From Thuidium tamariscinum (taxonomy: Eukaryota; Streptophyta; Bryopsida; Hypnales; Thuidiaceae), in contig OX344752.2 of NCBI GenBank assembly GCA_947034885.2, positions 7,688,001-7,752,000 of the forward strand: a stretch of DNA of 64,000 bases, written 5' to 3'. The notes under the pieces are model-generated. The model searched no databases. It was not told the DNA's origin and worked only from the letters and a program-made list of their open reading frames with translations. Both the position numbers and the translations under genes were made by a program. Every line of letters begins with the position of its first letter. Within the stretch, counting starts at the first letter, position 1. Positions 1-64,000 of the stretch are shown in pieces.

Positions 1-173
1 TCATTGACCAGAAATCGGTGTGTGCATCGTTTAAGGATTAAGGAATCTTGAGCACCAACTATTGCCCTTGCAAAAATATGAACACGTAGTAACTTAAAAC
101 ATGAGCGTGAAGGAAAAAATTGGAAAAGGGTTCAGAACACAATGTAGAAGGAACCCCAAATGCGTGCTAATTT

Positions 174-1470
174 TTAACCTTTGAAGGATGGACTGGTGGT
201 CGTGGAAATCATGCATTTTGATGCCGTGTGACATCATTTCCTTTTAATAAGCCAAATATACTCATTGGAAGTCTATAGAACATCTTCCCTTTCCACCCCT
301 AACCATGTTTTAATGTTGAAAAAAGATGCTGAAATTTTCTTAAAAGCACATTTAGAGGTGAAATTTGATTTCTAAACCTACTCAAATAAATAAAACTTTA
401 AACTACAAAATTATTCAAAAAGAAAAGAAAAACACTTCAGTGAAAAAAATATCATTAAATTGACTCATTGTGTTTGCAAAATTGTTTTGAAATGTCAAAA
501 AACGGTGAAAAAAGTAGCAAAAAATCACATCAATGGCTAAACCTTTCTTTACTAAAATGCTTCTTAGTCACTCATTAGTTCTTGGACTAATATGAAAATT
601 GAACCACAAAAACTAGACTAGTATGCTCAACTTTTCAACAAAAATTGTTGTAAACAGACCATGTAAAAAGAAGTTATAAGTCACCAAAGTTCAATGCACT
701 CCAAAAATGGGAAGATTTTGAACTTCAAATTGCTCCCAAACATTCAAAACAACTTGGATTGACATGAAAATTTTACCACAATAACTAGAATTCAAGGCAA
801 ACAAAATCCAACAAATTTGATTGAAATCAAGCATTTAATAGAAAAAGATACAAGCCCCAAAGTTGCAACCCTAAAATGAAGTTTGGTGAACTCAAATTGA
901 ACCTGCAAGCTTTGATTGGTTTCCAAAAATTCAATACAATTTGGATTGATCTGAAAATTTTACCATAGAAACTAGACTTCTATGTGCAACTTTTCCAACA
1001 AGTTTTATTGAATTTGGACATCAGATGCAAAAGTTACAACACTTTGAAGTTGGATGCTAGACTATGTGAGGACACTTTTGGTCCCCTCGGGCGGTGAGGA
1101 GCTAATACCAAGGATGAAAACTCGGGGAGATCACTAGCAAAAGTTTAAGAAACCACATGTGATAAAAAAAAAATAGGGTCCAATATATTAATTCCACATA
1201 AAATTTGCAAAAAATAACATCTACTATAGGGTACTTAAAAAGTGAGAAATAAGATTATATGTAAAATAGGATGCCCTAAAACACCTCCATATTATAAATA
1301 GGTCATTTTATAGATAGCCCCCCCATTAAATAGGTCATTATTGCAAGTATATGCAAAATATATAAGGGAGTGAACCCCCCAAGGATGAAAAGATGCACTT
1401 CTATCCTACAAGGTAAGATTCTTTGTCATTCAAAAGACGGCAAATGTTTAGAGTGGCATTCAAGGATTAA
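174..1470. mobile_element. TTAA family 3 MITE, split by a nested insertion
   Basis: The left part (174-302) and right part (about 1377-1470) align to the two halves, reverse-complemented, of the intact 229-bp copies at 45117 and 55627. It starts TTAACCTTTGAAGGA and ends CATTCAAGGATTAA. The roughly 1.07 kb between the halves is mostly a family 1 copy (303-1105), so family 1 sequence landed in an older family 3 element. Confidence 0.7.
303..1105 (+). mobile_element. TTAA family 1 element, 5'-truncated
   Basis: Collinear with the full copy at 51006-51981 from its AAAGATGCTGAAATTTT segment to its end, which is decayed here to CGGTGAGGAGCTAA. It lacks roughly the first 200 bp. It contains the three internal modules of 160-190 bp typical of the family. 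Non-coding. Confidence 0.75.
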
Positions 1471-1550
1471 CTTGCATTGTACTTTATTTATAAGTGATCC
1501 TATTAGCAATTATTGTCTATGGAGGTCAGATTCTCAAGGGGCCATATCAA

Positions 1551-1628
1551 ATAAGAGGTTTTCTGGCCTTATTGGGAGACTGCAAGTTCTCGTATGATCT
1601 GATGTGGCAGAGAGATTGCCACATTAGA

Positions 1629-1674
<46 letters not shown>

Positions 1675-1867
1675 AAATTATTTATTTATTTATTTTTATT
1701 TTTATTTATTTTTAAATTCATTTTTTTCAGTTTATTATTATTATTTTGTTTAAAAATTCAAATTTTTTTCAATTTTTATTATTTTTTAATCTGACCAACA
1801 GAGGTTGGTTCACCGATTGGGGAACAAGGTTGAAACAGTCTCTTGTCACCCTGAAAAAACCTCTTAT
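1551..1867. mobile_element. GAGGATTT-family MITE carrying a TA microsatellite
   Basis: Ends are ATAAGAGGTTTT and its inverted complement AAAACCTCTTAT. The interior has the family's dyad TCTGATGTGGCA...TGCCACATTAGA followed by AT-rich sequence. Here the AT-rich part has expanded into (TA)n at 1631-1671. Other copies: 34271, 35069, 35349, 42773, 57755, 59718. Confidence 0.7.
1631..1671. repeat. (TA)n microsatellite
   Basis: About 20 uninterrupted TA units inside the GAGGATTT-family element. Confidence 0.95.
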
Positions 1868-2628
1868 ACTTTAAACTACTTGGAAGATGACACATGGATA
1901 TTTTTACGAAAATGGTATAATTTCTACCACATCTAAGTCTTGCACTAGAGAGTAGTGCTCTCTTCAAATGAACCTAAATAGTAAATATCTCTAGTTCACT
2001 ATTATCTTTACTAGAAATAATAGTTAAGATCATCTTTTATATAAGTAAAATCAATGTTCATAGTATAAAAAGAATAGGATATCACATACAAACTTTGTCT
2101 CGTCAATGTACGTAGAGGATAAACAAACTTTGATTTATCATCATCATTGAACTGAGGCAATATTTTTTCAAACTTATATACAATTTGAAGGTCAAAAATC
2201 TTCAATACTATTGATTTTAATATCAATATAGCATATTTCTTGAATTATTCAATCCAAAGAAGATGATGTGAACATTGTTAAAACATTTAAAGACAACAAG
2301 ATTAGTCCCTTAAGGGATTGCAAATCAATGTTTTTCTTCTACTGGTAGTATTGATGGCAAGATAGCTAATATTTTAACTAATAGTGATGCAAAAAAAAGA
2401 TCACATACACTAATGCTTCAAGTGAAAGCTTTGTTAATCATGAAAATTTGACAACATCTGCTACAAGTGTCAATAATGAGAATATCAAAATAGTGTCTAC
2501 CCCAACTAACAAATATAAGTCATGGCAACAAGAGCCAATGACAAAGATATGGATGTGTGAAAGCCACAAAGAAGAAGTTGCCACAAGCACTTATGTGACT
2601 AAGCTATCAAATCACATCACTCATTAAC
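1868..2628. other. AT-rich interval, nothing recognised
   Basis: No ORF of substance, no terminal repeats and no match to the other repeat families in the window were found. Confidence 0.5.
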
Positions 2629-3597
2629 TTAACCCCTCACCACCCAAGAGGACCAAAAGTGTCCATGGAGTCAGACTCAAAGTGCTGTAACTTTTGCATC
2701 CAATGTCCAAATTCATTGAAACTTGTTGGAAAAGTTGCGCATTCTAATCTAGTTCTTATAGAATAAATTTCAAATCAATATAAGACATATTGAGTTTTTG
2801 AGAGCCATTCAAAGTTCATAGGTTCATTTGGATGCAGCACACTGCATTGTGACTGCTGCAACTTTGGGGGATTGTATCTTTTTCATAAAATCTTTTTTTT
2901 TGATAAAATTTGTTTTTATTTGTTCCCCTCAAGGTCTAGTTATTGTGCTAAAATTTTCATGCCAATCCAAGTTGTTTTGAATGTTTGGGAGCAATTCGAA
3001 GTTCAAAATCTAGACATTTTTGCATTTCAGTCAACTTTGGCAGCTCATAACTTCTTCATACATGATTGCTTTTCAATAATATTTGTTGGAAAAGTTTCAC
3101 TTACTAATCTATTTTGTGTGGCTAAAATTTCAGATCCATCGAAGACGTTTTGAGTGACTGAGAAGCATTTTGGTAGAAGGAGCTTCAGCCACAATTGTGA
3201 TTTTTTCATCTTTTTTCACTGTTTTTTGACATTTCAAATCCATTTTTCAAACAAAATGAGTGATTTTTATGAATTTTTTTTCTACCCCAGTGTTTATATT
3301 ATGGTTTTGAATCACTTTGTAGTTTAATGTTTTTTCATTTGAGTTGGTTTAGAAATCCAATTTCACCTCCAAATGTGTTTTTAAGAAAATTTCAGCACCT
3401 TTTTTGAACACTAAAACATTATAATCTTTCAATCTATACGGTCAAATGACCCCAAATTTGTTCCACACCATCTAAAACATGCACACTACAAAATTGTACG
3501 GTTGAGATCTTCATACCTTACTCTAATTTTGACTTTTCAGACTTGCAAAGGCTGGCAGTTTTTAAGCATGGTTGGACCTTGGGCGGTAAGGGGTTAA
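2629..3597 (-). mobile_element. TTAA family 1 element, full length (969 bp)
   Basis: Begins TTAACCCCTCACCACCCAAG and ends CTTGGGCGGTAAGGGGTTAA, inverted repeats of about 18-20 bp with two or three mismatches, with TTAA at both outer edges. The body is the reverse complement of the copies at 303 and 51006. There is no coding capacity. TTAA targets with TIRs starting CCC are the known signature of piggyBac transposons, so this is best read as a non-autonomous piggyBac-like element. Confidence 0.85.
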
Positions 3598-3730
3598 AGA
3601 TGATGATTCTAAAAGAAAACAAGGAATGGTGGACTTGCATTGAAGAACTTTTAGGTATAGATTGTGCTAACTCTAAATATAATATATCAAAGTTGTAGAT
3701 TCAATTTTTAATGTCTTTAATTACCACAAT

Positions 3731-4650
3731 TTAATTCCTAAAGTCCCAAGGCCATTTTTTTTGCCAAAAATCACTCAAAATTGCTATTTCTACTATATTC
3801 ATCCAAGAAAGTAGAAAAAAAAACTTAGAATCAAACCATAAACTCTTCTACTTTACTTGTTTGAGAACATGTGGTAAAAATTTATGAAGTTTGATTTTAC
3901 AAATTGGAAGATATTAGCATTCAAGGTTGGAAAAAAAGTTTTTTTGAACATTGTCTTTCAATTTCAAATGACTTTGATTACCACTTGTAAAAAAAATTTA
4001 CACTATAGACTTTGAATTAAAAATTTGTATGTTGAAGAATTGAATTGAAAGTCTAGAATTTTTTTTAAAAACACACTTGATTTTCATTCTTTAAAAAAAT
4101 GTTAAATAGAAGTAGGTCTAAGATTGAACAAAAAACTAAATTTTAATTAGCTCTAAAATGGAATTGAAATACTATAATCCAAATGGTGAGATTGTTCTAG
4201 CAAACATGCATAACCTTGTTAGGCAATTTTTATAGAAAAAATTGTAAAAATTGCATTCAAAAATGAATATTGTAAGTTATTTTTCAATGAAAGTTGCTTG
4301 AATTGACTAAAAAATCAAGATTGACTATAATTCTTTCATCAATAGTCCAAATAGAATGTATAAAAGTTTTTACATGTACACAAAAATGTAACATTTTGGA
4401 GAATTAAGAAAAAAAAATTGACTTTTTAAAATTTTAGGAGGGCTATTGGGCCAACCTCCATTTTGGGCCTATTGTGTCATAACTTTTTCTCTCAAGCACT
4501 AATTGAAATAAAAACTATATTCCTACAAAGCCCATATGATTTTCTAATTTTACAAAAAGTTTCAAAAACTACGATGAATATTGAGTCTATACAAGCCTAT
4601 CCAAAGTTGCATTTTGGCTCTTGTAGGGCAAATGGGACTTTAGGGGTTAA
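3731..4650 (+). mobile_element. TTAA family 5 element (920 bp)
   Basis: Left end TTAATTCCTAAAGTCCCAAG and right end GGGACTTTAGGGGTTAA form inverted repeats of about 18 bp with TTAA outside. The body is homologous to 22571-23507 and to the incomplete copy running off the window from about 63505. Non-coding. Confidence 0.8.
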
Positions 4651-4872
4651 AGAGAATACTCAAATGCATCAGAATTTAATGATATATAAAATATTTTTTT
4701 TATAATCAAATACATGTTGAAATAAAAATAAGTTTACAATCTTTATATTATTTTGTTTTTATGAAGTAAGTTTAGAACTTATATTGCTCTAAATAAATGA
4801 CATTTGGTAGCATTTAGAGACATTGCCTTTTCTTCTATACATTCTTCATTTACAAATTTAATACACATATTC

Positions 4873-5450
4873 TTAACCCCTAGGGAACCAAGTGTTCATT
4901 TAATGTACGCAAGAAATCTTGGGTAGGTTCGTACAAAGTCATTTTGGGTTCAATTTTCTTGAATTTTGGACACAATGTGTAAACATGTGCCCCCTTCATT
5001 TAAATTTGATTTTTTTTCCAATCCACTATCTAGATCAAAAGTTATGCTGACCTAAACTTAGGCAACTTTGAGCAGCTTTTACAAAACTACTTTTTTTACT
5101 TTTGAGATTTGGCAGGTACATAATTCATATGATGCAAAAAGAAATTTCAGAAAAAAATCCATTGTATAGTGTAAAATTTTCATTCTAGGAATTAAAGATT
5201 GTTGGCCCTCTCAAGCAAGGTTAGAAAAAAAATTTCTTCTAAATTTGAATGTTATTATCTTTTAATCCATGTAGTCAAAGTTTTTGAAATTTTTTCCACA
5301 CATTTCTATAGCAATCTAGACATCTAGTTCAAATTTGTAAAATTGAATTATTCTTAAAAAAAATTTAAATCATTTTTTTTCACTACCCTAGAAAGTGGTT
5401 GTTTTTCACTATCATCTACTAGAAATGTGCCTCAATCCTTTAGGGATTAA
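4873..5450 (+). mobile_element. TTAA family 4 element (578 bp)
   Basis: Begins TTAACCCCTAGGGAACCAAG and ends CCTTTAGGGATTAA. The interior (AAGTCATTTTGGGTT..., GAGATTTGGCAGG...) is matched by the decayed copy at 32088-32450. Non-coding. Confidence 0.7.
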
Positions 5451-5609
5451 TATAGGCTTTAGTACCAAGACAATGGCAATGCATTTATGGGGTCTTCCAT
5501 TTTTTTGCTAATAGTAATAAGACCAAGCATATAAACAACATCTAATTGTGAAAATTGATGGTTTTTCAAAGACCTAAGAATCCATTGAATATTTAAATCA
5601 ATGAAATCT

Positions 5610-6536
5610 TTAACCCCTAAAGACCAACCTACTAAATTTGGCAATATAGCAATTTTGGGCATGTACATGTCATTGGAGATTTTCAAATTTTTAGCCCAAA
5701 TTTTAATAGAAGGTGGAGATGAGGAACATCTTTTATATGTACAAAAATCGAGACATTTGGAAATACAAGTCAAAAGATATGGCCTAATATGTTTGTTTGT
5801 ATTTTGTAATTGGGCAATTCGAGTAGATTGAAAAAAATCAATTTTTCCAAAAAGAAAAATTTGAAATTAGTTTTATTTATTTAAGTATGCATGGAAAGAT
5901 TTGAATCAATCCAGTTTGATCAATGAGTCAAAAGTTATGAGGTTTTTTTGTTTGCACGCAATTATGGATTTTCCACTGTAAAAGAAGTTTGAAGTCCTTT
6001 ATTTTACTCAATTTTCAATATTTTATGAAAAAATATAATTGTAGGATGTAGATTGTTTATTATAACATTCTAACCATTGGGATTGACATTTTTCAATTCC
6101 ACAATAAAATTCTTAACAATTTTGTATTTTGAGTTATTTGTTACTTCACTTTACTTACTATTTTTTTCCTATATGTTGTACATTCTAAACAATTTGAAAT
6201 TTTTTAAATAAGTATCCTATTTGGCTTCAATAATGAATCCAAATTGGCACAACCGTTTTGAACAATTTTTCAAATGATTGTTGCATCTAAAGTGCAGCTA
6301 CCTTATTTTCTACAAGGTGAAAAAAATGATTTTTGAGCATTCAAATGCTAATGCCTTGCAATTTACATGGTGAAAAACTTTGAAATTTTTCCACTCATGT
6401 TTTCAAACCAATTTACTAGTAGTCCTACGGTTACAAATCTCAAAAAATGTTTTAAAAAAAATTATATTGGTACTAGAAATGGTAGTTTTTGACCATTTTA
6501 GAATAAACATATATAGTCAATGAACTTAAGGGTTAA
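5610..6536 (+). mobile_element. TTAA family 2 element (927 bp)
   Basis: Begins TTAACCCCTAAAGACCAACC and ends AACTTAAGGGTTAA. Interior blocks such as AGTCAAAAGTTATGAGG and TATATGTTGTACA recur in the copies at 18921, 26535 and 41472. Short ORFs inside are not conserved between copies. Confidence 0.85.
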
Positions 6537-6574
6537 ACAATTGCCATCAATCACAGAATGTTAGGTTTCATTTG

Positions 6575-7176
6575 AGAAGATAAGCTTTTTATATATACAT
6601 GGGGGGTAGCAGGTATAACAACCCATGTGGGATTTATAATTTAGAAGTAGTAGTTTCTCAACCATTCATAGTGAAGTCTAATAGAAGTAGAAATTGTGTT
6701 AAAACTAGAATTTCAAACCTCATTAGGCATAGTAGATTAACTTATTGCAAAAAAAAATTGAACTAAGAATAGTTGTAAAATCAAGTTGAATTTTATCTCC
6801 CAAAATTTGTTTGAAATTTTGAGCCTCCAATCAAAAGTTATGAACAAATTTCATAGAGGGGTTGGAAGGGATTATTTTTTCTTAAATCCTCTTTGAAATT
6901 TGTCCATATCTTTTGAGTGGAAACTCAAAACCTAAAACGGATTCGTAGAGATAAAATTCAACTTGATTTTACAATTTTCTTTTAGTTCAAAGTTTTTTGC
7001 AATAAGTTAATCTACTATGCCTAAATGATGTTTGAAATTCTAGTTTTAATACAATTCCTACTTTTATTAGACTTGACTATGAACAATTGAGAAACCACTA
7101 CTTTTAAACTACAAATCCCATATGGGTTGTTCTACCTTCTACCACTCCATGTGTATAATTAGAGCTTCTCTTCTCC
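6575..7176. mobile_element. Foldback element with arms of about 285 bp
   Basis: The left arm (6575-6859) is complementary to the right arm (6888-7176) along its full length, with scattered mismatches and a loop of about 28 bp. Matching blocks include ACCCATGTGGGATTTATAAT against its complement near 7120, and AAGTTGAATTTTATCTC against its complement near 6950. There is no coding sequence. A transcript would form one long hairpin. It starts 38 bp after a TTAA family 2 element. Confidence 0.85.
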
Positions 7177-7530
7177 TTTTCAATCACTAAAAATTAAGAT
7201 ACATGAAGCAAATCAAAGCAAAGATTAAATTCCATGTTATCTATGTCATGTTTGTTCAATATTTTAAATTCAAAATTCCAATGCTTATTTAAGCTCCATT
7301 GCATTCAACATTGCTCTTTATGCACAATATTGACAAGCTCATGTGGAATGTCACTTGTGTTAGTAGTTATAGATGGGGAATTGAAATATACTACATCATT
7401 TTATCCTTCAAATGAAATGATGTAATATATTCTACATCATTTTGTTTTGAGAAAGGGAGTAGCATTGTGTGCTACTAAATGTTATGCTAATTGAAAGCAT
7501 TGGTACTTTAATAAAGTAATTTATGCCTTA
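7177..7530. other. AT-rich interval, nothing recognised
   Basis: No credible gene or repeat ends seen. Confidence 0.5.
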
Positions 7531-7740
7531 CTGGATGTTGCTATTATGTGAGCCTAAAAGACTATATAACTATAGTATAGGTGTTTATAGTATAGAATAA
7601 TTATAATGCAATTATGTTATAAATATCTATATAATAGATGTTTATATTTTAATTATTTTCAATGGTTGCTTTATATTTACCTATATACATACTTAAGATT
7701 CACATGCTCACATTTTCATACTCACATACTAGCATCATTG
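7531..7740. mobile_element. GTGAGCC-family short element
   Basis: The left end GTTGCTATTATGTGAGCC and right end CTCACATACTAGCATCATTG form imperfect inverted repeats. The AT-rich middle includes ACTATAGTATAGG. The same pair of ends occurs at 59031-59190 and, farther apart, at 17791-18600; a partial one is near 33585-33690. Superfamily unknown. Confidence 0.5.
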
Positions 7741-10699
7741 ATGCATGTGTGTATATTGTCATTGATTGAAATTATATAATGGTTTCTGCAAGCTTTGAAA
7801 CAATGAGAGTTATTATATGTGCTTGAAGCAATTAATATGTGTGATTGGAGAGTAAGCCTTAGCATTGTATTGGTAGACATTAACCCGTGCCTTCAAGCTT
7901 TTATTTGAATGTGCAAATTTACTCAATGAGTAAGAAGATTGAAATGCTTATGTGGTGTTGAAATCCTAGACATTTGTTACTTTGAATGGAATTGTGAGTT
8001 TATCTTGGGATTGGATAATTTTATTTCATAATTAATAACTTGAAAAAGCTATAAGTACCATTAGTATGACGACATCAATAAGAAGAAGAGAATATGTATA
8101 GAAGATACCGGTAATTGGTGCAACTTGGTAAAATGTGGATGCTTTAAACAATCATGTCATAAAGTACTATAATCTTGAACTAAAGGCTATAAATATAATT
8201 TCATAAAGGATTTAGTGATGCTTAGTTTTGTCATACTTTAAGCAATTTTCTACACTAGAAGTGCCTTGGATAATTAGATTCTTTTGGAGCAAATAGCCAA
8301 ACTGCTTTTGAGCAAAATAATAGAGAATTGCAATAAGCAAAATTATGAAGCTTACAATAGATTGATAAAGTTGTATGTACTAATCATAGTGGAGTTTGTA
8401 AAATGAAAGAGTGATGCTTTTAGCAAATATTGTGAGCCTATGCCTCGAACCTATGTATAAAAAAAGAGTTACAAATGTACCTTGAGCTTTGTATTTTGTA
8501 TACAACTAAAAGCTTGCCTTTGTTTGTTATACAAAACACTAGTCTAAGACAATGATTGCATAATTGTATTTTTGCATTTACAAAAATGAATGAAAATTAG
8601 GAATATGATAAAGAGTGTCTTTTATCTCTATCCAATGGAGTGACATACCTTTCCCATAAGTATGAAATTACAAGACATATCTATTTGAAAAGTGACTTTA
8701 GTCACATAGTGATAGACTATTTAATCTTCCTATTTAAAATCCCCTATACTAGTGGTCTTGGACTTTGTTTCAGAAAAAGCACAATCTAGATTACTAAGAA
8801 CAATAAAATTAAATAAGATTGAAGTGATTAAAATCAATGAATTATCAATAAATAGATTTAATTTTCATATAGGCACTACTTGATATGCTAAAATTTCCAA
8901 AATTATACATGAAGGCTCAAATTGCTCTTAGTGTATATTTCAATGATCCCTATGCCATTCATCCAATTAATGTTTCTGAAACATGTGACTTCAACATCTT
9001 TTGACTCTATACTAAACTTGTCAACCATTATGTTTGACTCATATGCTAGACTTTGACCATGATGCTCACAAAATTAAACAAAAAGTCCTCAAATTTACAA
9101 AATTATTTTTTAAAGCTTGGATATTTATTTACTAAAGAAATTATTTAAATATAAAATACTTTAAAAATTTTATCCTTGAAAACTATATTCTATGTTGTAG
9201 ATTTCATATGATATGCCTATAAAAAAATGGAAGGAGTTTTCCACACTCATTTTAACAAAATATACAATTTCAAAAGCATTTAATACTTGTGATTTTATCA
9301 ATTGATGGAAAAATTAATATCCATATGGATAATTGAATTTGTGTCAAGTGTATTTTTGCTACTTAAGATTGGTTTCAAAATTTACCTCATAGAAGATTGT
9401 TCTTAATCTTCTCATATGGTAGTTATCTAAACAACCACCAAATATAGGGTTTCCCCTACTTTGCCAAATGCAATGCTTAAGCTATTTATTAGATGCCAAA
9501 GGCATTGCAACCTATTTGCACAGGATCTTTGAACAAGTGAGAATTGCATTGATTATAAGAGGCCCCCAAAAGACAAAAAACCTTATATATTTTGAATAGG
9601 TAGACAAGGCTACATTTAATCTAGATTGGATCCTCAAGAATGACAAGTTCAAGTTTCTATCTCATATATCCAAATTGAAAAGGAGAAAGGTACCATCTTA
9701 GACCACCACCACTTTTGATGAACTAACATATAGGCTAAGGATGACCTTTAAGGTAGGCAAATCTAAAACCGCCTGGTCTCCAATGTCAAGCCCTAAAATA
9801 AGCCCTTCCACTATGCAATTGAGATCTGAAAATCATGCATTCAGTATTAAAGATGGTAATCAGATTGAATGAACATGAATTTGAGAAAGTTAGTGGACGT
9901 ATTACTGCATTGTCAGGGCGGATTTGGAAATAGATAGGGTTCATAATGGTAGTTGCTTACGTGGTCGAAGTTGGGTCCACTAAAATAGTACCGGAATTGC
10001 TTGAATTTGGGGTTGCCTCCGCATGCAACTAAGCCACAACAACAACCGGTTGTTGTGTTTATAACTGAATAAGTTTGAGATCCTAGTGCTCAAATAAGAA
10101 TCTGTAGAAGGTCAACCCCACCAGTGGAATATAGTTGTTCCTAGGTTCCTATGCTTGCTAACTTTCTACTCGAATACAAACTTGTTGAATTAATAATTTC
10201 TGGATTTTTTTTTAATATTGTACTACTTATAAGAAGGCTAATCTCTTCAATATGTTTTCCAATTCTCTTGAGCTCCAGAGGTTCCCTATCCTCTTAAACA
10301 GACGGGTATGGGTATGCCCACCTTAGAATTAACTCTAATGGGTAGTTGGGTAGTTGGAGAAGAAGGAAACATCTTCTTTAGCTTGAAGGCTTGAAGTCAA
10401 AAGAAAATGGAAATTAATGTTTGTACTACTAGAACTGCAACAATTAGTGTTTCTCGCAATGACACTAATTGGATTAACTTGCATAGCCACCTCAGCAGAG
10501 AAAAAGACTTGAATGAAACCCATACAGGACCAGCTAATAGTAGAAGACTGAACAGTGTAGTTGCCGAAGATAGCATCGTCCCACCAACTAGGCTTCAAAT
10601 GGTTTTAACAACTTTTCAGTTCGCTCTGATGAACCGTTGCCAATCCCAGTTTGAGCCTTCCTTCCCCAAATAGAATGTGTGGCAATATCCTCATCTTGG
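7741..10699. other. 3 kb AT-rich interval without recognised elements
   Basis: Stretches near 8080-8500 and 9480-9800 read like eroded coding or transposon sequence (mixed composition, few simple runs), but I could not assign any family. There is no ORF over 90 codons. GC content starts to rise near 9.9 kb towards the gene island. Confidence 0.4.
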
Positions 10700-12564
10700 T
10701 GCTACGGCCACTAAATGCCACTGAATTAGAATGCCTGGGCCCTGGGCTCCATATTGCCTGAAGGTGGGTCGTCCCACAGAATAGCTTTATTCGTTAGAAA
10801 AGAACCAGGTGCAGCTGCCCTTTTCAGTGTATTTAAACATAAAAGTTTGTTGTTAACTTACAAGCGTATTAACAAAGGCCAATTTAAGGCGGTGGGGTGG
10901 GGTGGGGTGGGGTGGGGTGGGGACCAGTAACACAAAAGCCCAGATGAAAAAAATCTCAGATCAGCTGTAATTTCGGGCCCTGTCAGTTCTCGGAAGCCCG
11001 GCCAGCGTGAGGGGTTATTATACAGTATCCTGAAGTCGGTTGGGGGTTTTGTCTTCTCTCTTAAGGGCATCCTCGACTGCGACCAATACGAAGTTCGAGC
11101 TGCAGCAGAAGCAGAAGCAGCAGCCTGCTCTACATAGGAGTATCACTTAAATTTTTTACTTTTATATTGGACACACATCTGAATGTACCCGTATCTCACT
11201 TCAGTAGAGTCCTCTCTGCAGACTGAAACGAGGACCAGCTTGGGAGTTCTTTCATACAGAAGAGGCATGGCAGACTTTTGTGCTCCGTCATCTCCGTCAT
11301 GTGTAGGATACGTCAGTGCGCTTTACCGCTTCAGCTTGCTGAGAAAGAAAATTACAGGCCAGAGTACCGCAGTGAGAGAGAGATGGAGAGAGAGAGAAAG
11401 AGATGGACGGAAGCTGATGATTCTGGGTTCAGATTCTTTTTCCAGCAGTTCATAATGTTCAGTTCTAGGCTCAAGAGCCACCACAGTTGCATGGCACTGC
11501 ACCCTCCATCTTCCCGCAAGTACAAGCCCTTTCAAATCTACCTTCGAATCTCCTCAGAAGGCTTCCCCCCCTCTGATTCACCCCAACACAATCTAACAAC
11601 CGCCTGGCATGGCTCTCTTCAGTTCCCGTTTCCCGAGGAGCCCTGCCGCGCTACGGATTGCCCAAGAGCGAGCCACACTGGTGGCGAAGTCACTCATCAC
11701 GAAGGGAAGCTCGCCAGGAGGGAGGGGGGGAGCTCCACACTGGTCTCGAAATTCTGAACCAAGGACTAAAAAAAGATTAAAACCCAGAACGTGTAATGCT
11801 GGTCAATGTAGTCGCTCGCGCAGACCAACCATGCCGGGAATCTAAGCCAAAGACCCAGACAGCAGACTGAAAGCTTTAGGAGACCACCACATGCACGGAC
11901 TGCCATTGCCCGACCAACATGGACCCTTGAACAACATGGACGGTTGCATTGCATCACTTCCGTCACCCTTTCCTTTGTCAGATGGGCACAAAATTCAAGC
12001 TTCAAATTAATTGGAAAAGAGAAAAGGCAACAGGAAATGCGAGGGGAAGGAGAAGGAGAAGAAGAGAAAATAATGAAGTGTGCTCTGTCAGCCTTCGGCA
12101 CAAAAGACCAATTTTCAATCGTCTAAATTGGTAAGCACACCCCACATTCGGGGGAAGGGGGAAAAAGCAGGACGAAATCAGTCGATCGGGCTCCACTATC
12201 GGACTAATTAAAAAGCTGTACAACAAAATCCTGAGTTCCATGTCTACGTCGCACCAAATACAAGAGCGGATTGATCCGTAATGCTCCCCTTGCAAAGGTC
12301 TTCCTACCCAGGATCCTCCTCTACTAATACCGTCGATTGCAATAATACCAAGCGCCGATCTTCATGAACATTGGAGTTAGCGGCGGATTCATTCCAGCAT
12401 ATCCGAATTAGTGCACCAGTTAATTGAATAGAGTGATTGTTTCTTACATGAATAGGGGTTGGCGGAGCCTTGGATCCCCATCTGTCTGTGTGGATCCCGG
12501 CTCCTGTCTGTGTGGATGGATTGTACAGGTGGTGCTGGGCGAAAGAGAGCTAGACATTGCATCA
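10700..12564 (-). other. GC-rich 3' flank of the gene, no recognised coding
   Basis: GC-rich sequence lies directly downstream of the TGA at 12565. The 3' UTR must start here, but I did not find a convincing AATAAA-type signal on the minus strand. The region includes a GA-rich tract near 11376-11405 and a G-run array at 10891-10922. Overlapping ORFs on both strands (longest 159 codons, plus strand) lack family features and look like by-products of high GC. Confidence 0.45.
10891..10922 (+). repeat. (GGGGT)n tract, G-quadruplex-prone
   Basis: About six consecutive GGGGT units form a run of G4 tracts separated by single T. This is an ideal intramolecular quadruplex sequence. It sits at the edge of the GC-rich island, about 1.6 kb past the stop codon of the minus-strand gene. 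It is not a plant telomere repeat (TTTAGGG). Confidence 0.8.
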
Positions 12565-15339
12565 TCAGCTGTAAATTTCGCTCAGAAACGAGGTGTAGGA
12601 GTCTCCATTCTCGCCCAGCGAGTCATGCAGCGTACCGAAATCCGCGAGGTTGTCAAACGTATCCAGAAAGGAACTGAACTTCTGGCTGGCGTCTTTGCAC
12701 TGGGAGGTGCCCGTGTGCTGTCCTCCTTCCGTGTCTTCCGAGGTGTGTTCCACCGAGGCCACATCGGAGTTTCCGGAGCTCGGGGAGCTCGAGGTGGCCG
12801 TCACGCCAAGCGTGCCTTGCAGAGGCTCCGCCTCGGTCTTCGTGGGATTTTGGTGCATATGGGGGACTCCATTCTCGAGGGGGACGTCGGTGGGGAGCTT
12901 CACGACGGTCCGGCTGACGGGCGGCCGGTGGTTGCTCACGAAGGTCCCCGAATCGAAGCCCGTGTCGCGCTCCGTGGGCGTCACGCTCGGGAGTTTGGAC
13001 AAGAGCGCTTGAAGGCTGGACATGGAGGGGAGCAAGGTGGGCGGCAAGGTGGGGCTCGCAGCGCCGCCTTGGGGACTGGTGTGGCCCGTGTTGAGCGACT
13101 TCGGAGGGGAGGGACACTCGGGACGGTGGTGGAAGCCCACGCCGTCGCCCATGAAGGAGCTGAAGCTGAGCGATAGGGGCTCCGAGTCTTGGGGGCGCTT
13201 CACACCGAGCACGGTCGTGTCGCTGGAGGAGCGCCAGAGCTGGGGGCCGATGCGGGGGGAGAGGAACTGGTCGATGGAGCGCGCGGTCAAATGCGGGTTG
13301 CAGACGCCGCGGTGGGTGTCGTCGGGCACGCTCATCCAGTGGCCGCGGTCCGGGGGAGGGGAGCTCCCGTTGCGACGCTTCCCCGCGCACGACATGGGGT
13401 GCGGCACGAACACGCCCGGGATGGATTGAAGGTAGTTGAACCTTCTTTGCATGAGCAAGACGAAGTTTAAGTCCTCCATTATCTGCTCCATCATCAAAGT
13501 AACACACATCGAGATTACGCTGCGATTCAGACGAATGGGGAAAGCATCTTGGAACCACACTCAGAACAACATTGGACATCGCAAAATCTGTCCTCACGCG
13601 TGCTATAGTAATGTTGTAAGAGCTTGCACTTGCTCGCACTTGTGATCTCATGAGGAGAGAATCAACAGAACAGCGGGAAAAACAGCAAAATGCATCACTC
13701 TACCTTCTTGGTAGATCCCAGCTGAAGCACGCCTTCTTGCACGGCTACCACGGCGATGGTCTGGATGCCAGATTTGAACTGCGCCTCCCATGTGCGCGGA
13801 TGCTGCAACAACCAACATCCGGTCCTTGCATGTCAAACCCTAAATCACAGCATGAGACTATCGCAATGGCCATAGCCATAAAATGTAAATGTAACGTCCA
13901 AAGTTTGCCATGGAATACAAAGGGACTTACAGGGTCAAGGGAGCCCTGCCACGGCGAGAGGAAGCTAATCTCATGCTCTACCGGCTCTCGGTACACCCAC
14001 TTGTGGCTACTGTCCGCCGCGACTTTACCCATCAACCTGTCGCAATAAATCCACAAAAAAACTCTGTTAACCTTCATCCTCTGACATGTACCCAGAAGCA
14101 CATGGTAACGGACGGCATTGCATAATTTTCAAATTGGGAGCGCTAAGACGGTGTGCTAAAAGCTTAATCAGGGAATACTTACCCTTCTCCGTAGTTGTAG
14201 ACTTCGTGAGACATTTTGAAGAAAAGTTCTGGACTCATGGCTTCCGATTCATCGTCGCTGCTGGTACCGCGTTGGGGTGGGGGTGCTGGTTGGGTGCCAT
14301 GAAAGAAAGGCGGTCCCCCCCTGGTGTCTTTCACGGCGCACGCCGCGCACGCTGAGAAGTTGCAGAAGCCATCTTCCCACACCAGAATCCTGCACATCGA
14401 TCACCAACCAAATTCACTTCAGTCTATTCGAACATATTCGTTTCAATAGCAAGTTGTGAGGACATTTGAGTGCCAGAGTACTCACCAGTTGCGCTTGTTA
14501 CCCTTGGATCTGTCCATCATGCCGCCTTCGGTGTCCCATCTGCAAGCAACGAGCCTCGATTTTGTGAGTGAAACAGTTTGTATAATTGCTACAAGTAAGG
14601 ATTGCTAGCTGTACAAGGTAGACTCGCTCTACTCCAACGACCAGTAGCAGCTAGTGGGCGGAACTTCCTTGGTCGTTGACTAAAAAGAAAAACAAAGAAC
14701 TCTAAGCGTGTGAGTTATCAGTGCACCCCGAGACACGCGACAAAACTAATTGACAATTCGAGATCACCCAAATCTCCTGACACGTGATTCGCAACTTCTG
14801 AAAGGGTCTCTTTCCGAAACTTAGCCCAGTAAAGGCCGCAAGCGGGGCACTATGACAGAGGAGATCGGAATCTCAGATTATATCTGAAATCTTGCTGGAG
14901 CTCCTGAAGCTTGTGGCCATGGGGTCCCAGATTCAATCAGCAGAAATAGTATTAAACTAAGCTAGAGGCTCTAATTGTTTTATGTGCATTGTAACGGAAA
15001 GTTGAAACAGCGTACACCCCGGCCAGATGACAATATACGGCGAGCGACAATGGTTGTTGCTCCGTGTGAATACATGCCAATTGGTGGGGACACTGGTGGA
15101 GAATGCGCCCGAGGTATTGGTGGACTACACAAAACATGACATTGCTAAGAAATTGGTTCCAGAGTCTGAATCCTTGCAAGGAACGGGGGTGTAGAAGGGA
15201 CGCACTGTGGAGGAGGGTAATTCCGAGGCAAGATGCGCCAGAACACAGCGTAAACCCATTGCGACTCCGTGCACAGCCTGCGCAGCGTGTGCTGCAGCAA
15301 ATGGTTCAGCGTTGGCAATCCCTGCCTCGTCACGTCCAT
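12565..15339 (-). CDS. bHLH-MYC_N domain protein (LHW-like, 'WNK-related'), six exons, 505 aa
   Basis: Spliced CDS on the minus strand: complement(join(12565..13482, 13704..13802, 13931..14036, 14183..14389, 14486..14539, 15206..15339)). All five introns are GT-AG, all phases fit, and the total is 1518 nt including the TGA. The start at 15339 is the first ATG after an in-frame stop about 40 nt upstream. Residues 14-200 match the N-terminal domain of plant MYC/LHW regulators: SQWVYAVFWRILPRNYPPP (26-44), DRSKGNKRNWILVWEDGFCN (around 54-73), ELFFKMSHEVYNYGEG (around 117-132), LMGKVAADSSHKWVY (133-147), WEAQFKSGIQTIAVVAVQEG (171-190). Then come MEDLNFVLLMQRRFNYLQSI (202-221) and MSSLQALLSKLPSV (354-367), both typical of this subgroup. 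No basic helix-loop-helix and no kinase motifs are visible, so 'WNK kinase' names for relatives are misleading. The low-complexity Ser/Pro-rich C-terminus ends in an acidic, Phe-rich tail. Role inferred: nuclear transcriptional regulator or partner of bHLH proteins. The coding sequence is far GC-richer than the flanks. Confidence 0.93.
14781..14786. promoter_or_regulatory. CACGTG G-box in intron 1
   Basis: The palindromic G-box CACGTG lies inside the 666-bp first intron (14540-15205), the longest intron of the gene. G-boxes bind bHLH and bZIP factors, and long first introns in plants often carry enhancing elements. Functional use is inference. Confidence 0.25.
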
Positions 15340-16275
15340 TGTAATGCTCGGAACGCGTGATGCTTCAGTAGTTCGTCTTCACCGCCAATGGCAAGTACCT
15401 CAGGCCCTTTGGAGATGAATCTAAATTGCAAGCCGATCAATGCTTACACCGCCATCAAGATGAAGCTTCGAAGAAAGCTGCCAGAACTCAAAACTCAAAA
15501 GATCTGCGCTGGAATGAACTCTCGCGCTTGCTGCTTGGAATCCAATTCTAGCCCAACGATTTGATCCAAAGTTTCAGGTGAAGATCAGGAAATCCGAGTG
15601 CATCTTCGATAAAGTGGCACGAACTGTCCAAACTCGCTGCCGGTTCTTCTCTTAACAATAACCAAGCTCCAGATTCTCAACCTACAAAACCTTCGCTGTG
15701 ACTGTTCTAAGACTCTCCTCCACTTCATGCGGCACTGGGGGTCTTCACAATTAGTGCGGCCGGGCATGAACATGAACACTACAAATCTATGCTGAGTCGA
15801 CTACAATGGGGGCTAACGACGCTAAGGGAGCATCAATCTGCCAAAAATAGACGAGATTGGCAGCGTCGAGCCTGGTAGCATGAATCTCGCCGTGGCACTA
15901 GACATCTACAAAGCATTCAAACGCGATTGACAGCAATGTGGTGCAGAATCAAGTCCCGGCCGAAAGCTGGTGCTGGAATTAGTGGATTGAATGCACAGGG
16001 ACGTGAATGCGGAAACGAAATGCCAAGATTGGATCAGACGCCGGGCTCTATACGACACCGACCGGTACTGTTCCAGGAGTCTCTTTTGCTCGATGACTAT
16101 AAAACCCGAGTCAGACTGAGGTGGCGCTCAGCTAGTGCCGTGAAACCCACTGCAAAGGCAACCCGCGCCCCAGTCAGAGCCGTGAGTGCCCTGCCGCGAT
16201 AATGCCGAGAAAAGCTTACACCCAGCTCACAACGAAATCCCTGGCCTGCGCTCGCTCCACACTCAAGCGCTCTGT

Positions 16276-16296
16276 CTAGCTAGCTAGCTAGCTAGC
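16276..16296. repeat. (TAGC)n microsatellite
   Basis: About five tandem TAGC units lie in the 5' flank of the gene. The tetramer block is self-complementary (CTAG/GCTA), so it could fold. It is likely a polymorphic simple repeat. Confidence 0.8.
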
Positions 16297-17334
16297 GTGC
16301 CTGCGTCTCCGTTGTCAAAAGGAAAAACTCTCAAGACACGAGTCTCTGTCTGCACCGCCACCGTTAGCAAACCACCAGGCTCGTACCACTCGGGGTCCAA
16401 TCCTAGAGAGGCAATACGACGACCAGCACGCTCATTACCAAGGCGCCTGACTGACTGCGACAGACAGTGCGATTCATTACAAGGCTAGATCCCTTTTAAG
16501 CTTTTTTCCTGGAGAAGACGCAGGCTAATGATGCGCGAGCGCGAGCACCCATTAAACCTAGAAGGCGAGGGGAGTAAGGACAGCAGCAACGGGCTGCAAA
16601 GGCAAGGGCAAGCTAGCAGCGCAGGAGAGCCCAACAAGATGATAATGATGGCCACCCCCGCCCAGCAAGCCAACCCAGCCCGCTCGCTCGCTCGCTATCT
16701 CGCTGTGTCCGTCGTCTTAGCTAGCGGACGATTAGATTACTGCAACCGGACCTTAATGCTGCCCGCGCGAGATGCAACGCCACTGACTCGAGATGCTCAC
16801 AAACGTATGAATCTAGATGGATCCACCATGACGACGATTAGTGCAAGAGGCGGGGCGGGGGCGTGGTTGTTTGGAGCGAGCTAGAAAACTGCGTGGGACG
16901 GAGCTGGCGACGCGGCCGGGTGCGGCTTATAAGACGCCGACTGCTGAGGCCTCCGCGCTTCCGCCTCCGGCCCGGCCCCCTTGCTGGGTATCATAATTAT
17001 GTTATCCTTCGCCTGTAATTGGGGGGTAATTCTCTCATAATACGGCGAGGGTGTAATTTCCGGGCTTCCAACAGCCAGCCCCTCCCCCTCCCCAAGAAAA
17101 AAAGTATACGCCAATTTTTTCAAATTTTCAAATTTTTTTTTTTTTGATCTTTTGGGTTTCCTGCGGTTTTCTTCTGGTGGAATCTGGGAGACTGGAACCG
17201 CTTGGACGCTTGGTGCTGTGTCTGCAGTCCGTGGAGGGCCGCCTGTCCTTTTGGCTGCCACGTTGGCCTGTGGCAAGTGGAGGGCTCGGGCTGCCCGTAC
17301 GAGGGAGTGCCGGCAGCCGCTGGCGGGGGACGGG

Positions 17335-17342
17335 TGACGTCA
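17335..17342. promoter_or_regulatory. TGACGTCA palindrome (bZIP/TGA-type site)
   Basis: A perfect 8-bp TGACGTCA lies in the GC-rich island about 2.0 kb upstream of the start codon. This is the classic binding site of TGA/CREB-type bZIP factors. Whether it is used is unknown; one 8-mer could occur by chance. Confidence 0.3.
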
Positions 17343-17790
17343 GCGGGATATGCCGGGAGGGCTGGGGGTCCAATGCCGAGCGCCCCGCTTGGATCGACAA
17401 CAGCAAAAGGTCTGGAGCTTAAACTTTGGGGCTGATTTTGACATTCAACGTTCAGTTGGCTTTGAAAAAGGGCTCACTAAGGGACCCCATTTGATCGAAA
17501 AGAAAATAAAGAGAATAAAGAAAATAAAGAAGGGGGGGGGGGCATTTCTTCTTAGACGCTCATTTCTGCAAAGAAATTCTCCTTTTCATTTGCACCCAAA
17601 AGAATTCAAAATTTGGCGTTGTTTCAATAGAGAAGGGTAAAGCTGGGTATTCTTCAAAACTGGATTTTTTCCCCTTTCAAGAGAGCACCTCCAGAGGCCT
17701 AAAATTTTTGGTTATACTTAAAATTCATGCTTAGGGGTCAAGAGGTTGAGAATAACAAAAATTTGAGCCCTCCTTTAGATGACTCCATGA

Positions 17791-18600
17791 ACGGGGGTGT
17801 TATTTTGTGAGTCTGCAAGTGTGAGCCTATGAGCTTGTGAGCCTATGAGCCCAAAATTTTTGTAAAATTTTTAGTGATTTTTAGGATGCGAACCTATTAT
17901 TGTGCTTTAAGAATATAGGATTTTTAAAGCTAGTAACCTCCTTGTAGGATTTGAAATTCATGACTTTCAAAACTCTCTTTTTCAAAAAAAATTCAATTTT
18001 TTTTCAATTTTTTTTCCAATCCTTTTTCTATTTTTTAATTTATTTTTGCAATTCCATCACTCTCCAAAATCCCTCTTGATATCAAGAGAGATTTTGGAGG
18101 TAGAGGGCTTTGGAGCTCTCAAAACGTTTTTTTTTCATTTTTTCAAATATTTTTTGTTTTTTTTGCAACTATGGCACTAGTTCACTTTTTCTGTGACTTT
18201 TCACCCTTCAATCCCTTCTCTCGGTACTGAGAGATTAATTTGAGGGTGATAAAGTCGGAATTTATCTATTTATTTATTTTTAAGACTCCATCACCCTAGA
18301 AAACCCCTTGTTGGATTCTGAACTTTGGACCTCAAAAAATTTCAAAATTTCAAAATTATTTTTGGAAGGTATTGAGAGGCCCTTTGGAGATAGTAGGGTT
18401 TGAAAATTTAAAATATCTTAACCACACTTCCACGGTCATAGGACTAAAATTTTACTGTAAGTAGACTTTTTTTAAATGATTTTTTTTTCTTTTGGCCTAA
18501 AAAATTCAAAGTTTTTTTTGGTTAATTCTCTGGGCTTACAAGACTTACACTCACAGCTCTCAAGCTCGTGGTTTTAGGCTCACAAACTAGTGTTGTTGCT
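17791..18600. mobile_element. GTGAGCC-family ends about 0.8 kb apart
   Basis: Left GGTGTTATTTTGTGAGTC and right GGCTCACAAACTAGTGTTGT are inverted versions of the ends seen at 7531 and 59031. The intervening T-rich sequence holds a small palindrome (CCCTCTTGATATCAAGAGAG near 18070-18090). Either a longer family member or a small one with an insertion. Confidence 0.4.
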
Positions 18601-18920
18601 CCATGACATCACTAGTAACATCGTTAGAGCACCACCATGGTCACATAGACAATATGACTTGCCAAATGCCTTATCATGGGCTTTACAAATCTCTTCATTG
18701 ATTCTACTTGCCCAAATCCCCATTGTAAGGTAGAATATCCAACAACACTCAACAATGTGTGGGATAGTATTATTGAAATCAAGCTTACTATACATGCCAC
18801 CATTATTGTTTATACAATGAGTTGTTCGAATGTTAGATGGGACATTGCAAAAAATACTTAACATTTTTGTCTCAAAATAGCTTGAGTAATGCAACACTAT
18901 GACTTCTGGAATAAATTATT

Positions 18921-19870
18921 TTAACCCCTAAAGCCTTGAACTGTGTTTTTTGGCAACATAAAAATTTCGGGCAACTCACTACGAATGGAATTTTTATTTT
19001 TTTTCTTTGAAATTCTTACAAAACATGTGTTCAAGGAGTAGCTTTAAGGCCCAACATTTTTCATAACTTTTGACTACATGGTTTAAAAGTTATGGCATGA
19101 TATGGTGTTTCCTTTGAACTACTGGCAGCCTAGGCAGCAAAAAGAACTTCTTTAAAAATTGTTTTTTTAAGAAATAAAAATTTGAAATAGGTTTATTAGA
19201 TTTTTATCTACATGGAAAGATTTGAATCATTCAATTTTGATAAATGAGTCAAAAGTTATAAGGAATCTTAGTTTGGGGTAGTTTGTGGGTAGTTATAGAA
19301 TTTCTACTCCACAAAAAAGTTTGAAATTCTTTATTTAATTAAATTTTTAATATTTTGGAAAAAAAACTAAAACATTGGGTGAAGATTGCTTATTACAATA
19401 TTTTAACCATTGGGATTGTCATTTTTCATTTTTGTAAATAAATTGTTCACAATTTAGTATTTTCAAGCATTTTCTACTTCTTTGTACTTACTATTTTTTT
19501 CCTATATGTTGTACAATTCCAAATGATTTGAAATTTTTTGAAAATATAGCCAACTTGAATTGTAAAATGAATTCAAAGAGTAACCATCATTTTGAGTATT
19601 TTTTCATACAAATGTGACCTTGTGAAGTGTAGCTGCCCGGATTTTTGCAAGGATAAAAAAAGGATTTTTGCTAGTTCAAATGTTAATATCTTGCAATCTA
19701 CGTGGTGAAAGTTTCTGAAATTTTTTCCACATCTTTTCAAACCACCTAAATACAAGATCCTACGGTTAAATATGTAAGAAAATGTTTTTAAAAAAAAATT
19801 GCACTTGTATTAGAAAACGCAGTCTTATAGTGATTTTGGTGGAAACATAGTAAAAAACCTTAGGGGTTAA
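18921..19870 (+). mobile_element. TTAA family 2 element, full length (950 bp)
   Basis: Begins TTAACCCCTAAAGCCTTGAA and ends AACCTTAGGGGTTAA, with inverted ends and TTAA outside. Closest relatives in the window: 26535-29533 (interrupted) and 41472-42420. Non-coding. Confidence 0.88.
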
Positions 19871-22570
19871 GTGAAATAAAATATTGATAATATGTAAAGC
19901 ATTATGAATTGTATGTGACTGAAAATTCTAACCTAAAAAATTTATCTCTAAAAGTTATGCTCACTCAAAAAGTGATGAAAAATGCAAGAAAATATATACT
20001 TTGAAGAATTGATTTTTTTTAAATTATTAAAAAATGAACTTAAAAAAATTCATTTTCCTAATTTGAAGATGCTTCTTTATACCCGTTTGCATCTTCAAGA
20101 AAAAAAATTGTACCCTTTCTATATGTGCAAAGGTAGTGCACTTTGAGCACGTGTGGAAGGTAGATATTTTATTATTTTTAGAAAATTTCTTTATAAGCTT
20201 GTGTAACTACAATAGAAGTTTTTGAATCCGAATTTTCACCTTCAAATTTTCATTTTTGGGTTGCAAAAAGTACTAAAAGCCTCACAATGGCTAATGTAGA
20301 CATCTAATTGGGGAAATTTTTTAAATAATAAACTAATTATCAAAAATAGAAGGAAAAATAAACAATGTCTACAACTACCACATATACCTTCTTTTCAAAT
20401 TTTATAGAAAACAGACAGACAATGCAAAAGTTTTGAGCAAAAAAACACATGTCCAAGGCTTAGGGGACACAAGAAAGAACAAGTGAGGGTATGGTTGCAT
20501 TTAGCTCTACTCTTCTCAATCCTTCTTGAAAACTTGGTTGGCAATATATAATAAAGATCTAGCCCCTCAATGCAAAGATATTCAATACAAGATATGAATC
20601 CCTGTTTTTATTGCAAGATTTTTGGTTTGAAATCTCTTCATATAGGATCCCTTTATATATAAAAAGTTAAGAATGTTATATCTCTTCAAGGGGGAAAGAA
20701 AACTAAATTTTTGAAAAATTTGGATGTAGCGCCTCCTAATAGATATGATTGGATTGAAGAATACATTGAACTCATGGAAGTCTTAACATTTGTTGTACAA
20801 ATTGTCAATGTTATCAATAGGTTTGAGTGGAAGATGTACAAAATTGGATGAAAGTACATTCAAGGGTGCTAAAAGAGTAAGTTTTGTATAATTTTGACCA
20901 ATGATATTAATATGATTAGTTAGTGGTTTATGATTTTTGCATAAGATCCTAAATTTGTTCATCTTGGGATGAGAGAGAAAAGGAACATGAAAAAATGGAG
21001 ATCATTTTGTATAGATTTTTGTCTCAAAAAACTTATATAAAAGCTCAACTACTCATGAGGTTTATGATGATTGCCATCATTAAAGATGCAATTCATTCAT
21101 TTAAAAGAAGCTTCAAGACAATATTGTAATATATGTGTGGAAAAACAAAGAATGTTCTATACAAATCAATAATAAAGATATTTTGGATGAAGTTCAATTA
21201 TTTATTATTGATTTTTAAATTGAATTTTACCACCTTTGGTACGAATCTTGAAGGATTAGCCCTCTATGTCTAAAGCCTTTTTTGAAATTTTTAAAATATG
21301 TTCTACCAAAAAAAAATCTAAATATGTAATTATTCTTACAATGCTTTTTGAATTGTGGCCATAGGATCCAAAATTATAACCATGGAGGTAAGAGTCTCTT
21401 CTTAGAGAAATGGCAAGACCTTATTATTTGTCTAAATTATAAATTATAAATTTATAATTGAGCTCAAAGGACTTTCTCAAAGTGAAAAGTTTGGATTTAA
21501 GTGCAGAAGCACCCCTAAATCTACAAACTAGTATGAGCTATATATGTGTGTGTTTGTATGTATGAATTTGTATTTATATTTTTGAATATTTTTGTATTTT
21601 GTATACTTATGTATTTATATTTTATATATATTTTTTGTAAACATATACAAATGTATGTATATATTTGTGTATTCATATGTTCATATATTCATATATTTAT
21701 GATTTTACTTGTTTCTTTTCTTTAGTAAAAATAAACTAATGTTCATTGTTTTCAATCATTCTATACAAAGTGAAGTCTTATTATTCATAGTAAAAACTCA
21801 ATTCTAGAATTTTAGCAAGAATTTCAAATCCCATTTAAGTAAGATTTTTTTTAAAGATTTAAGTGAGATAAATTAAATCAATTTTTGGATTCCAAAATTT
21901 GTTAGTGCTTTAGAACTTCAAATAAGAAGTTAATGACAAAGATCAATTAGAAGTAGGCTTTCAAGGGGATGAACAATTTTAGATACCATTTATAAACTTT
22001 GTCAATAATTTGGTTTTGCAAGATACTTGAGTTTTAAACTTTCTAAAATGTAAATAGAAACAAGATTAATTTTTATTGAAAAATATGTAATTTGTTTGTT
22101 GATATGCAAAAAAAAGTTATTTTTCTTTTCAAAGCATTTAATGTGTAAATTTTTTTTATTTTTTTAATAGAATTGCAACAAAATAATACTTGTTGAAAAC
22201 AAGTTAAAAAGGTCAAATTTGTCATTTCTATTGAAATTATTGACCTTATCTTACACTTGACTTAAATGTCTACTTTTCTACTAATTTTCATAGCCTAATT
22301 CATTAGTACATGTAAGATGATAATGTTCAAAATAGTACAATAAGCTTCTTTCAATTGTTCCAAAAGGTGAGATTCTTGTTTCTTGTCACTTGATATTAGA
22401 ATCAATCTTAAAGTTCAAAGAAGTTTGAATTTCTCCCCTTAATGAAAGCATTGCATCATATTTTTTTTATAATGTTTCTATTGATGAGAATTGCAAGCAT
22501 TGTATACAATTATTTTAAAGATTCTACTGAATTTTAAAGTTAGAAAATGCAATACATATATGATTAATCC
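19871..22570. other. 2.7 kb AT-rich interval, unclassified
   Basis: 20000-20470 shares phrases with 43320-43560 (GTGCACTTTGAGCAC-like block), suggesting a further decayed dispersed repeat. 21540-21700 is a degenerate TATG/TATA-rich stretch. No gene seen. Confidence 0.4.
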
Positions 22571-23507
22571 TTAAACTTCTAAAGGACCAATGGCCCCTTT
22601 TGTCTACAAAACAAAACAAAACTCAAAACCGCCATTTCTATAGCAAAGAGTAAAATAGTTTGAAAAGTTTTTTGTTTTTTGTTTTAACACCTAACTATAA
22701 GATCTTAAACCTAACTAGTATGAAAATATGTGGAAAAATTTCAGAAATTTTGACTACTTGAATTGCAAAATATTTGTCTTTAAAGTGAAAAAACAAAATT
22801 TTCAACACATTGCAAGACTAGATTAATTGACTTTGAACCTTCTTAACTTTAATTTTTTGCACTATAGAATTTTGAGCTTTAAATTTTTCTAATATGAAAT
22901 GTAGTTGAGAGTCTAAAGAAAAGAAAAGAATTCAAAAAAACTAAATTTTCATCCTTAAAAAAATTGTTTAATAGAAGTAGGTATGAGATAGAAGGAGAAT
23001 CTAAATTATTAATATCTCTACGATGGAATTAAAATACACTAATTCCAATGGTGATATTATTCTAGAAATCATAATAAACCATGGAAAACTTTTTTTCTAA
23101 AAAATTGTAGAAATTGCATTAAAAAATGAATCCTACTTTTTTAAGAAGATGCTTAGATTGTCCAAAAAACAAGATTGTCCGTAACTTTCACACCACTTAT
23201 TCAAATGAAATGAATAAAATATTTCTATGGAGACAAAAATTTAATCTGTAGGGAATATAAATTTGAAGAAAAAAAATCAAATTTGAATTTTTTAAAATTT
23301 GTTCCTAGTCTCTCCAATTTGTAGATTATTTAGGCATAACTTTTATTCTTGGGCACCAACTAGGAAAAAAATTATATTTCCATTAAGCTATTCATTTTTT
23401 TATCTTCAAAAAAAATTTGAAAAATCATGACATAAACTTAAAGCATAGGTACCTATCCAAAATCCCATTTATCCATTGAACACACAATGGTCCTCTTTAG
23501 AAGATAA
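22571..23507 (+). mobile_element. TTAA family 5 element, decayed ends (937 bp)
   Basis: Begins TTAAACTTCTAAAGGACCAA and ends GGTCCTCTTTAGAAGATAA. The interior matches 3731-4650 (AATAGAAGTAGGT..., CAAGATTGNCTNTAAC...). Both copies are non-coding and of nearly equal length. Confidence 0.7.
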
Positions 23508-25419
23508 GGATCAACCTTGCTTTCAAAATTTAAAGAGTGGATGAATGCAAACACATCCCAATTACTTATTCATCCATCAATTTATTGAATATCCTAAAAT
23601 TGTTTCTTTAAAATTTATATAGTATAGATTTTAAGGAATTTTCTTTGTAAAGATTCACAATTCAAAAATTATTAGTAGGTTTGGATTCAAAAAGTATATT
23701 TTTAAATCGAAAGAAATTTGAATAAAAAATTTTTAAAAAAATTCCCCCTAAATACATTAATTTGAATTCAAAGCAAGAAATTCTTGTACAAATTACAATT
23801 ATTCAATCTACAATCAATAAGAATCTTTTATTCACTTTTTGGCTTCAAATTTTATGGAAAAATATTGTTGTATAGTAGTTAATCTTCCTATACAAATACA
23901 ATCTATAAATAATATTTTACAACTATTGTTTGTTAGTTTTCAATAAGCTTTAAATTATATATTATAATACATCTTAATAACTTTGTTAAGCTAAACTACC
24001 TTTGGTCTATAATCCATAAATTCCCAATTGTCCATTCTATGATCACTATCCAACTTCAAAGGGGGGCTTGGATCCAAACAAAATATAGAAGTTCTATATT
24101 TGTGTTTTATTTTGTTTGTCAAGTTGTCTTTCCATAGCTAGAAAAACTTTTGATTTAGACAAAAACTTTGCCTTGGGTGATTTTTTGAAGTCAAACAATG
24201 CAAAGATTGTTTATTGCAAATTGTCTTGGAAGAAAAACCTTGTCAATCAATGGCTAGCCCAAAAGAAAAATTCTTTAGGCATGCAAGTGGGCAATAGTGA
24301 ATGGCTTCATCAACTCGATTTTTTCTCCAATGTACCTAATTAGATTGCAAGGGTTTGAAAACAATCTTTCAATGTGTCAATCTTCATGAATGGATTTATT
24401 TACAATGATATAGGGGGAACCTTGTAAGGGATGATTATATGTTATGTGTAGAATTTATTTTCAGTTTCATTTTTCCTTCCTCAAAGCCTTAATATTATGA
24501 ATGCATTTTGTTAGTATGCACAAGATGGATTTTGGATTCATCTAAAATTTACTTTATGCCTCCTACAACTTAACCTTCAAAAATTGATAAGTATGTCAAA
24601 GATTTATATATATATAGCTTTCCACTTTCAGGTTTCCTTTTAAGATTTCCAAATGCAAAATACTCTCCTTCATTGAGCTTATATGGTTTACCTCTTTATT
24701 TTTTTGGAAGTCTTGCATGCTTTTTGTTGGTCAATTCAATTTTAATTTTGAATTTAAATCTTTTAATTTATTCCTAGAATAATTGCAATAATATATGCCA
24801 TCTACAATAATTTCAATTTATCCACAAAAATCAAATATGTAAGGGAAAAAGGTTCAAACCAGAGAGCAATTAAAGAGTAGAATTAACAAAATTTTCATAT
24901 TAAAAATGTTTACACAATAGAAGTTATAGTTTGATAAGTGAAAGTATTATTATATCATATTCAAATATACCTCACATCCCACATTTTCACACAATTTGAA
25001 TTCCTTTAAAAAAAGAATTTAAATCAAAGATTAGGAATACTTAAAAATTATGTGTGTGACAATAATCTTTTAAGGATCATAAGGCCACCATGCAACTTCA
25101 ACAACTACATTTGTAGAAAATTTGAAATGACAACCTTACTATTAGTTTGTGAAGAACAAAGAGATCCTACATGATTTCTTTTCTTGAACCCATTGGTGCA
25201 ATCCAATCAAGAAATGACCAAGTGTGCAATTGTTGGTGACTTTTTGAGAATGAAAAAGGTACTCTAGGCCATTCCTTGACATCTTCATAACACTTTTTCT
25301 ACACCTCAAAAAGATTTGAAAAAATTACACATCAATATCATGATAGTATGTACATGTAGAAAGAAAATCAGAGTTTGTAGAGTACTTTTGAGCATTCGAA
25401 TTTCCACATTTCTATTTTG
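23508..25419. other. AT-rich interval, one unassigned 75-codon ORF
   Basis: An ORF at 24116-24343 (+) has a mixed amino-acid composition that could be a scrap of an old transposon protein, but no motif identifies it. The rest is AT-rich without visible repeat ends. Confidence 0.4.
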
Positions 25420-25689
25420 CACTATAAGAAACCCCTGTTTTGGGTGACAAGCCCTAATTTTTTATGATGGATTTTAGGTGATGTCAATGCTGACAACTCA
25501 AAAACTTTATGTCAACAAAAATGTCCAATGTAACATCAATGTTGATAGTCCAATATTTTTATGTTAACATTGATGTTACATTGGACAATTTTGTTGACAT
25601 AAAGTTTTTGAGTTGTTAGCATTGACATCACCTAAAATCCGTTATAAAAAATTAAGGCTAGCCACCAAAGATAGGGGTTTCTTATAGTG
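25420..25689. mobile_element. CACTA-type foldback MITE (270 bp) with TTG target duplication
   Basis: Starts CACTATAAGAAACCCCT and ends AGGGGTTTCTTATAGTG, flanked on both sides by TTG (25417-25419, 25690-25692). The CACTA end and 3-bp duplication identify CACTA (En/Spm) transposition. Almost the whole length is one palindrome: TGATGTCAATGCTGACAACT in the left arm has its near-exact complement in the right arm. There is little decay, so it is probably young. Confidence 0.93.
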
Positions 25690-25692
25690 TTG

Positions 25693-26534
25693 GATCCAAA
25701 TGAGCTACTAGGAGCCAATAGCATCGGAGAGAAGAGTCCTTTTGGAGTCCCTTTTGAAATTTTAGTGGAATGTTCTATTCAAAAACTTCATTGATTTAAT
25801 CACAATTAATTTTAAAAATTATTCATTGTTATCAAGAATGACAAATTCTGTTCAAAACATCATCACTTTCAATAGAAAAGTTTTTTGAAACAATCTACTT
25901 TAAAAGTCAACAAAAGAGTATAAAACATTGGTTACATGAGGGATTTTGTACTTAATTAATGATGACATCATAGACTATATAATAATAAATCATGACACTA
26001 TAACATTTATAAAACATTGAGCATCTTTATTTTCAAGAAATCTAAAAAAGTTTGAACTACACAATTAATAATGATCCAAGAAAAGCAATGGTTATATTGA
26101 AGTTGGCTCCTTATAGTTCATTTGCACCTTTTTAGTGTATTTACAAAGTACTACCTAATTGAATGTCTTTCATCAATCTTGTCAATAGTGGCATTTTTTC
26201 AAAAATTGTGTGATTTTGTCAATCTTCTTTTTTATAGGAATCTACATAAGTCTTCTATCACTTCAACAATGGCAATCATCAAAATTATTCTACAAAATTG
26301 AAGAATTATACTTGTTCTGAGAACTATTCAAAAAAACAAGACTTATATTCAAACACCTCAAGTCCTTTAGAGGTTAAGGAAATTGAAACTATTTGTACCT
26401 CAATACAAAGTGCCACCGTTTTGTGTCATTTTGTATCATAGGTATATATTTCAAGTATTCAAATGCAATCTATTTATACCAAGTATCTATGGAAAAACAC
26501 AAATAGTCAAATTGCACAAATAGAGTTTCTTACC
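25693..26534. other. AT-rich interval with a stray TTAA-family end
   Basis: A right-end-like AGTCCTTTAGAGGTTAA lies at about 26361-26377 without an evident partner. Otherwise nothing recognised. Confidence 0.35.
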
Positions 26535-27344
26535 TTAGATTGAAAGACAAATTTTCTTATGAATCTCCTATAATGAAGTTTTTATTTTTTTTCTTTGAAA
26601 TTTTCACAAAAAATTTCCTTGCGGAATAGCTTAAAGGCCCAACAATTTTTATAAATTTTGACTTCATGGCTACAAAATAATGGCATGAAATGTTGTTTCC
26701 TTTACTTGGTGGGCAAACCGAGCAGCTAAAAAACTTCTTAAATTAAATCATTTGAAATAAAAATTTGAAATTGATTTATTAAATATATATTTATGTGGAA
26801 AGCTTTGAATCATTCCATTTCAATTAATAAGATGAAAGTCATGAGGAGTTTTAGTTTGGAGTAGTTTGTGGGTAATTATAGAATCTCTATTCCACAAAAA
26901 AGATTGAAATCCTTTATTTAATTCAATTTTTAATATTTTTGAAAAAAAATTAAAACATTGGGTGAATATTTTTTATTAAAATATTTCAACCATTGGGAAT
27001 AGGATTTTTCAATTCCATGAATAAATTGTTCACAATTTAGTATTTTGATATATTTTCTACTTCTTTGTACTTACTATTTTTTTCCTATATGTTGTACAAT
27101 TCAAAACAATTTGAAATTTTTTGAGCATGTAGCTAGCTTGCATTGAAGAGTGAATTCAAAGAGTAACTACCATTTTGAACATTCTTTCATATAAATGTGA
27201 CATTGTAAAGTGTAGCTACCTAGGTTTTCATACGGATTAAAAAAGGACTTTTGTCAATTCAAATGTTAATATCTTGCAATTTACACAATGGAAATTTCTG
27301 AAATTTCTTCCACATCTTTTCAAACCACCTTAATACAAGATTCT

Positions 27345-29427
27345 ACTAGTATGCCCTGTACCAATGCCACAATTAGAACTAAAGTCAAAGTAATTTCCTA
27401 ATTTTTGAGAACCATAAAAACTTTGAAATTCAATAACCATAAGTCTTACCATAAGTCGGAATGCCACAAAACCAAGCCCGTGCACTCCTCCTTGCCAAAG
27501 AGCTTTTCAACGATACCAAGCACACAATTGGGGGACATGCGAGTTGGGAGATCTCAATGTGACAAACAAACTGTTACGGACCTCCAACAATAGACTCAAA
27601 TAAAGAACACAAAATATACTAAGGAGCTCAAACCACCCGACCATAGAGAGAGATCAATCTATATAAGATAATCTCCTCACCCCCAAGCTCCGCCTTATAT
27701 ACTATCAAATAAGACTATAAGTCCTTAATATAGACTAGGACTTCTTTTTCTTACTTTTGGCTTTCTAACCTTGTTTCTATCCAAAATTAGCCATTAAAGT
27801 AAAAGTCCTAGTTATCCTTTTTTAATCATATCTTGTCCTAATCTTTATCTTCTACTTGGAGTTATCTAACTCCAAGTTCCACATACTTCTTCTTGTCTGG
27901 GAGTTGTTTAACTCCAGTGCATTAGTCATCCAAGTGGAGTTGTCTAACTCCACTACATAAATCCACCCTCTGGAGATCTCTATCTCCGGGCAATCCCTGT
28001 TTATCCACTAATGCACATTTCATCATGAATTAGTCCATGATCCATAAATGCATTCATCCATCAAAGGTCATGACACAATCATACATTCGTTTATCTATCA
28101 ATGCATTTATCCATCCAAGGTTTGAAGGGTCACAAGGGTCATGACACAATCTCCCCCTCAAAACTAGTCATTGTCCTCAATGACAAAACTAGGGTAATCT
28201 TTCCGAAAATCCATCTCTCTTTCCCAAGAAGCTTCATCTTCAGGATAATCCTTCCATTTAACCAATAGCCTTCGGAATGATTTATTCCGAAGATGCTGCA
28301 TATCAACTTTTAGTATCCTTTCTGGTTCAGCAAGTAATGTTCCTTCAGGAACAACTTTAGGAAGCTCAGGTAGCACATGGCTAGGATCAGAAACATATTT
28401 CCTCAATAAACTTACATGGAAAACATTGTGAATTTTCCAATTGGAAGGCAAGTTCAATTCATAAGCTACAGGTCCTATACGTTTGCTAATTTCAAATGGA
28501 CCACAAAATCGAGGAGATAACTTCCTTGACTTTCCAAGCTTTAATCCTGACCTTTTAGGTGTAACTTTCAAAAACACTTTATCACCAACCACAAACTCAC
28601 GATGACTTCGTTTCTGATCAGCATAATATTTAGCTCTATCTTGAGCACTTTTCATACTCAACTTTACAGATTCAATGATTTCGTTCATATCCCTTATCAT
28701 TTGATTCACACTTTCAATCTTTGAGTTAGGAGTTGATAAAGAAATTGGAGTCCTACATTCTTGACCGTACAATGCAAAAAATGGACTAACACCAATACTA
28801 CTATGAGTCGTATGGTTATAAGAGAATTGTACTAAGTGTAGCCATTTATCCCAAGAGTGTTGTCTTTTACCAACATACATTCTAAGCATATCCTCAAGAG
28901 TTCTATTAGTTCGTTCTGTTTGACCATCAGTCTCAGGGTGATAAGCTGTACTTAAACGAATTTTTGTTCCACATAGCTTAAAAAGTGATGACCAAAATTC
29001 ATTGATAAACTTACGATCTCTATCACTTATTATCTCTGAAGGTAAACCATGATTCACAAAAATATGTTTCATAAATAATTCAGCTACTCCAGAAGTAGTA
29101 ATAGTAGTAACTGTAGGAATAAATCGAGCAGATTTTGTTAATCGGTCAACTACAACAAAGATGCTATCATACCTTGATGGAGTTCTAGGTAGGCCTACAA
29201 TAAAATCTCTATCTCCAGGCAATCCTTGTTTATCCACTAATGCACATTTCATCATGAATTAGTCCATGATCCATAAATGCATTCATCCATCAAAGGTCAT
29301 GACGTAAAGATCATGACACAATCATACATTCGTTTATCTATCAATGCATTTATTCATCCAAGGTTTGAAGGGTCACAAGGGTCATGACACAAACAAAACA
29401 AACTACTTGTCTTAAGGTTTAGATTGT
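27345..29427 (+). repeat. Unclassified dispersed repeat with (AAAC)n tract, hosting a gypsy insertion
   Basis: Without the gypsy copy it is about 265 bp, starting near CTAGTATGCC and ending near CTTGTCTTAAGG. The same repeat occurs at 61190-61395 (+) and at 54571-54845 (reverse). Shared landmarks: AAACCAAGCCCGTGCAC, GAGATCTCAATGTGACAAAC, then an AAAC-rich tract. No TIR or coding region identified. Confidence 0.65.
27572..29389 (-). mobile_element. Ty3/gypsy LTR retrotransposon fossil (chromovirus type), broken
   Basis: Minus-strand element bounded by TGTTACGG (plus-strand reading) and TCATGACA, with a 5-bp target duplication CAAAC on both sides (27567-27571, 29390-29394). Parts: LTR 27572-28146; polypurine tract just inside it (28151-28160 region); integrase core, GPY/F-type C-terminal part and a chromodomain-like tail within 28164-29200; partial second LTR 29205-29389. 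Capsid, protease and reverse-transcriptase regions are not present, so it is a broken, non-autonomous remnant. The shared LTR portions differ at only a few positions over about 170 bp, so it is young relative to its surroundings. Confidence 0.92.
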
Positions 29428-29533
29428 TAAATCTATAACAAAAAAGATTTTTCTAAAATTTTGCAATTATGTTAGAAATCACAGTTTTGGAGCATTTTTG
29501 GTGAAAACATAGTCAAAAGCCTTTAGAGGTTAA

Positions 29534-30248
29534 TCCTTAATACTAGCAATACCATTTCAATCTTCGCTTTTGGATGACTAGATGTTATTTGGTGACAGAT
29601 TGAAGGCAATTTTTCATCCATTTTTTTGCTTCTTGACCTTTCATAAAGGATTATAAAGAATACCTAACTGAGTTTGTAGTTTTGATAGTATTTGTCTTTA
29701 CATGAATGAGAAATTAGTTAAAAAAATAGATCACAAAATATGCTATTTAAGTGTATTTTAGGAAGTTGTTGCTCTTTGCTCTAAATCTGAAATTTCTTTA
29801 CAAAAACGACATTATTTGAATTCAAGTCCAACTAACACAATGAAGATAATCTAGTTTCTATACCAATTTGAATTTTGAAAAAATTCATAATATTGAATAT
29901 TTTATTGTAATATGAACTTTGGACATATTTTCAATGTTTGCAGTATTCTATTTACAGAATGTACGGAAATTGAGTATACCCCATGATATTGGTCAATGTA
30001 ATATACACCCATAGTGAAATTTTCAGATTTTTTGAAAAAAAATTCCATTCCATATAAATTTTCTTCACTTTTTCTAGAAGTTCTCAAAACAATCAATTCT
30101 AAAATTAAAAAAAGTGTATGAATTTTGGGAAGTAATAAACACATTTAATTTCATCTCTAAAAATAAGTATAAAGATTTTCATACATATCTAGTTCAAAAA
30201 TTGCAACAAACTAGGTAATGGGCAGTGATGCTCTTGCATCGATGGTTA
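29534..30248. other. AT-rich interval, nothing recognised
   Basis: No ORF above 80 codons and no clear repeat ends. Confidence 0.45.
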
Positions 30249-30521
30249 TAAAGTAGGTATGCCCAAAAGTGCAATTGACCTTAAAGTGCCATCTACAATT
30301 TGCAAAATTAGTTCTCTATATAGACTATAGATGGTGCTTTTAGAAACAAACTTTGATCCTTAATAACTTTTGCATATTGTATCCAAATACTATGTTCTTT
30401 GGTACATTGGAACTTGGAAGACGCTTTGCTTGCCAACAAGACTATATAAAAATCTAAATAGCCTAATAATAGTAACTAGATAAAATACCAAATTGTGATG
30501 CTTTTGGGTGTATCCACTTTA
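30249..30521 (-). mobile_element. AGGTGGGTACACC-family MITE (273 bp), decayed
   Basis: Ends TAAAGTAGGTATGCCCAAAA and TTTTGGGTGTATCCACTTTA are inverted repeats. The body is the reverse complement of the better preserved copies at 45836 and 60857 (TGCATATTGTATCCAAA here against TTTGGATACCATATGCA there). Likely TA target duplication. Confidence 0.8.
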
Positions 30522-32087
30522 GGCCCATCCTTTAAGGGTTGAATATTATTCCCATTTTTACTACAATCTTATTCTACATGTTCATAGTTGGCACTTGACT
30601 CCAATACTTTTGTTAGCCTACTAAATATGTGGCACTTATAGAAGCTCCAATATATTTCTAGTCCTCTAGACCACTCGTGGATTAATTTTTTATGACTTAA
30701 TCCTTCTCCCAAAATCATAGTGTTCTTCATGCTTACTTTGACCATCAATTCAATCTCAATATTCCCAAAATGCTATATGTTTTGAATTAGTTGTCTAGAA
30801 TTAAAATTGCTACAAATAAGCATATAAGTTACACAAAATTATAAAAATCTAAATTCTTCATAAATAATATAAATTACCATGAAAATAACATTGTATCTTT
30901 TATAAAAATATATATATATTCATTTTGGAAATTTTGAAAAGCATTAATAGAAAATTTGGAGTCAAAAACAACAAATTTTTTTCTTGTGATGATGCATCCT
31001 AAACTTCTAGTTGCAATTAATCCACCTACCCATTTTTTAAAAACAAGAGCAATGCATCCTATACCCCCACCCTCTTCAACATTGTTAATCTTGAAAAATA
31101 AATAATACCAATACCAATACTCTAGGATACGAATACTTTGAAAATGCATATACTTTAAGATATGGATACAAGATACATATATGATCAAAAATACTTACAT
31201 ACACAAATGAAAACAACATTAACCTATATTGATTGACAAACCAAATTCATTTTGGAAAATACAAGATTAGACACAAAATTCATTAGTTGAACTATTATAG
31301 GGTGAGGGTAATCAAACAAAAAGTAATTTGAAAGCTTGAATTAATTGTATGAAAACAAGTCTTTTGAGTGACTATCCACTTAGAAAATATATTGATCAAT
31401 ACAATACATGTATATTGAGTGATCTTTTTTATTCAAATGGCTCAATTTAATGTGTCAATCAATTCACATTAGCCTTACATTTCTTATGCATATGCTATGT
31501 CTTATTATGAAATTTGATGTACACAATGACCTAGGAATGTTTGATATATCTTTGTAGAAAATAATGTAATATACAATAATGGAAGATTTTCAACTATGTA
31601 TTGTAGCAATGATCATTTTAAAAAGACAATTCACAAAACAAACTTGCAATCTACATTTTGACGAATTTTGACAATGTAAAACATTATAAAAAATTTCATG
31701 TATTGGCAACTTTTAGTCATGTACAAATTTTTATACTTCAAGAATTCAAAATCAAAGAAGAATTTTTATTCTGTAAAGAAATTTAAACTTATGTAATCAA
31801 ATTAAATGCAAACTCTTAAATTTGTGAAATCTTATTTCTATAAATCTCTTAATGTATAAAACTATAAATCTATGAAGTCATAAATTCTTCATCAAATCTT
31901 CAATTTTTTTACTAGAAAAATTCAAATAATGCTAAATCATACAACAAAGCAAAAATAATAGCCAAACAACTTGAAAAGTATTGATGTTTTAATGAGATAA
32001 AAAAAATTAATGTCAATTTTCAATTTAAATAACACAAGGTTGATAAATATGCATTTGACTAGAAAAAAAATAGCACAAAACAATAAT
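30522..32087. other. AT-rich interval, nothing recognised
   Basis: A short run of TACCAATACCAATAC-like repeats lies near 31105. No gene seen. Confidence 0.4.
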
Positions 32088-32450
32088 TCAACCCTTGAAG
32101 GACCAAGTGATTGTTCAATATACATAAGAAATTTTAGGTATTAGGATCCTATAAAGTCATTTTTGGTTGGATGTTCATGAAATTTGGATACAATTTCTAA
32201 TCATTTTCTTCCTTGGTGAAAAACTATTTTTTTTTACAATTAGGTGCCTAGATCAAATATATGATATCCTACACTTTTAAAGCAACTTGGGCAATTTAGG
32301 ACTCTTTTGAGAATTTTTTGCAAAAAACTCATCAACTTGTGAGATTTGGCATATATATAATTAATAAAAATACAACATACAAGTTTTCAAAATAAGAGGA
32401 AATTTTAGTCTTCAAATTACATTTTAAGAGGATTCAAACTTTTAAAGCTA
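32088..32450 (+). mobile_element. TTAA family 4 element, partial
   Basis: Begins TCAACCCTTGAAGGACCAAG and follows 4873-5300 block for block (AAGTCATTTTTGGTTGGA, GAGATTTGGCATATA). The right end was not found. Confidence 0.6.
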
Positions 32451-32454
32451 TGTT

Positions 32455-32665
32455 GAGGCGGGGGGAAGGGGGGTGTTCAAGAAAAAACATTTTTTTCGAG
32501 GGGGTCCCACAGCCTTGATTAAAAAAAATCTCCCCCCCCCCCCCCGCAATTTTAGAACTCCCCTCGACCAACCAAAAAAAAAAAACTTTTTTTTTTTTTC
32601 AATAATAATTTTATCAGAGCCGTGGGACTCCTCTCAGTGCCAAGGGGTACTAAGAAGCAAGACCA
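32455..32665. repeat. G-rich, C-run and T-run low-complexity patch
   Basis: Contains GGCGGGGGGAAGGGGGG (32458-32474), a run of about 14 C near 32533-32546 and long A and T runs. Nothing coding. Confidence 0.7.
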
Positions 32666-34270
32666 AGGGGAGTGTTCACAAAAATCTAGCAAAGCTTGAC
32701 AAGTATTGTTTCAAGATGATAAATAAACAACCATTGGATCAAGAAAGAAGAAATGAATCCCTTCATTGGATGAACAAGAGGATAATGAGTCAACTAATCA
32801 ATAATCTTATATAACGAAGTTCATTCTTTACAAAAGTAATCCCTATCAATCAAATTTTTTTTAAATCTTAACAAGTTCCATTATTGATACATTAAGACAA
32901 AATTGTAGGTGCCTACATTGGCCTTTGAGAAGACCTACACTACTATAAGATACTCATGAACAGAATGAAATTTGGTGCAACTAAGTTCTTTCCATATATA
33001 ATGAAACCACATAAACAAAAAAAATTCTAAAATTTAAACAAGTCAATTGACTTAAAAATGAAGAGGGAATAATTGATGCCTTCCTATTGGCCTTGAGAAG
33101 ACTTATAATGCTCCAAGACATGATCAACCAAAATAAAATTTAGTGTAGCAAAGATTTTTATCAACAAATTTTCTTTCTAAAATCTAAACAATTGTAATAA
33201 TAATACATCTATAAAAATCATTAGTACCTTTCCCTAGGCCTCAAAAAGATCTACATTATTATAGGATAATGATCAACCAATACTTTATATTAACTTAATT
33301 CCATCTTTATTCATCTTTCATATCAATTAAGTTCTTCATTTTTGTAATGTATACTTTTAAGTAAGATTGAAAATTAGAATCTTTATCCAATCTCAACATA
33401 ACCACGATAATAGGTCCACGGTAATAGGTCTATAAAAATAGGTACTAAAATTTATTAGAAATAAAAAATTTTGATTCAAATTTTAAGATGGAATCAATTT
33501 TAATGAATGAAATTAAGTTTTATAATGCTTCTTCAAATTTTTAAGCTCTATGCTCAGAGAATCCCTGCTCTACGCTCACAGGCTCACGCTCACAAGCTCA
33601 CAGAATAGCACCATTGTGTAGGATACTTACTTATGCGTAGGCTCAAGGCTCACAGGCTTACACTTCTATGCTCACATACTAGGGTTGTTGTCCCCTTAAG
33701 AGTCTTCCGGGGATGGCTAGCCATGAATAGCCTTGCAGCCCTTGTCAATGCTATGAATGGTCGTGGTTTTTGCTCTTTGTAAACCACTCTTAGGAAATCT
33801 CTTCTTGAATTTTTGAGCAGGTTCTACTATGCAATCATGTTGTAATGCTTGATTACGCAATTTTGCTCCCATAATGAGGCATTATGACCTTTTCATCCAA
33901 TATGTGACTTTCATCTTGAATCTTCATTTGCTCTGTTGATTTTTTGACAATAGTTTATGTCAGGCAATGCCCTTGTTGTCAGGGATTGTGGGGAAAAAAA
34001 TGGGACTCCTTGTTAGGCTCCACCCTCCTCATTGATGCATTTTTTTCCACAATCCCCTTCTCTTCAAACAATACCCTCACCATTTGTCGACCTACTCTTT
34101 GTTGTCTTGTCTTGGTCTCATTGGTTGTTGTCCTTTATTGCCCTAGCCACTTGTAGCTAGCTGGTCTTGCATTTTATTTCTTGCAATGAAATTCTAGTTC
34201 ATTTGTTTCAAAAAATAAAAACTCAAAATCATCTATAATTATGCTATATTATCCAAATAGAAGAAATACC
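32666..34270. other. AT-rich interval with a GTGAGCC-family fragment
   Basis: 33540-33690 holds several copies of GCTCACAGGCTCACGCTCAC-like sequence and CATACTAGGGTTGTTGTC, as in the GTGAGCC family. The remainder is unassigned, including 33700-34170 with a somewhat gene-like composition. Confidence 0.4.
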
Positions 34271-34561
34271 ATTAAAGGGGATTTGAGCCCTCCAAAGGGC
34301 CGTTTCAAGGTTGTTCCCTGAAATTGTTCCCGTAACTATTGGCTACTATCAGGCCAGCATTTATCAAAAATAAAAATAAATCAAAAATAAAATTAGGGGG
34401 ACTTGAAATATGAAAAAAAATCCCCAAAAAGAATTTCAAATTTTTTTAAAATGACGTGGCACTCTCTCAACCACATAGGATTCTTGTTCACACGGCAGAA
34501 ATTGTGTTCCCACAAATCCAGGAACCCGAAGTCTTCCAATGAGCTCAAAAATCCCCTAATG
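34271..34561 (+). mobile_element. GAGGATTT-family MITE (291 bp)
   Basis: Starts CATTAAAGGGGATTTGAGCC and ends GAGCTCAAAAATCCCCTAATG (its inverted complement). The interior has TGACGTGGCACTCTCTCAAC and the matching half CCACAT, the family's dyad. Confidence 0.8.
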
Positions 34562-35068
34562 CAATGGTTTCTTAAAAAATGGAAAAAAATTCTTGGATTG
34601 TGAAGAAAAATCTTTCAACAAGGGTCAAATTGCTTATGTCCACAGATGCCTAGTCAATCAAGACATGCCTTTACAGTTGTCAATTAAACCTCCGTGGGCT
34701 CCTTGAATTGTACCAATTCTAAAAATTGTCAGTAGGAGAGAAATAGCAGGATTAATTGAGAACAAGAATGAACAATCCAAATGGTTACAAACGTTTCAAT
34801 TCCATTGGAGAAAAAAATGAGTGCTTTGGAGGAATATTTAGCTAAATTGTAATTACTAATAGTTGACTTTTCAACCACTATTAGCCATTGGTTTGATTTC
34901 ATAGGAATATGAAATCAACTTCAAGAAAGAAATTAAAGCAAAAATAATACAAATCAAGCTATTTTTAGCTTCTTAGATCCATCTGTCAATTTGAGATTCT
35001 AATAAAGAGCTATGGACAATGTTAATGCAAGCTCATTTTATTTTGCAAATTCATTTGTAATGAGCCAC
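34562..35068. other. Interval between two GAGGATTT-family copies
   Basis: AT-rich, no gene or repeat end recognised. Confidence 0.4.
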
Positions 35069-35348
35069 CATTAGAAGGGATTTGAAGGCAATAGAAGCCC
35101 ATTTCAAGGTTGTTTTTCAATCTGTTTCCTATATTGTTCAGAAACTGTAGGTCAGTCCTATTGGCTGGATTTTTTGGATTTTTTTAATAAGAAAAAAAAT
35201 TCTAAAATTCTAAAAAATATTAAGAAATTTAAAATTGAATAATTTTTTTTAATGTCACACTCTCTCAGCTACGTCAAACTCTTGATAATTTATGTTCGTA
35301 CAGTTTGGAAACTCGAAATAACTCATGGGCTTCCAATATCCTCTAATG
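35069..35348 (+). mobile_element. GAGGATTT-family MITE (280 bp)
   Basis: Starts CATTAGAAGGGATTTGAAGG and ends CTTCCAATATCCTCTAATG. The same interior order as 34271-34561, more decayed. Confidence 0.7.
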
Positions 35349-35586
35349 ATTAGATGTTTTTTGAGGGATTAGAAGACTATTTCAAGCCCGTCTGAATAGT
35401 TAGAATAAAAAATAATAAAATAATATATTCAAATTATTTAAATTTAAATTTATTTTAAAAAATTTATTATTATTATTTGATAAGCCAATCTCTATGCCAC
35501 GTCAGATTACATATGTGGTAGAGTTCTCACAATGTTCCTATAGTCAAGAACTTTTAGTCTTCTAATTGACAGAAAAAACATCTAAT
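35349..35586. mobile_element. GAGGATTT-related MITE (238 bp)
   Basis: Starts ATTAGATGTTTTTTGAGG and ends TTCTAATTGACAGAAAAAAC followed by ATCTAAT. Carries ATGCCACGTCAGAT with TGTGGTAGAG as its dyad. It directly follows the preceding copy and borders the module array at 35587. Confidence 0.65.
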
Positions 35587-37780
35587 ATATCAACATAGAG
35601 ATGATTCCACAAATAAAAACATGGTAAAAAAACAATTTTTCACCTCTTGGGAGGGGGTCAAAGTTGGAAATTGTGAAGATTTTTTCAAAACTACACATAT
35701 TGGTAAATTTTGAATATCTTTTTTGTATTTATCTTTCGACCTTGAAATTTTTACACATATTTGAAAACATAGAGGTTACTTTATAAAAAAAATTAATGGA
35801 AAAAAAAATTCAATCCTTGGGAAGAATGGGAGTGTGTCAAAGTTGAAAGTAGTGAAATTTTTTTCACACCTATACACATTGGTAGATTTTGAATATCTTT
35901 TTTATGTAAGTCTTTGGGATTTGAAATTTGGCACACATGTTATTAACTTAGAGAATATGTTGTAAAGAAATTCATGGGAAAATATCAATTTTTGAGCTCT
36001 TGAGAGGCTGTCAAAGTTGGTAGCCTTGAAATTCCTTTTACTGTAAATTCAAAAATGCCATTTTGATTGGTACCTCACTATACAACTCTACTTGCAAGAA
36101 GCAACAACTAAGATTTGAGATTTAATACTTCATTGTTTTCAACTTCAAAGTGTACTTTCTCAACATTCAATTTAAGAGATTAATTATTTTAAATGTCATA
36201 GATTTCAATATTCTATATTAATATCAAAATTAATTTTAAAATGTTAATAAATTGGATAACAAATGTTTCAAAGCTTTATCATGGTAGTGTTTATATATAT
36301 CATTCATTTACAATGAACTATAAAATGTAGGTATAATTTCTTTGAATAATGAATCAATTGGTATTGTACAGTGGTGTACCAATCAAAATGTTGTTTTCGA
36401 ATTTGCAGTGAAAAAAATTTCAGTACTATCAACTTTGAAAGCCTCCCGAGAGCTCAAAAATTGGTATTTTACCACGAAATTCTTACCACAGCATCATCTT
36501 TAAGTTAATCATATGCATGCCAAATTTCAAGACCAAAAAATTGACCAAAAAAAAATTATTCAAAATCTACCAACATGGGTAGTGGTGAGAAACATTTCAC
36601 TACTTTCAACTTTGATACCTTCCTAAGGATTGAGTTTTTTTTTTGCCATGAAATTTTTGTCATGAAACAATCTCTATGTTTTTAATAAGTATAAAAAATT
36701 TCAAGGTAAAAAAAGTGTTTTTTAAGAAGATATTTGAAATCTCCCAACAGATGTAGTTTTGAGAAATTTTTTACAATTGCCAACTTTGACACCCTCACAA
36801 GGGGGTGAATGCAAGAAACACTTGTACTATTTTGTGTCACACGACATGTGCTGATCTGTTTTTTGGCTATAACTTTTGCATTTTAACTTGAAATGACTCG
36901 AAATTTCTAGGGAAGGTACTGATGAATATCATAAAACTTACGTAATTTTTTCATAATTTTCAAAAATGATTTACTATTTAAATAGTACTAGTGACTAAAT
37001 GTCACAAATGCCATTTTGGAGGTTTTTAGTACTATTGAGTACCTTTTTTTAATGATCTTGAGCTCAAATTTGGATGAGATGGTCTTCTAGTAGATTTGTA
37101 GCTTTTACCCAAAGGGATTTCAAAAAAAGTTATTTTTACATGGTGTACAAGTCCACAAAGTGAGCCTCCTTCTACATTTTTTTGGAAACATGTAAAAAGT
37201 GATTCTGGTGATTTTTTTGATTAATAACCATCTCTATAAAGTTTTTGCAAATGGAAAATCTTTATTTTATTTTTTAAAAAAAATTTCTATTTTTTACTAA
37301 TTAAAACATCAAAGTATGTATTTTCTTGAGGTTTGGCACTTTTCAAGTTCTCCTACTTAGAGATCTTTTTAACAAATTTCCTTCGGTGGTTTTCTTCATC
37401 TTAAAGGTCTTTACATTAGTCATATTTTTAAGAATTTTAAGAAATTATTTTTCTAATTTTAAAGTGCTCCCGAAAAAATCAGCCAAACGCAACCAATAGT
37501 ACAAGTGTTTCTTGCATTCACCCAAGGGCTGAAAAATTGGTTCCTTACCATGAATTTTTTTTTGTAAAGTCATCCATATGTTGATAATATGTGCTACAAA
37601 TTTCAAATTCAAATGAATAACCAAAAAAAAGATATACAAAATCTCCCAACATGTGTAGTTGTGAGGAGGAGTTTTTGAGCCCTTAGTATAGTGTTATTTT
37701 GTGGAGCAAAGTCTGACACGAATGTAAAAACTCAACCTCACAACTACACATGTTGAGAGATTTTGAATATCTTTTTTTGG
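35587..37780. repeat. Inverted array of about 180-bp modules (giant foldback)
   Basis: Three forward modules (starting near 35620, 35800 and 35975) each contain GTCAAAGTTGGAAAT-type, TTTTGAATATCTTTTTT-type and TTGAAATTTNNNACACAT-type blocks. After a central region (about 36060-36400), the same modules recur inverted at 36400-36803 and 37523-37690, with a final forward piece at 37720-37780. The right arm is interrupted by a TIR element (36804-37522). The centre is also paired: ATTTTGATTGGTACCTCA near 36060 against GGTGTACCAATCAAAAT near 36372. Confidence 0.8.
36804..37522. mobile_element. DNA element with perfect TIR of about 27 bp (719 bp)
   Basis: Starts GGTGAATGCAAGAAACACTT (continuing GTACTATT) and ends with the exact inverted complement. 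It is flanked by CAAGGG on both sides (36798-36803, 37523-37528), a candidate 6-bp target duplication. The interior is non-coding. A partial inverted relative of the interior lies at 39395-39870. Superfamily unknown. Confidence 0.82.
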
Positions 37781-38010
37781 GGAAGCTAAAGTCATTAGAA
37801 ACAATTTTTAATAAATTTTCCTAGGCAGATAAATGGAATTGGCATCCAACCCAAGTTGTTTCGTATTTTTGGGACCTTTGTGGAATTAGTTACAAATTTT
37901 TGAAGTTCAAATGCAATGGTTTCATAAAGCACCCCTCTGCTAAAATGTACACTATTTGTACATTGAAGAAAGCCAAATGTACCTCTATATTAGAAATTGC
38001 TTTTAGAACC
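37781..38010 (-). mobile_element. AGGTAGGAGG-family MITE, partial
   Basis: Contains TTTTAATAAATTTTCCT, TTGGCATCCAACCCAAGTTG and AAAATGTACACTATTTGTAC in the order of the minus-oriented copies at 39879 and 44788. Termini missing. Confidence 0.6.
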
Positions 38011-38149
38011 AAGTTGCTTTTCGAGCCACCTACCTTATATGATGTCTCTGCATTTTTCACTAAGCAATAAAATTCCATTCCATTCCATTTTTTATCATTT
38101 TTTATAAAATAAAATAAAATAAAAAATAAATAAATAAGTGTGAAATGCC

Positions 38150-38560
38150 CCTGAAAGGCTCAAAGCCTCAAACAACTCTCAATTCTCCACAATAAGTTGA
38201 TTTCCCGGCCCCAAGGAATTCGTCGGCCAGTCGGCCTACAATTGCAGTCAAGTGCATGTAACGTCCTGCTGAATGCGTTAATGAGTGGAGACAGCGCTCA
38301 GGGTCCTCCCGGTAAAAGATTCTCGAGCCCTTATTACTTGAATCCAAAGTTACCTACAGTAAGTTAAGGGAGCCTGGCTTCTTGTGGATGTTTTATCTCC
38401 TCTGAAAAGTATAACCAACTCCGCCCATCAAGTCCCCTGCCACTACTGTACTGTACTGGCCACGCCCGTAAGTACAGCGAGGATTTCAGCATACAGTAAC
38501 TTACCGGAGTAAGTACCCGGCCGGCTATAAGGTTCAGCAAACAAATAAAATAAAATAAAA
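38150..38560. other. GC-richer island without ORF
   Basis: About 400 bp of much higher GC than its flanks, with intact CpGs, no ORF over 67 codons and no repeat ends. Near 38455-38515 it holds CCGTAAGTACAGCG and ACTTACCGGAGTAAGTAC, small inverted motifs. It ends in a TAAAA-type simple repeat (38545-38562). Confidence 0.5.
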
Positions 38561-38562
38561 TA

Positions 38563-39394
38563 AACAAAAATTGAATTTTCTTGGGGAAATTATTCCAAGA
38601 GCAAGTCGGAAAATGAATGGTTTCATGTTGTCAAATTATTAAAAAAAATGGGCCTCTTGCGAATCTTAGTAAGAATAATAAATTCACCATCGACTCTATA
38701 AATGTTCCTATCATTATAATTGAGGTTTTTTTTGCTTGTCTTTAAATTTTTTGAAGAAGTGCCATAGTGGCAATATAAAATGTTATAGTGGTGCTCTAAA
38801 TAGCAACATTCATTCACTTATTGGATGTATAGTATGGTTTTCATCCACAATTAGGTGATTTCATCTAATATTTTTTATGTCAAAGTTGTCTAGCAATTTC
38901 ATCCAAGTTTTTTGGCATTTTTTAGCCAAATTATTTTATGTGGTGCAATCTGGCATCAGAAAGCAAAAAAAAAAAAACTTGATTATGCAGAATTTTTTAG
39001 CTTAAAAAAGAATTTTGATTAATTCTAAATGTGATTCCCAAATCACTTTTACCAACCTTGATTAACTATCTGGCAAGAAATGTTGACCCTCATTACTAGG
39101 TATGATGTGAAGTAAATTTATGATGCCTGATTATGATCCTTTTTTAAAACCAATTCCTAAAAATTTCTTGCCTAAAATGTACAACCTCTAATCATATACA
39201 AACCTAATGATCTCATTTGGGAACATATATATTTTAGCAATTCAAAAATTTATAGTTCATTCATATAGTCATATAGTGTCAAAAAATGCATTTACAGACA
39301 TATCTCCTTTTGACTACCAACAAGACCCTATAATTTTTTTTAATATAATACTCGAAGGTAATTGCATGAAACACCTTTTTTTAAATTAAAAAAT
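38563..39394. other. AT-rich interval, nothing recognised
   Basis: No gene or repeat termini seen. Confidence 0.4.
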
Positions 39395-39870
39395 ACAGCC
39401 AATGTATGTACCTTTAAGATGAAGGTAATCATTGAAAGAAATTCATTAAAAAATTCTCTAACTAGGAGAAGTAGAAAAGTATAAGATCCCAAGAAAATAG
39501 ATTTTTCAATGTTTTAATTGCTAAAAACTAGGGGAAATTTTTTAATTAAATTAATAAATAGGTTCCATATTAGCAATTCTATAGAGATGGTCATTCACCA
39601 AAAAAACACCAAAATAATATTTCAAATGTTTCTAAATGGAAGTAGAAAGGATCTCACTTTGTGGACTTCTACCCCACATATAATTCACTATTTTTGAAAT
39701 TCTTTTTTAAAATAGCTATAAGTCTACTAGAAGACCATTTTCTCCAAATTTCAGCCCAAAATTTGTTTTTTGGGGTACTACATAGTGCTAAAATCCCCTA
39801 AATTGGCAAGTATGATATATTATTGAGAGCTACTTTTAAGCATTTTCTTAAAGTTCCCCAAAAATCAGAC
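39395..39870 (-). mobile_element. Partial inverted copy of the GGTGAATGCAAG-family interior
   Basis: Reads as the reverse complement of about 36960-37450: ATAGAGATGGTCATTCACC, AGTCTACTAGAAGACCAT and CACTTTGTGGACTTCTACC all have complements there. TIRs not found here. Confidence 0.65.
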
Positions 39871-39878
39871 AAGGTGAA

Positions 39879-40208
39879 TAAAAGAGGAGGTTCATAAAGC
39901 ACCCATTTAAGAGTTGAAACTAAATTATGGGGCAATGAAACGTCTTGAAACATTTTTTAGTAAATTTTCCTTGAAAGAAAAGTAGAAATGGCATTTAACC
40001 TAAGTCCTTTCATAATTTTTGGAGCTTTGTGAAATGAATTATGAATTTTTGAAGTTGAAATGGCATAGGGCTTTAAAATTTTCCCCTCCCTTAAATTTAC
40101 ATTGTTTGTACATTCCTATAAAGATTAAAAAAACCCATAGACAAACACTGTACATTTGAAGAGGTGGACAATTTTAGAGCGTGAGAAAATTTTAAGCCTC
40201 TTCCCTTA
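39879..40208 (-). mobile_element. AGGTAGGAGG-family MITE (330 bp), decayed
   Basis: Begins TAAAAGAGGAGGTTCATAAA and ends AAGCCTCTTCCCTTA. The interior matches 44788-45119 in the same orientation. Confidence 0.75.
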
Positions 40209-40848
40209 GTAGTATAAGTACTTTTTCTATGAATTTTGAATTATTTGGAAGCCAAAACACAAAAAAATTGGCCAAAAAATTAGCAAGCACGCAACATGTG
40301 GATGAACCATGAGGTACAAAGTGGTCTAGGCATTGTTGGCCCTTACATTTAATGTCAAATTATCCACAATATTTTTAAATGTCTTCTATCAATCCTTGAC
40401 AAGAGTATATTTGAGAACCTAGACATCACACTCAAACAATTTTTTTGGACCTCTAAGAAATTTTGGAGTTACAATTGTCTTACAAAGTTTGGGGTTCTAG
40501 AAGCAATTTGTTCGCCCTTCATAACTATGATGCAAGGCCTTCTTTATAGTTGCCAAGCTCTTAGCTTCCATCATTTCAACCACTTCAAACATGAGACTTG
40601 TAATCTAGTATCAAGTGCTATTGAAAACTTTTAAGAATATATATATATTTTTTTAAGAATCACTTATATTATTTTAGGATATTGTATAGAAAGATACAAT
40701 AATTTGCAAGTATTGAAAGCTAATGAAAGTTTCCCAAAACACTAATCATTAGCTATCTCAAGAATCACTTGTACTATTATAAGGTATTGTATAGTAGGGT
40801 ACAATAATTCCACAAAATTTTCTTTCCATGCATCTTCAATTAAAAGTT
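40209..40848. other. AT-rich interval, nothing recognised
   Basis: Two similar phrases, AAGAATCACTTATATTATTT near 40655 and AAGAATCACTTGTACTATTA near 40760, form a short imperfect direct repeat. No gene. Confidence 0.4.
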
Positions 40849-41003
40849 CATACAAGAAAATGGGGGTATAAATGACTTGTCCACAATGACTACACTGACA
40901 ACAATGACTGCAAAATAGTCATTTAATTTGTAGTCATTTTGCATTCATTGTTGTTGATGCAATCATTGTGAATAGGTCATTTATTTTCCCATTTTCTTGT
41001 AAT
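40849..41003. mobile_element. Small foldback MITE (155 bp), CACTA-like ends
   Basis: TACAAGAAAATGGG at the left is mirrored by CCCATTTTCTTGTA at the right, and the interior is largely self-complementary (AATGACTACAC...TTGTAGTCATT). The ends resemble CACTACAAGAAA of CACTA elements with the first bases changed, so the assignment is tentative. Confidence 0.65.
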
Positions 41004-41471
41004 AATGAACTTAAAAATGTTCTTAGATGTTCAAAAATGAAAAGAATTAATTTCTTTTATACACTATCTACCATCTAGTACTACCATTCAAGTTTTTCTA
41101 AGAAGTTTAGATTTGGCAAATTAGGAGGCCAAATTAAGCTCTTTGTACCATGAACTTCTCTAAAAATTTACTTTAATGGATTGGAGTACCATCTTCCATA
41201 AGTTTGAGCTCATCAATTTGATTGTGTATAATATAGAAACTACTCAATGTGCCTTTGTAAATGTTACAATCAAAATATGACATTGTTCTTTCATTGTGAA
41301 GCATGATGACTGAAGGACCTTCAAAGTTTGTGAAAACCTATGAAGCCACTCCAAACCATCATAGATATTTTGCTAGACTTAAATTTAGGTGGTAGACAAT
41401 TCTATACATGTCCTTAAGGAATTAATTGGAATTCACTTAGAGAACTACATAAATTCAAAGATAGAGTGTTT
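41004..41471. other. AT-rich interval, nothing recognised
   Basis: No coding signal or repeat termini. Confidence 0.4.
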
Positions 41472-42420
41472 TTAACCCTTGAAGGACCAAATTGTGTTTT
41501 TTTGACAACATAGCATTTTTAGGCAATTCACTATAGATGGAGGGATTTTTTTCCTTTGAAATTTTCAGACAACATGTGCATGAGGAGTATCTTTAAGACC
41601 CAATAGTTCTCATAATTTGTGACTAAGCTACTGATATGTGATATTCATTTTTTGGTGGGTAGTTCAAAAAAAATTCTTTAAAAATTACTTTTTCAAAAAA
41701 ATAAAAATTTGAAATTCATCCTTTAGGTTTATATAGACATGTGTACCTTTAAGTCATTTCATTTTGATTAATGAGATGAAATTTATGGGAGTTTTAGTTT
41801 GTGGGTAGTTTGAGGATAGTTTGTAGAAAGTTATAGAATGTCTATTCCAAAATAAACTTTGAAGTCCTTTATTTAATTCAATTTTTAATATTTAAAAAAT
41901 AAAATAAAAATATTAGGTGTAGAATGTTTATTACAATATTACCACCATTGGGATTGACATTTTTCAATTCAATATATAAATTCTTAACAATTTAGTATTT
42001 TGAATCATTTTCTACTTCTTTCTACTTACTATTTTTTCCTACATATTGTACAATTCCAAATGATTTGAAAATTTTCAAGCATATAGCCAACTTGAATTGA
42101 AGAATGAACCCAAAGAGTTACAACCATTTTGAACATCTTTACATACAAATCCATGTGGCCTTCTCAAATGCAGTTTCCCGGAATTTTTGCAATGGTAAAA
42201 AAAAGTATTTTTTTAACTTCAAACACTACTATCTTGCAATTTACACAGTGGAAGTTATTGAATTTTTTTACATCTTCTCAAACTAGTTCACCAAAAGATC
42301 CTACAGTTACATTATCCCAAAAATATATTTTTTTCTTCTTCTAAAATTTGGTAGCTGTCCTAGAAATGATAGTTTTGGAATGGATTTGGTGAAAACATAG
42401 TCAAAACCTTTAGTGGGTCA
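41472..42420 (+). mobile_element. TTAA family 2 element (949 bp)
   Basis: Begins TTAACCCTTGAAGGACCAAA. The right end is decayed to AACCTTTAGTGGGTCA. Collinear with 18921-19870 throughout and of the same length. Non-coding. Confidence 0.83.
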
Positions 42421-42772
42421 TTCATTCAAAGTAAAGATTGTATAATTAGATTTTTAAAATATTAATAAAATATTCTTGAAAAACTCTCAATTTTTTAAAA
42501 TCCTATAAATATAATAATTGTCTATTGAACCCTTTTAAATCCCCTAATAATTCTTATGGTTCCCTAAATTATAATATAGTGACCTCCTTGGATGCTTGTC
42601 TTTTACATATTTAAAACCATCGTCTAATTTGACAAAAGTTCTTTCAAGTCTGAAAAGATGACTTATAGGTTTGAATAACTTTGCTCCAATATTTTTTAGT
42701 CCAATGACAAATGCGATTTGTACTGCAGTGAAGAAAAATAATATAGGTGATTATAAAAAATTCATTAGGGGA

Positions 42773-43047
42773 GATTTGAGCCTTTGGAAGATTGTGAGTT
42801 CATGAACATTGGAAATGTTGTAAATACTTCCACATCATTAATTAATCTGATGTGGTTGGACTATTGCCATGTTAGATAATAATAATTAATTATTTTAAAA
42901 AATTAATTTTAATTTTAATTTTTTAATATACATTCTGAACATTTTGAATTAAAAATTCAGACTTGCAATGGATGGTTTGTTGTATTGGGAATAGATTTAG
43001 GGATCAACTTTGAAATAGTCTCTCGGAGGTCAAAAACTCTTCTAATG
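42773..43047 (+). mobile_element. GAGGATTT-family MITE (275 bp)
   Basis: Starts CATTAGGGGAGATTTGAGCC and ends AAAAACTCTTCTAATG. The interior dyad AATCTGATGTGGTTGG...TTGCCATGTTAGAT is followed by an AATTAATT-rich stretch. Confidence 0.75.
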
Positions 43048-44255
43048 GTACTATTTGTTGCATTTGATTTATGTACAAGGGAAAGAATTTTATTTTAAAA
43101 TCTAAAAATCATTAAAAAATTGAAAATAGTATACTTTCCAAAAATTTAGGCCTAAGAAAGTATTCTCTAAAAATACAACCCCATGATAGAAAAAATAGAA
43201 GAACTAAAAATTTATAGATGAAAGTTGTTTTTATATTTATAGGATAAAAATAATAAAAAAATAAAAGTGAATAGTATTTATTTTTTTAACCCAAAAGAAC
43301 TTTTAATCAACTCATCACATCTTAATGAAAAAATTACTCGTGTTGATACTTGTAAGGTAGCACACTTTGAACACATGTGCAAGATGTTTTTGGATAGTTG
43401 ATTTGCCAATATATGTCATCCTTGTAAATGATGTCAAAATCCCAATGTTGAGCTTCAATTTTTTCAGAGTACAAAATAGTATTAAAAACCTCCAAAATAG
43501 TAATTGTGACATCCAATGGGAAAATTTTAAAAGTAGTAAATTATTACTTATATGAAAAAAAAATCATTTTGTACAACAATTTTAAATACTTTGCTTACAA
43601 ATTTGAGGTTCTTTGGAGGCATAAAGCAAAGTTATAGCCAAAAATCATATTGCCCTACATCAAATGACAAATAATAGTGCAAGTTTTTTTTTGCATTGTC
43701 CATATGAACCTTTCTATAAGTGAATGCTTCAAAATTTAGTTGCTTTTATAGACTTTCCACCTTAAGTTTGATCCAATTTCACTTCAAGTTTCATTCTAGT
43801 ATCATCACAAATAGAGAGGTTGAGTATAGAGTAGGGTCTCAAAGGGTTGAAATTGGACTACATATTGGAGTTGTCATGAATTCAAAGGATGGAGTTATGA
43901 AGTTTTTAAATATGGTGATGGATTTGCTTGTTTTTCTTACAACCTTTAAGGATTCTTTTGGATTACCATTGGAAAGGAGTTGAAAATGAAGCATTAGCAT
44001 CCAATATGACAAGAAAAGTCCCCTCCTATACTTTGCAATGGAAAGCTATACAAATTTGCTTTAACCACCAATAATTCATCAATTTTTCTATAAATGAGTT
44101 GACCAAAATGATATGTGAAATACTCCTTAATTTGTCATCCTTTTCTAATTATTATTTTTATAATAAATTTGATAAAATCTCAATATGTGCAATGACCAAA
44201 GTAGTGACAATAGGCTATCCTACCTTGTCAATTGCTACCTTTGGTTTTTGGCATA
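43048..44255. other. AT-rich interval, mostly unclassified
   Basis: 43320-43560 shares a block with 20100-20330. An 87-codon ORF at 43720-43983 (+) has no recognisable features. Confidence 0.4.
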
Positions 44256-44567
44256 TAAGGTAGGAGGCTCAAGCTCCAATAGGGCATTAAAAGCAAAGGT
44301 ACAAATTGTTTTCTTCAATGTATCAAATCTGCACATTTTAGGAGGTGGTTGATTTTGATGACCACAAATGAAAACTTTTTTTCAACTTCAATTTTTTAAA
44401 AACTAATTCCACGTAGCTCTAAGAAATATGAAACAATTTGGATTAGATGCCTATTCCACTTGTCTTTCAAGGAAAATTTACTAAAAAATATTTCAAGATG
44501 TTTCACCTCTCCAAAATTTAGTTCCAACCCTTAATTTAGATGGTTGGTTTATGGACCTCCTACCTTA
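44256..44567 (+). mobile_element. AGGTAGGAGG-family MITE, short subtype (312 bp)
   Basis: Begins TAAGGTAGGAGGCTCAAGC and ends TGGACCTCCTACCTTA. TA at the outer edges fits a TA target duplication (Tc1/mariner-like, inferred). The right half carries the family block TTTCAAGGAAAATTTACT. Subtype shared with 46653. Confidence 0.85.
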
Positions 44568-44787
44568 GTTATAGGGCTATGCTTGTGGAAGAGGGAATTG
44601 TACAAAAGAATGTGTTGATGAGGAGGGCAAAGTCCAACAAGGAGACACATTTTTCTGTGCAAAATTCCAACTACAGGATTACTGGCTAGTGTAAATCACC
44701 CACTAAAAAATGCGGGAGCTTTGAATAAACAAAAAGAAAAACTATGGATGGAGAATGCATAATGCCCAATCACATGGGTAACCTACA

Positions 44788-45119
44788 TAAGGATATAAGG
44801 CTCAGTAATCACTCATCTAAGGGCTGAAACTAAATTTTTGGGGAGGTGAAACATCTTGAAATATTTTTCAATATATTTTTCTTGAAAGACAAGTGGAATT
44901 GACGTCTAACCCAAGTCATTTCATTTTTTTTGAACTTCGCGGAATTAGTTACTAAATTTTGAAGTTGAAAGGGCATACAACTCTAAAATGGTGCCCTAGC
45001 TAAAATGCACACTGTCATTACACTGTTGAAGGCTATGAAAAAGCAACATGTACAAATACTATACATTTATGATAGGGCACCATTTTAGAACCCACTCCAT
45101 TTAAGAGCCTTCTACCTTA
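44788..45119 (-). mobile_element. AGGTAGGAGG-family MITE, long subtype (332 bp)
   Basis: Begins TAAGGATATAAGGCTC and ends AGAGCCTTCTACCTTA, reverse orientation relative to 46243 and 54237. It contains the inner inverted repeat TGGTGCCCTAGCTAAAATG / CATTTATGATAGGGCACCA. Its terminal TTA overlaps the TTAA of the next element. Confidence 0.85.
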
Positions 45120-45345
45120 ACCCTTAAACGACGTTGAAGCCATTTTGTGGTCAATGAACACGAGAGAATCTTTCTATGCAAGACAAAATAGCAATCATTC
45201 ATCCTCGGAATTAGGGGTGGAAAAGGAAGATCTTCTATAGTGCTTTGACTTCCAACGAGTGCTTTTAGAATTTTTTGAACCAATGATTCCCACAGTATCA
45301 AAATTCCTCATTTCCACGGCTACCGGCTCGTCATTTAGGGGTTAA
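45117..45345 (-). mobile_element. TTAA family 3 MITE, intact (229 bp)
   Basis: Begins TTAACCCTTAAACGACG and ends CGTCATTTAGGGGTTAA, bounded by TTAA. It is exactly as long as the copy at 55627-55855 and shares TAGGGGTGGAAA and GAAGATCTTCTATAGT. Ends of the form TTAACCCTT resemble known piggyBac termini. No ORF. Confidence 0.92.
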
Positions 45346-45835
45346 TGTGCTAATTATGTAATATAACCTGCCCCCAAATGAAGGGGGGATTATCTGGCAG
45401 GGGTTTCCAGACCTAACAACCACTGCCTCTGAAAGTCAAGCACGTGCACTGTGAGGCTTCAAGAATTCCTTGTTCACCAGTTGCTTGCATGATCAGCACA
45501 TTACATTGTCGTTACAAGTGCTGTGCTGCATGTTATCAGAGTCCTTGCCGGATGCAGTTCAGTTGCCTGGGCTGGCTGGCTTGCCGGCAGGCAGAGCACA
45601 AAAATTGTCAATAAGCCAGCCTGGGGGTTTAACTTACATTTGGGAAACACTGTATACGAAGTAGGTTAGTACAGACTGAATGGAACTGTACTTGCTCTTG
45701 CTATAGAAAATACAAACAAGATGCAGAAGAGATGGCAAAGTCTCATGGAGCAACTGAACCCCAGTCAAATTTGCATCCAGGATGAGGAAACCAAGCTTAC
45801 TGTATGTCCTCTCAAAGTCCAAGCAAATTTGAAAT
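45346..45835. other. GC-richer island without ORF
   Basis: About 490 bp, CpG-containing, unlike its flanks, bordered by two MITEs. It contains GGCTGGCTGGCTTGCCGGCAGGC near 45570. No protein or RNA family recognised; it may be single-copy DNA or a rarely copied repeat. Confidence 0.45.
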
Positions 45836-46110
45836 TAAGGTGGGTACACCTAAAATGGCCACTTATTCTTACTGTGCCTAGATCCTGTCACCACACTTTT
45901 CAGATTTTTATAGTCTTGTTGGTGAGTGAAAACATGTTCCAACGCACCAAAGAACATAGGATTTGGATACCATATGCAAAAGTCATCAACGGTCAAAGTC
46001 TGTTTCTGAAATGGCCATCTACAGTCTAGGTACATGACTGATTTCGAAAATGTATGCACATTGTAGATGGCGCTTTAAGGTCAGGTGCCATTTTGGGTGT
46101 ACCTACCTTA
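45836..46110 (+). mobile_element. AGGTGGGTACACC-family MITE, well preserved (275 bp)
   Basis: Begins TAAGGTGGGTACACCTAAAA and ends TTTTGGGTGTACCTACCTTA, inverted repeats of about 25 bp. TA at the edges suggests TA target duplication. Interior landmarks are TTGGATACCATATGCAAAAG and CATCTACAGTCTAGGTACAT. Best match: 60857-61133. Confidence 0.9.
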
Positions 46111-46242
46111 TAGCTCTACTAGGCAATCATAGAAATAAGGTCTGCATACGGACTGGAGAGAAGGGCCAAGAAAAGGGTACATTTGTAAATGTAATGTCTG
46201 AAACATCAACGTGAATGAAATGTTTGTTGGGAATGGCTCAAC

Positions 46243-46563
46243 TAAGATAGAAGGCTATTTAATGGAGCGGGTTCTTAAATGGTGCCCTACCTTAAATGTA
46301 TAGTACTTGTATATGTTGCTTTTTCATAGTGTATTGACAGTGTACATTTTAGCTAGGGCACCATTTTAGAACCCTATGCCCTTTCAACTTCAAAATTTGA
46401 TAACTAATTTCACAAAGCTAAAAAGAATATGAAATGACTTGGGTTAGATGTCAATTCCACTTGTCTTTCAAGGAAAATATACTGAAAAATATTTCAAGAT
46501 GTTTCACCTCCCTAAAATTCAGCTTCAGCACTTAGATGGGCGATTTTTGTGCCTTCTACCTTA
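46243..46563 (+). mobile_element. AGGTAGGAGG-family MITE, long subtype (321 bp)
   Basis: Begins TAAGATAGAAGGC and ends GTGCCTTCTACCTTA. The left half holds an inner inverted repeat (GGTGCCCTACCTTAAATG near 46281, complement CATTTTAGCTAGGGCACC ending near 46362). Confidence 0.83.
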
Positions 46564-46652
46564 ACTTATCAAGTAAGCCACCTCGATTTTCATGACAAAT
46601 TCCACCCTTGATGCCTCGGTTAAATTCTAAGGTCTCCATATGAAAACAAGGG

Positions 46653-46960
46653 TAAGGTAGGAGGCTTGAACTCCAACAGGGCACTAAAAGTGAAAGGTGC
46701 ATTTTGCTTCCTCCAAAGTACCAAATTTGCACATTTAAGGATGTGGCCACTTTTGATGACTACAAATGACCACTTTTTTCAACTTCAAAAATGTGTAACT
46801 AAATCCACAAAGCTTTAAAAATATGAAACAACTTGGGTTAGATGCCTGTTCCACTTGTATTTCAAGGAAAATTTACTACAAAAAATATTTCAAGATGTTT
46901 TACCTCTCCAAAATTCAGTACCAACCCTTAGATGGTCAATGTATGGACCTCCTACCACTA
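46653..46960 (+). mobile_element. AGGTAGGAGG-family MITE, short subtype (308 bp)
   Basis: Begins TAAGGTAGGAGGCTTGAACT and ends TATGGACCTCCTACCACTA. Collinear with 44256-44567. Confidence 0.82.
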
Positions 46961-46962
46961 TT

Positions 46963-47090
46963 ATGGGGTGGATTATGGTAGTAGGCAACTTGCTAATCTT
47001 GGGTTTGAACTCATGACCTTGTCATTGGTGTGCCAAGGCCAAAGCCACTAAGCCAAAGCCACAAGTGCCTTTAGGGAAATGACTTATAAG
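46963..47090 (-). repeat. tRNA-derived SINE-like segment (pol III A and B boxes)
   Basis: On the minus strand, TGGCTTAGTGG (47045-47055) resembles a pol III A box, and GAGTTCAAACCC (47001-47012), about 32 nt downstream, resembles a B box. No cloverleaf or acceptor stem was found, so this is a tRNA-derived SINE head or decayed tRNA-like repeat, not a tRNA gene. Confidence 0.45.
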
Positions 47091-47217
47091 AAGACCTACA
47101 TGATGACTATTGGTGGGTGGTTTCTTAATCATTTTCCTCTTCTACACAAACCATGTTTTACTAGTGATTCTACAAACTACTATACATAGCTATCAAGTTT
47201 GGTATCTCATGTCAAAT

Positions 47218-48005
47218 GATCAATCCCTAAAGGACCAAGTAGGATATTTAGCAAGCAATATAGCATTTTCAGCCATTCATTTAGGTAGTGAATTTTCACT
47301 TTTTTTCTTTGAAATTTTTTTACAACATGTGGTTGAGGACTAGCTTCAAAGAGCAACAATTTTCATAACTTTTGACTACATGGTTTAAAAGTTGTTTCAC
47401 ACATATAATATTATTGTCTACGTGGAAAGACTTGCTTTGGATTAGTGATGGAAAAGTTATAGAGAAAATTGTTTTGAGGGCAATCACATCATCTTTCAAG
47501 AAAATAAAACATTAATGAGACAACTTTTGAACTCAATTTTCATAATTTTCATAAACAATCTTGAGAGCAAGATTTCACCAACAATGCTTTGATTACTTAA
47601 TGGAACAATTCAATTGTTGGTATTAGTACATTTTTGGTCCAATCTTAGAGCTATTTAAAATTTAGTTATTCTTTAATCTTGTGCTTACTTCTATTTAATA
47701 TTTTTTTAAAGAATGAAAATCAAGTTTTAATTATTGAATTTTGTTCTCTAAAATTGTCTACTCAAATCTTCAATATAAATTTTCTTAAAGTCAAAATGTA
47801 TAGTGCTAAAATTTTGAATCAAGAAGATTCAAAGTTTCTAAAACCTAACCAATTCAGGTGCAAGTCAAAATGTTTTCTTCACTTCAAATGCAAACATCTT
47901 GCAATCAATATAGTCAAAAAATTTGAAATTTCTTTTTTAAATTCTTATACTTGTCTTATGCAAGATCCTATGGTTAGATATGTAAGAAATCAAATTGACC
48001 CCTAA
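47218..48005 (+). mobile_element. Chimeric remnant of TTAA families 2 and 5
   Basis: Starts TCAATCCCTAAAGGACCAAG and follows family 2 for about 170 bp (GAAATTTTTTTACAACATGTG). Later parts (47640-47990) resemble family 5 sequence in reverse, and a left-end-like ACCCCTAAAGTCC appears at about 48000. Boundaries are uncertain. Confidence 0.45.
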
Positions 48006-48918
48006 AGTCCTTATGTCCCCTCTAAAGAGAAATAAAGTTCAAGTAGATTCCCATGATCTCAATTGTTTGTACAATTAAATTTTTTTTTGTTAAGATAGAA
48101 ACACACAATTGTTTCCTAAGAACATTTTTTTAATTTCAATTGGTGCCTAGTAGCAAAAAATATGCCATCCTAAACACAATTTCAACTTTCTATGCAACAA
48201 TAAAAATCTACAAAACTTTAAAGAACAATTTTTTTTTCATATAGGTTGGTTGTCTTCTATATAAAAAAAAACATTGAATCGTTCTAGTTGTGTTAGTGAT
48301 GTGAAAGTTATGAAGGCTTTTTGTAACAATCATAGTATCTTCTTGAGAAAATAATGTATTGGATTCATTTTTTGACTAATTTTTTTTTCATTTATTTTTT
48401 TCTTCTATAATTTGAAGTCATTACTTCAAAATAAAAATTTTAATTCTAATATATCATCTATGAATTTTATTCTTAAAATATTCAAAGTCTTAGAATCCAA
48501 TCAAGCTGGGTGCATAAATTTAATTTATTTCATTTTAAGCTCAAATATCATACAATCTTCATGGTCAAAGTTTCTAAAATTTCTTCTACAAATTTTTTAA
48601 CTAATTTAGTGCAAGATCCTATATTTAGAAAGATGAAAATCAATTTTTGAAGATTTTTCTTTTTGCAATAGATATGGCAATTTTGAGTGTTTTTTTTAAT
48701 GAAAAAACTCCTTGGTATTTTGGAGGTAGAATTAATTTTTTTAATCTTTGCAAAAGAAATGTCAATTTTACATGATATTAGATGAAAAAAATATTTTTAA
48801 CTTTAGATACATATCATTTAGATGAGGTTGTTTTTTTCAAATCATTCAGCAAAAAGAAAAGTAGATTGAATTGCCTTGCCAAGACTAAGAGGAAATTTCT
48901 TCTTGCTTATCTACTTTC
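48006..48918. other. AT-rich interval, nothing firmly recognised
   Basis: Phrases such as TGTGAAAGTTATGAAGGC and CTTCATGGTCAAAGTTTC echo TTAA-family interiors, suggesting very old copies. No gene. Confidence 0.4.
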
Positions 48919-49210
48919 TAAGGTGGATACCCCCAAACTACCATATCTTATTACTATGCTTAGTTGATATTATTACGTTGGTCAAATTTTTATATTTTCT
49001 TGTTGGTATATGAAAGGAAGTTCCCACACATTAAAGAACCCAACATTTGGATATAGTATAGTATGCAGAAAATACAAAAGGTCAAAGTTTTTTTTAATAA
49101 ATGTTCTAAGATTGTTTCTTCAACTTAGATATTTATTGATTTTGGAGATGTATACAAAGTGACATTTGATGGTCATATTGTCAAGGTGTGATTTTTGGTG
49201 TACTCACTTT
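48919..49210 (+). mobile_element. AGGTGGGTACACC-family MITE, decayed (292 bp)
   Basis: Begins TAAGGTGGATACCCCCAAAC and ends TTTTTGGTGTACTCACTTT. The interior AACATTTGGATATAGTATAG and ACAAAAGGTCAAAGT match the preserved copies with many C-to-T-like differences. Confidence 0.75.
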
Positions 49211-50325
49211 GTGTGCCAATATGTCATATAGTATCAAGGTTGTCTAGATTTTTGTATAGGACAATCTCTAAAGTGGATACAATTTTGACCAAAAACATGA
49301 TGTAGAAAAAGGTAAAGCCTAATGAAGGATGACTATTTTTTGTTAAAATTCTTGATCATGATGAGATTGCCCAATGTGAACACCCATCCCAAAACGAATG
49401 AAATATGAATGGAAAATTCTTTAATACTATAACACAAATTCTATACCTCAAGAAGAGATTATAGGAAATAATCTCTCTACCAATTGAACTAGAGGCATTT
49501 TTTTTCTATGGGGCAATGCCCGATGACAAGGAAATTGCTAGAAAAGGTGGATTGACAAGGAGGGCAAACCACCTTCAACCCACCTTTTACACCAATCCTC
49601 TCCTCATTGAGCATTGCCTAGAGTAAACCATACATGATCAATAGATGATCAAGAGTCTAAACTAGAAGTACCAATTATCAACCACTCCCAACAACCAATT
49701 TTTAGGAATGTAGTAATTTCAACCAAGGGATGGAATAATATCCAACCAAAGCTTAGAATGTGTTTTTTTATTCTTTTCAAGTTTGGAACTATTACAGTAA
49801 TGATACATGTGATGAGGTAGTGAAAAAAATGTAGTATGGAATGATCAAAATTGAAAGATTGTACACTTTGGACATTGAACAAATGCACTTTTTGACTTCT
49901 AAAATTAACAATAGTTTCAATTTTGGGAAAAAAAATTTGAAAAATTTTCAACTCCATATTTCCTATCTTCCTAAATGAAAATTTTCTACCACGTCATATT
50001 TCTCACAATCTAGTGCATAATTTTGATTGTTGGTGTTTCTACCTTTTAAGGTAACTACACCTATTATGGATCATTCTTTAGAATCAACTCCTATTTTTGA
50101 AGGGAAAATGAATAGGAAGGTTACTTCAAGTAGTGTACATTGCAAGGACAAGTGCAAGATGGAGTAAAGGGCCATTTTGAGTAGTGTTCAATTCTATTTA
50201 TAATACTACTAAGGTGGCAACCTTACCAATATACACTTTGGTATACTTTGTATTGCTTTAACTTCTTGCCTATGACATGCTTTGATGCTATTGGTGTCAC
50301 ATTGTATAGGCATACACTACTTACA
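49211..50325. other. AT-rich interval with a tRNA-like scrap
   Basis: On the minus strand near 49470-49503, TCTAGTTCAATTGGTAGAGA resembles a tRNA D-arm/A-box, but no B box or cloverleaf follows. Otherwise unclassified. Confidence 0.35.
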
Positions 50326-50690
50326 AATTTAGATTGTTGTTAAAGTAGAGGATTTTTTTTGGAGAGTCTAATCCATTCATATTGAATAGACTCTACCTTT
50401 TTTACCTCTATTAAACAACTATTTGACATTAATTTGATTTTTTTAAATATTTGAAGTCATTTTAGGGTTTTAGTTTTAGTTTAAAGTTGTTTAAAAGAAA
50501 GGTGAAGTTTGTTTTACCTTTCATTTAGGGTTTTTAAAAGGACTAGAAGTCCATGTAGGAAATAAGGATAGGATTATGGGGGAGAAGAGAAGGCCAATAG
50601 ATGAACTCAAGCTCTTGTGACTTTTTAGAGGTCAAACTCTACTTGACTAGGTGGTAAATAGGATGGGATCCCTTCTTCATCCTTTCCTTG
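50326..50690 (+). mobile_element. LTR-like fragment, fossil
   Basis: Resembles part of the LTR-like repeat at 50710 (TTAAAGTAGAGGATTTTTTT, ACTCTACCTTTTTTACCTCT, ACAACTATTTGAC) in the same orientation. Family not identified; old and incomplete. Confidence 0.5.
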
Positions 50691-50709
50691 GTATACTTGA
50701 GAGAGCCAG

Positions 50710-52233
50710 TGTCGTGTTGTAAATTCATTCACTATGTAGAACTTTGTGTTTATTGTTGAAGTAAAGGATTTTTTGGAGATCTTCATTCAACCTTATGGAG
50801 TAAGTTCTACCTTTTTTTACTTCTACCAGACAATTATTTGGCTTTAATTTGTTTGTTTCTATAATATAAGATTAGAAAGCTACATAGGAGTTAAGGATAA
50901 GATGATAAGATTTGGCTTTTAGTTGAGTTAAAGTCTTAATGACTTACTAGGAGTTAAGTCCTTTTACTTTGATAGAAAATATGGGGGATAAAGTGGAAGT
51001 GGTAGTTAACCCCTCAAGGCCCGTGGCAAAAACATGTTCAAAAACATCATAGCTTTTGAAGCCTTATAGATCTAAATGTCACTAAGTCATACAAATCTCA
51101 ACCGTACAATCTTGTAGTAGACATGTTGTAGATGACGTGTACAAAATTTGGAGTCATTTGACCGCATAGATTGCAAGATTATAATGTTTTAGTGCTGAAA
51201 ATGGATGCTGAAATTTTCCCAAAAACACATTCAGAAGTGAAATTTGATTTCTAAACCTACTCAAATGAAAAAACTTTACACTTCAAAGTGATTTAAAACT
51301 AGTATACAAACACATTGGTGTAAAAAAATCTCACTCAAGTAACTCATTATGTCTACAAAACAGCTTTGAAATGTCAAAAATTAGCAAGAAAAACTACAAA
51401 AACTACATCTAAGGTTGAACCTCCATTTACTAGAATGCTTCTCAGTCACTCATTACTTCTTGGATTGATATGAAACTTTAGTCACACAAAGTAGACTAGT
51501 ATGTGAAACTTTTTCAACAAATTTGATTGAAAATGGACTATGTATGAAGAAGAAACAAGTCGTCACAATTTACTGTATTTCAAAAATGGCAAGGTTTTGA
51601 ACTTTGAATTGCTCCTAAACATTCAAAACAACTTGAATTGACACAAAAATTTTACCACACAAAATAGACTTCAAGAGAAACAAAACCCAACAAATTTTAT
51701 TGACAATGATCATTTGATGAAAGGGAAACAAGCCCCTGAAGTTGCAGCCCTAAAATGCAGTTTCTGAACTCAAATTGAACCTGCAAACTTTGATTGCTTG
51801 CTAAGAAATCATCACGTTTTGAATCAATCTGAATATTTAACCACACAAAACAAGAAGACATTACGCAACTTTTCCAACAGGTTTTGTTGAATTTGGACAT
51901 TAGATGGAAAAGGTATAGCACTTTGAATTTGACTAAAAACTTTGAAAGGCGCTATTTGCGCCCCTTGGGCATTGAGGGTAAAGGTCTTCTTCCTCCTTAT
52001 AATGAGGTAGAAAAAAACATATATGTGAGATACAGAAGAGAAGAGGAGAGAGGATCATTATGTGTTTAAAAATCAAATTTTGCTATGAAACATTTGGAGT
52101 TTTCTATGGAAATTGTATATAGAGCTATTTTGCTATGAATATTTGTGTGAATATTTATTTCTAGATTTTCAATTGGTCTCAATCCATTCTAGTTGTAGCT
52201 AGGATCCCTGCGGTTTCCCTTAGTAAGACTTCT
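50710..52233 (+). mobile_element. LTR-like repeat, interrupted by a TTAA element (fossil)
   Basis: Starts TGTCGTGTTGTAAATTC and runs to about CCTTAGTAAGACTTCTC, roughly 545 bp of its own sequence plus the TTAA family 1 insertion at 51006-51981. It matches the inverted copy at 53194-53713 along its length. The TG start suggests an LTR. No internal coding region found; broken and old. Confidence 0.6.
51006..51981 (+). mobile_element. TTAA family 1 element, full length (976 bp), nested
   Basis: Begins TTAACCCCTCAAGGCCCGTG and ends GGGCATTGAGGGTAA. It lies inside an LTR-like repeat: the host sequence is continuous across it when compared with 53194-53713, which defines its boundaries independently. 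Three internal modules begin near 51471, 51631 and 51821. Non-coding. Confidence 0.9.
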
Positions 52234-53190
52234 CGCCACGACATCGGGACTTTGGAGAGTCATTGTACATTGTATAGGGATTGCACTTTGAAAATTTGTA
52301 AGGTTGTTCATTTTATTTTTGTGATTCCAAAAACCTTAGCACTCACTCCATTTTGAGTTTTTATGCAAAAATTATGCTTGAGGAAATGGGAGAGGTAAGA
52401 TTACCATGGAGAGTGAGGGTTGAACTTTTGAGGGCTCATAACTATGTGGTGAGGAAGTATTTTCTTTTGATATTTGATGAGGTTGTATATTGAGATGTTA
52501 GATTTTCAAAAAGATATCATGCATTAGATTTGGAATTAGAATCAAAAAGTTATAAGCTTAGGAGTAAAGTAGTGAGGAGTTGCCTTTCATTTGAAATGAG
52601 TAGACTTTGAGCGGTTGTAAAAGTCGAATAATATTTTAATTTGACCTGAGATTTGTAGGTTTTGTAGATCTTTATGCTAACTTTCTATAGAAACATCACA
52701 CAATTAATTTGGAGTTGTATTTTGAGAGTTATGAACTTGAAAGCAAAGTAGTGATGAGCTGCCTTTGAATTAGAAAGTGAGAACTTTGAGTAGTTGTAAA
52801 AATTGGTCAATATCTTAATTTTCGTTGAAATTTATAGGGTTTATAGGATTTTGTGTTAGCTTTTGAGAAAGATATCCCACTTTTCATTTGGAGTTATAGA
52901 TAGCTTGTAGCACTCTTATTAGTGTTAGGACTTTTTTAAGAGGAGTTTTTAAGATTTGTGAGGGTTTGCAATCAACTTTGTTCAAATTTATGTTATTTCA
53001 CTTAGTTCAAATGACACATTATGGGGTTACATAACCATGTAATATTTTATATGGCTTATATGACATCTTATAGGAAGTTATGAGCATCTATATGTATAAA
53101 GGTGCATAAAATACAAGGTCCTTCATTTTCCAAACCAAACCTAGTTGCAGCTAGATACTTTATGTTTCCTAAGCACACTCCCCTCTACCT
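52234..53190. other. Spacer between inverted LTR-like repeats
   Basis: Contains repeated phrases (GTAGTGAGGAGTTGCCTTTCA near 52570 and GTAGTGATGAGCTGCCTTTGA near 52750; GAGTAGTTGTAAAA-like twice), that is, two or three degenerate direct repeats of about 180 bp. No coding region recognised. Confidence 0.45.
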
Positions 53191-53193
53191 GAC

Positions 53194-53713
53194 ACCGGTG
53201 TCAGGATAAGAGAATTCTTGCTAAGGATCCTAGCTACAACTAGAATGGATTGAGACCAATGAAAAATCTAGAAATATATATTCACACAAATATTCATAGC
53301 AAACAAACTCTATATACAATTCCATAGAAAACTCCAAATGTTTCATAGCAAAATTTGGTTTTTATAACACATAATGATCCTCTCTCCTCTTCTCTTTTGT
53401 ATCTTAGATATATGTTTTTTTCTACCTCATTATATCCCCCATATTTTCTATCAAAGTAAAAGGACTTAACTCCTAGTAAGTGATTAAGACTTTAACTCAA
53501 CTAAAAGCCAAATCTTATCATCTTATCTTTAACTCCTATGTAGCTTTCTAATCTTATCTTATAGAAATAAACAAATTAAAGCCAAATAATTGTTTGGTAG
53601 AGGTAAAAAAGGTAGAGCCTACTCCATAAGGTTGAATTAGGTTCTCTAAAAAAACCCTCTACTTCAACAATAAGCATAAAGTTTTACATAGTGAATGAAT
53701 TTACAACACGACA
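53194..53713 (-). mobile_element. LTR-like repeat, inverted copy (fossil)
   Basis: On the minus strand it starts TGTCGTGTTGTAAATTC and ends CTTATCCTGACA, about 520 bp, with TG...CA-type termini. Both borders show the palindrome GACACCGGTGTC (53191-53202 and 53710-53721), which may include a CCGG target duplication. No internal region is attached; a solo LTR is the simplest reading. Confidence 0.55.
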
Positions 53714-53779
53714 CCGGTGTCAATTCTTCATATACATCTAATGCATTTTGGCATCACTACATGACACTTTGAGCATCCT

Positions 53780-53982
53780 CACTACAAGAGAAAGGGGTGT
53801 TTTAAGTAGTGTCCTAGACATCACGTCTTTTAAGTAATGTCTTTTAAGTAAGGTTTTAAGTAGAATTTTACTAAAAAGATAGTCTTTTTAGTAAAATTTT
53901 ACTTAAAACCTTACTCAAAAGACATTACTTAAAAGATGTGATGTCTAGGACACTACTTAAAACACCCCTTTCTCTTGTAGTG
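53780..53982. mobile_element. CACTA-type foldback MITE (203 bp) with CCT target duplication
   Basis: Starts CACTACAAGAGAAAGGGGTG and ends CACCCCTTTCTCTTGTAGTG, an exact inverted complement, flanked by CCT on both sides (53777-53779, 53983-53985). Nearly the entire element is a palindrome with inner ACTTAAAACCTTAC-type repeats. Few mismatches, so recent. Confidence 0.94.
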
Positions 53983-54236
53983 CCTACATCTTGCATCTTC
54001 AAAAACTTGTAACTAATCCACAATACATCCAAAACTTATAGAACCACTTACATGTTGATTCATAGTCTTTCAGCAATGTGCAAAAATTGTTGTTTATTTT
54101 CTATAAAATATGGATTATGCCACATAGCTTATTTACACCATTTTAGATGTAGTTACCTGAAAGAACAATTTGAATGAAGAATCAACAATTGACAATTACA
54201 TGTGCAAACCCAAGTGTTTGCATTTAAAACCCTTAC

Positions 54237-54565
54237 TAAGGTAGGAGGTCCTTAAATGGAGCGGGTGTTAAAATGAAGCACTTCCTTAAATGTACACAGT
54301 TTGTACATGTTGCTTTTTCATAGCCTTCAGCAATGTACAAATTGTGTGCATTTTAGGAGGTGCTCCATTTTAGAGCCCTGTGCACTTCAACTTTAGAACT
54401 TTATAACTAATTCCACAAAGCTCAGAAAAATATGAAATGCCTTGGGTTAGATGTCAATTCTACTTGTCTTTCAAGGAAAATTTATTGAAAAATATTTCTA
54501 GAAGTTTTACCTCCTTGAAATTCAGTTTCAGCCTTAGATGGTCCGTTATAGGACCTCTTACCTTA
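54237..54565 (+). mobile_element. AGGTAGGAGG-family MITE, long subtype (329 bp)
   Basis: Begins TAAGGTAGGAGGTCCTTAAA and ends TATAGGACCTCTTACCTTA. It contains TGTACATGTTGCTTTTTCAT, shared with 46243 and, reversed, with 44788. Confidence 0.87.
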
Positions 54566-54570
54566 CCCCA

Positions 54571-54845
54571 AAGAGCGGACGATCCATACCTTCAGACATG
54601 TAGTTTGTTTTGTTTTGTTTGTTTATTTATTTGTTTGCTTGTTTGTCACATTGAGATCTCCTGGTTGGTGTGTCCTCCAGTTGCGTGCTTCGTACCATTA
54701 GAAAGCTCTGGGCGAGAAGGGGTGCACGGGCTTGGTTTTGCGGCATTCCAACCAAAGGTGAGAAAGTTATTGAAATTCAAAGTTTTTATGGACTGAAAAA
54801 GTCAAAAATGACGTTTACTTTGATTTTGACTGGGGCAACGGCACA
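54571..54845 (-). repeat. Unclassified dispersed repeat with (TTTG)n tract
   Basis: Reverse complement of the repeat at 27345 and 61190: TAGTTTGTTTTGTTTTGTTT, then CACATTGAGATCTCC, then GTGCACGGGCTTGGTTTTGC. GC-richer and better preserved than the 27-kb copy. Confidence 0.7.
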
Positions 54846-55626
54846 CTAGTGGAATGTGAAATTTGCTGGCAGCAGGTGTCCGGTTTGGTACGTGATTGAG
54901 TAACTTAGAACCAAGGATGGACCAATCACCACTCATGACCATGGGCCGCATCACAAGTAGAATGTTCACACAGTAAAAACCTGAAGTTCTCCCCCTCCCC
55001 GTCTGCTAACCGAATGCCAGCAGCTGAAGACAGGGCCCGCCACTCAGATGTTGTAAGGTTGGGGCATTTCCTTCTGTAAGGTACCCTTGTCCTTGTATTC
55101 TGTACAGTACATGCTGGCTGGCTCCTGGCTCTCGCTACAGGAAGATAGGCTTCTCATCATCCCACTCATATGAAGTATCCTTACCTTACTGTATGAGCAT
55201 TTTAAAATGTTCAGTTACAAGTCCCTTTTGTTTGTGGGAAAGAAAAAGAAATAGATGTTACAAGCCCAGTAAGTCATAGCGTAGACAGCTTGCCGTGCCT
55301 GCTGTGCTGCGGACTTTTTACTCCCCCTGCCACAGAGTTGACAATACTGACTCCATCACTAAGTTACAGTGGCTGAGTTTATATTCTCTGCCCTTATCAG
55401 CTACACTACACTATTTTAGAGCTTCAGTTAAGGTCAGAAGGGTTAGACACTCAATTCTACTGCACGCAGGTCCTATTATTAGACTATATATTGACTATAT
55501 ACTGACTATATACTATGTACTGAAAAGATGCTGCCATTTCCCTTGCCTGCCCCCTTTCCCACTCAAGTAAACCTTAGCTGCTGATTTGCAAAGAATATAT
55601 TGGAAACCCCTCTCGATGTCATTGAT
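54846..55626. other. GC-richer island without convincing ORF
   Basis: About 0.78 kb with intact CpGs and no repeat ends. A 91-codon ORF (55295-55570, +) has no recognisable motif. It includes the tandem ACTATATACTGACTATATACT near 55490. Confidence 0.45.
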
Positions 55627-55855
55627 TTAACCCTTGAACGCCGTTGTGGACATTTGGCATTCTTTGAATGACAAAGACTCTTTGCTTGTAGGACAAAATT
55701 GCAACTTTTCATCCTCAGTATTAGGGGTGGAAAGGGAAGATCTTCTATAGTACTTTGACTTCCAATGAGTATTTTAGCTTTTTCAAAGTAGATGATGTCA
55801 CATGGTATCAAAATGCATGATTTTCACGGGCACTAGTTTGTCCTTCAAGGGTTAA
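55627..55855 (-). mobile_element. TTAA family 3 MITE, intact (229 bp)
   Basis: Begins TTAACCCTTGAACGCCG and ends TCCTTCAAGGGTTAA, bounded by TTAA, the same length as the 45117 copy. No ORF of note. Confidence 0.92.
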
Positions 55856-57056
55856 TTCTATCAAAAAAATCTATGGTGTTGAAGCTCCACCATCAATCTT
55901 GATGGGGAAAATGAGGAACCTTGTAGTACCATGAATGGAGCTCCATGCAACTAGAAAAGACAAGCCATTGATCTTTAGAGGAAGATTTGGGTTGCTTAAG
56001 TTTTAGGTTTAGGGCTCACAAATGTGTTTACAAAGAATTGTTTACTTGTTTGCTATTCCTTGGTGATTGCTCCCATTTCTTGGAATTGGCAATGGCACTT
56101 TGACAATCTAGTTTGTCGTAGGCAAAGAAGAGAACCCCTAAGGCAATGCTATTCTTGTTGATTTCTTCTTTTCTTTGTACTTGTGCCTACTCTATTGTAC
56201 AACTTCTTATTGGGGTTTTATGTTTGGTTTCTTTGTTTTGCATATAGATGGCGTGCACACTTCAATGTCATTTTGATTATAGATTTGGTGAATGAGATAA
56301 GTCTAGTGATTTTGAAAAGAAATAATATTTTGGTAGCAATTGGGTGTTTGAGTGATGTGGTTTAGGTTATGGTTCAATTTAGGGTTTAAATGATTACACA
56401 ATTACTATTACACACCCATGATTACACCTATGCTTTGCTTTCTGGAAGAATCCATGTTTTTTCATTTCTTTGTATTGATGGTGTATTGTAGAAATGCTTC
56501 TATTGCCTTTGAAAATTTGTGCAAAGGAATGTGGTTTCTATATTACAATGGCGACATGATGTGCCTTTATTTCATTGTTTTGATAGGATTTTCATTAGTT
56601 TGCAAGCTAGGAAAATCTTGTGTGTCTTGTGCAAAGACCTATAACTATTAGATGTACTTGTTTTCTTTGTAGTCAATTTGTCTATAGGCTTCTAATTTAC
56701 TTAGGAAAGTTTTCCCTTTTATTTATTGAAATTGTACAAGCATTTAGGATTTTTGAATAGGTTATTCTTGAATGAAGAAGTATTAACTTATAGGATTTTG
56801 GAAGTAGTTGTAGCAATCATGATTGACTATCTATTAAAAAGACTATTCTTAATGTGATGATTTAAAAATTAAAATTAAAAATTTATCATGGGCAAATGAT
56901 AAATTAGGAGAGATTTTCAATGCATTGATGAATGTATCAATTGGATATCATATGCATAAGCTAGGAAGAGTAAAAGAACCATTGGGGATAGATGTTTGAA
57001 AATTGTTTCTTCGAGAATAATTACTTGTAGATTTAGTAAACGTGGGAGCATCTCTC
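55856..57056. other. Unclassified interval of 1.2 kb
   Basis: Somewhat gene-like composition at 55870-56650 but no ORF above 77 codons, and no family recognised. Confidence 0.4.
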
Positions 57057-58351
57057 TCATCCCTCATCACTTGAGGCCTAAAAGTATCTAACAACATCCT
57101 TGCTTTTCAAATATTATTAGTCTAAATGTTACCAAGGTATGAAAATGTCAAGCATATAATCTTGTAGTGTATGTATTGTAGATGACACGAATCAAATTTG
57201 GAGTCATTTGGTTGTATAGATTGCAAGATTACACTATTTTAGTGTTAAAAAAGGATGCTGAAATTTTTCCAAAAACACATTTGGAGGTGAAATTCTATTT
57301 TTTAACCTAATCAAATGAATTTTTTTAATTGTAGTGATTCAAAACCAACCAATCAATACACTAGTCAAAAGTATCATTCAATTGAGTCATTGTGTCAATA
57401 GAATTATTTTGAAATGTTAAAAAAAAAAAGTTGCAAAAAACACATCTATGGATGAACCTCCTTCTACTAAAATACTTTCTCATAACTTCTTAGATTGATA
57501 AGAAATTTTAATTACACAAACTAGACTAGTATGTGCAACTTTTCTATATTTTTAAAATTGAAAATGGGTACTACTTGAAGAAGGAATAAGCGAGTGAAAT
57601 CCACTATAATCTAAAAATGTCTCAATTTTGAACTTTGAATTGCTCCCAAACATTCAAAACAATTTGGATTGACATGAAGATTTTACCACAATAACTAGAC
57701 TTTAAGGAAAAGATAGCCAAAAAAATTATTGCAAAAAAACATTGAATGGACAAGCATAAGAGGATTTTTGGGCCCTTGGAAGACCCTTTCAAGGCTGTTC
57801 CTTGAAACTATTTGTACTATTGCAAACTAGCCCTTGCTGGTCTAAAATTTTTAATTAAAAAAAAATCCAAAATTTTGAAAATGTATTAAAAAGAAAAAAA
57901 ATTATTTAAAATTATTTATTTAAAATGTTTTTAAAATATTTGAAAATAATATGATTAATTAATTAATATTATCTGATGTGGCAGTCACCCAACCACATTA
58001 ACATGCTAATGTGACAATGTTCCCAACATTCCTTCAACATTTCCAGCATTCAGGAACTCGTAGTCTTCTAAAATGGCTAGAAATCCTCTTATGATACAAG
58101 CCCCTAAATTGTAGCCATTATAATGTACTTTGGTGAATTCAAATTGAACTTATGAACTTGGGATGGATTTCAAAAAAACATTATATCTTAGATCAATTAA
58201 AAAATTTTACAACAAAACTTACACTAAAATGCACAAATTTTCCACCAGTTTTATCAAATTCAAACATTAGATTAAAAAATTATAGCACTTTGAATTGGAT
58301 TGCAAGAATATGTGAAGACACTTTTGGTCCCCTTTGGCCATGAGGGGTTAA
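57057..58351 (+). mobile_element. TTAA family 1 element split by a GAGGATTT MITE
   Basis: 57057-57754 and 58094-58351 are collinear with 51006-51981. The right end CATGAGGGGTTAA is intact and the left end decayed (CCCTCATCACTTGAGGCC). The interruption is the GAGGATTT-family copy at 57755-58093. Confidence 0.8.
57755..58093 (+). mobile_element. GAGGATTT-family MITE (339 bp), nested
   Basis: Starts CATAAGAGGATTTTTGGGCC and ends GCTAGAAATCCTCTTATG, a perfect 13-bp terminal inverted repeat. ACAAG lies on both sides, a possible short target duplication. The interior dyad TATCTGATGTGGCAGTCACC...AACCACATTA is present. Confidence 0.87.
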
Positions 58352-59030
58352 GGATGTATTAAGACACCTAGTGCATTGTGGTCTCCCTAACTTATAATGC
58401 TAAGCTTGTGTCCCCAAAGTCTTTTTATTAGTTTGTTGTAGCAATTAGGGCTAGAGAAGAAAATTGAGCAAAGGTAGAGCAAAGAAGAAGGATAATTGAT
58501 CTTTTGCTTAAGAATCCTTTTAAGAGCAAGAATGTCATTCAAAAGCAATTTGAATGTCTATTGGCAATAAATTCTTACTTTGTGAATTCAAAAGTACACT
58601 TGATTTCAACTTTTTTCCTCAAACATTTTCATTTAGAGTCTTGTCTAAAATATAAATTTTCTAAATATCACAATTTAGAATTGATTCTTGATACATAGAG
58701 AATTCATATTTTGAAAAGTCATAGTTGACAAGTATTGTATTAACAAAAATAGGTTAAGAACATCAAAAAATTTCTTTCAATAGACAACAAGATCCAACAA
58801 AAATTATAGTTATGTGATAGTTGGAATCATCTTCCTCAACTACGTATTTAGATGATTTTTTATCTTAACTTTTTGCACAAGAGGTATAATTTATTCTAAT
58901 GCAAAGAACAACATGTCTAGTTGGTTGCTAGCTATTTAGGTGATTTTTGGTGTAGATCTATTAGTAATAATATATTTTGTAGATAACAAATGCACCACTA
59001 ACGGACAACAACCATCACCACCCTACATAC
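58352..59030. other. AT-rich interval, nothing recognised
   Basis: No gene or repeat ends. Confidence 0.4.
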
Positions 59031-59190
59031 AAGGGTTGTTATTGTGTGAGCCTAAAAAGTCTGAGCCTATGAGCCTAGAAGACTACATAGCTATTGTATA
59101 CATATCTATAGAGTAGAAACTTTCTATAATTATGGTGCAACTATACTATAGATACCTCACATCTTCATGCTCACATACTAACATTGCTGC
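59031..59190. mobile_element. GTGAGCC-family short element (about 160 bp)
   Basis: Left AAGGGTTGTTATTGTGTGAG and right GCTCACATACTAACATTGCT are inverted imperfect repeats around an AT-rich centre, like 7531-7740. Confidence 0.55.
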
Positions 59191-59428
59191 CCTACATACA
59201 TCTCCAAAATCAATACATACATGTGTGGAAGAAAACAAATTTAGAACCTTTACCAAAAAAACTTTGAACCTTCCAAACTTTTGCATACAGTATCCAAATG
59301 CTGCACTCTTTAATTTGTGCATTAAAACCTCCTTCATTTTGCCAACAGAAAATATAAAAATCCAACCAGTCTAATAATAGTAAGTAGTCCCCAAAGACAA
59401 AAGAGGCATTTTAGGGGTGCCAACCTTC
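59191..59428 (-). mobile_element. AGGTGGGTACACC-family MITE, partial
   Basis: Matches 30249-30521 in order (TTTTGCATACAGTATCCAAA, TGCCAACAGAAAATATAAAA, ATTTTAGGGGTGCCAACCTT). The left terminus is lost. Confidence 0.65.
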
Positions 59429-59717
59429 TCCCAGTCATTAGAACACCCCAATGTGACATTGATGGATTGCCTTTATTATTCCTCTCTAGCAAATATTGTG
59501 AATACTGTTACCAAGCCTCCATCTAAGTTACAGCAACTGACTATGTACGCTTTGTTAAATTATTGGTTCTTTAGATCAGTACCTAAGTTACTGGAAGGAT
59601 GAAATCCTAACCAAATATCAAGGATCGTTGGGGGAAGGTAATGGGTACTACTTATGTTGGGACTGTAGAATAGGAGACTTCAGTTGTGACTTCAGTGCTG
59701 CTATACTAATGTGCCCT

Positions 59718-60010
59718 CATAAGAGGATTTCTAGCTGGTTTATAAGACTGTGAGTTGCCAAATGCTGGGAACGCATTGGGAACTCAAAGAACACGATGCT
59801 CATGTGGTCGAGCGACTGCCATGTCAGAAAATATTAATTATAAATAATTATTAAAATTAAAAATAATTTTTTTTGATAAAATATTTATTTAAATCATTTT
59901 TTTGCTTTTTAATACATTCTGAAGTTTTTTGGGAAAAAAACCTCAAAAATTCAGACCAGCAGGGGGCTGGTCTGCAGCAGTGGGAACAATTACAGTGAAC
60001 AGCTTTTTTG
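59718..60010 (+). mobile_element. GAGGATTT-family MITE, right end not found
   Basis: Starts CATAAGAGGATTTCTAGC with the dyad CATGTGGTCGAGCGACTGCC and an AATTATTAAAATT-rich middle, then CAGACCAGCAGGGGGCTGGT. The matching right TIR is absent. Confidence 0.6.
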
Positions 60011-60856
60011 GCTGCCTGAAGGCCTGTAATGTAACAAGTCAGTAAAAATAACTGCTTTTCTTTCCTTTTCTTTTCTTTTCCCCCATTTTTTTCCCCTTTC
60101 CTTTCCTGTTCAGCCAGGCTGGGGAAAATGCCCTTATTTTCCAACAGTTTACATTGAAATAAAGGCTGCCCAGTCAAAGCAATTGAGAGTATTTCAGAAG
60201 GAATTATCACATGGGTGCCCCTGCCTGAGGGGAGGGGTGGGGTGGGGTCGGGTGTGCATTTAAGTTAAGTCACTCCATTGTCCGTCAATTGTTGTGAATT
60301 GTGCACTTGGGGTGAATTTTGGGAAGGAGATGGATTGAGTGAGTTCCAATGTGGAAAAAGGATCAACTCGTACAAAGTAACTCCCCATGAAATTACTGCA
60401 CTGAATGATGGGTTTGGGGCGAGGTCGCACCGGGAAGTGAGGCCAGTATTAATCTCCAGAGACAGGTTGAAGAAAGGGCATAATGGAGGGAGAGCCATGT
60501 AACTTATTGGGTACAAAGGGACTTGAGTTCCAGCCACACAACACTTATAATGCAAGCTCAGTCATCAAAGTGTCCCAGGCGAGGGAGGTTCGTGAGCTTA
60601 GTAGGAGTGACCTTGTTTGGACGATGGAGCTCCAAATCTGTACAAAGTAACTTCCCTGATTTGGCACTCATCTTCACCAGTTGCAAAGGAGAGCAGTCCC
60701 ATGCCCAAGCAATTAAAGAAGTTGTGGCTACTGGGAAGGAGAAATGGGTGGGTACATTAATATTCATTGATAAATGGAAAACAATTTTGAATTTTTAAAA
60801 TTAAAAAAAAAATTATGGACGCAGATGGTGGACTGAACTGCTAAGTTAAGTTAGAC
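60011..60856. other. GC-richer island without convincing gene
   Basis: About 0.85 kb with several overlapping short ORFs (up to 117 codons across 59857-60210) and no recognisable domain. Contains a pyrimidine tract (60058-60108) and a G-run array (60228-60252). Confidence 0.45.
60228..60252 (+). repeat. G-run array, quadruplex-prone
   Basis: Four G4 tracts separated by one or two bases, similar in form to the 10891 array but less regular. Confidence 0.75.
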
Positions 60857-61133
60857 TAAGGTGGATACACCTAAAAGCTCCACTTATTCTTACTGTGCCT
60901 AGGTGTTGTTATCATGCTATTCAGATTTTTATACTGTCTTGTTGGCGAGTGAAAGCATGTTCCAACTTACCAAAGAACAAAGGATTTGGATACCGTATGC
61001 AAAAGTTATTAGGGGTCAAAGTCTGTTTCTGAAAGTGCCATCTACAGTCTGGGTACATGACTCATTTTGGAAATGTATGCACATTATAGACAGTGCTTTA
61101 AGGTCAGGTGCCATTTTGGGTGTACCCATGTTA
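60857..61133 (+). mobile_element. AGGTGGGTACACC-family MITE, well preserved (277 bp)
   Basis: Begins TAAGGTGGATACACCTAAAA and ends TTTTGGGTGTACCCATGTTA. Very close to 45836-46110 over its whole length. Confidence 0.9.
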
Positions 61134-61189
61134 GTGTGCCTTGTGCTGTTGCCACAGTCAAATTGAAAGTAAAAGTAATTTTTCAATTT

Positions 61190-61395
61190 TTTAAAACCAA
61201 AAATAACTCAAAAATCCATAACTTTCACACCATAGGTTGGAACACCATGAAACCAAACCCATGCACTCTTCCTTGCCAAGAGCTTTTTGGTGGTACTAAG
61301 CATGCGACCAAGGGACGCATGGTTAGGGAGATCTCAATGTAACAAACAAACAAACAAAACAAACTACCTGTCTTAAGGTATAGATGATCCACATT
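61190..61395 (+). repeat. Unclassified dispersed repeat with (AAAC)n tract
   Basis: Uninterrupted version of the repeat that hosts the gypsy copy at 27 kb: AAACCAAACCCATGCAC, GAGATCTCAATGTAAC, then an AAAC tract, then CTGTCTTAAGG. It shows the pre-insertion state of the gypsy target. Confidence 0.72.
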
Positions 61396-61725
61396 TGAAC
61401 CTTTGATGAGCACTTCGCTTTTAATAAAATCAACTAAATAAGTGATTTAGAATGGTTCTCATTCTTATATGTGAAAACTACTTGTTGGTAGTTCAAAGGG
61501 GATTTTAGATTATTTCAGAATGCATTTTTGGGAGACCTCATGAATAAACTTATGAATATTCAAAGTGTTGAAAATAGTTGTTTCTGAAATCAACCCTAGA
61601 AATATCTCATGAATATTGGGGGTTAATTTAAGGCAATGTAATTACCTTGCTTACACTTTATTCATTGCAATGAAAGAACAAATGCTAAACAACTCTCTTT
61701 TTCAAACCACTTTTTCTATTCTTTA

Positions 61726-62040
61726 GATCCCTAAATGCAAAAAATGTGTTTTTTGGCAATTTAACAATTTTGGGCAACTCACTACAAATGGAATTTGTTT
61801 GATTTTTCTTTAAAATTTTCACACAACATGTGCCCAAGGAGTTGCTTTGAGGTCCAACAATTTTCATAACTATTGACTATATAATTAAAACAATTATTGT
61901 ATGATATGTGATTTTCATTGCATAATAGGTAGCCCAAGTAGCTCAAAAACCTTCTTTAAAAATCACTTCTTTCAAAAATAAAAACTTCAAATTAATATTT
62001 TAGATTTATATATACCTAAGAAGCTTTGAATCATCCCATG
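61726..62040 (+). mobile_element. TTAA family 2 element, left part only
   Basis: CCTAAATGCAAAAAATGTG, TTGGGCAACTCACTAC and CAACATGTGCCCAAGGAG match the start of 18921-19870. The right two thirds are absent. Confidence 0.7.
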
Positions 62041-62510
62041 TAAAAATTGTAAAAAAAGTCACAATTTATGATAGAAGAAAAAAATTGGAAAAGTCTAAAC
62101 TTATAAAATTGTGCTAGACTATTATGGAAGTATGTAAATTTTTTTACAAAATTTTTGATCGTGTAGATTGAAGAAACATAGTACTTGAAGATTAAAAAAG
62201 AATTCAACAATACATGACATAGTCTTAGTTTTGAAGACTTGTCTTTTGAAAGGGTAGTGAGGCAAAGGTACCATGAGGTCTCATTATTCACCCAAAAGAA
62301 TTTTAAATTTTAAAAAAAATGATTAACTCATCCCCCTTCAAAAAAAAATTAATTTAAGAAAAAAATTCCCCTAGCCTCCCTCCGCCCGGGATTACAAAAA
62401 TAAATAAATAAAAATTAATTAATTAAAATTATTTACCCCCCAATGTTCCCTTCCTATGCTCTCTTTATAAATTTCAGAACTAGTTTATAAGACAATGAAT
62501 ATCGAACAAT
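62041..62510. other. AT-rich interval, nothing recognised
   Basis: Simple A- and C-rich patches only. Confidence 0.4.
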
Positions 62511-62514
62511 CATG

Positions 62515-62705
62515 TCTCCCGTATCCCTTATTCCCTACTGTATCAATATTCATATTTATACTCCATATTGTATCAATATCCATATCCATATATGCTCAGC
62601 ATCCATATCTATATCCACTCATTTAGATGTACTTTCCATAATATCTCTACTATATCCATACTTGATACCATATACATACAATGTCCATATTTGTATACCA
62701 AATTC
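62515..62705. repeat. Degenerate CCATAT-rich tandem-like tract
   Basis: Many imperfect TATATCCATATC/TATCAATATC units with irregular spacing. The 67-codon ORF over it is a low-complexity artefact. Confidence 0.55.
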
Positions 62706-63504
62706 AGATGGATGAGATTAAATCTTGCCAAGATCGATGATGTGTGATTTTATGAGAAATTGATGGCATTTGGGAGGGGGAGCATTTTTAAAAAAATCAA
62801 TGGTTTGTGATTTTTTTTTGGGGGGGGAGGGATTGGCCAAGAATGGCAACATCTTTTCAAGGGGTAGTCAATTGACTTCAATTCTTATTGGCGTGATTAT
62901 TTTGTACTCCAAGATAGTTCATTTTTTATATTTACCTATAATATCATATCTTTTATACACTTGACAAACTTCAAAAGAAAAAGAGGAATATTGCACACTT
63001 TCCTTGAAGCCTTGCTTGTACTATCCATAATACTTTATGCATCTTAGCTCTTGATTGGGGCATTAGATTGAAAAAATTTACTTATTTCATAATTTTAGAG
63101 AGAATCATTGAAAGCTAGTTTTGTAACAACCTATATAAACTTTCAGTTTTCTCTTCAACACCAATTTTCCTTTAATTTTGACCTTTAGAATGAGTTTGAA
63201 ATTATTTTAAATCCAAGAAAGATTAGAGTGCAAAACATTGTCTTAAATTTTTTTACTTTGACAAAATGATGACTCATAAAGCTTTTTAAAACCAAAATAT
63301 GGTTTTTAAATACTTAAACATCCCATTGGGAATTCATCAAGTATAATTTTTGGAGAAAAAAGTAGTGGTTTTGGAGGTACTAACCTTAGAAAGTAGACAA
63401 GTGAAAAGAAATTTTCTAGTGGTTTTTGCAAGGCAATTCTACTTTTCTTTCTATTGAATGTTATATAAAAAAAACTTTATCCAAGTAATATGGATTAATT
63501 GAAG
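62706..63504. other. AT-rich interval, nothing recognised
   Basis: A G-run (62818-62830) follows a T-run. No gene. Confidence 0.4.
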
Positions 63505-64000
63505 ACATCTATAGTCCCTAGGCCTTTTTTGTTATAATTTTCATTTTTATTGCAAAGAAAAAAATCTTTAAAAATTAATTATCATATATTTAAAACATAG
63601 ATACATACATTGAACTAATGTAAGCATATGTGGGAGTAATTTTAGAAATTTTGACCATATAGATTGTAAGATATTTAAGATATTTGTGTTTAATGTGAAG
63701 AAATTGAGTTCTGGCAACTTGCTTGATTAGATCATAAGACTTTGAATCTTCTTAGCATAAAATTCATGAAAAATAGACTTGAATTTTAAAAGATTATAAG
63801 AAAAAATTGAGTTAAAAGTTAAGAGAAAAATTCCCCCCCAAAAAATTTCATTTTCATTCTTTAAAAAAATTTAAGTGGAAGTAAATATAAGATTGAAGAG
63901 AAATCTAAATCATTAATAGCTTAAAAAATTTGAAACACACTAATACAAATGAATATAATTTTTTCACATAGAAAAATATATAGTCTACAAGAAGAAATTT
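63505..64000 (+). mobile_element. TTAA family 5 element, runs off the window
   Basis: From about ATAGTCCCTAGGCC onward it follows 3745-4190 (TTTTCATTCTTTAAAAAAAT, GAAGTAAATATAAGATTGAA). The left TIR is decayed and the right end lies outside the window. Confidence 0.6.

Follow-up and report, generated by a model that had tools for sequence, protein, structure and literature searches.

TTAA-bounded repeat families in the window

The window, i.e., the whole stretch of 64,000 nucleotides of Thuidium tamariscinum DNA analyzed here, contains three main non-coding families bounded by TTAA: family A (~970 bp), family C (229 bp), and family D (~950 bp). A profile search of the window recovered 17 copies or fragments when split copies were counted once, comprising four of A, three of C, and ten of D (Table 1). 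Four additional small D-like matches were located at 3415-3504 (within an A copy), 47867-47989, 48542-48693, and 63624-63682, together with one small A-like match at 19678-19768 (within a D copy). The sequence-only reading of this DNA had counted about 18 copies or fragments, which is a fair estimate, and the four examples that it described as clean (2629-3597, 18921-19870, 45117-45345, and 55627-55855) do begin with TTAACCC and end with GGGTTAA.

Table 1. Copies and fragments of families A, C, and D, in window coordinates.
Feature	Coordinates	Strand	Remarks
Full-length family A MITE, 969 bp	2629..3597	+	TTAA at both edges
Family A copy, truncated	305..1105	-	Degenerate end CTAA at 1105
Family A copy	51006..51980	-	~76% to 2629-3597
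Family A copy, split at ~57755-58091	57060..58351	-	Edge GGGGTTAA at 58351
Family C MITE, 229 bp	55627..55855	+	TTAA at both edges
Family C MITE, 229 bp	45117..45345	+	TTAA at both edges; at edge of another repeat (R)
Family C copy, two pieces (174-302 and 1379-1470)	174..1470	-	~1.08 kb between the pieces, including the A copy 305-1105
Family D MITE, 950 bp	18921..19870	+	TTAA at both edges
Family D copy, 927 bp (earlier '920' family)	5610..6536	+	TTAA at both edges
Family D copy, ~945 bp (earlier '940' family)	41472..42418	+	3' edge without TTAA
Family D copy	26572..27346	+	82% to 18921-19870; ends missing
Diverged D relative (earlier '578' element)	3764..4650	-	Ends TTAACCCCTAAAGTCCC at 4650; D profile match 3764-4649, E value 6e-13
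Diverged D relative	22668..23419	-	Profile match, E value 2e-12
D fragment with its TTAA end	29401..29533	+	Profile search
D fragment	61728..62041	+	Profile search
D fragment	47222..47393	+	Profile search
D fragment	5211..5364	+	Profile search

The 7-mer TTAACCC occurs at 18 sites on the two strands of the window, compared with a mean of 11.5 and a maximum of 19 in 30 Markov simulations. Because this count is near chance, it was dropped as evidence, and the argument is based on the families, as detected by their profiles, rather than on the motif. The count is also what speaks for the explanation that TTAACCC sites simply arise by chance where a genome is rich in AT. To that explanation we assign next to no probability, and for A, C, and D it is refuted: the control, one dinucleotide-Markov shuffled window, gave 0 matches at E ≤ 1e-3 for each of the three profiles, dozens of copies per family were scored, and the copies that were read have TTAA edges and unrelated flanks.

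The at least five unrelated families claimed earlier reduce to three main ones. The elements of 920, 940, and 950 bp that had been treated as separate families all belong to D (5610-6536, 41472-42416, and 18921-19870, respectively), as their mutual alignment is at 71-73%. The '578' element, which had also been given a family of its own, is a diverged relative of D according to its profile match. No TTAA-CCC end is present where a 578-bp element would begin, and the five TTAA in 4001-4200 all continue into AAA or TTA. Families A and D have an internal stretch of ~90 bp in common, and are thus not wholly unrelated. For one end of D, the majority sequence among 22 genome copies is TTAACCCCTAAAGG, an exact string that is absent from the window.

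Copies and target sites in the genome

A first look at the genome gave 3,919 candidates for C, 10,561 for D, and 3,467 for A, just 40 of each being scored. The 40 scored copies of A include 39 besides the window copy, at 96-99% identity to it; for D, the corresponding 39 within the best 40 are at 88-93%. TTAA flanks 10 of 10 other sampled genome copies of A on both sides; for C and D jointly, it is found at both exact match ends in 44 of 60 genome copies.

Empty sites with a single TTAA had been suggested as a check, and none was recovered for the window elements: the 2629-3597 flanks, once joined, match nowhere else in the genome, and the five window elements checked have no spanning paralogue in the sequence examined. 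The flanks of 2629-3597 overlap by TTAA, which by construction shows no more than the presence of TTAA at both edges. For other copies of C and D, 40 empty-site alignments were obtained, all with old paralogues of 68-82% identity; 30 of the 40 are gap-free at the joint, ten have gaps near it, and exactly TTAA was seen in three. At the T6 element (transposase loci carry T or L numbers), the left flank consists of the terminal part of an abundant repeat, and nothing was found to match across the joint.

piggyBac transposases and autonomous elements

The sequence-only reading had placed the transposase elsewhere in the genome, and the search supports this part of it: transposases with such ends are encoded there. 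The 363-Mb genome contains at least 116 matches to the piggyBac transposase domain DDE_Tnp_1_7 (PF13843), with E values of 5.7e-80 to 1.4e-70; 116 were scored out of 659 candidates, and all are above the curated cut-off. A Pfam scan identified the domain in four of five proteins, the fifth being an N-terminal piece of 532 codons with no Pfam family match at E ≤ 0.1. Comparison of one domain with solved structures returned two matches, the piggyBat transposase (E value 2.9e-30) and 6x67, labelled 'Transposase', which we take to be the T. ni piggyBac. The three aspartates of the catalytic DDD are present at the piggyBat-aligned positions in 14 of 14 domains. The open frames around the domain range from 408 to 1,214 codons, and those of T2, T3, T5, and T6 end, as judged by eye, in a cysteine pattern that may represent a cysteine-rich C-terminal tail.

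Four transposase-bearing elements were read at both ends (5,024, 4,954, 5,616, and 5,096 bp), and all have TTAA-CCC termini. Both CCCT and CCCC occur among such elements, CCCC being found at the left ends of T1 and of the 5,096-bp element. The left end of T2 was not found in the flank read, and four of 17 transposase flanks examined had no such end. The 5,096-bp element occurs in 11 copies whose identity across 1,200 bp rounds to 100%. All 11 share their TTAA ends but lie in different flanks, a sign of very recent, perhaps current, activity of this autonomous family.

No match better than E 1e-3 was found between the MITEs and the interiors of five autonomous elements, and the MITEs therefore did not arise from these five by simple deletion. 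Strong matches to T3 and T5 were rejected as interior homology, since they are A and D copies located outside the ends of those elements.

Association of MITE ends with transposase lineages

When 21 transposase-element ends were compared with eight MITE ends over bases 8-32, 15 of the 168 comparisons reached a score that at most two of 2,000 shuffles reach, ~0.2 being expected. The sharing of ends with piggyBac-encoding elements is strongest for C, the right end of which agrees with T2 (20/25), T5 (17/25), L089 (17/25), T1 (16/25), L078 (16/25), and L079 (15/25), and the left end with the T1 left end (15/25). The ends of D score against L087 (16/25 and 14/25), with agreement over the terminal 14 bases; this link involves one right end, 1,967 bp past one transposase domain, in a single-ended element. 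The right end of A scores against L088 (16/25). Over the first 18 bases, the A end agrees at 18 positions with L088, 17 with L082, 15 with L086, and 14 with the T1 left end, the 18/18 agreement with L088 being to a single-ended element. The matching is non-exclusive: scores against A were also obtained for the T1 left end and L086, against D for L081, and against C for T6.

The transposase tree contains separate groups, L088 with L082, L087 with L086, and T1, T2, T3, T5, L079, and L089 together, with long branches between them. On these comparisons the ends largely sort by transposase lineage, those of C, A, and D each matching a different clade. The sequence-only reading had instead proposed that one transposase, encoded elsewhere, mobilized all five of its families. 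In keeping with that proposal, every end has TTAA-CCC as its start, A and C both give a score with the T1 left end, and A does so with L086; it is nevertheless improbable and unsupported, because A-, C-, and D-like ends adjoin transposases of clades separated by long branches, although some cross-mobilization between lineages may occur. The ages differ as well: the A-like transposase has five copies at 99-100% and the other A copies scored are at 96-99%, while the D-like transposase is mostly at 71-80% among the matches listed and the other D copies scored are at 88-93%.

Kolobok and Sola3 also prefer TTAA targets, and a TTAA duplication by itself does not single out piggyBac. An origin of A or D from such a superfamily would be compatible with their CCCC start and with a D link carried by one transposase end, but D agrees with the piggyBac-bearing element L087 over its terminal 14 bases, and A with L088 over 18, both being elements of this genome, which makes such an origin very unlikely. 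The CCCT terminus of C fits the general piggyBac hallmark CC[C/T]T given in PMC2872659, while CCCC in A and D does not fit it to the letter.

With a probability of about 0.9, we consider the repeats to be non-autonomous MITEs of the piggyBac superfamily, each family having ends recognized by one transposase lineage. The piggyBac-type assignment made earlier is thus retained, on the basis of the TTAA edges and of ends resembling those of piggyBac-bearing elements in the same genome, and the plant host is borne out, PsaA and dynein evidence pointing to a moss and not to a flowering plant. Each family would have retained short asymmetric ends, consisting of the TTAA target duplication and CCC..., with a coding interior that was lost or never present. 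Transposases from the autonomous elements of 5.0-5.6 kb elsewhere in the genome would bind these ends, excise the MITE, and paste it into TTAA, with duplication of the TTAA. We infer that these transposases moved these MITEs, probably by cut-and-paste with seamless TTAA repair, by analogy with known piggyBac. A broader picture, to which we would give even odds, is that of a moss with several live piggyBac lineages side by side, at least one of them still mobile at present. Each lineage would supply a separate swarm of MITEs, with copies perhaps in the thousands, that insert into one another's TTAA edges.

Relation to known piggyBac systems

The moss elements share with T. ni piggyBac and with piggyBat from Myotis lucifugus the DDE_Tnp_1_7 domain with DDD, the TTAA edges, and the short inverted ends starting with CCC; a cysteine-rich C-terminal tail may be a further common trait, to judge by eye from four frames. 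The moss elements are longer, at 5.0-5.6 kb, than the T. ni element, for which 2,472 bp is stated in PMC10140906. As described in PMC2872659, the coral CMITEs are piggyBac-related MITEs that are likewise short, non-coding, and TTAA-flanked, with piggyBac-like transposons in the same genome; the moss MITEs differ in having a plant host, in comprising three families linked to three transposase lineages, and in the CCCC start of A and D.

For land plants, the accessible portions of the sources contain labels and counts alone: the C-fern repeat table has 1,230 PiggyBac matches amounting to 0.00% of the assembly (PMC6890710), the Stipa table has one match of 75 bp (PMC8319324), and PiggyBac is named among the angiosperm MITE superfamilies (PMC10004981). 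To these the moss adds a transposase, both ends, and recent copies. No report of piggyBac in a moss was found in the literature covered, in which subscription papers are thinly represented, so that this is no proof of absence; within the accessible text, a Niphotrichum paper has just the word 'piggybacking' and PMC5745447 a reference only. A literature search on Hypnales found nothing.

The system adds a new member to a known superfamily, and both its host and its scale are unusual. piggyBac is an animal-derived workhorse tool for gene delivery, and in the parts of the plant literature examined it is present as a label or trace. A moss whose autonomous copies look intact and are near-identical, and which also has the matching miniature families, provides a naturally occurring system for studying the superfamily in a plant and a source of plant-native piggyBac. 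Its genome is also a test of how several transposase-end pairings stay apart within one genome.

Other observations

Reverse-strand profile matches had hinted at a long palindrome in D and C. Upon direct self-alignment, all seven copies were within the shuffle range, which gives the palindrome no support, and the reverse-strand matches are probably due to mixed orientations in the alignment used. Single TTAACCC sites in the window, such as those at 7880, 43286, and 4873, may be due to chance. TTAA-CCC elements were also observed to adjoin end to end on one common TTAA.

Miniature elements in the window

With a probability of about nine in ten, the three TTAA-bounded, non-coding families A (~970 bp), C (229 bp) and D (~950 bp) are MITEs of the piggyBac superfamily, with piggyBac transposases located elsewhere in the genome. 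The four clean examples named in the sequence-only reading do begin with TTAACCC on the left and end with GGGTTAA on the right. The window was searched with family profiles; this search, in which split copies were counted as one and five small matches were left out, returned four copies of A, three copies of C and ten copies or fragments of D, while no A, C or D match was obtained in a profile search of one shuffled window. The separation of families of 920, 940 and 950 bp, proposed from the sequence alone, had to be abandoned: all are family D, with a mutual identity of 71–73%, and the element ending at 4650, once taken as a family of its own, is a diverged D relative according to the profile search. 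The TTAACCC motif, present at 18 sites in the window versus 11.5 expected, is by itself weak evidence for the elements. Families A and D have a common inner stretch of ~90 bp, at 3415–3504 and 19678–19768.

Copies in the genome

The assembly includes 363 Mb in 19 contigs, ten of which (24–54 Mb each) make up 345 Mb; the window lies within contig C4. In DNA searches the first-look candidates numbered 3,919 for C, 10,561 for D and 3,467 for A, figures that are unverified as copy numbers, and the best 40 were scored per family. The window's own copies excepted, these best 40 share 86–93% (C), 88–93% (D) and 96–99% (A) identity with the window copy; a few extra matches listed with the scored C and D places have 73–81%. 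TTAA was found at both exact match ends in 44 of 60 fetched C and D loci (22 of 30 for each family; L009 and L039, the window's own copies, are included), and in the remaining 16 the match falls short of the edge in several and the end letters are altered in others. For family A, the ten copies read, i.e., the best-matching ones without the window's own, all have TTAA at both edges and differing flanks, and their ends are TTAACCCCTCACCGCCCAAG, with one base changed in one copy.

Transposase genes and autonomous elements

The piggyBac transposase anticipated in the assembly was found: PF13843 (DDE_Tnp_1_7) has 116 scored matches among 659 candidates, all above the curated cut-off and many without an internal stop. 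One of the domains, compared with solved structures, matches piggyBat and 6x67 (labelled 'Transposase'), and each of the 14 domains that were aligned has all three catalytic aspartates. Eight transposase loci were fetched at first and five were extended. Both ends were read for the transposase-bearing elements T1 (5,024 bp), T5 (4,954 bp) and T6 (5,616 bp), each edge being TTAA-CCC, and the right end only for T2 and T3. Among 17 further right flanks, hand-picked from 108 domains, 13 contain a candidate TTAA-(C/T)CC end 1.2–2.0 kb beyond the domain, and no such end was seen in the other four as fetched. Two domains on contig C8 (L006 and L007, at 23.93 and 23.94 Mb) have identical protein sequence in opposite orientation ~7 kb apart, possibly a local inverted duplication.

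A 1,200-bp domain stretch of a young autonomous element outside the window matches 11 places over its full length at 100% (rounded), the other ten reaching 2160 bits where the query scores 2165 with itself, a difference of about one base. The ten were read over the domain stretch and at the predicted edges; in all of them the 41 terminal bases of either side are shared, with an outer TTAA and differing flanks, so that all copies are equally long. This is strong evidence for very recent amplification; the element may still be mobile today. The 532-codon N-terminal piece of this element (L079, L097 and L100 among its loci) matched no Pfam family.

Target site

Paralogous unoccupied sites were found in the sequence fetched for 10 of 52 elements (all C or D; two of the 52 were counted twice, as window copy and as locus), but an exact single TTAA occurs in just three of the 40 alignments that span the joint, at least one of which is the same DNA twice; 30 of the 40 are gap-free within ten columns. 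Because their identity is 68–82%, these paralogues support a short target site of about four bases but not its exact letters. The search among the sequence fetched gave no empty site for the window's own elements or for T1, T5 and T6. Of the 44 C and D loci with TTAA at both ends, four (L017, L020, L026, L036) likely share a TTAA with a neighbouring element, judged by the next letters, and a fifth (L038) is a doubtful case. Furthermore, one young-element copy adjoins an apparent D end at its TTAA, and one A copy an apparent C end.

Probable pairing with transposase lineages

The sequence-only reading had one transposase mobilising all families. Bases 8–32 of 21 transposase-element ends and 8 MITE ends were compared, and 15 of the 168 comparisons score at a level met by at most 2 of 2,000 shuffles; the A left end used was that of an old copy ending at 58351. 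The C right end matches the T2 right end at 20 of 25 bases, as well as the right ends of T5, L089, T1, L078 and L079, and the best match of the C left end is the T1 left end; right thus pairs with right and left with left, and the asymmetry of the ends is kept. The D ends match L087 at 16 and 14 of 25 bases, and the A right end matches L088 at 16 of 25. The A end as read in the ten copies is identical to L088 over its first 18 of 18 bases (L082, 17; L086, 15; T1 left, 14). The L087 and L088 ends, at 64% identity over bases 8–32, differ too much from D and A to be stray copies of those elements.

In the tree of transposase domains, which does not include L078, L088 groups with L082 (support 100/99), L087 with L086 (87/88), and T1, T2, T3, T5, L079 and L089 with one another (99/98). 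For the A-like transposase, five copies lie at 99–100%; the matches listed for the D-like query comprise three at 100%, three at 88–95% and beyond them mostly 71–80%. These ages agree with A as the youngest MITE family and D as an older one. End matches, separate groups and agreeing ages together argue for several transposases rather than one, and most likely at least three lineages are behind the elements and MITEs. Off-pattern scores were obtained for T1 left and L086 with A, L081 with D, and T6 with C. A passage of PMC2872659 gives the piggyBac hallmark as CC[C/T]T, whereas the A and D ends begin with CCCC, which slightly lowers our confidence; CCCC also opens the T1 left end and that of the young element.

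Host and literature

Dynein heavy-chain matches lie on five contigs; such genes are not known from flowering plants. A 500-residue PsaA piece from contig C19 has 6l35 and 8htu (1,138 bits) as top matches, then 9lut (1,118) and 4xk8 (1,078); in a passage of PMC7884438, 6L35 is from Physcomitrella patens and 4XK8 from pea. We conclude that the host is probably a moss, another bryophyte being less likely. Passages of PMC10140906 and PMC10813416 place piggyBac in fungi, plants and animals, and one of PMC10004981 lists it among angiosperm MITE superfamilies; repeat tables give 1,230 piggyBac matches for C-fern (PMC6890710) and one for Stipa (PMC8319324). No report of a moss piggyBac was found in titles or passages on bryophytes, moss genomes, Physcomitrella or Marchantia. 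The elements are ordinary in kind; the moss host and the scale are unusual.

Other features

The ends of repeat family R, perhaps a TA-target element, resemble TAAGGTAGGAGG...CCTCCTACCTTA, and an edge of R is adjoined by the C copy at 45117 and by the T6 transposon.

Features located in the window or, where a contig is named, elsewhere in the assembly
Feature	Coordinates	Size	Strand	Remarks
Young autonomous piggyBac	C2:31544938-31550033	5,096 bp between ends		read, except ~950 bp between domain and right flank
Repeat family R	39885-40178, 44256-44567, 44788-45119, 46241-46563, 46653-46956, 54235-54565	~300-330 bp		
Open frame	28164-29258	364 codons	(-)	resembles integrase and chromodomain end of Ty3/gypsy retrotransposon, by eye
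GC-rich stretch	12424-13699			three long overlapping open frames, both strands; perhaps a gene
Self-reverse-complement matches	6574-7175; 25420-25689; 53780-53982			82-96%; perhaps other fold-back repeats
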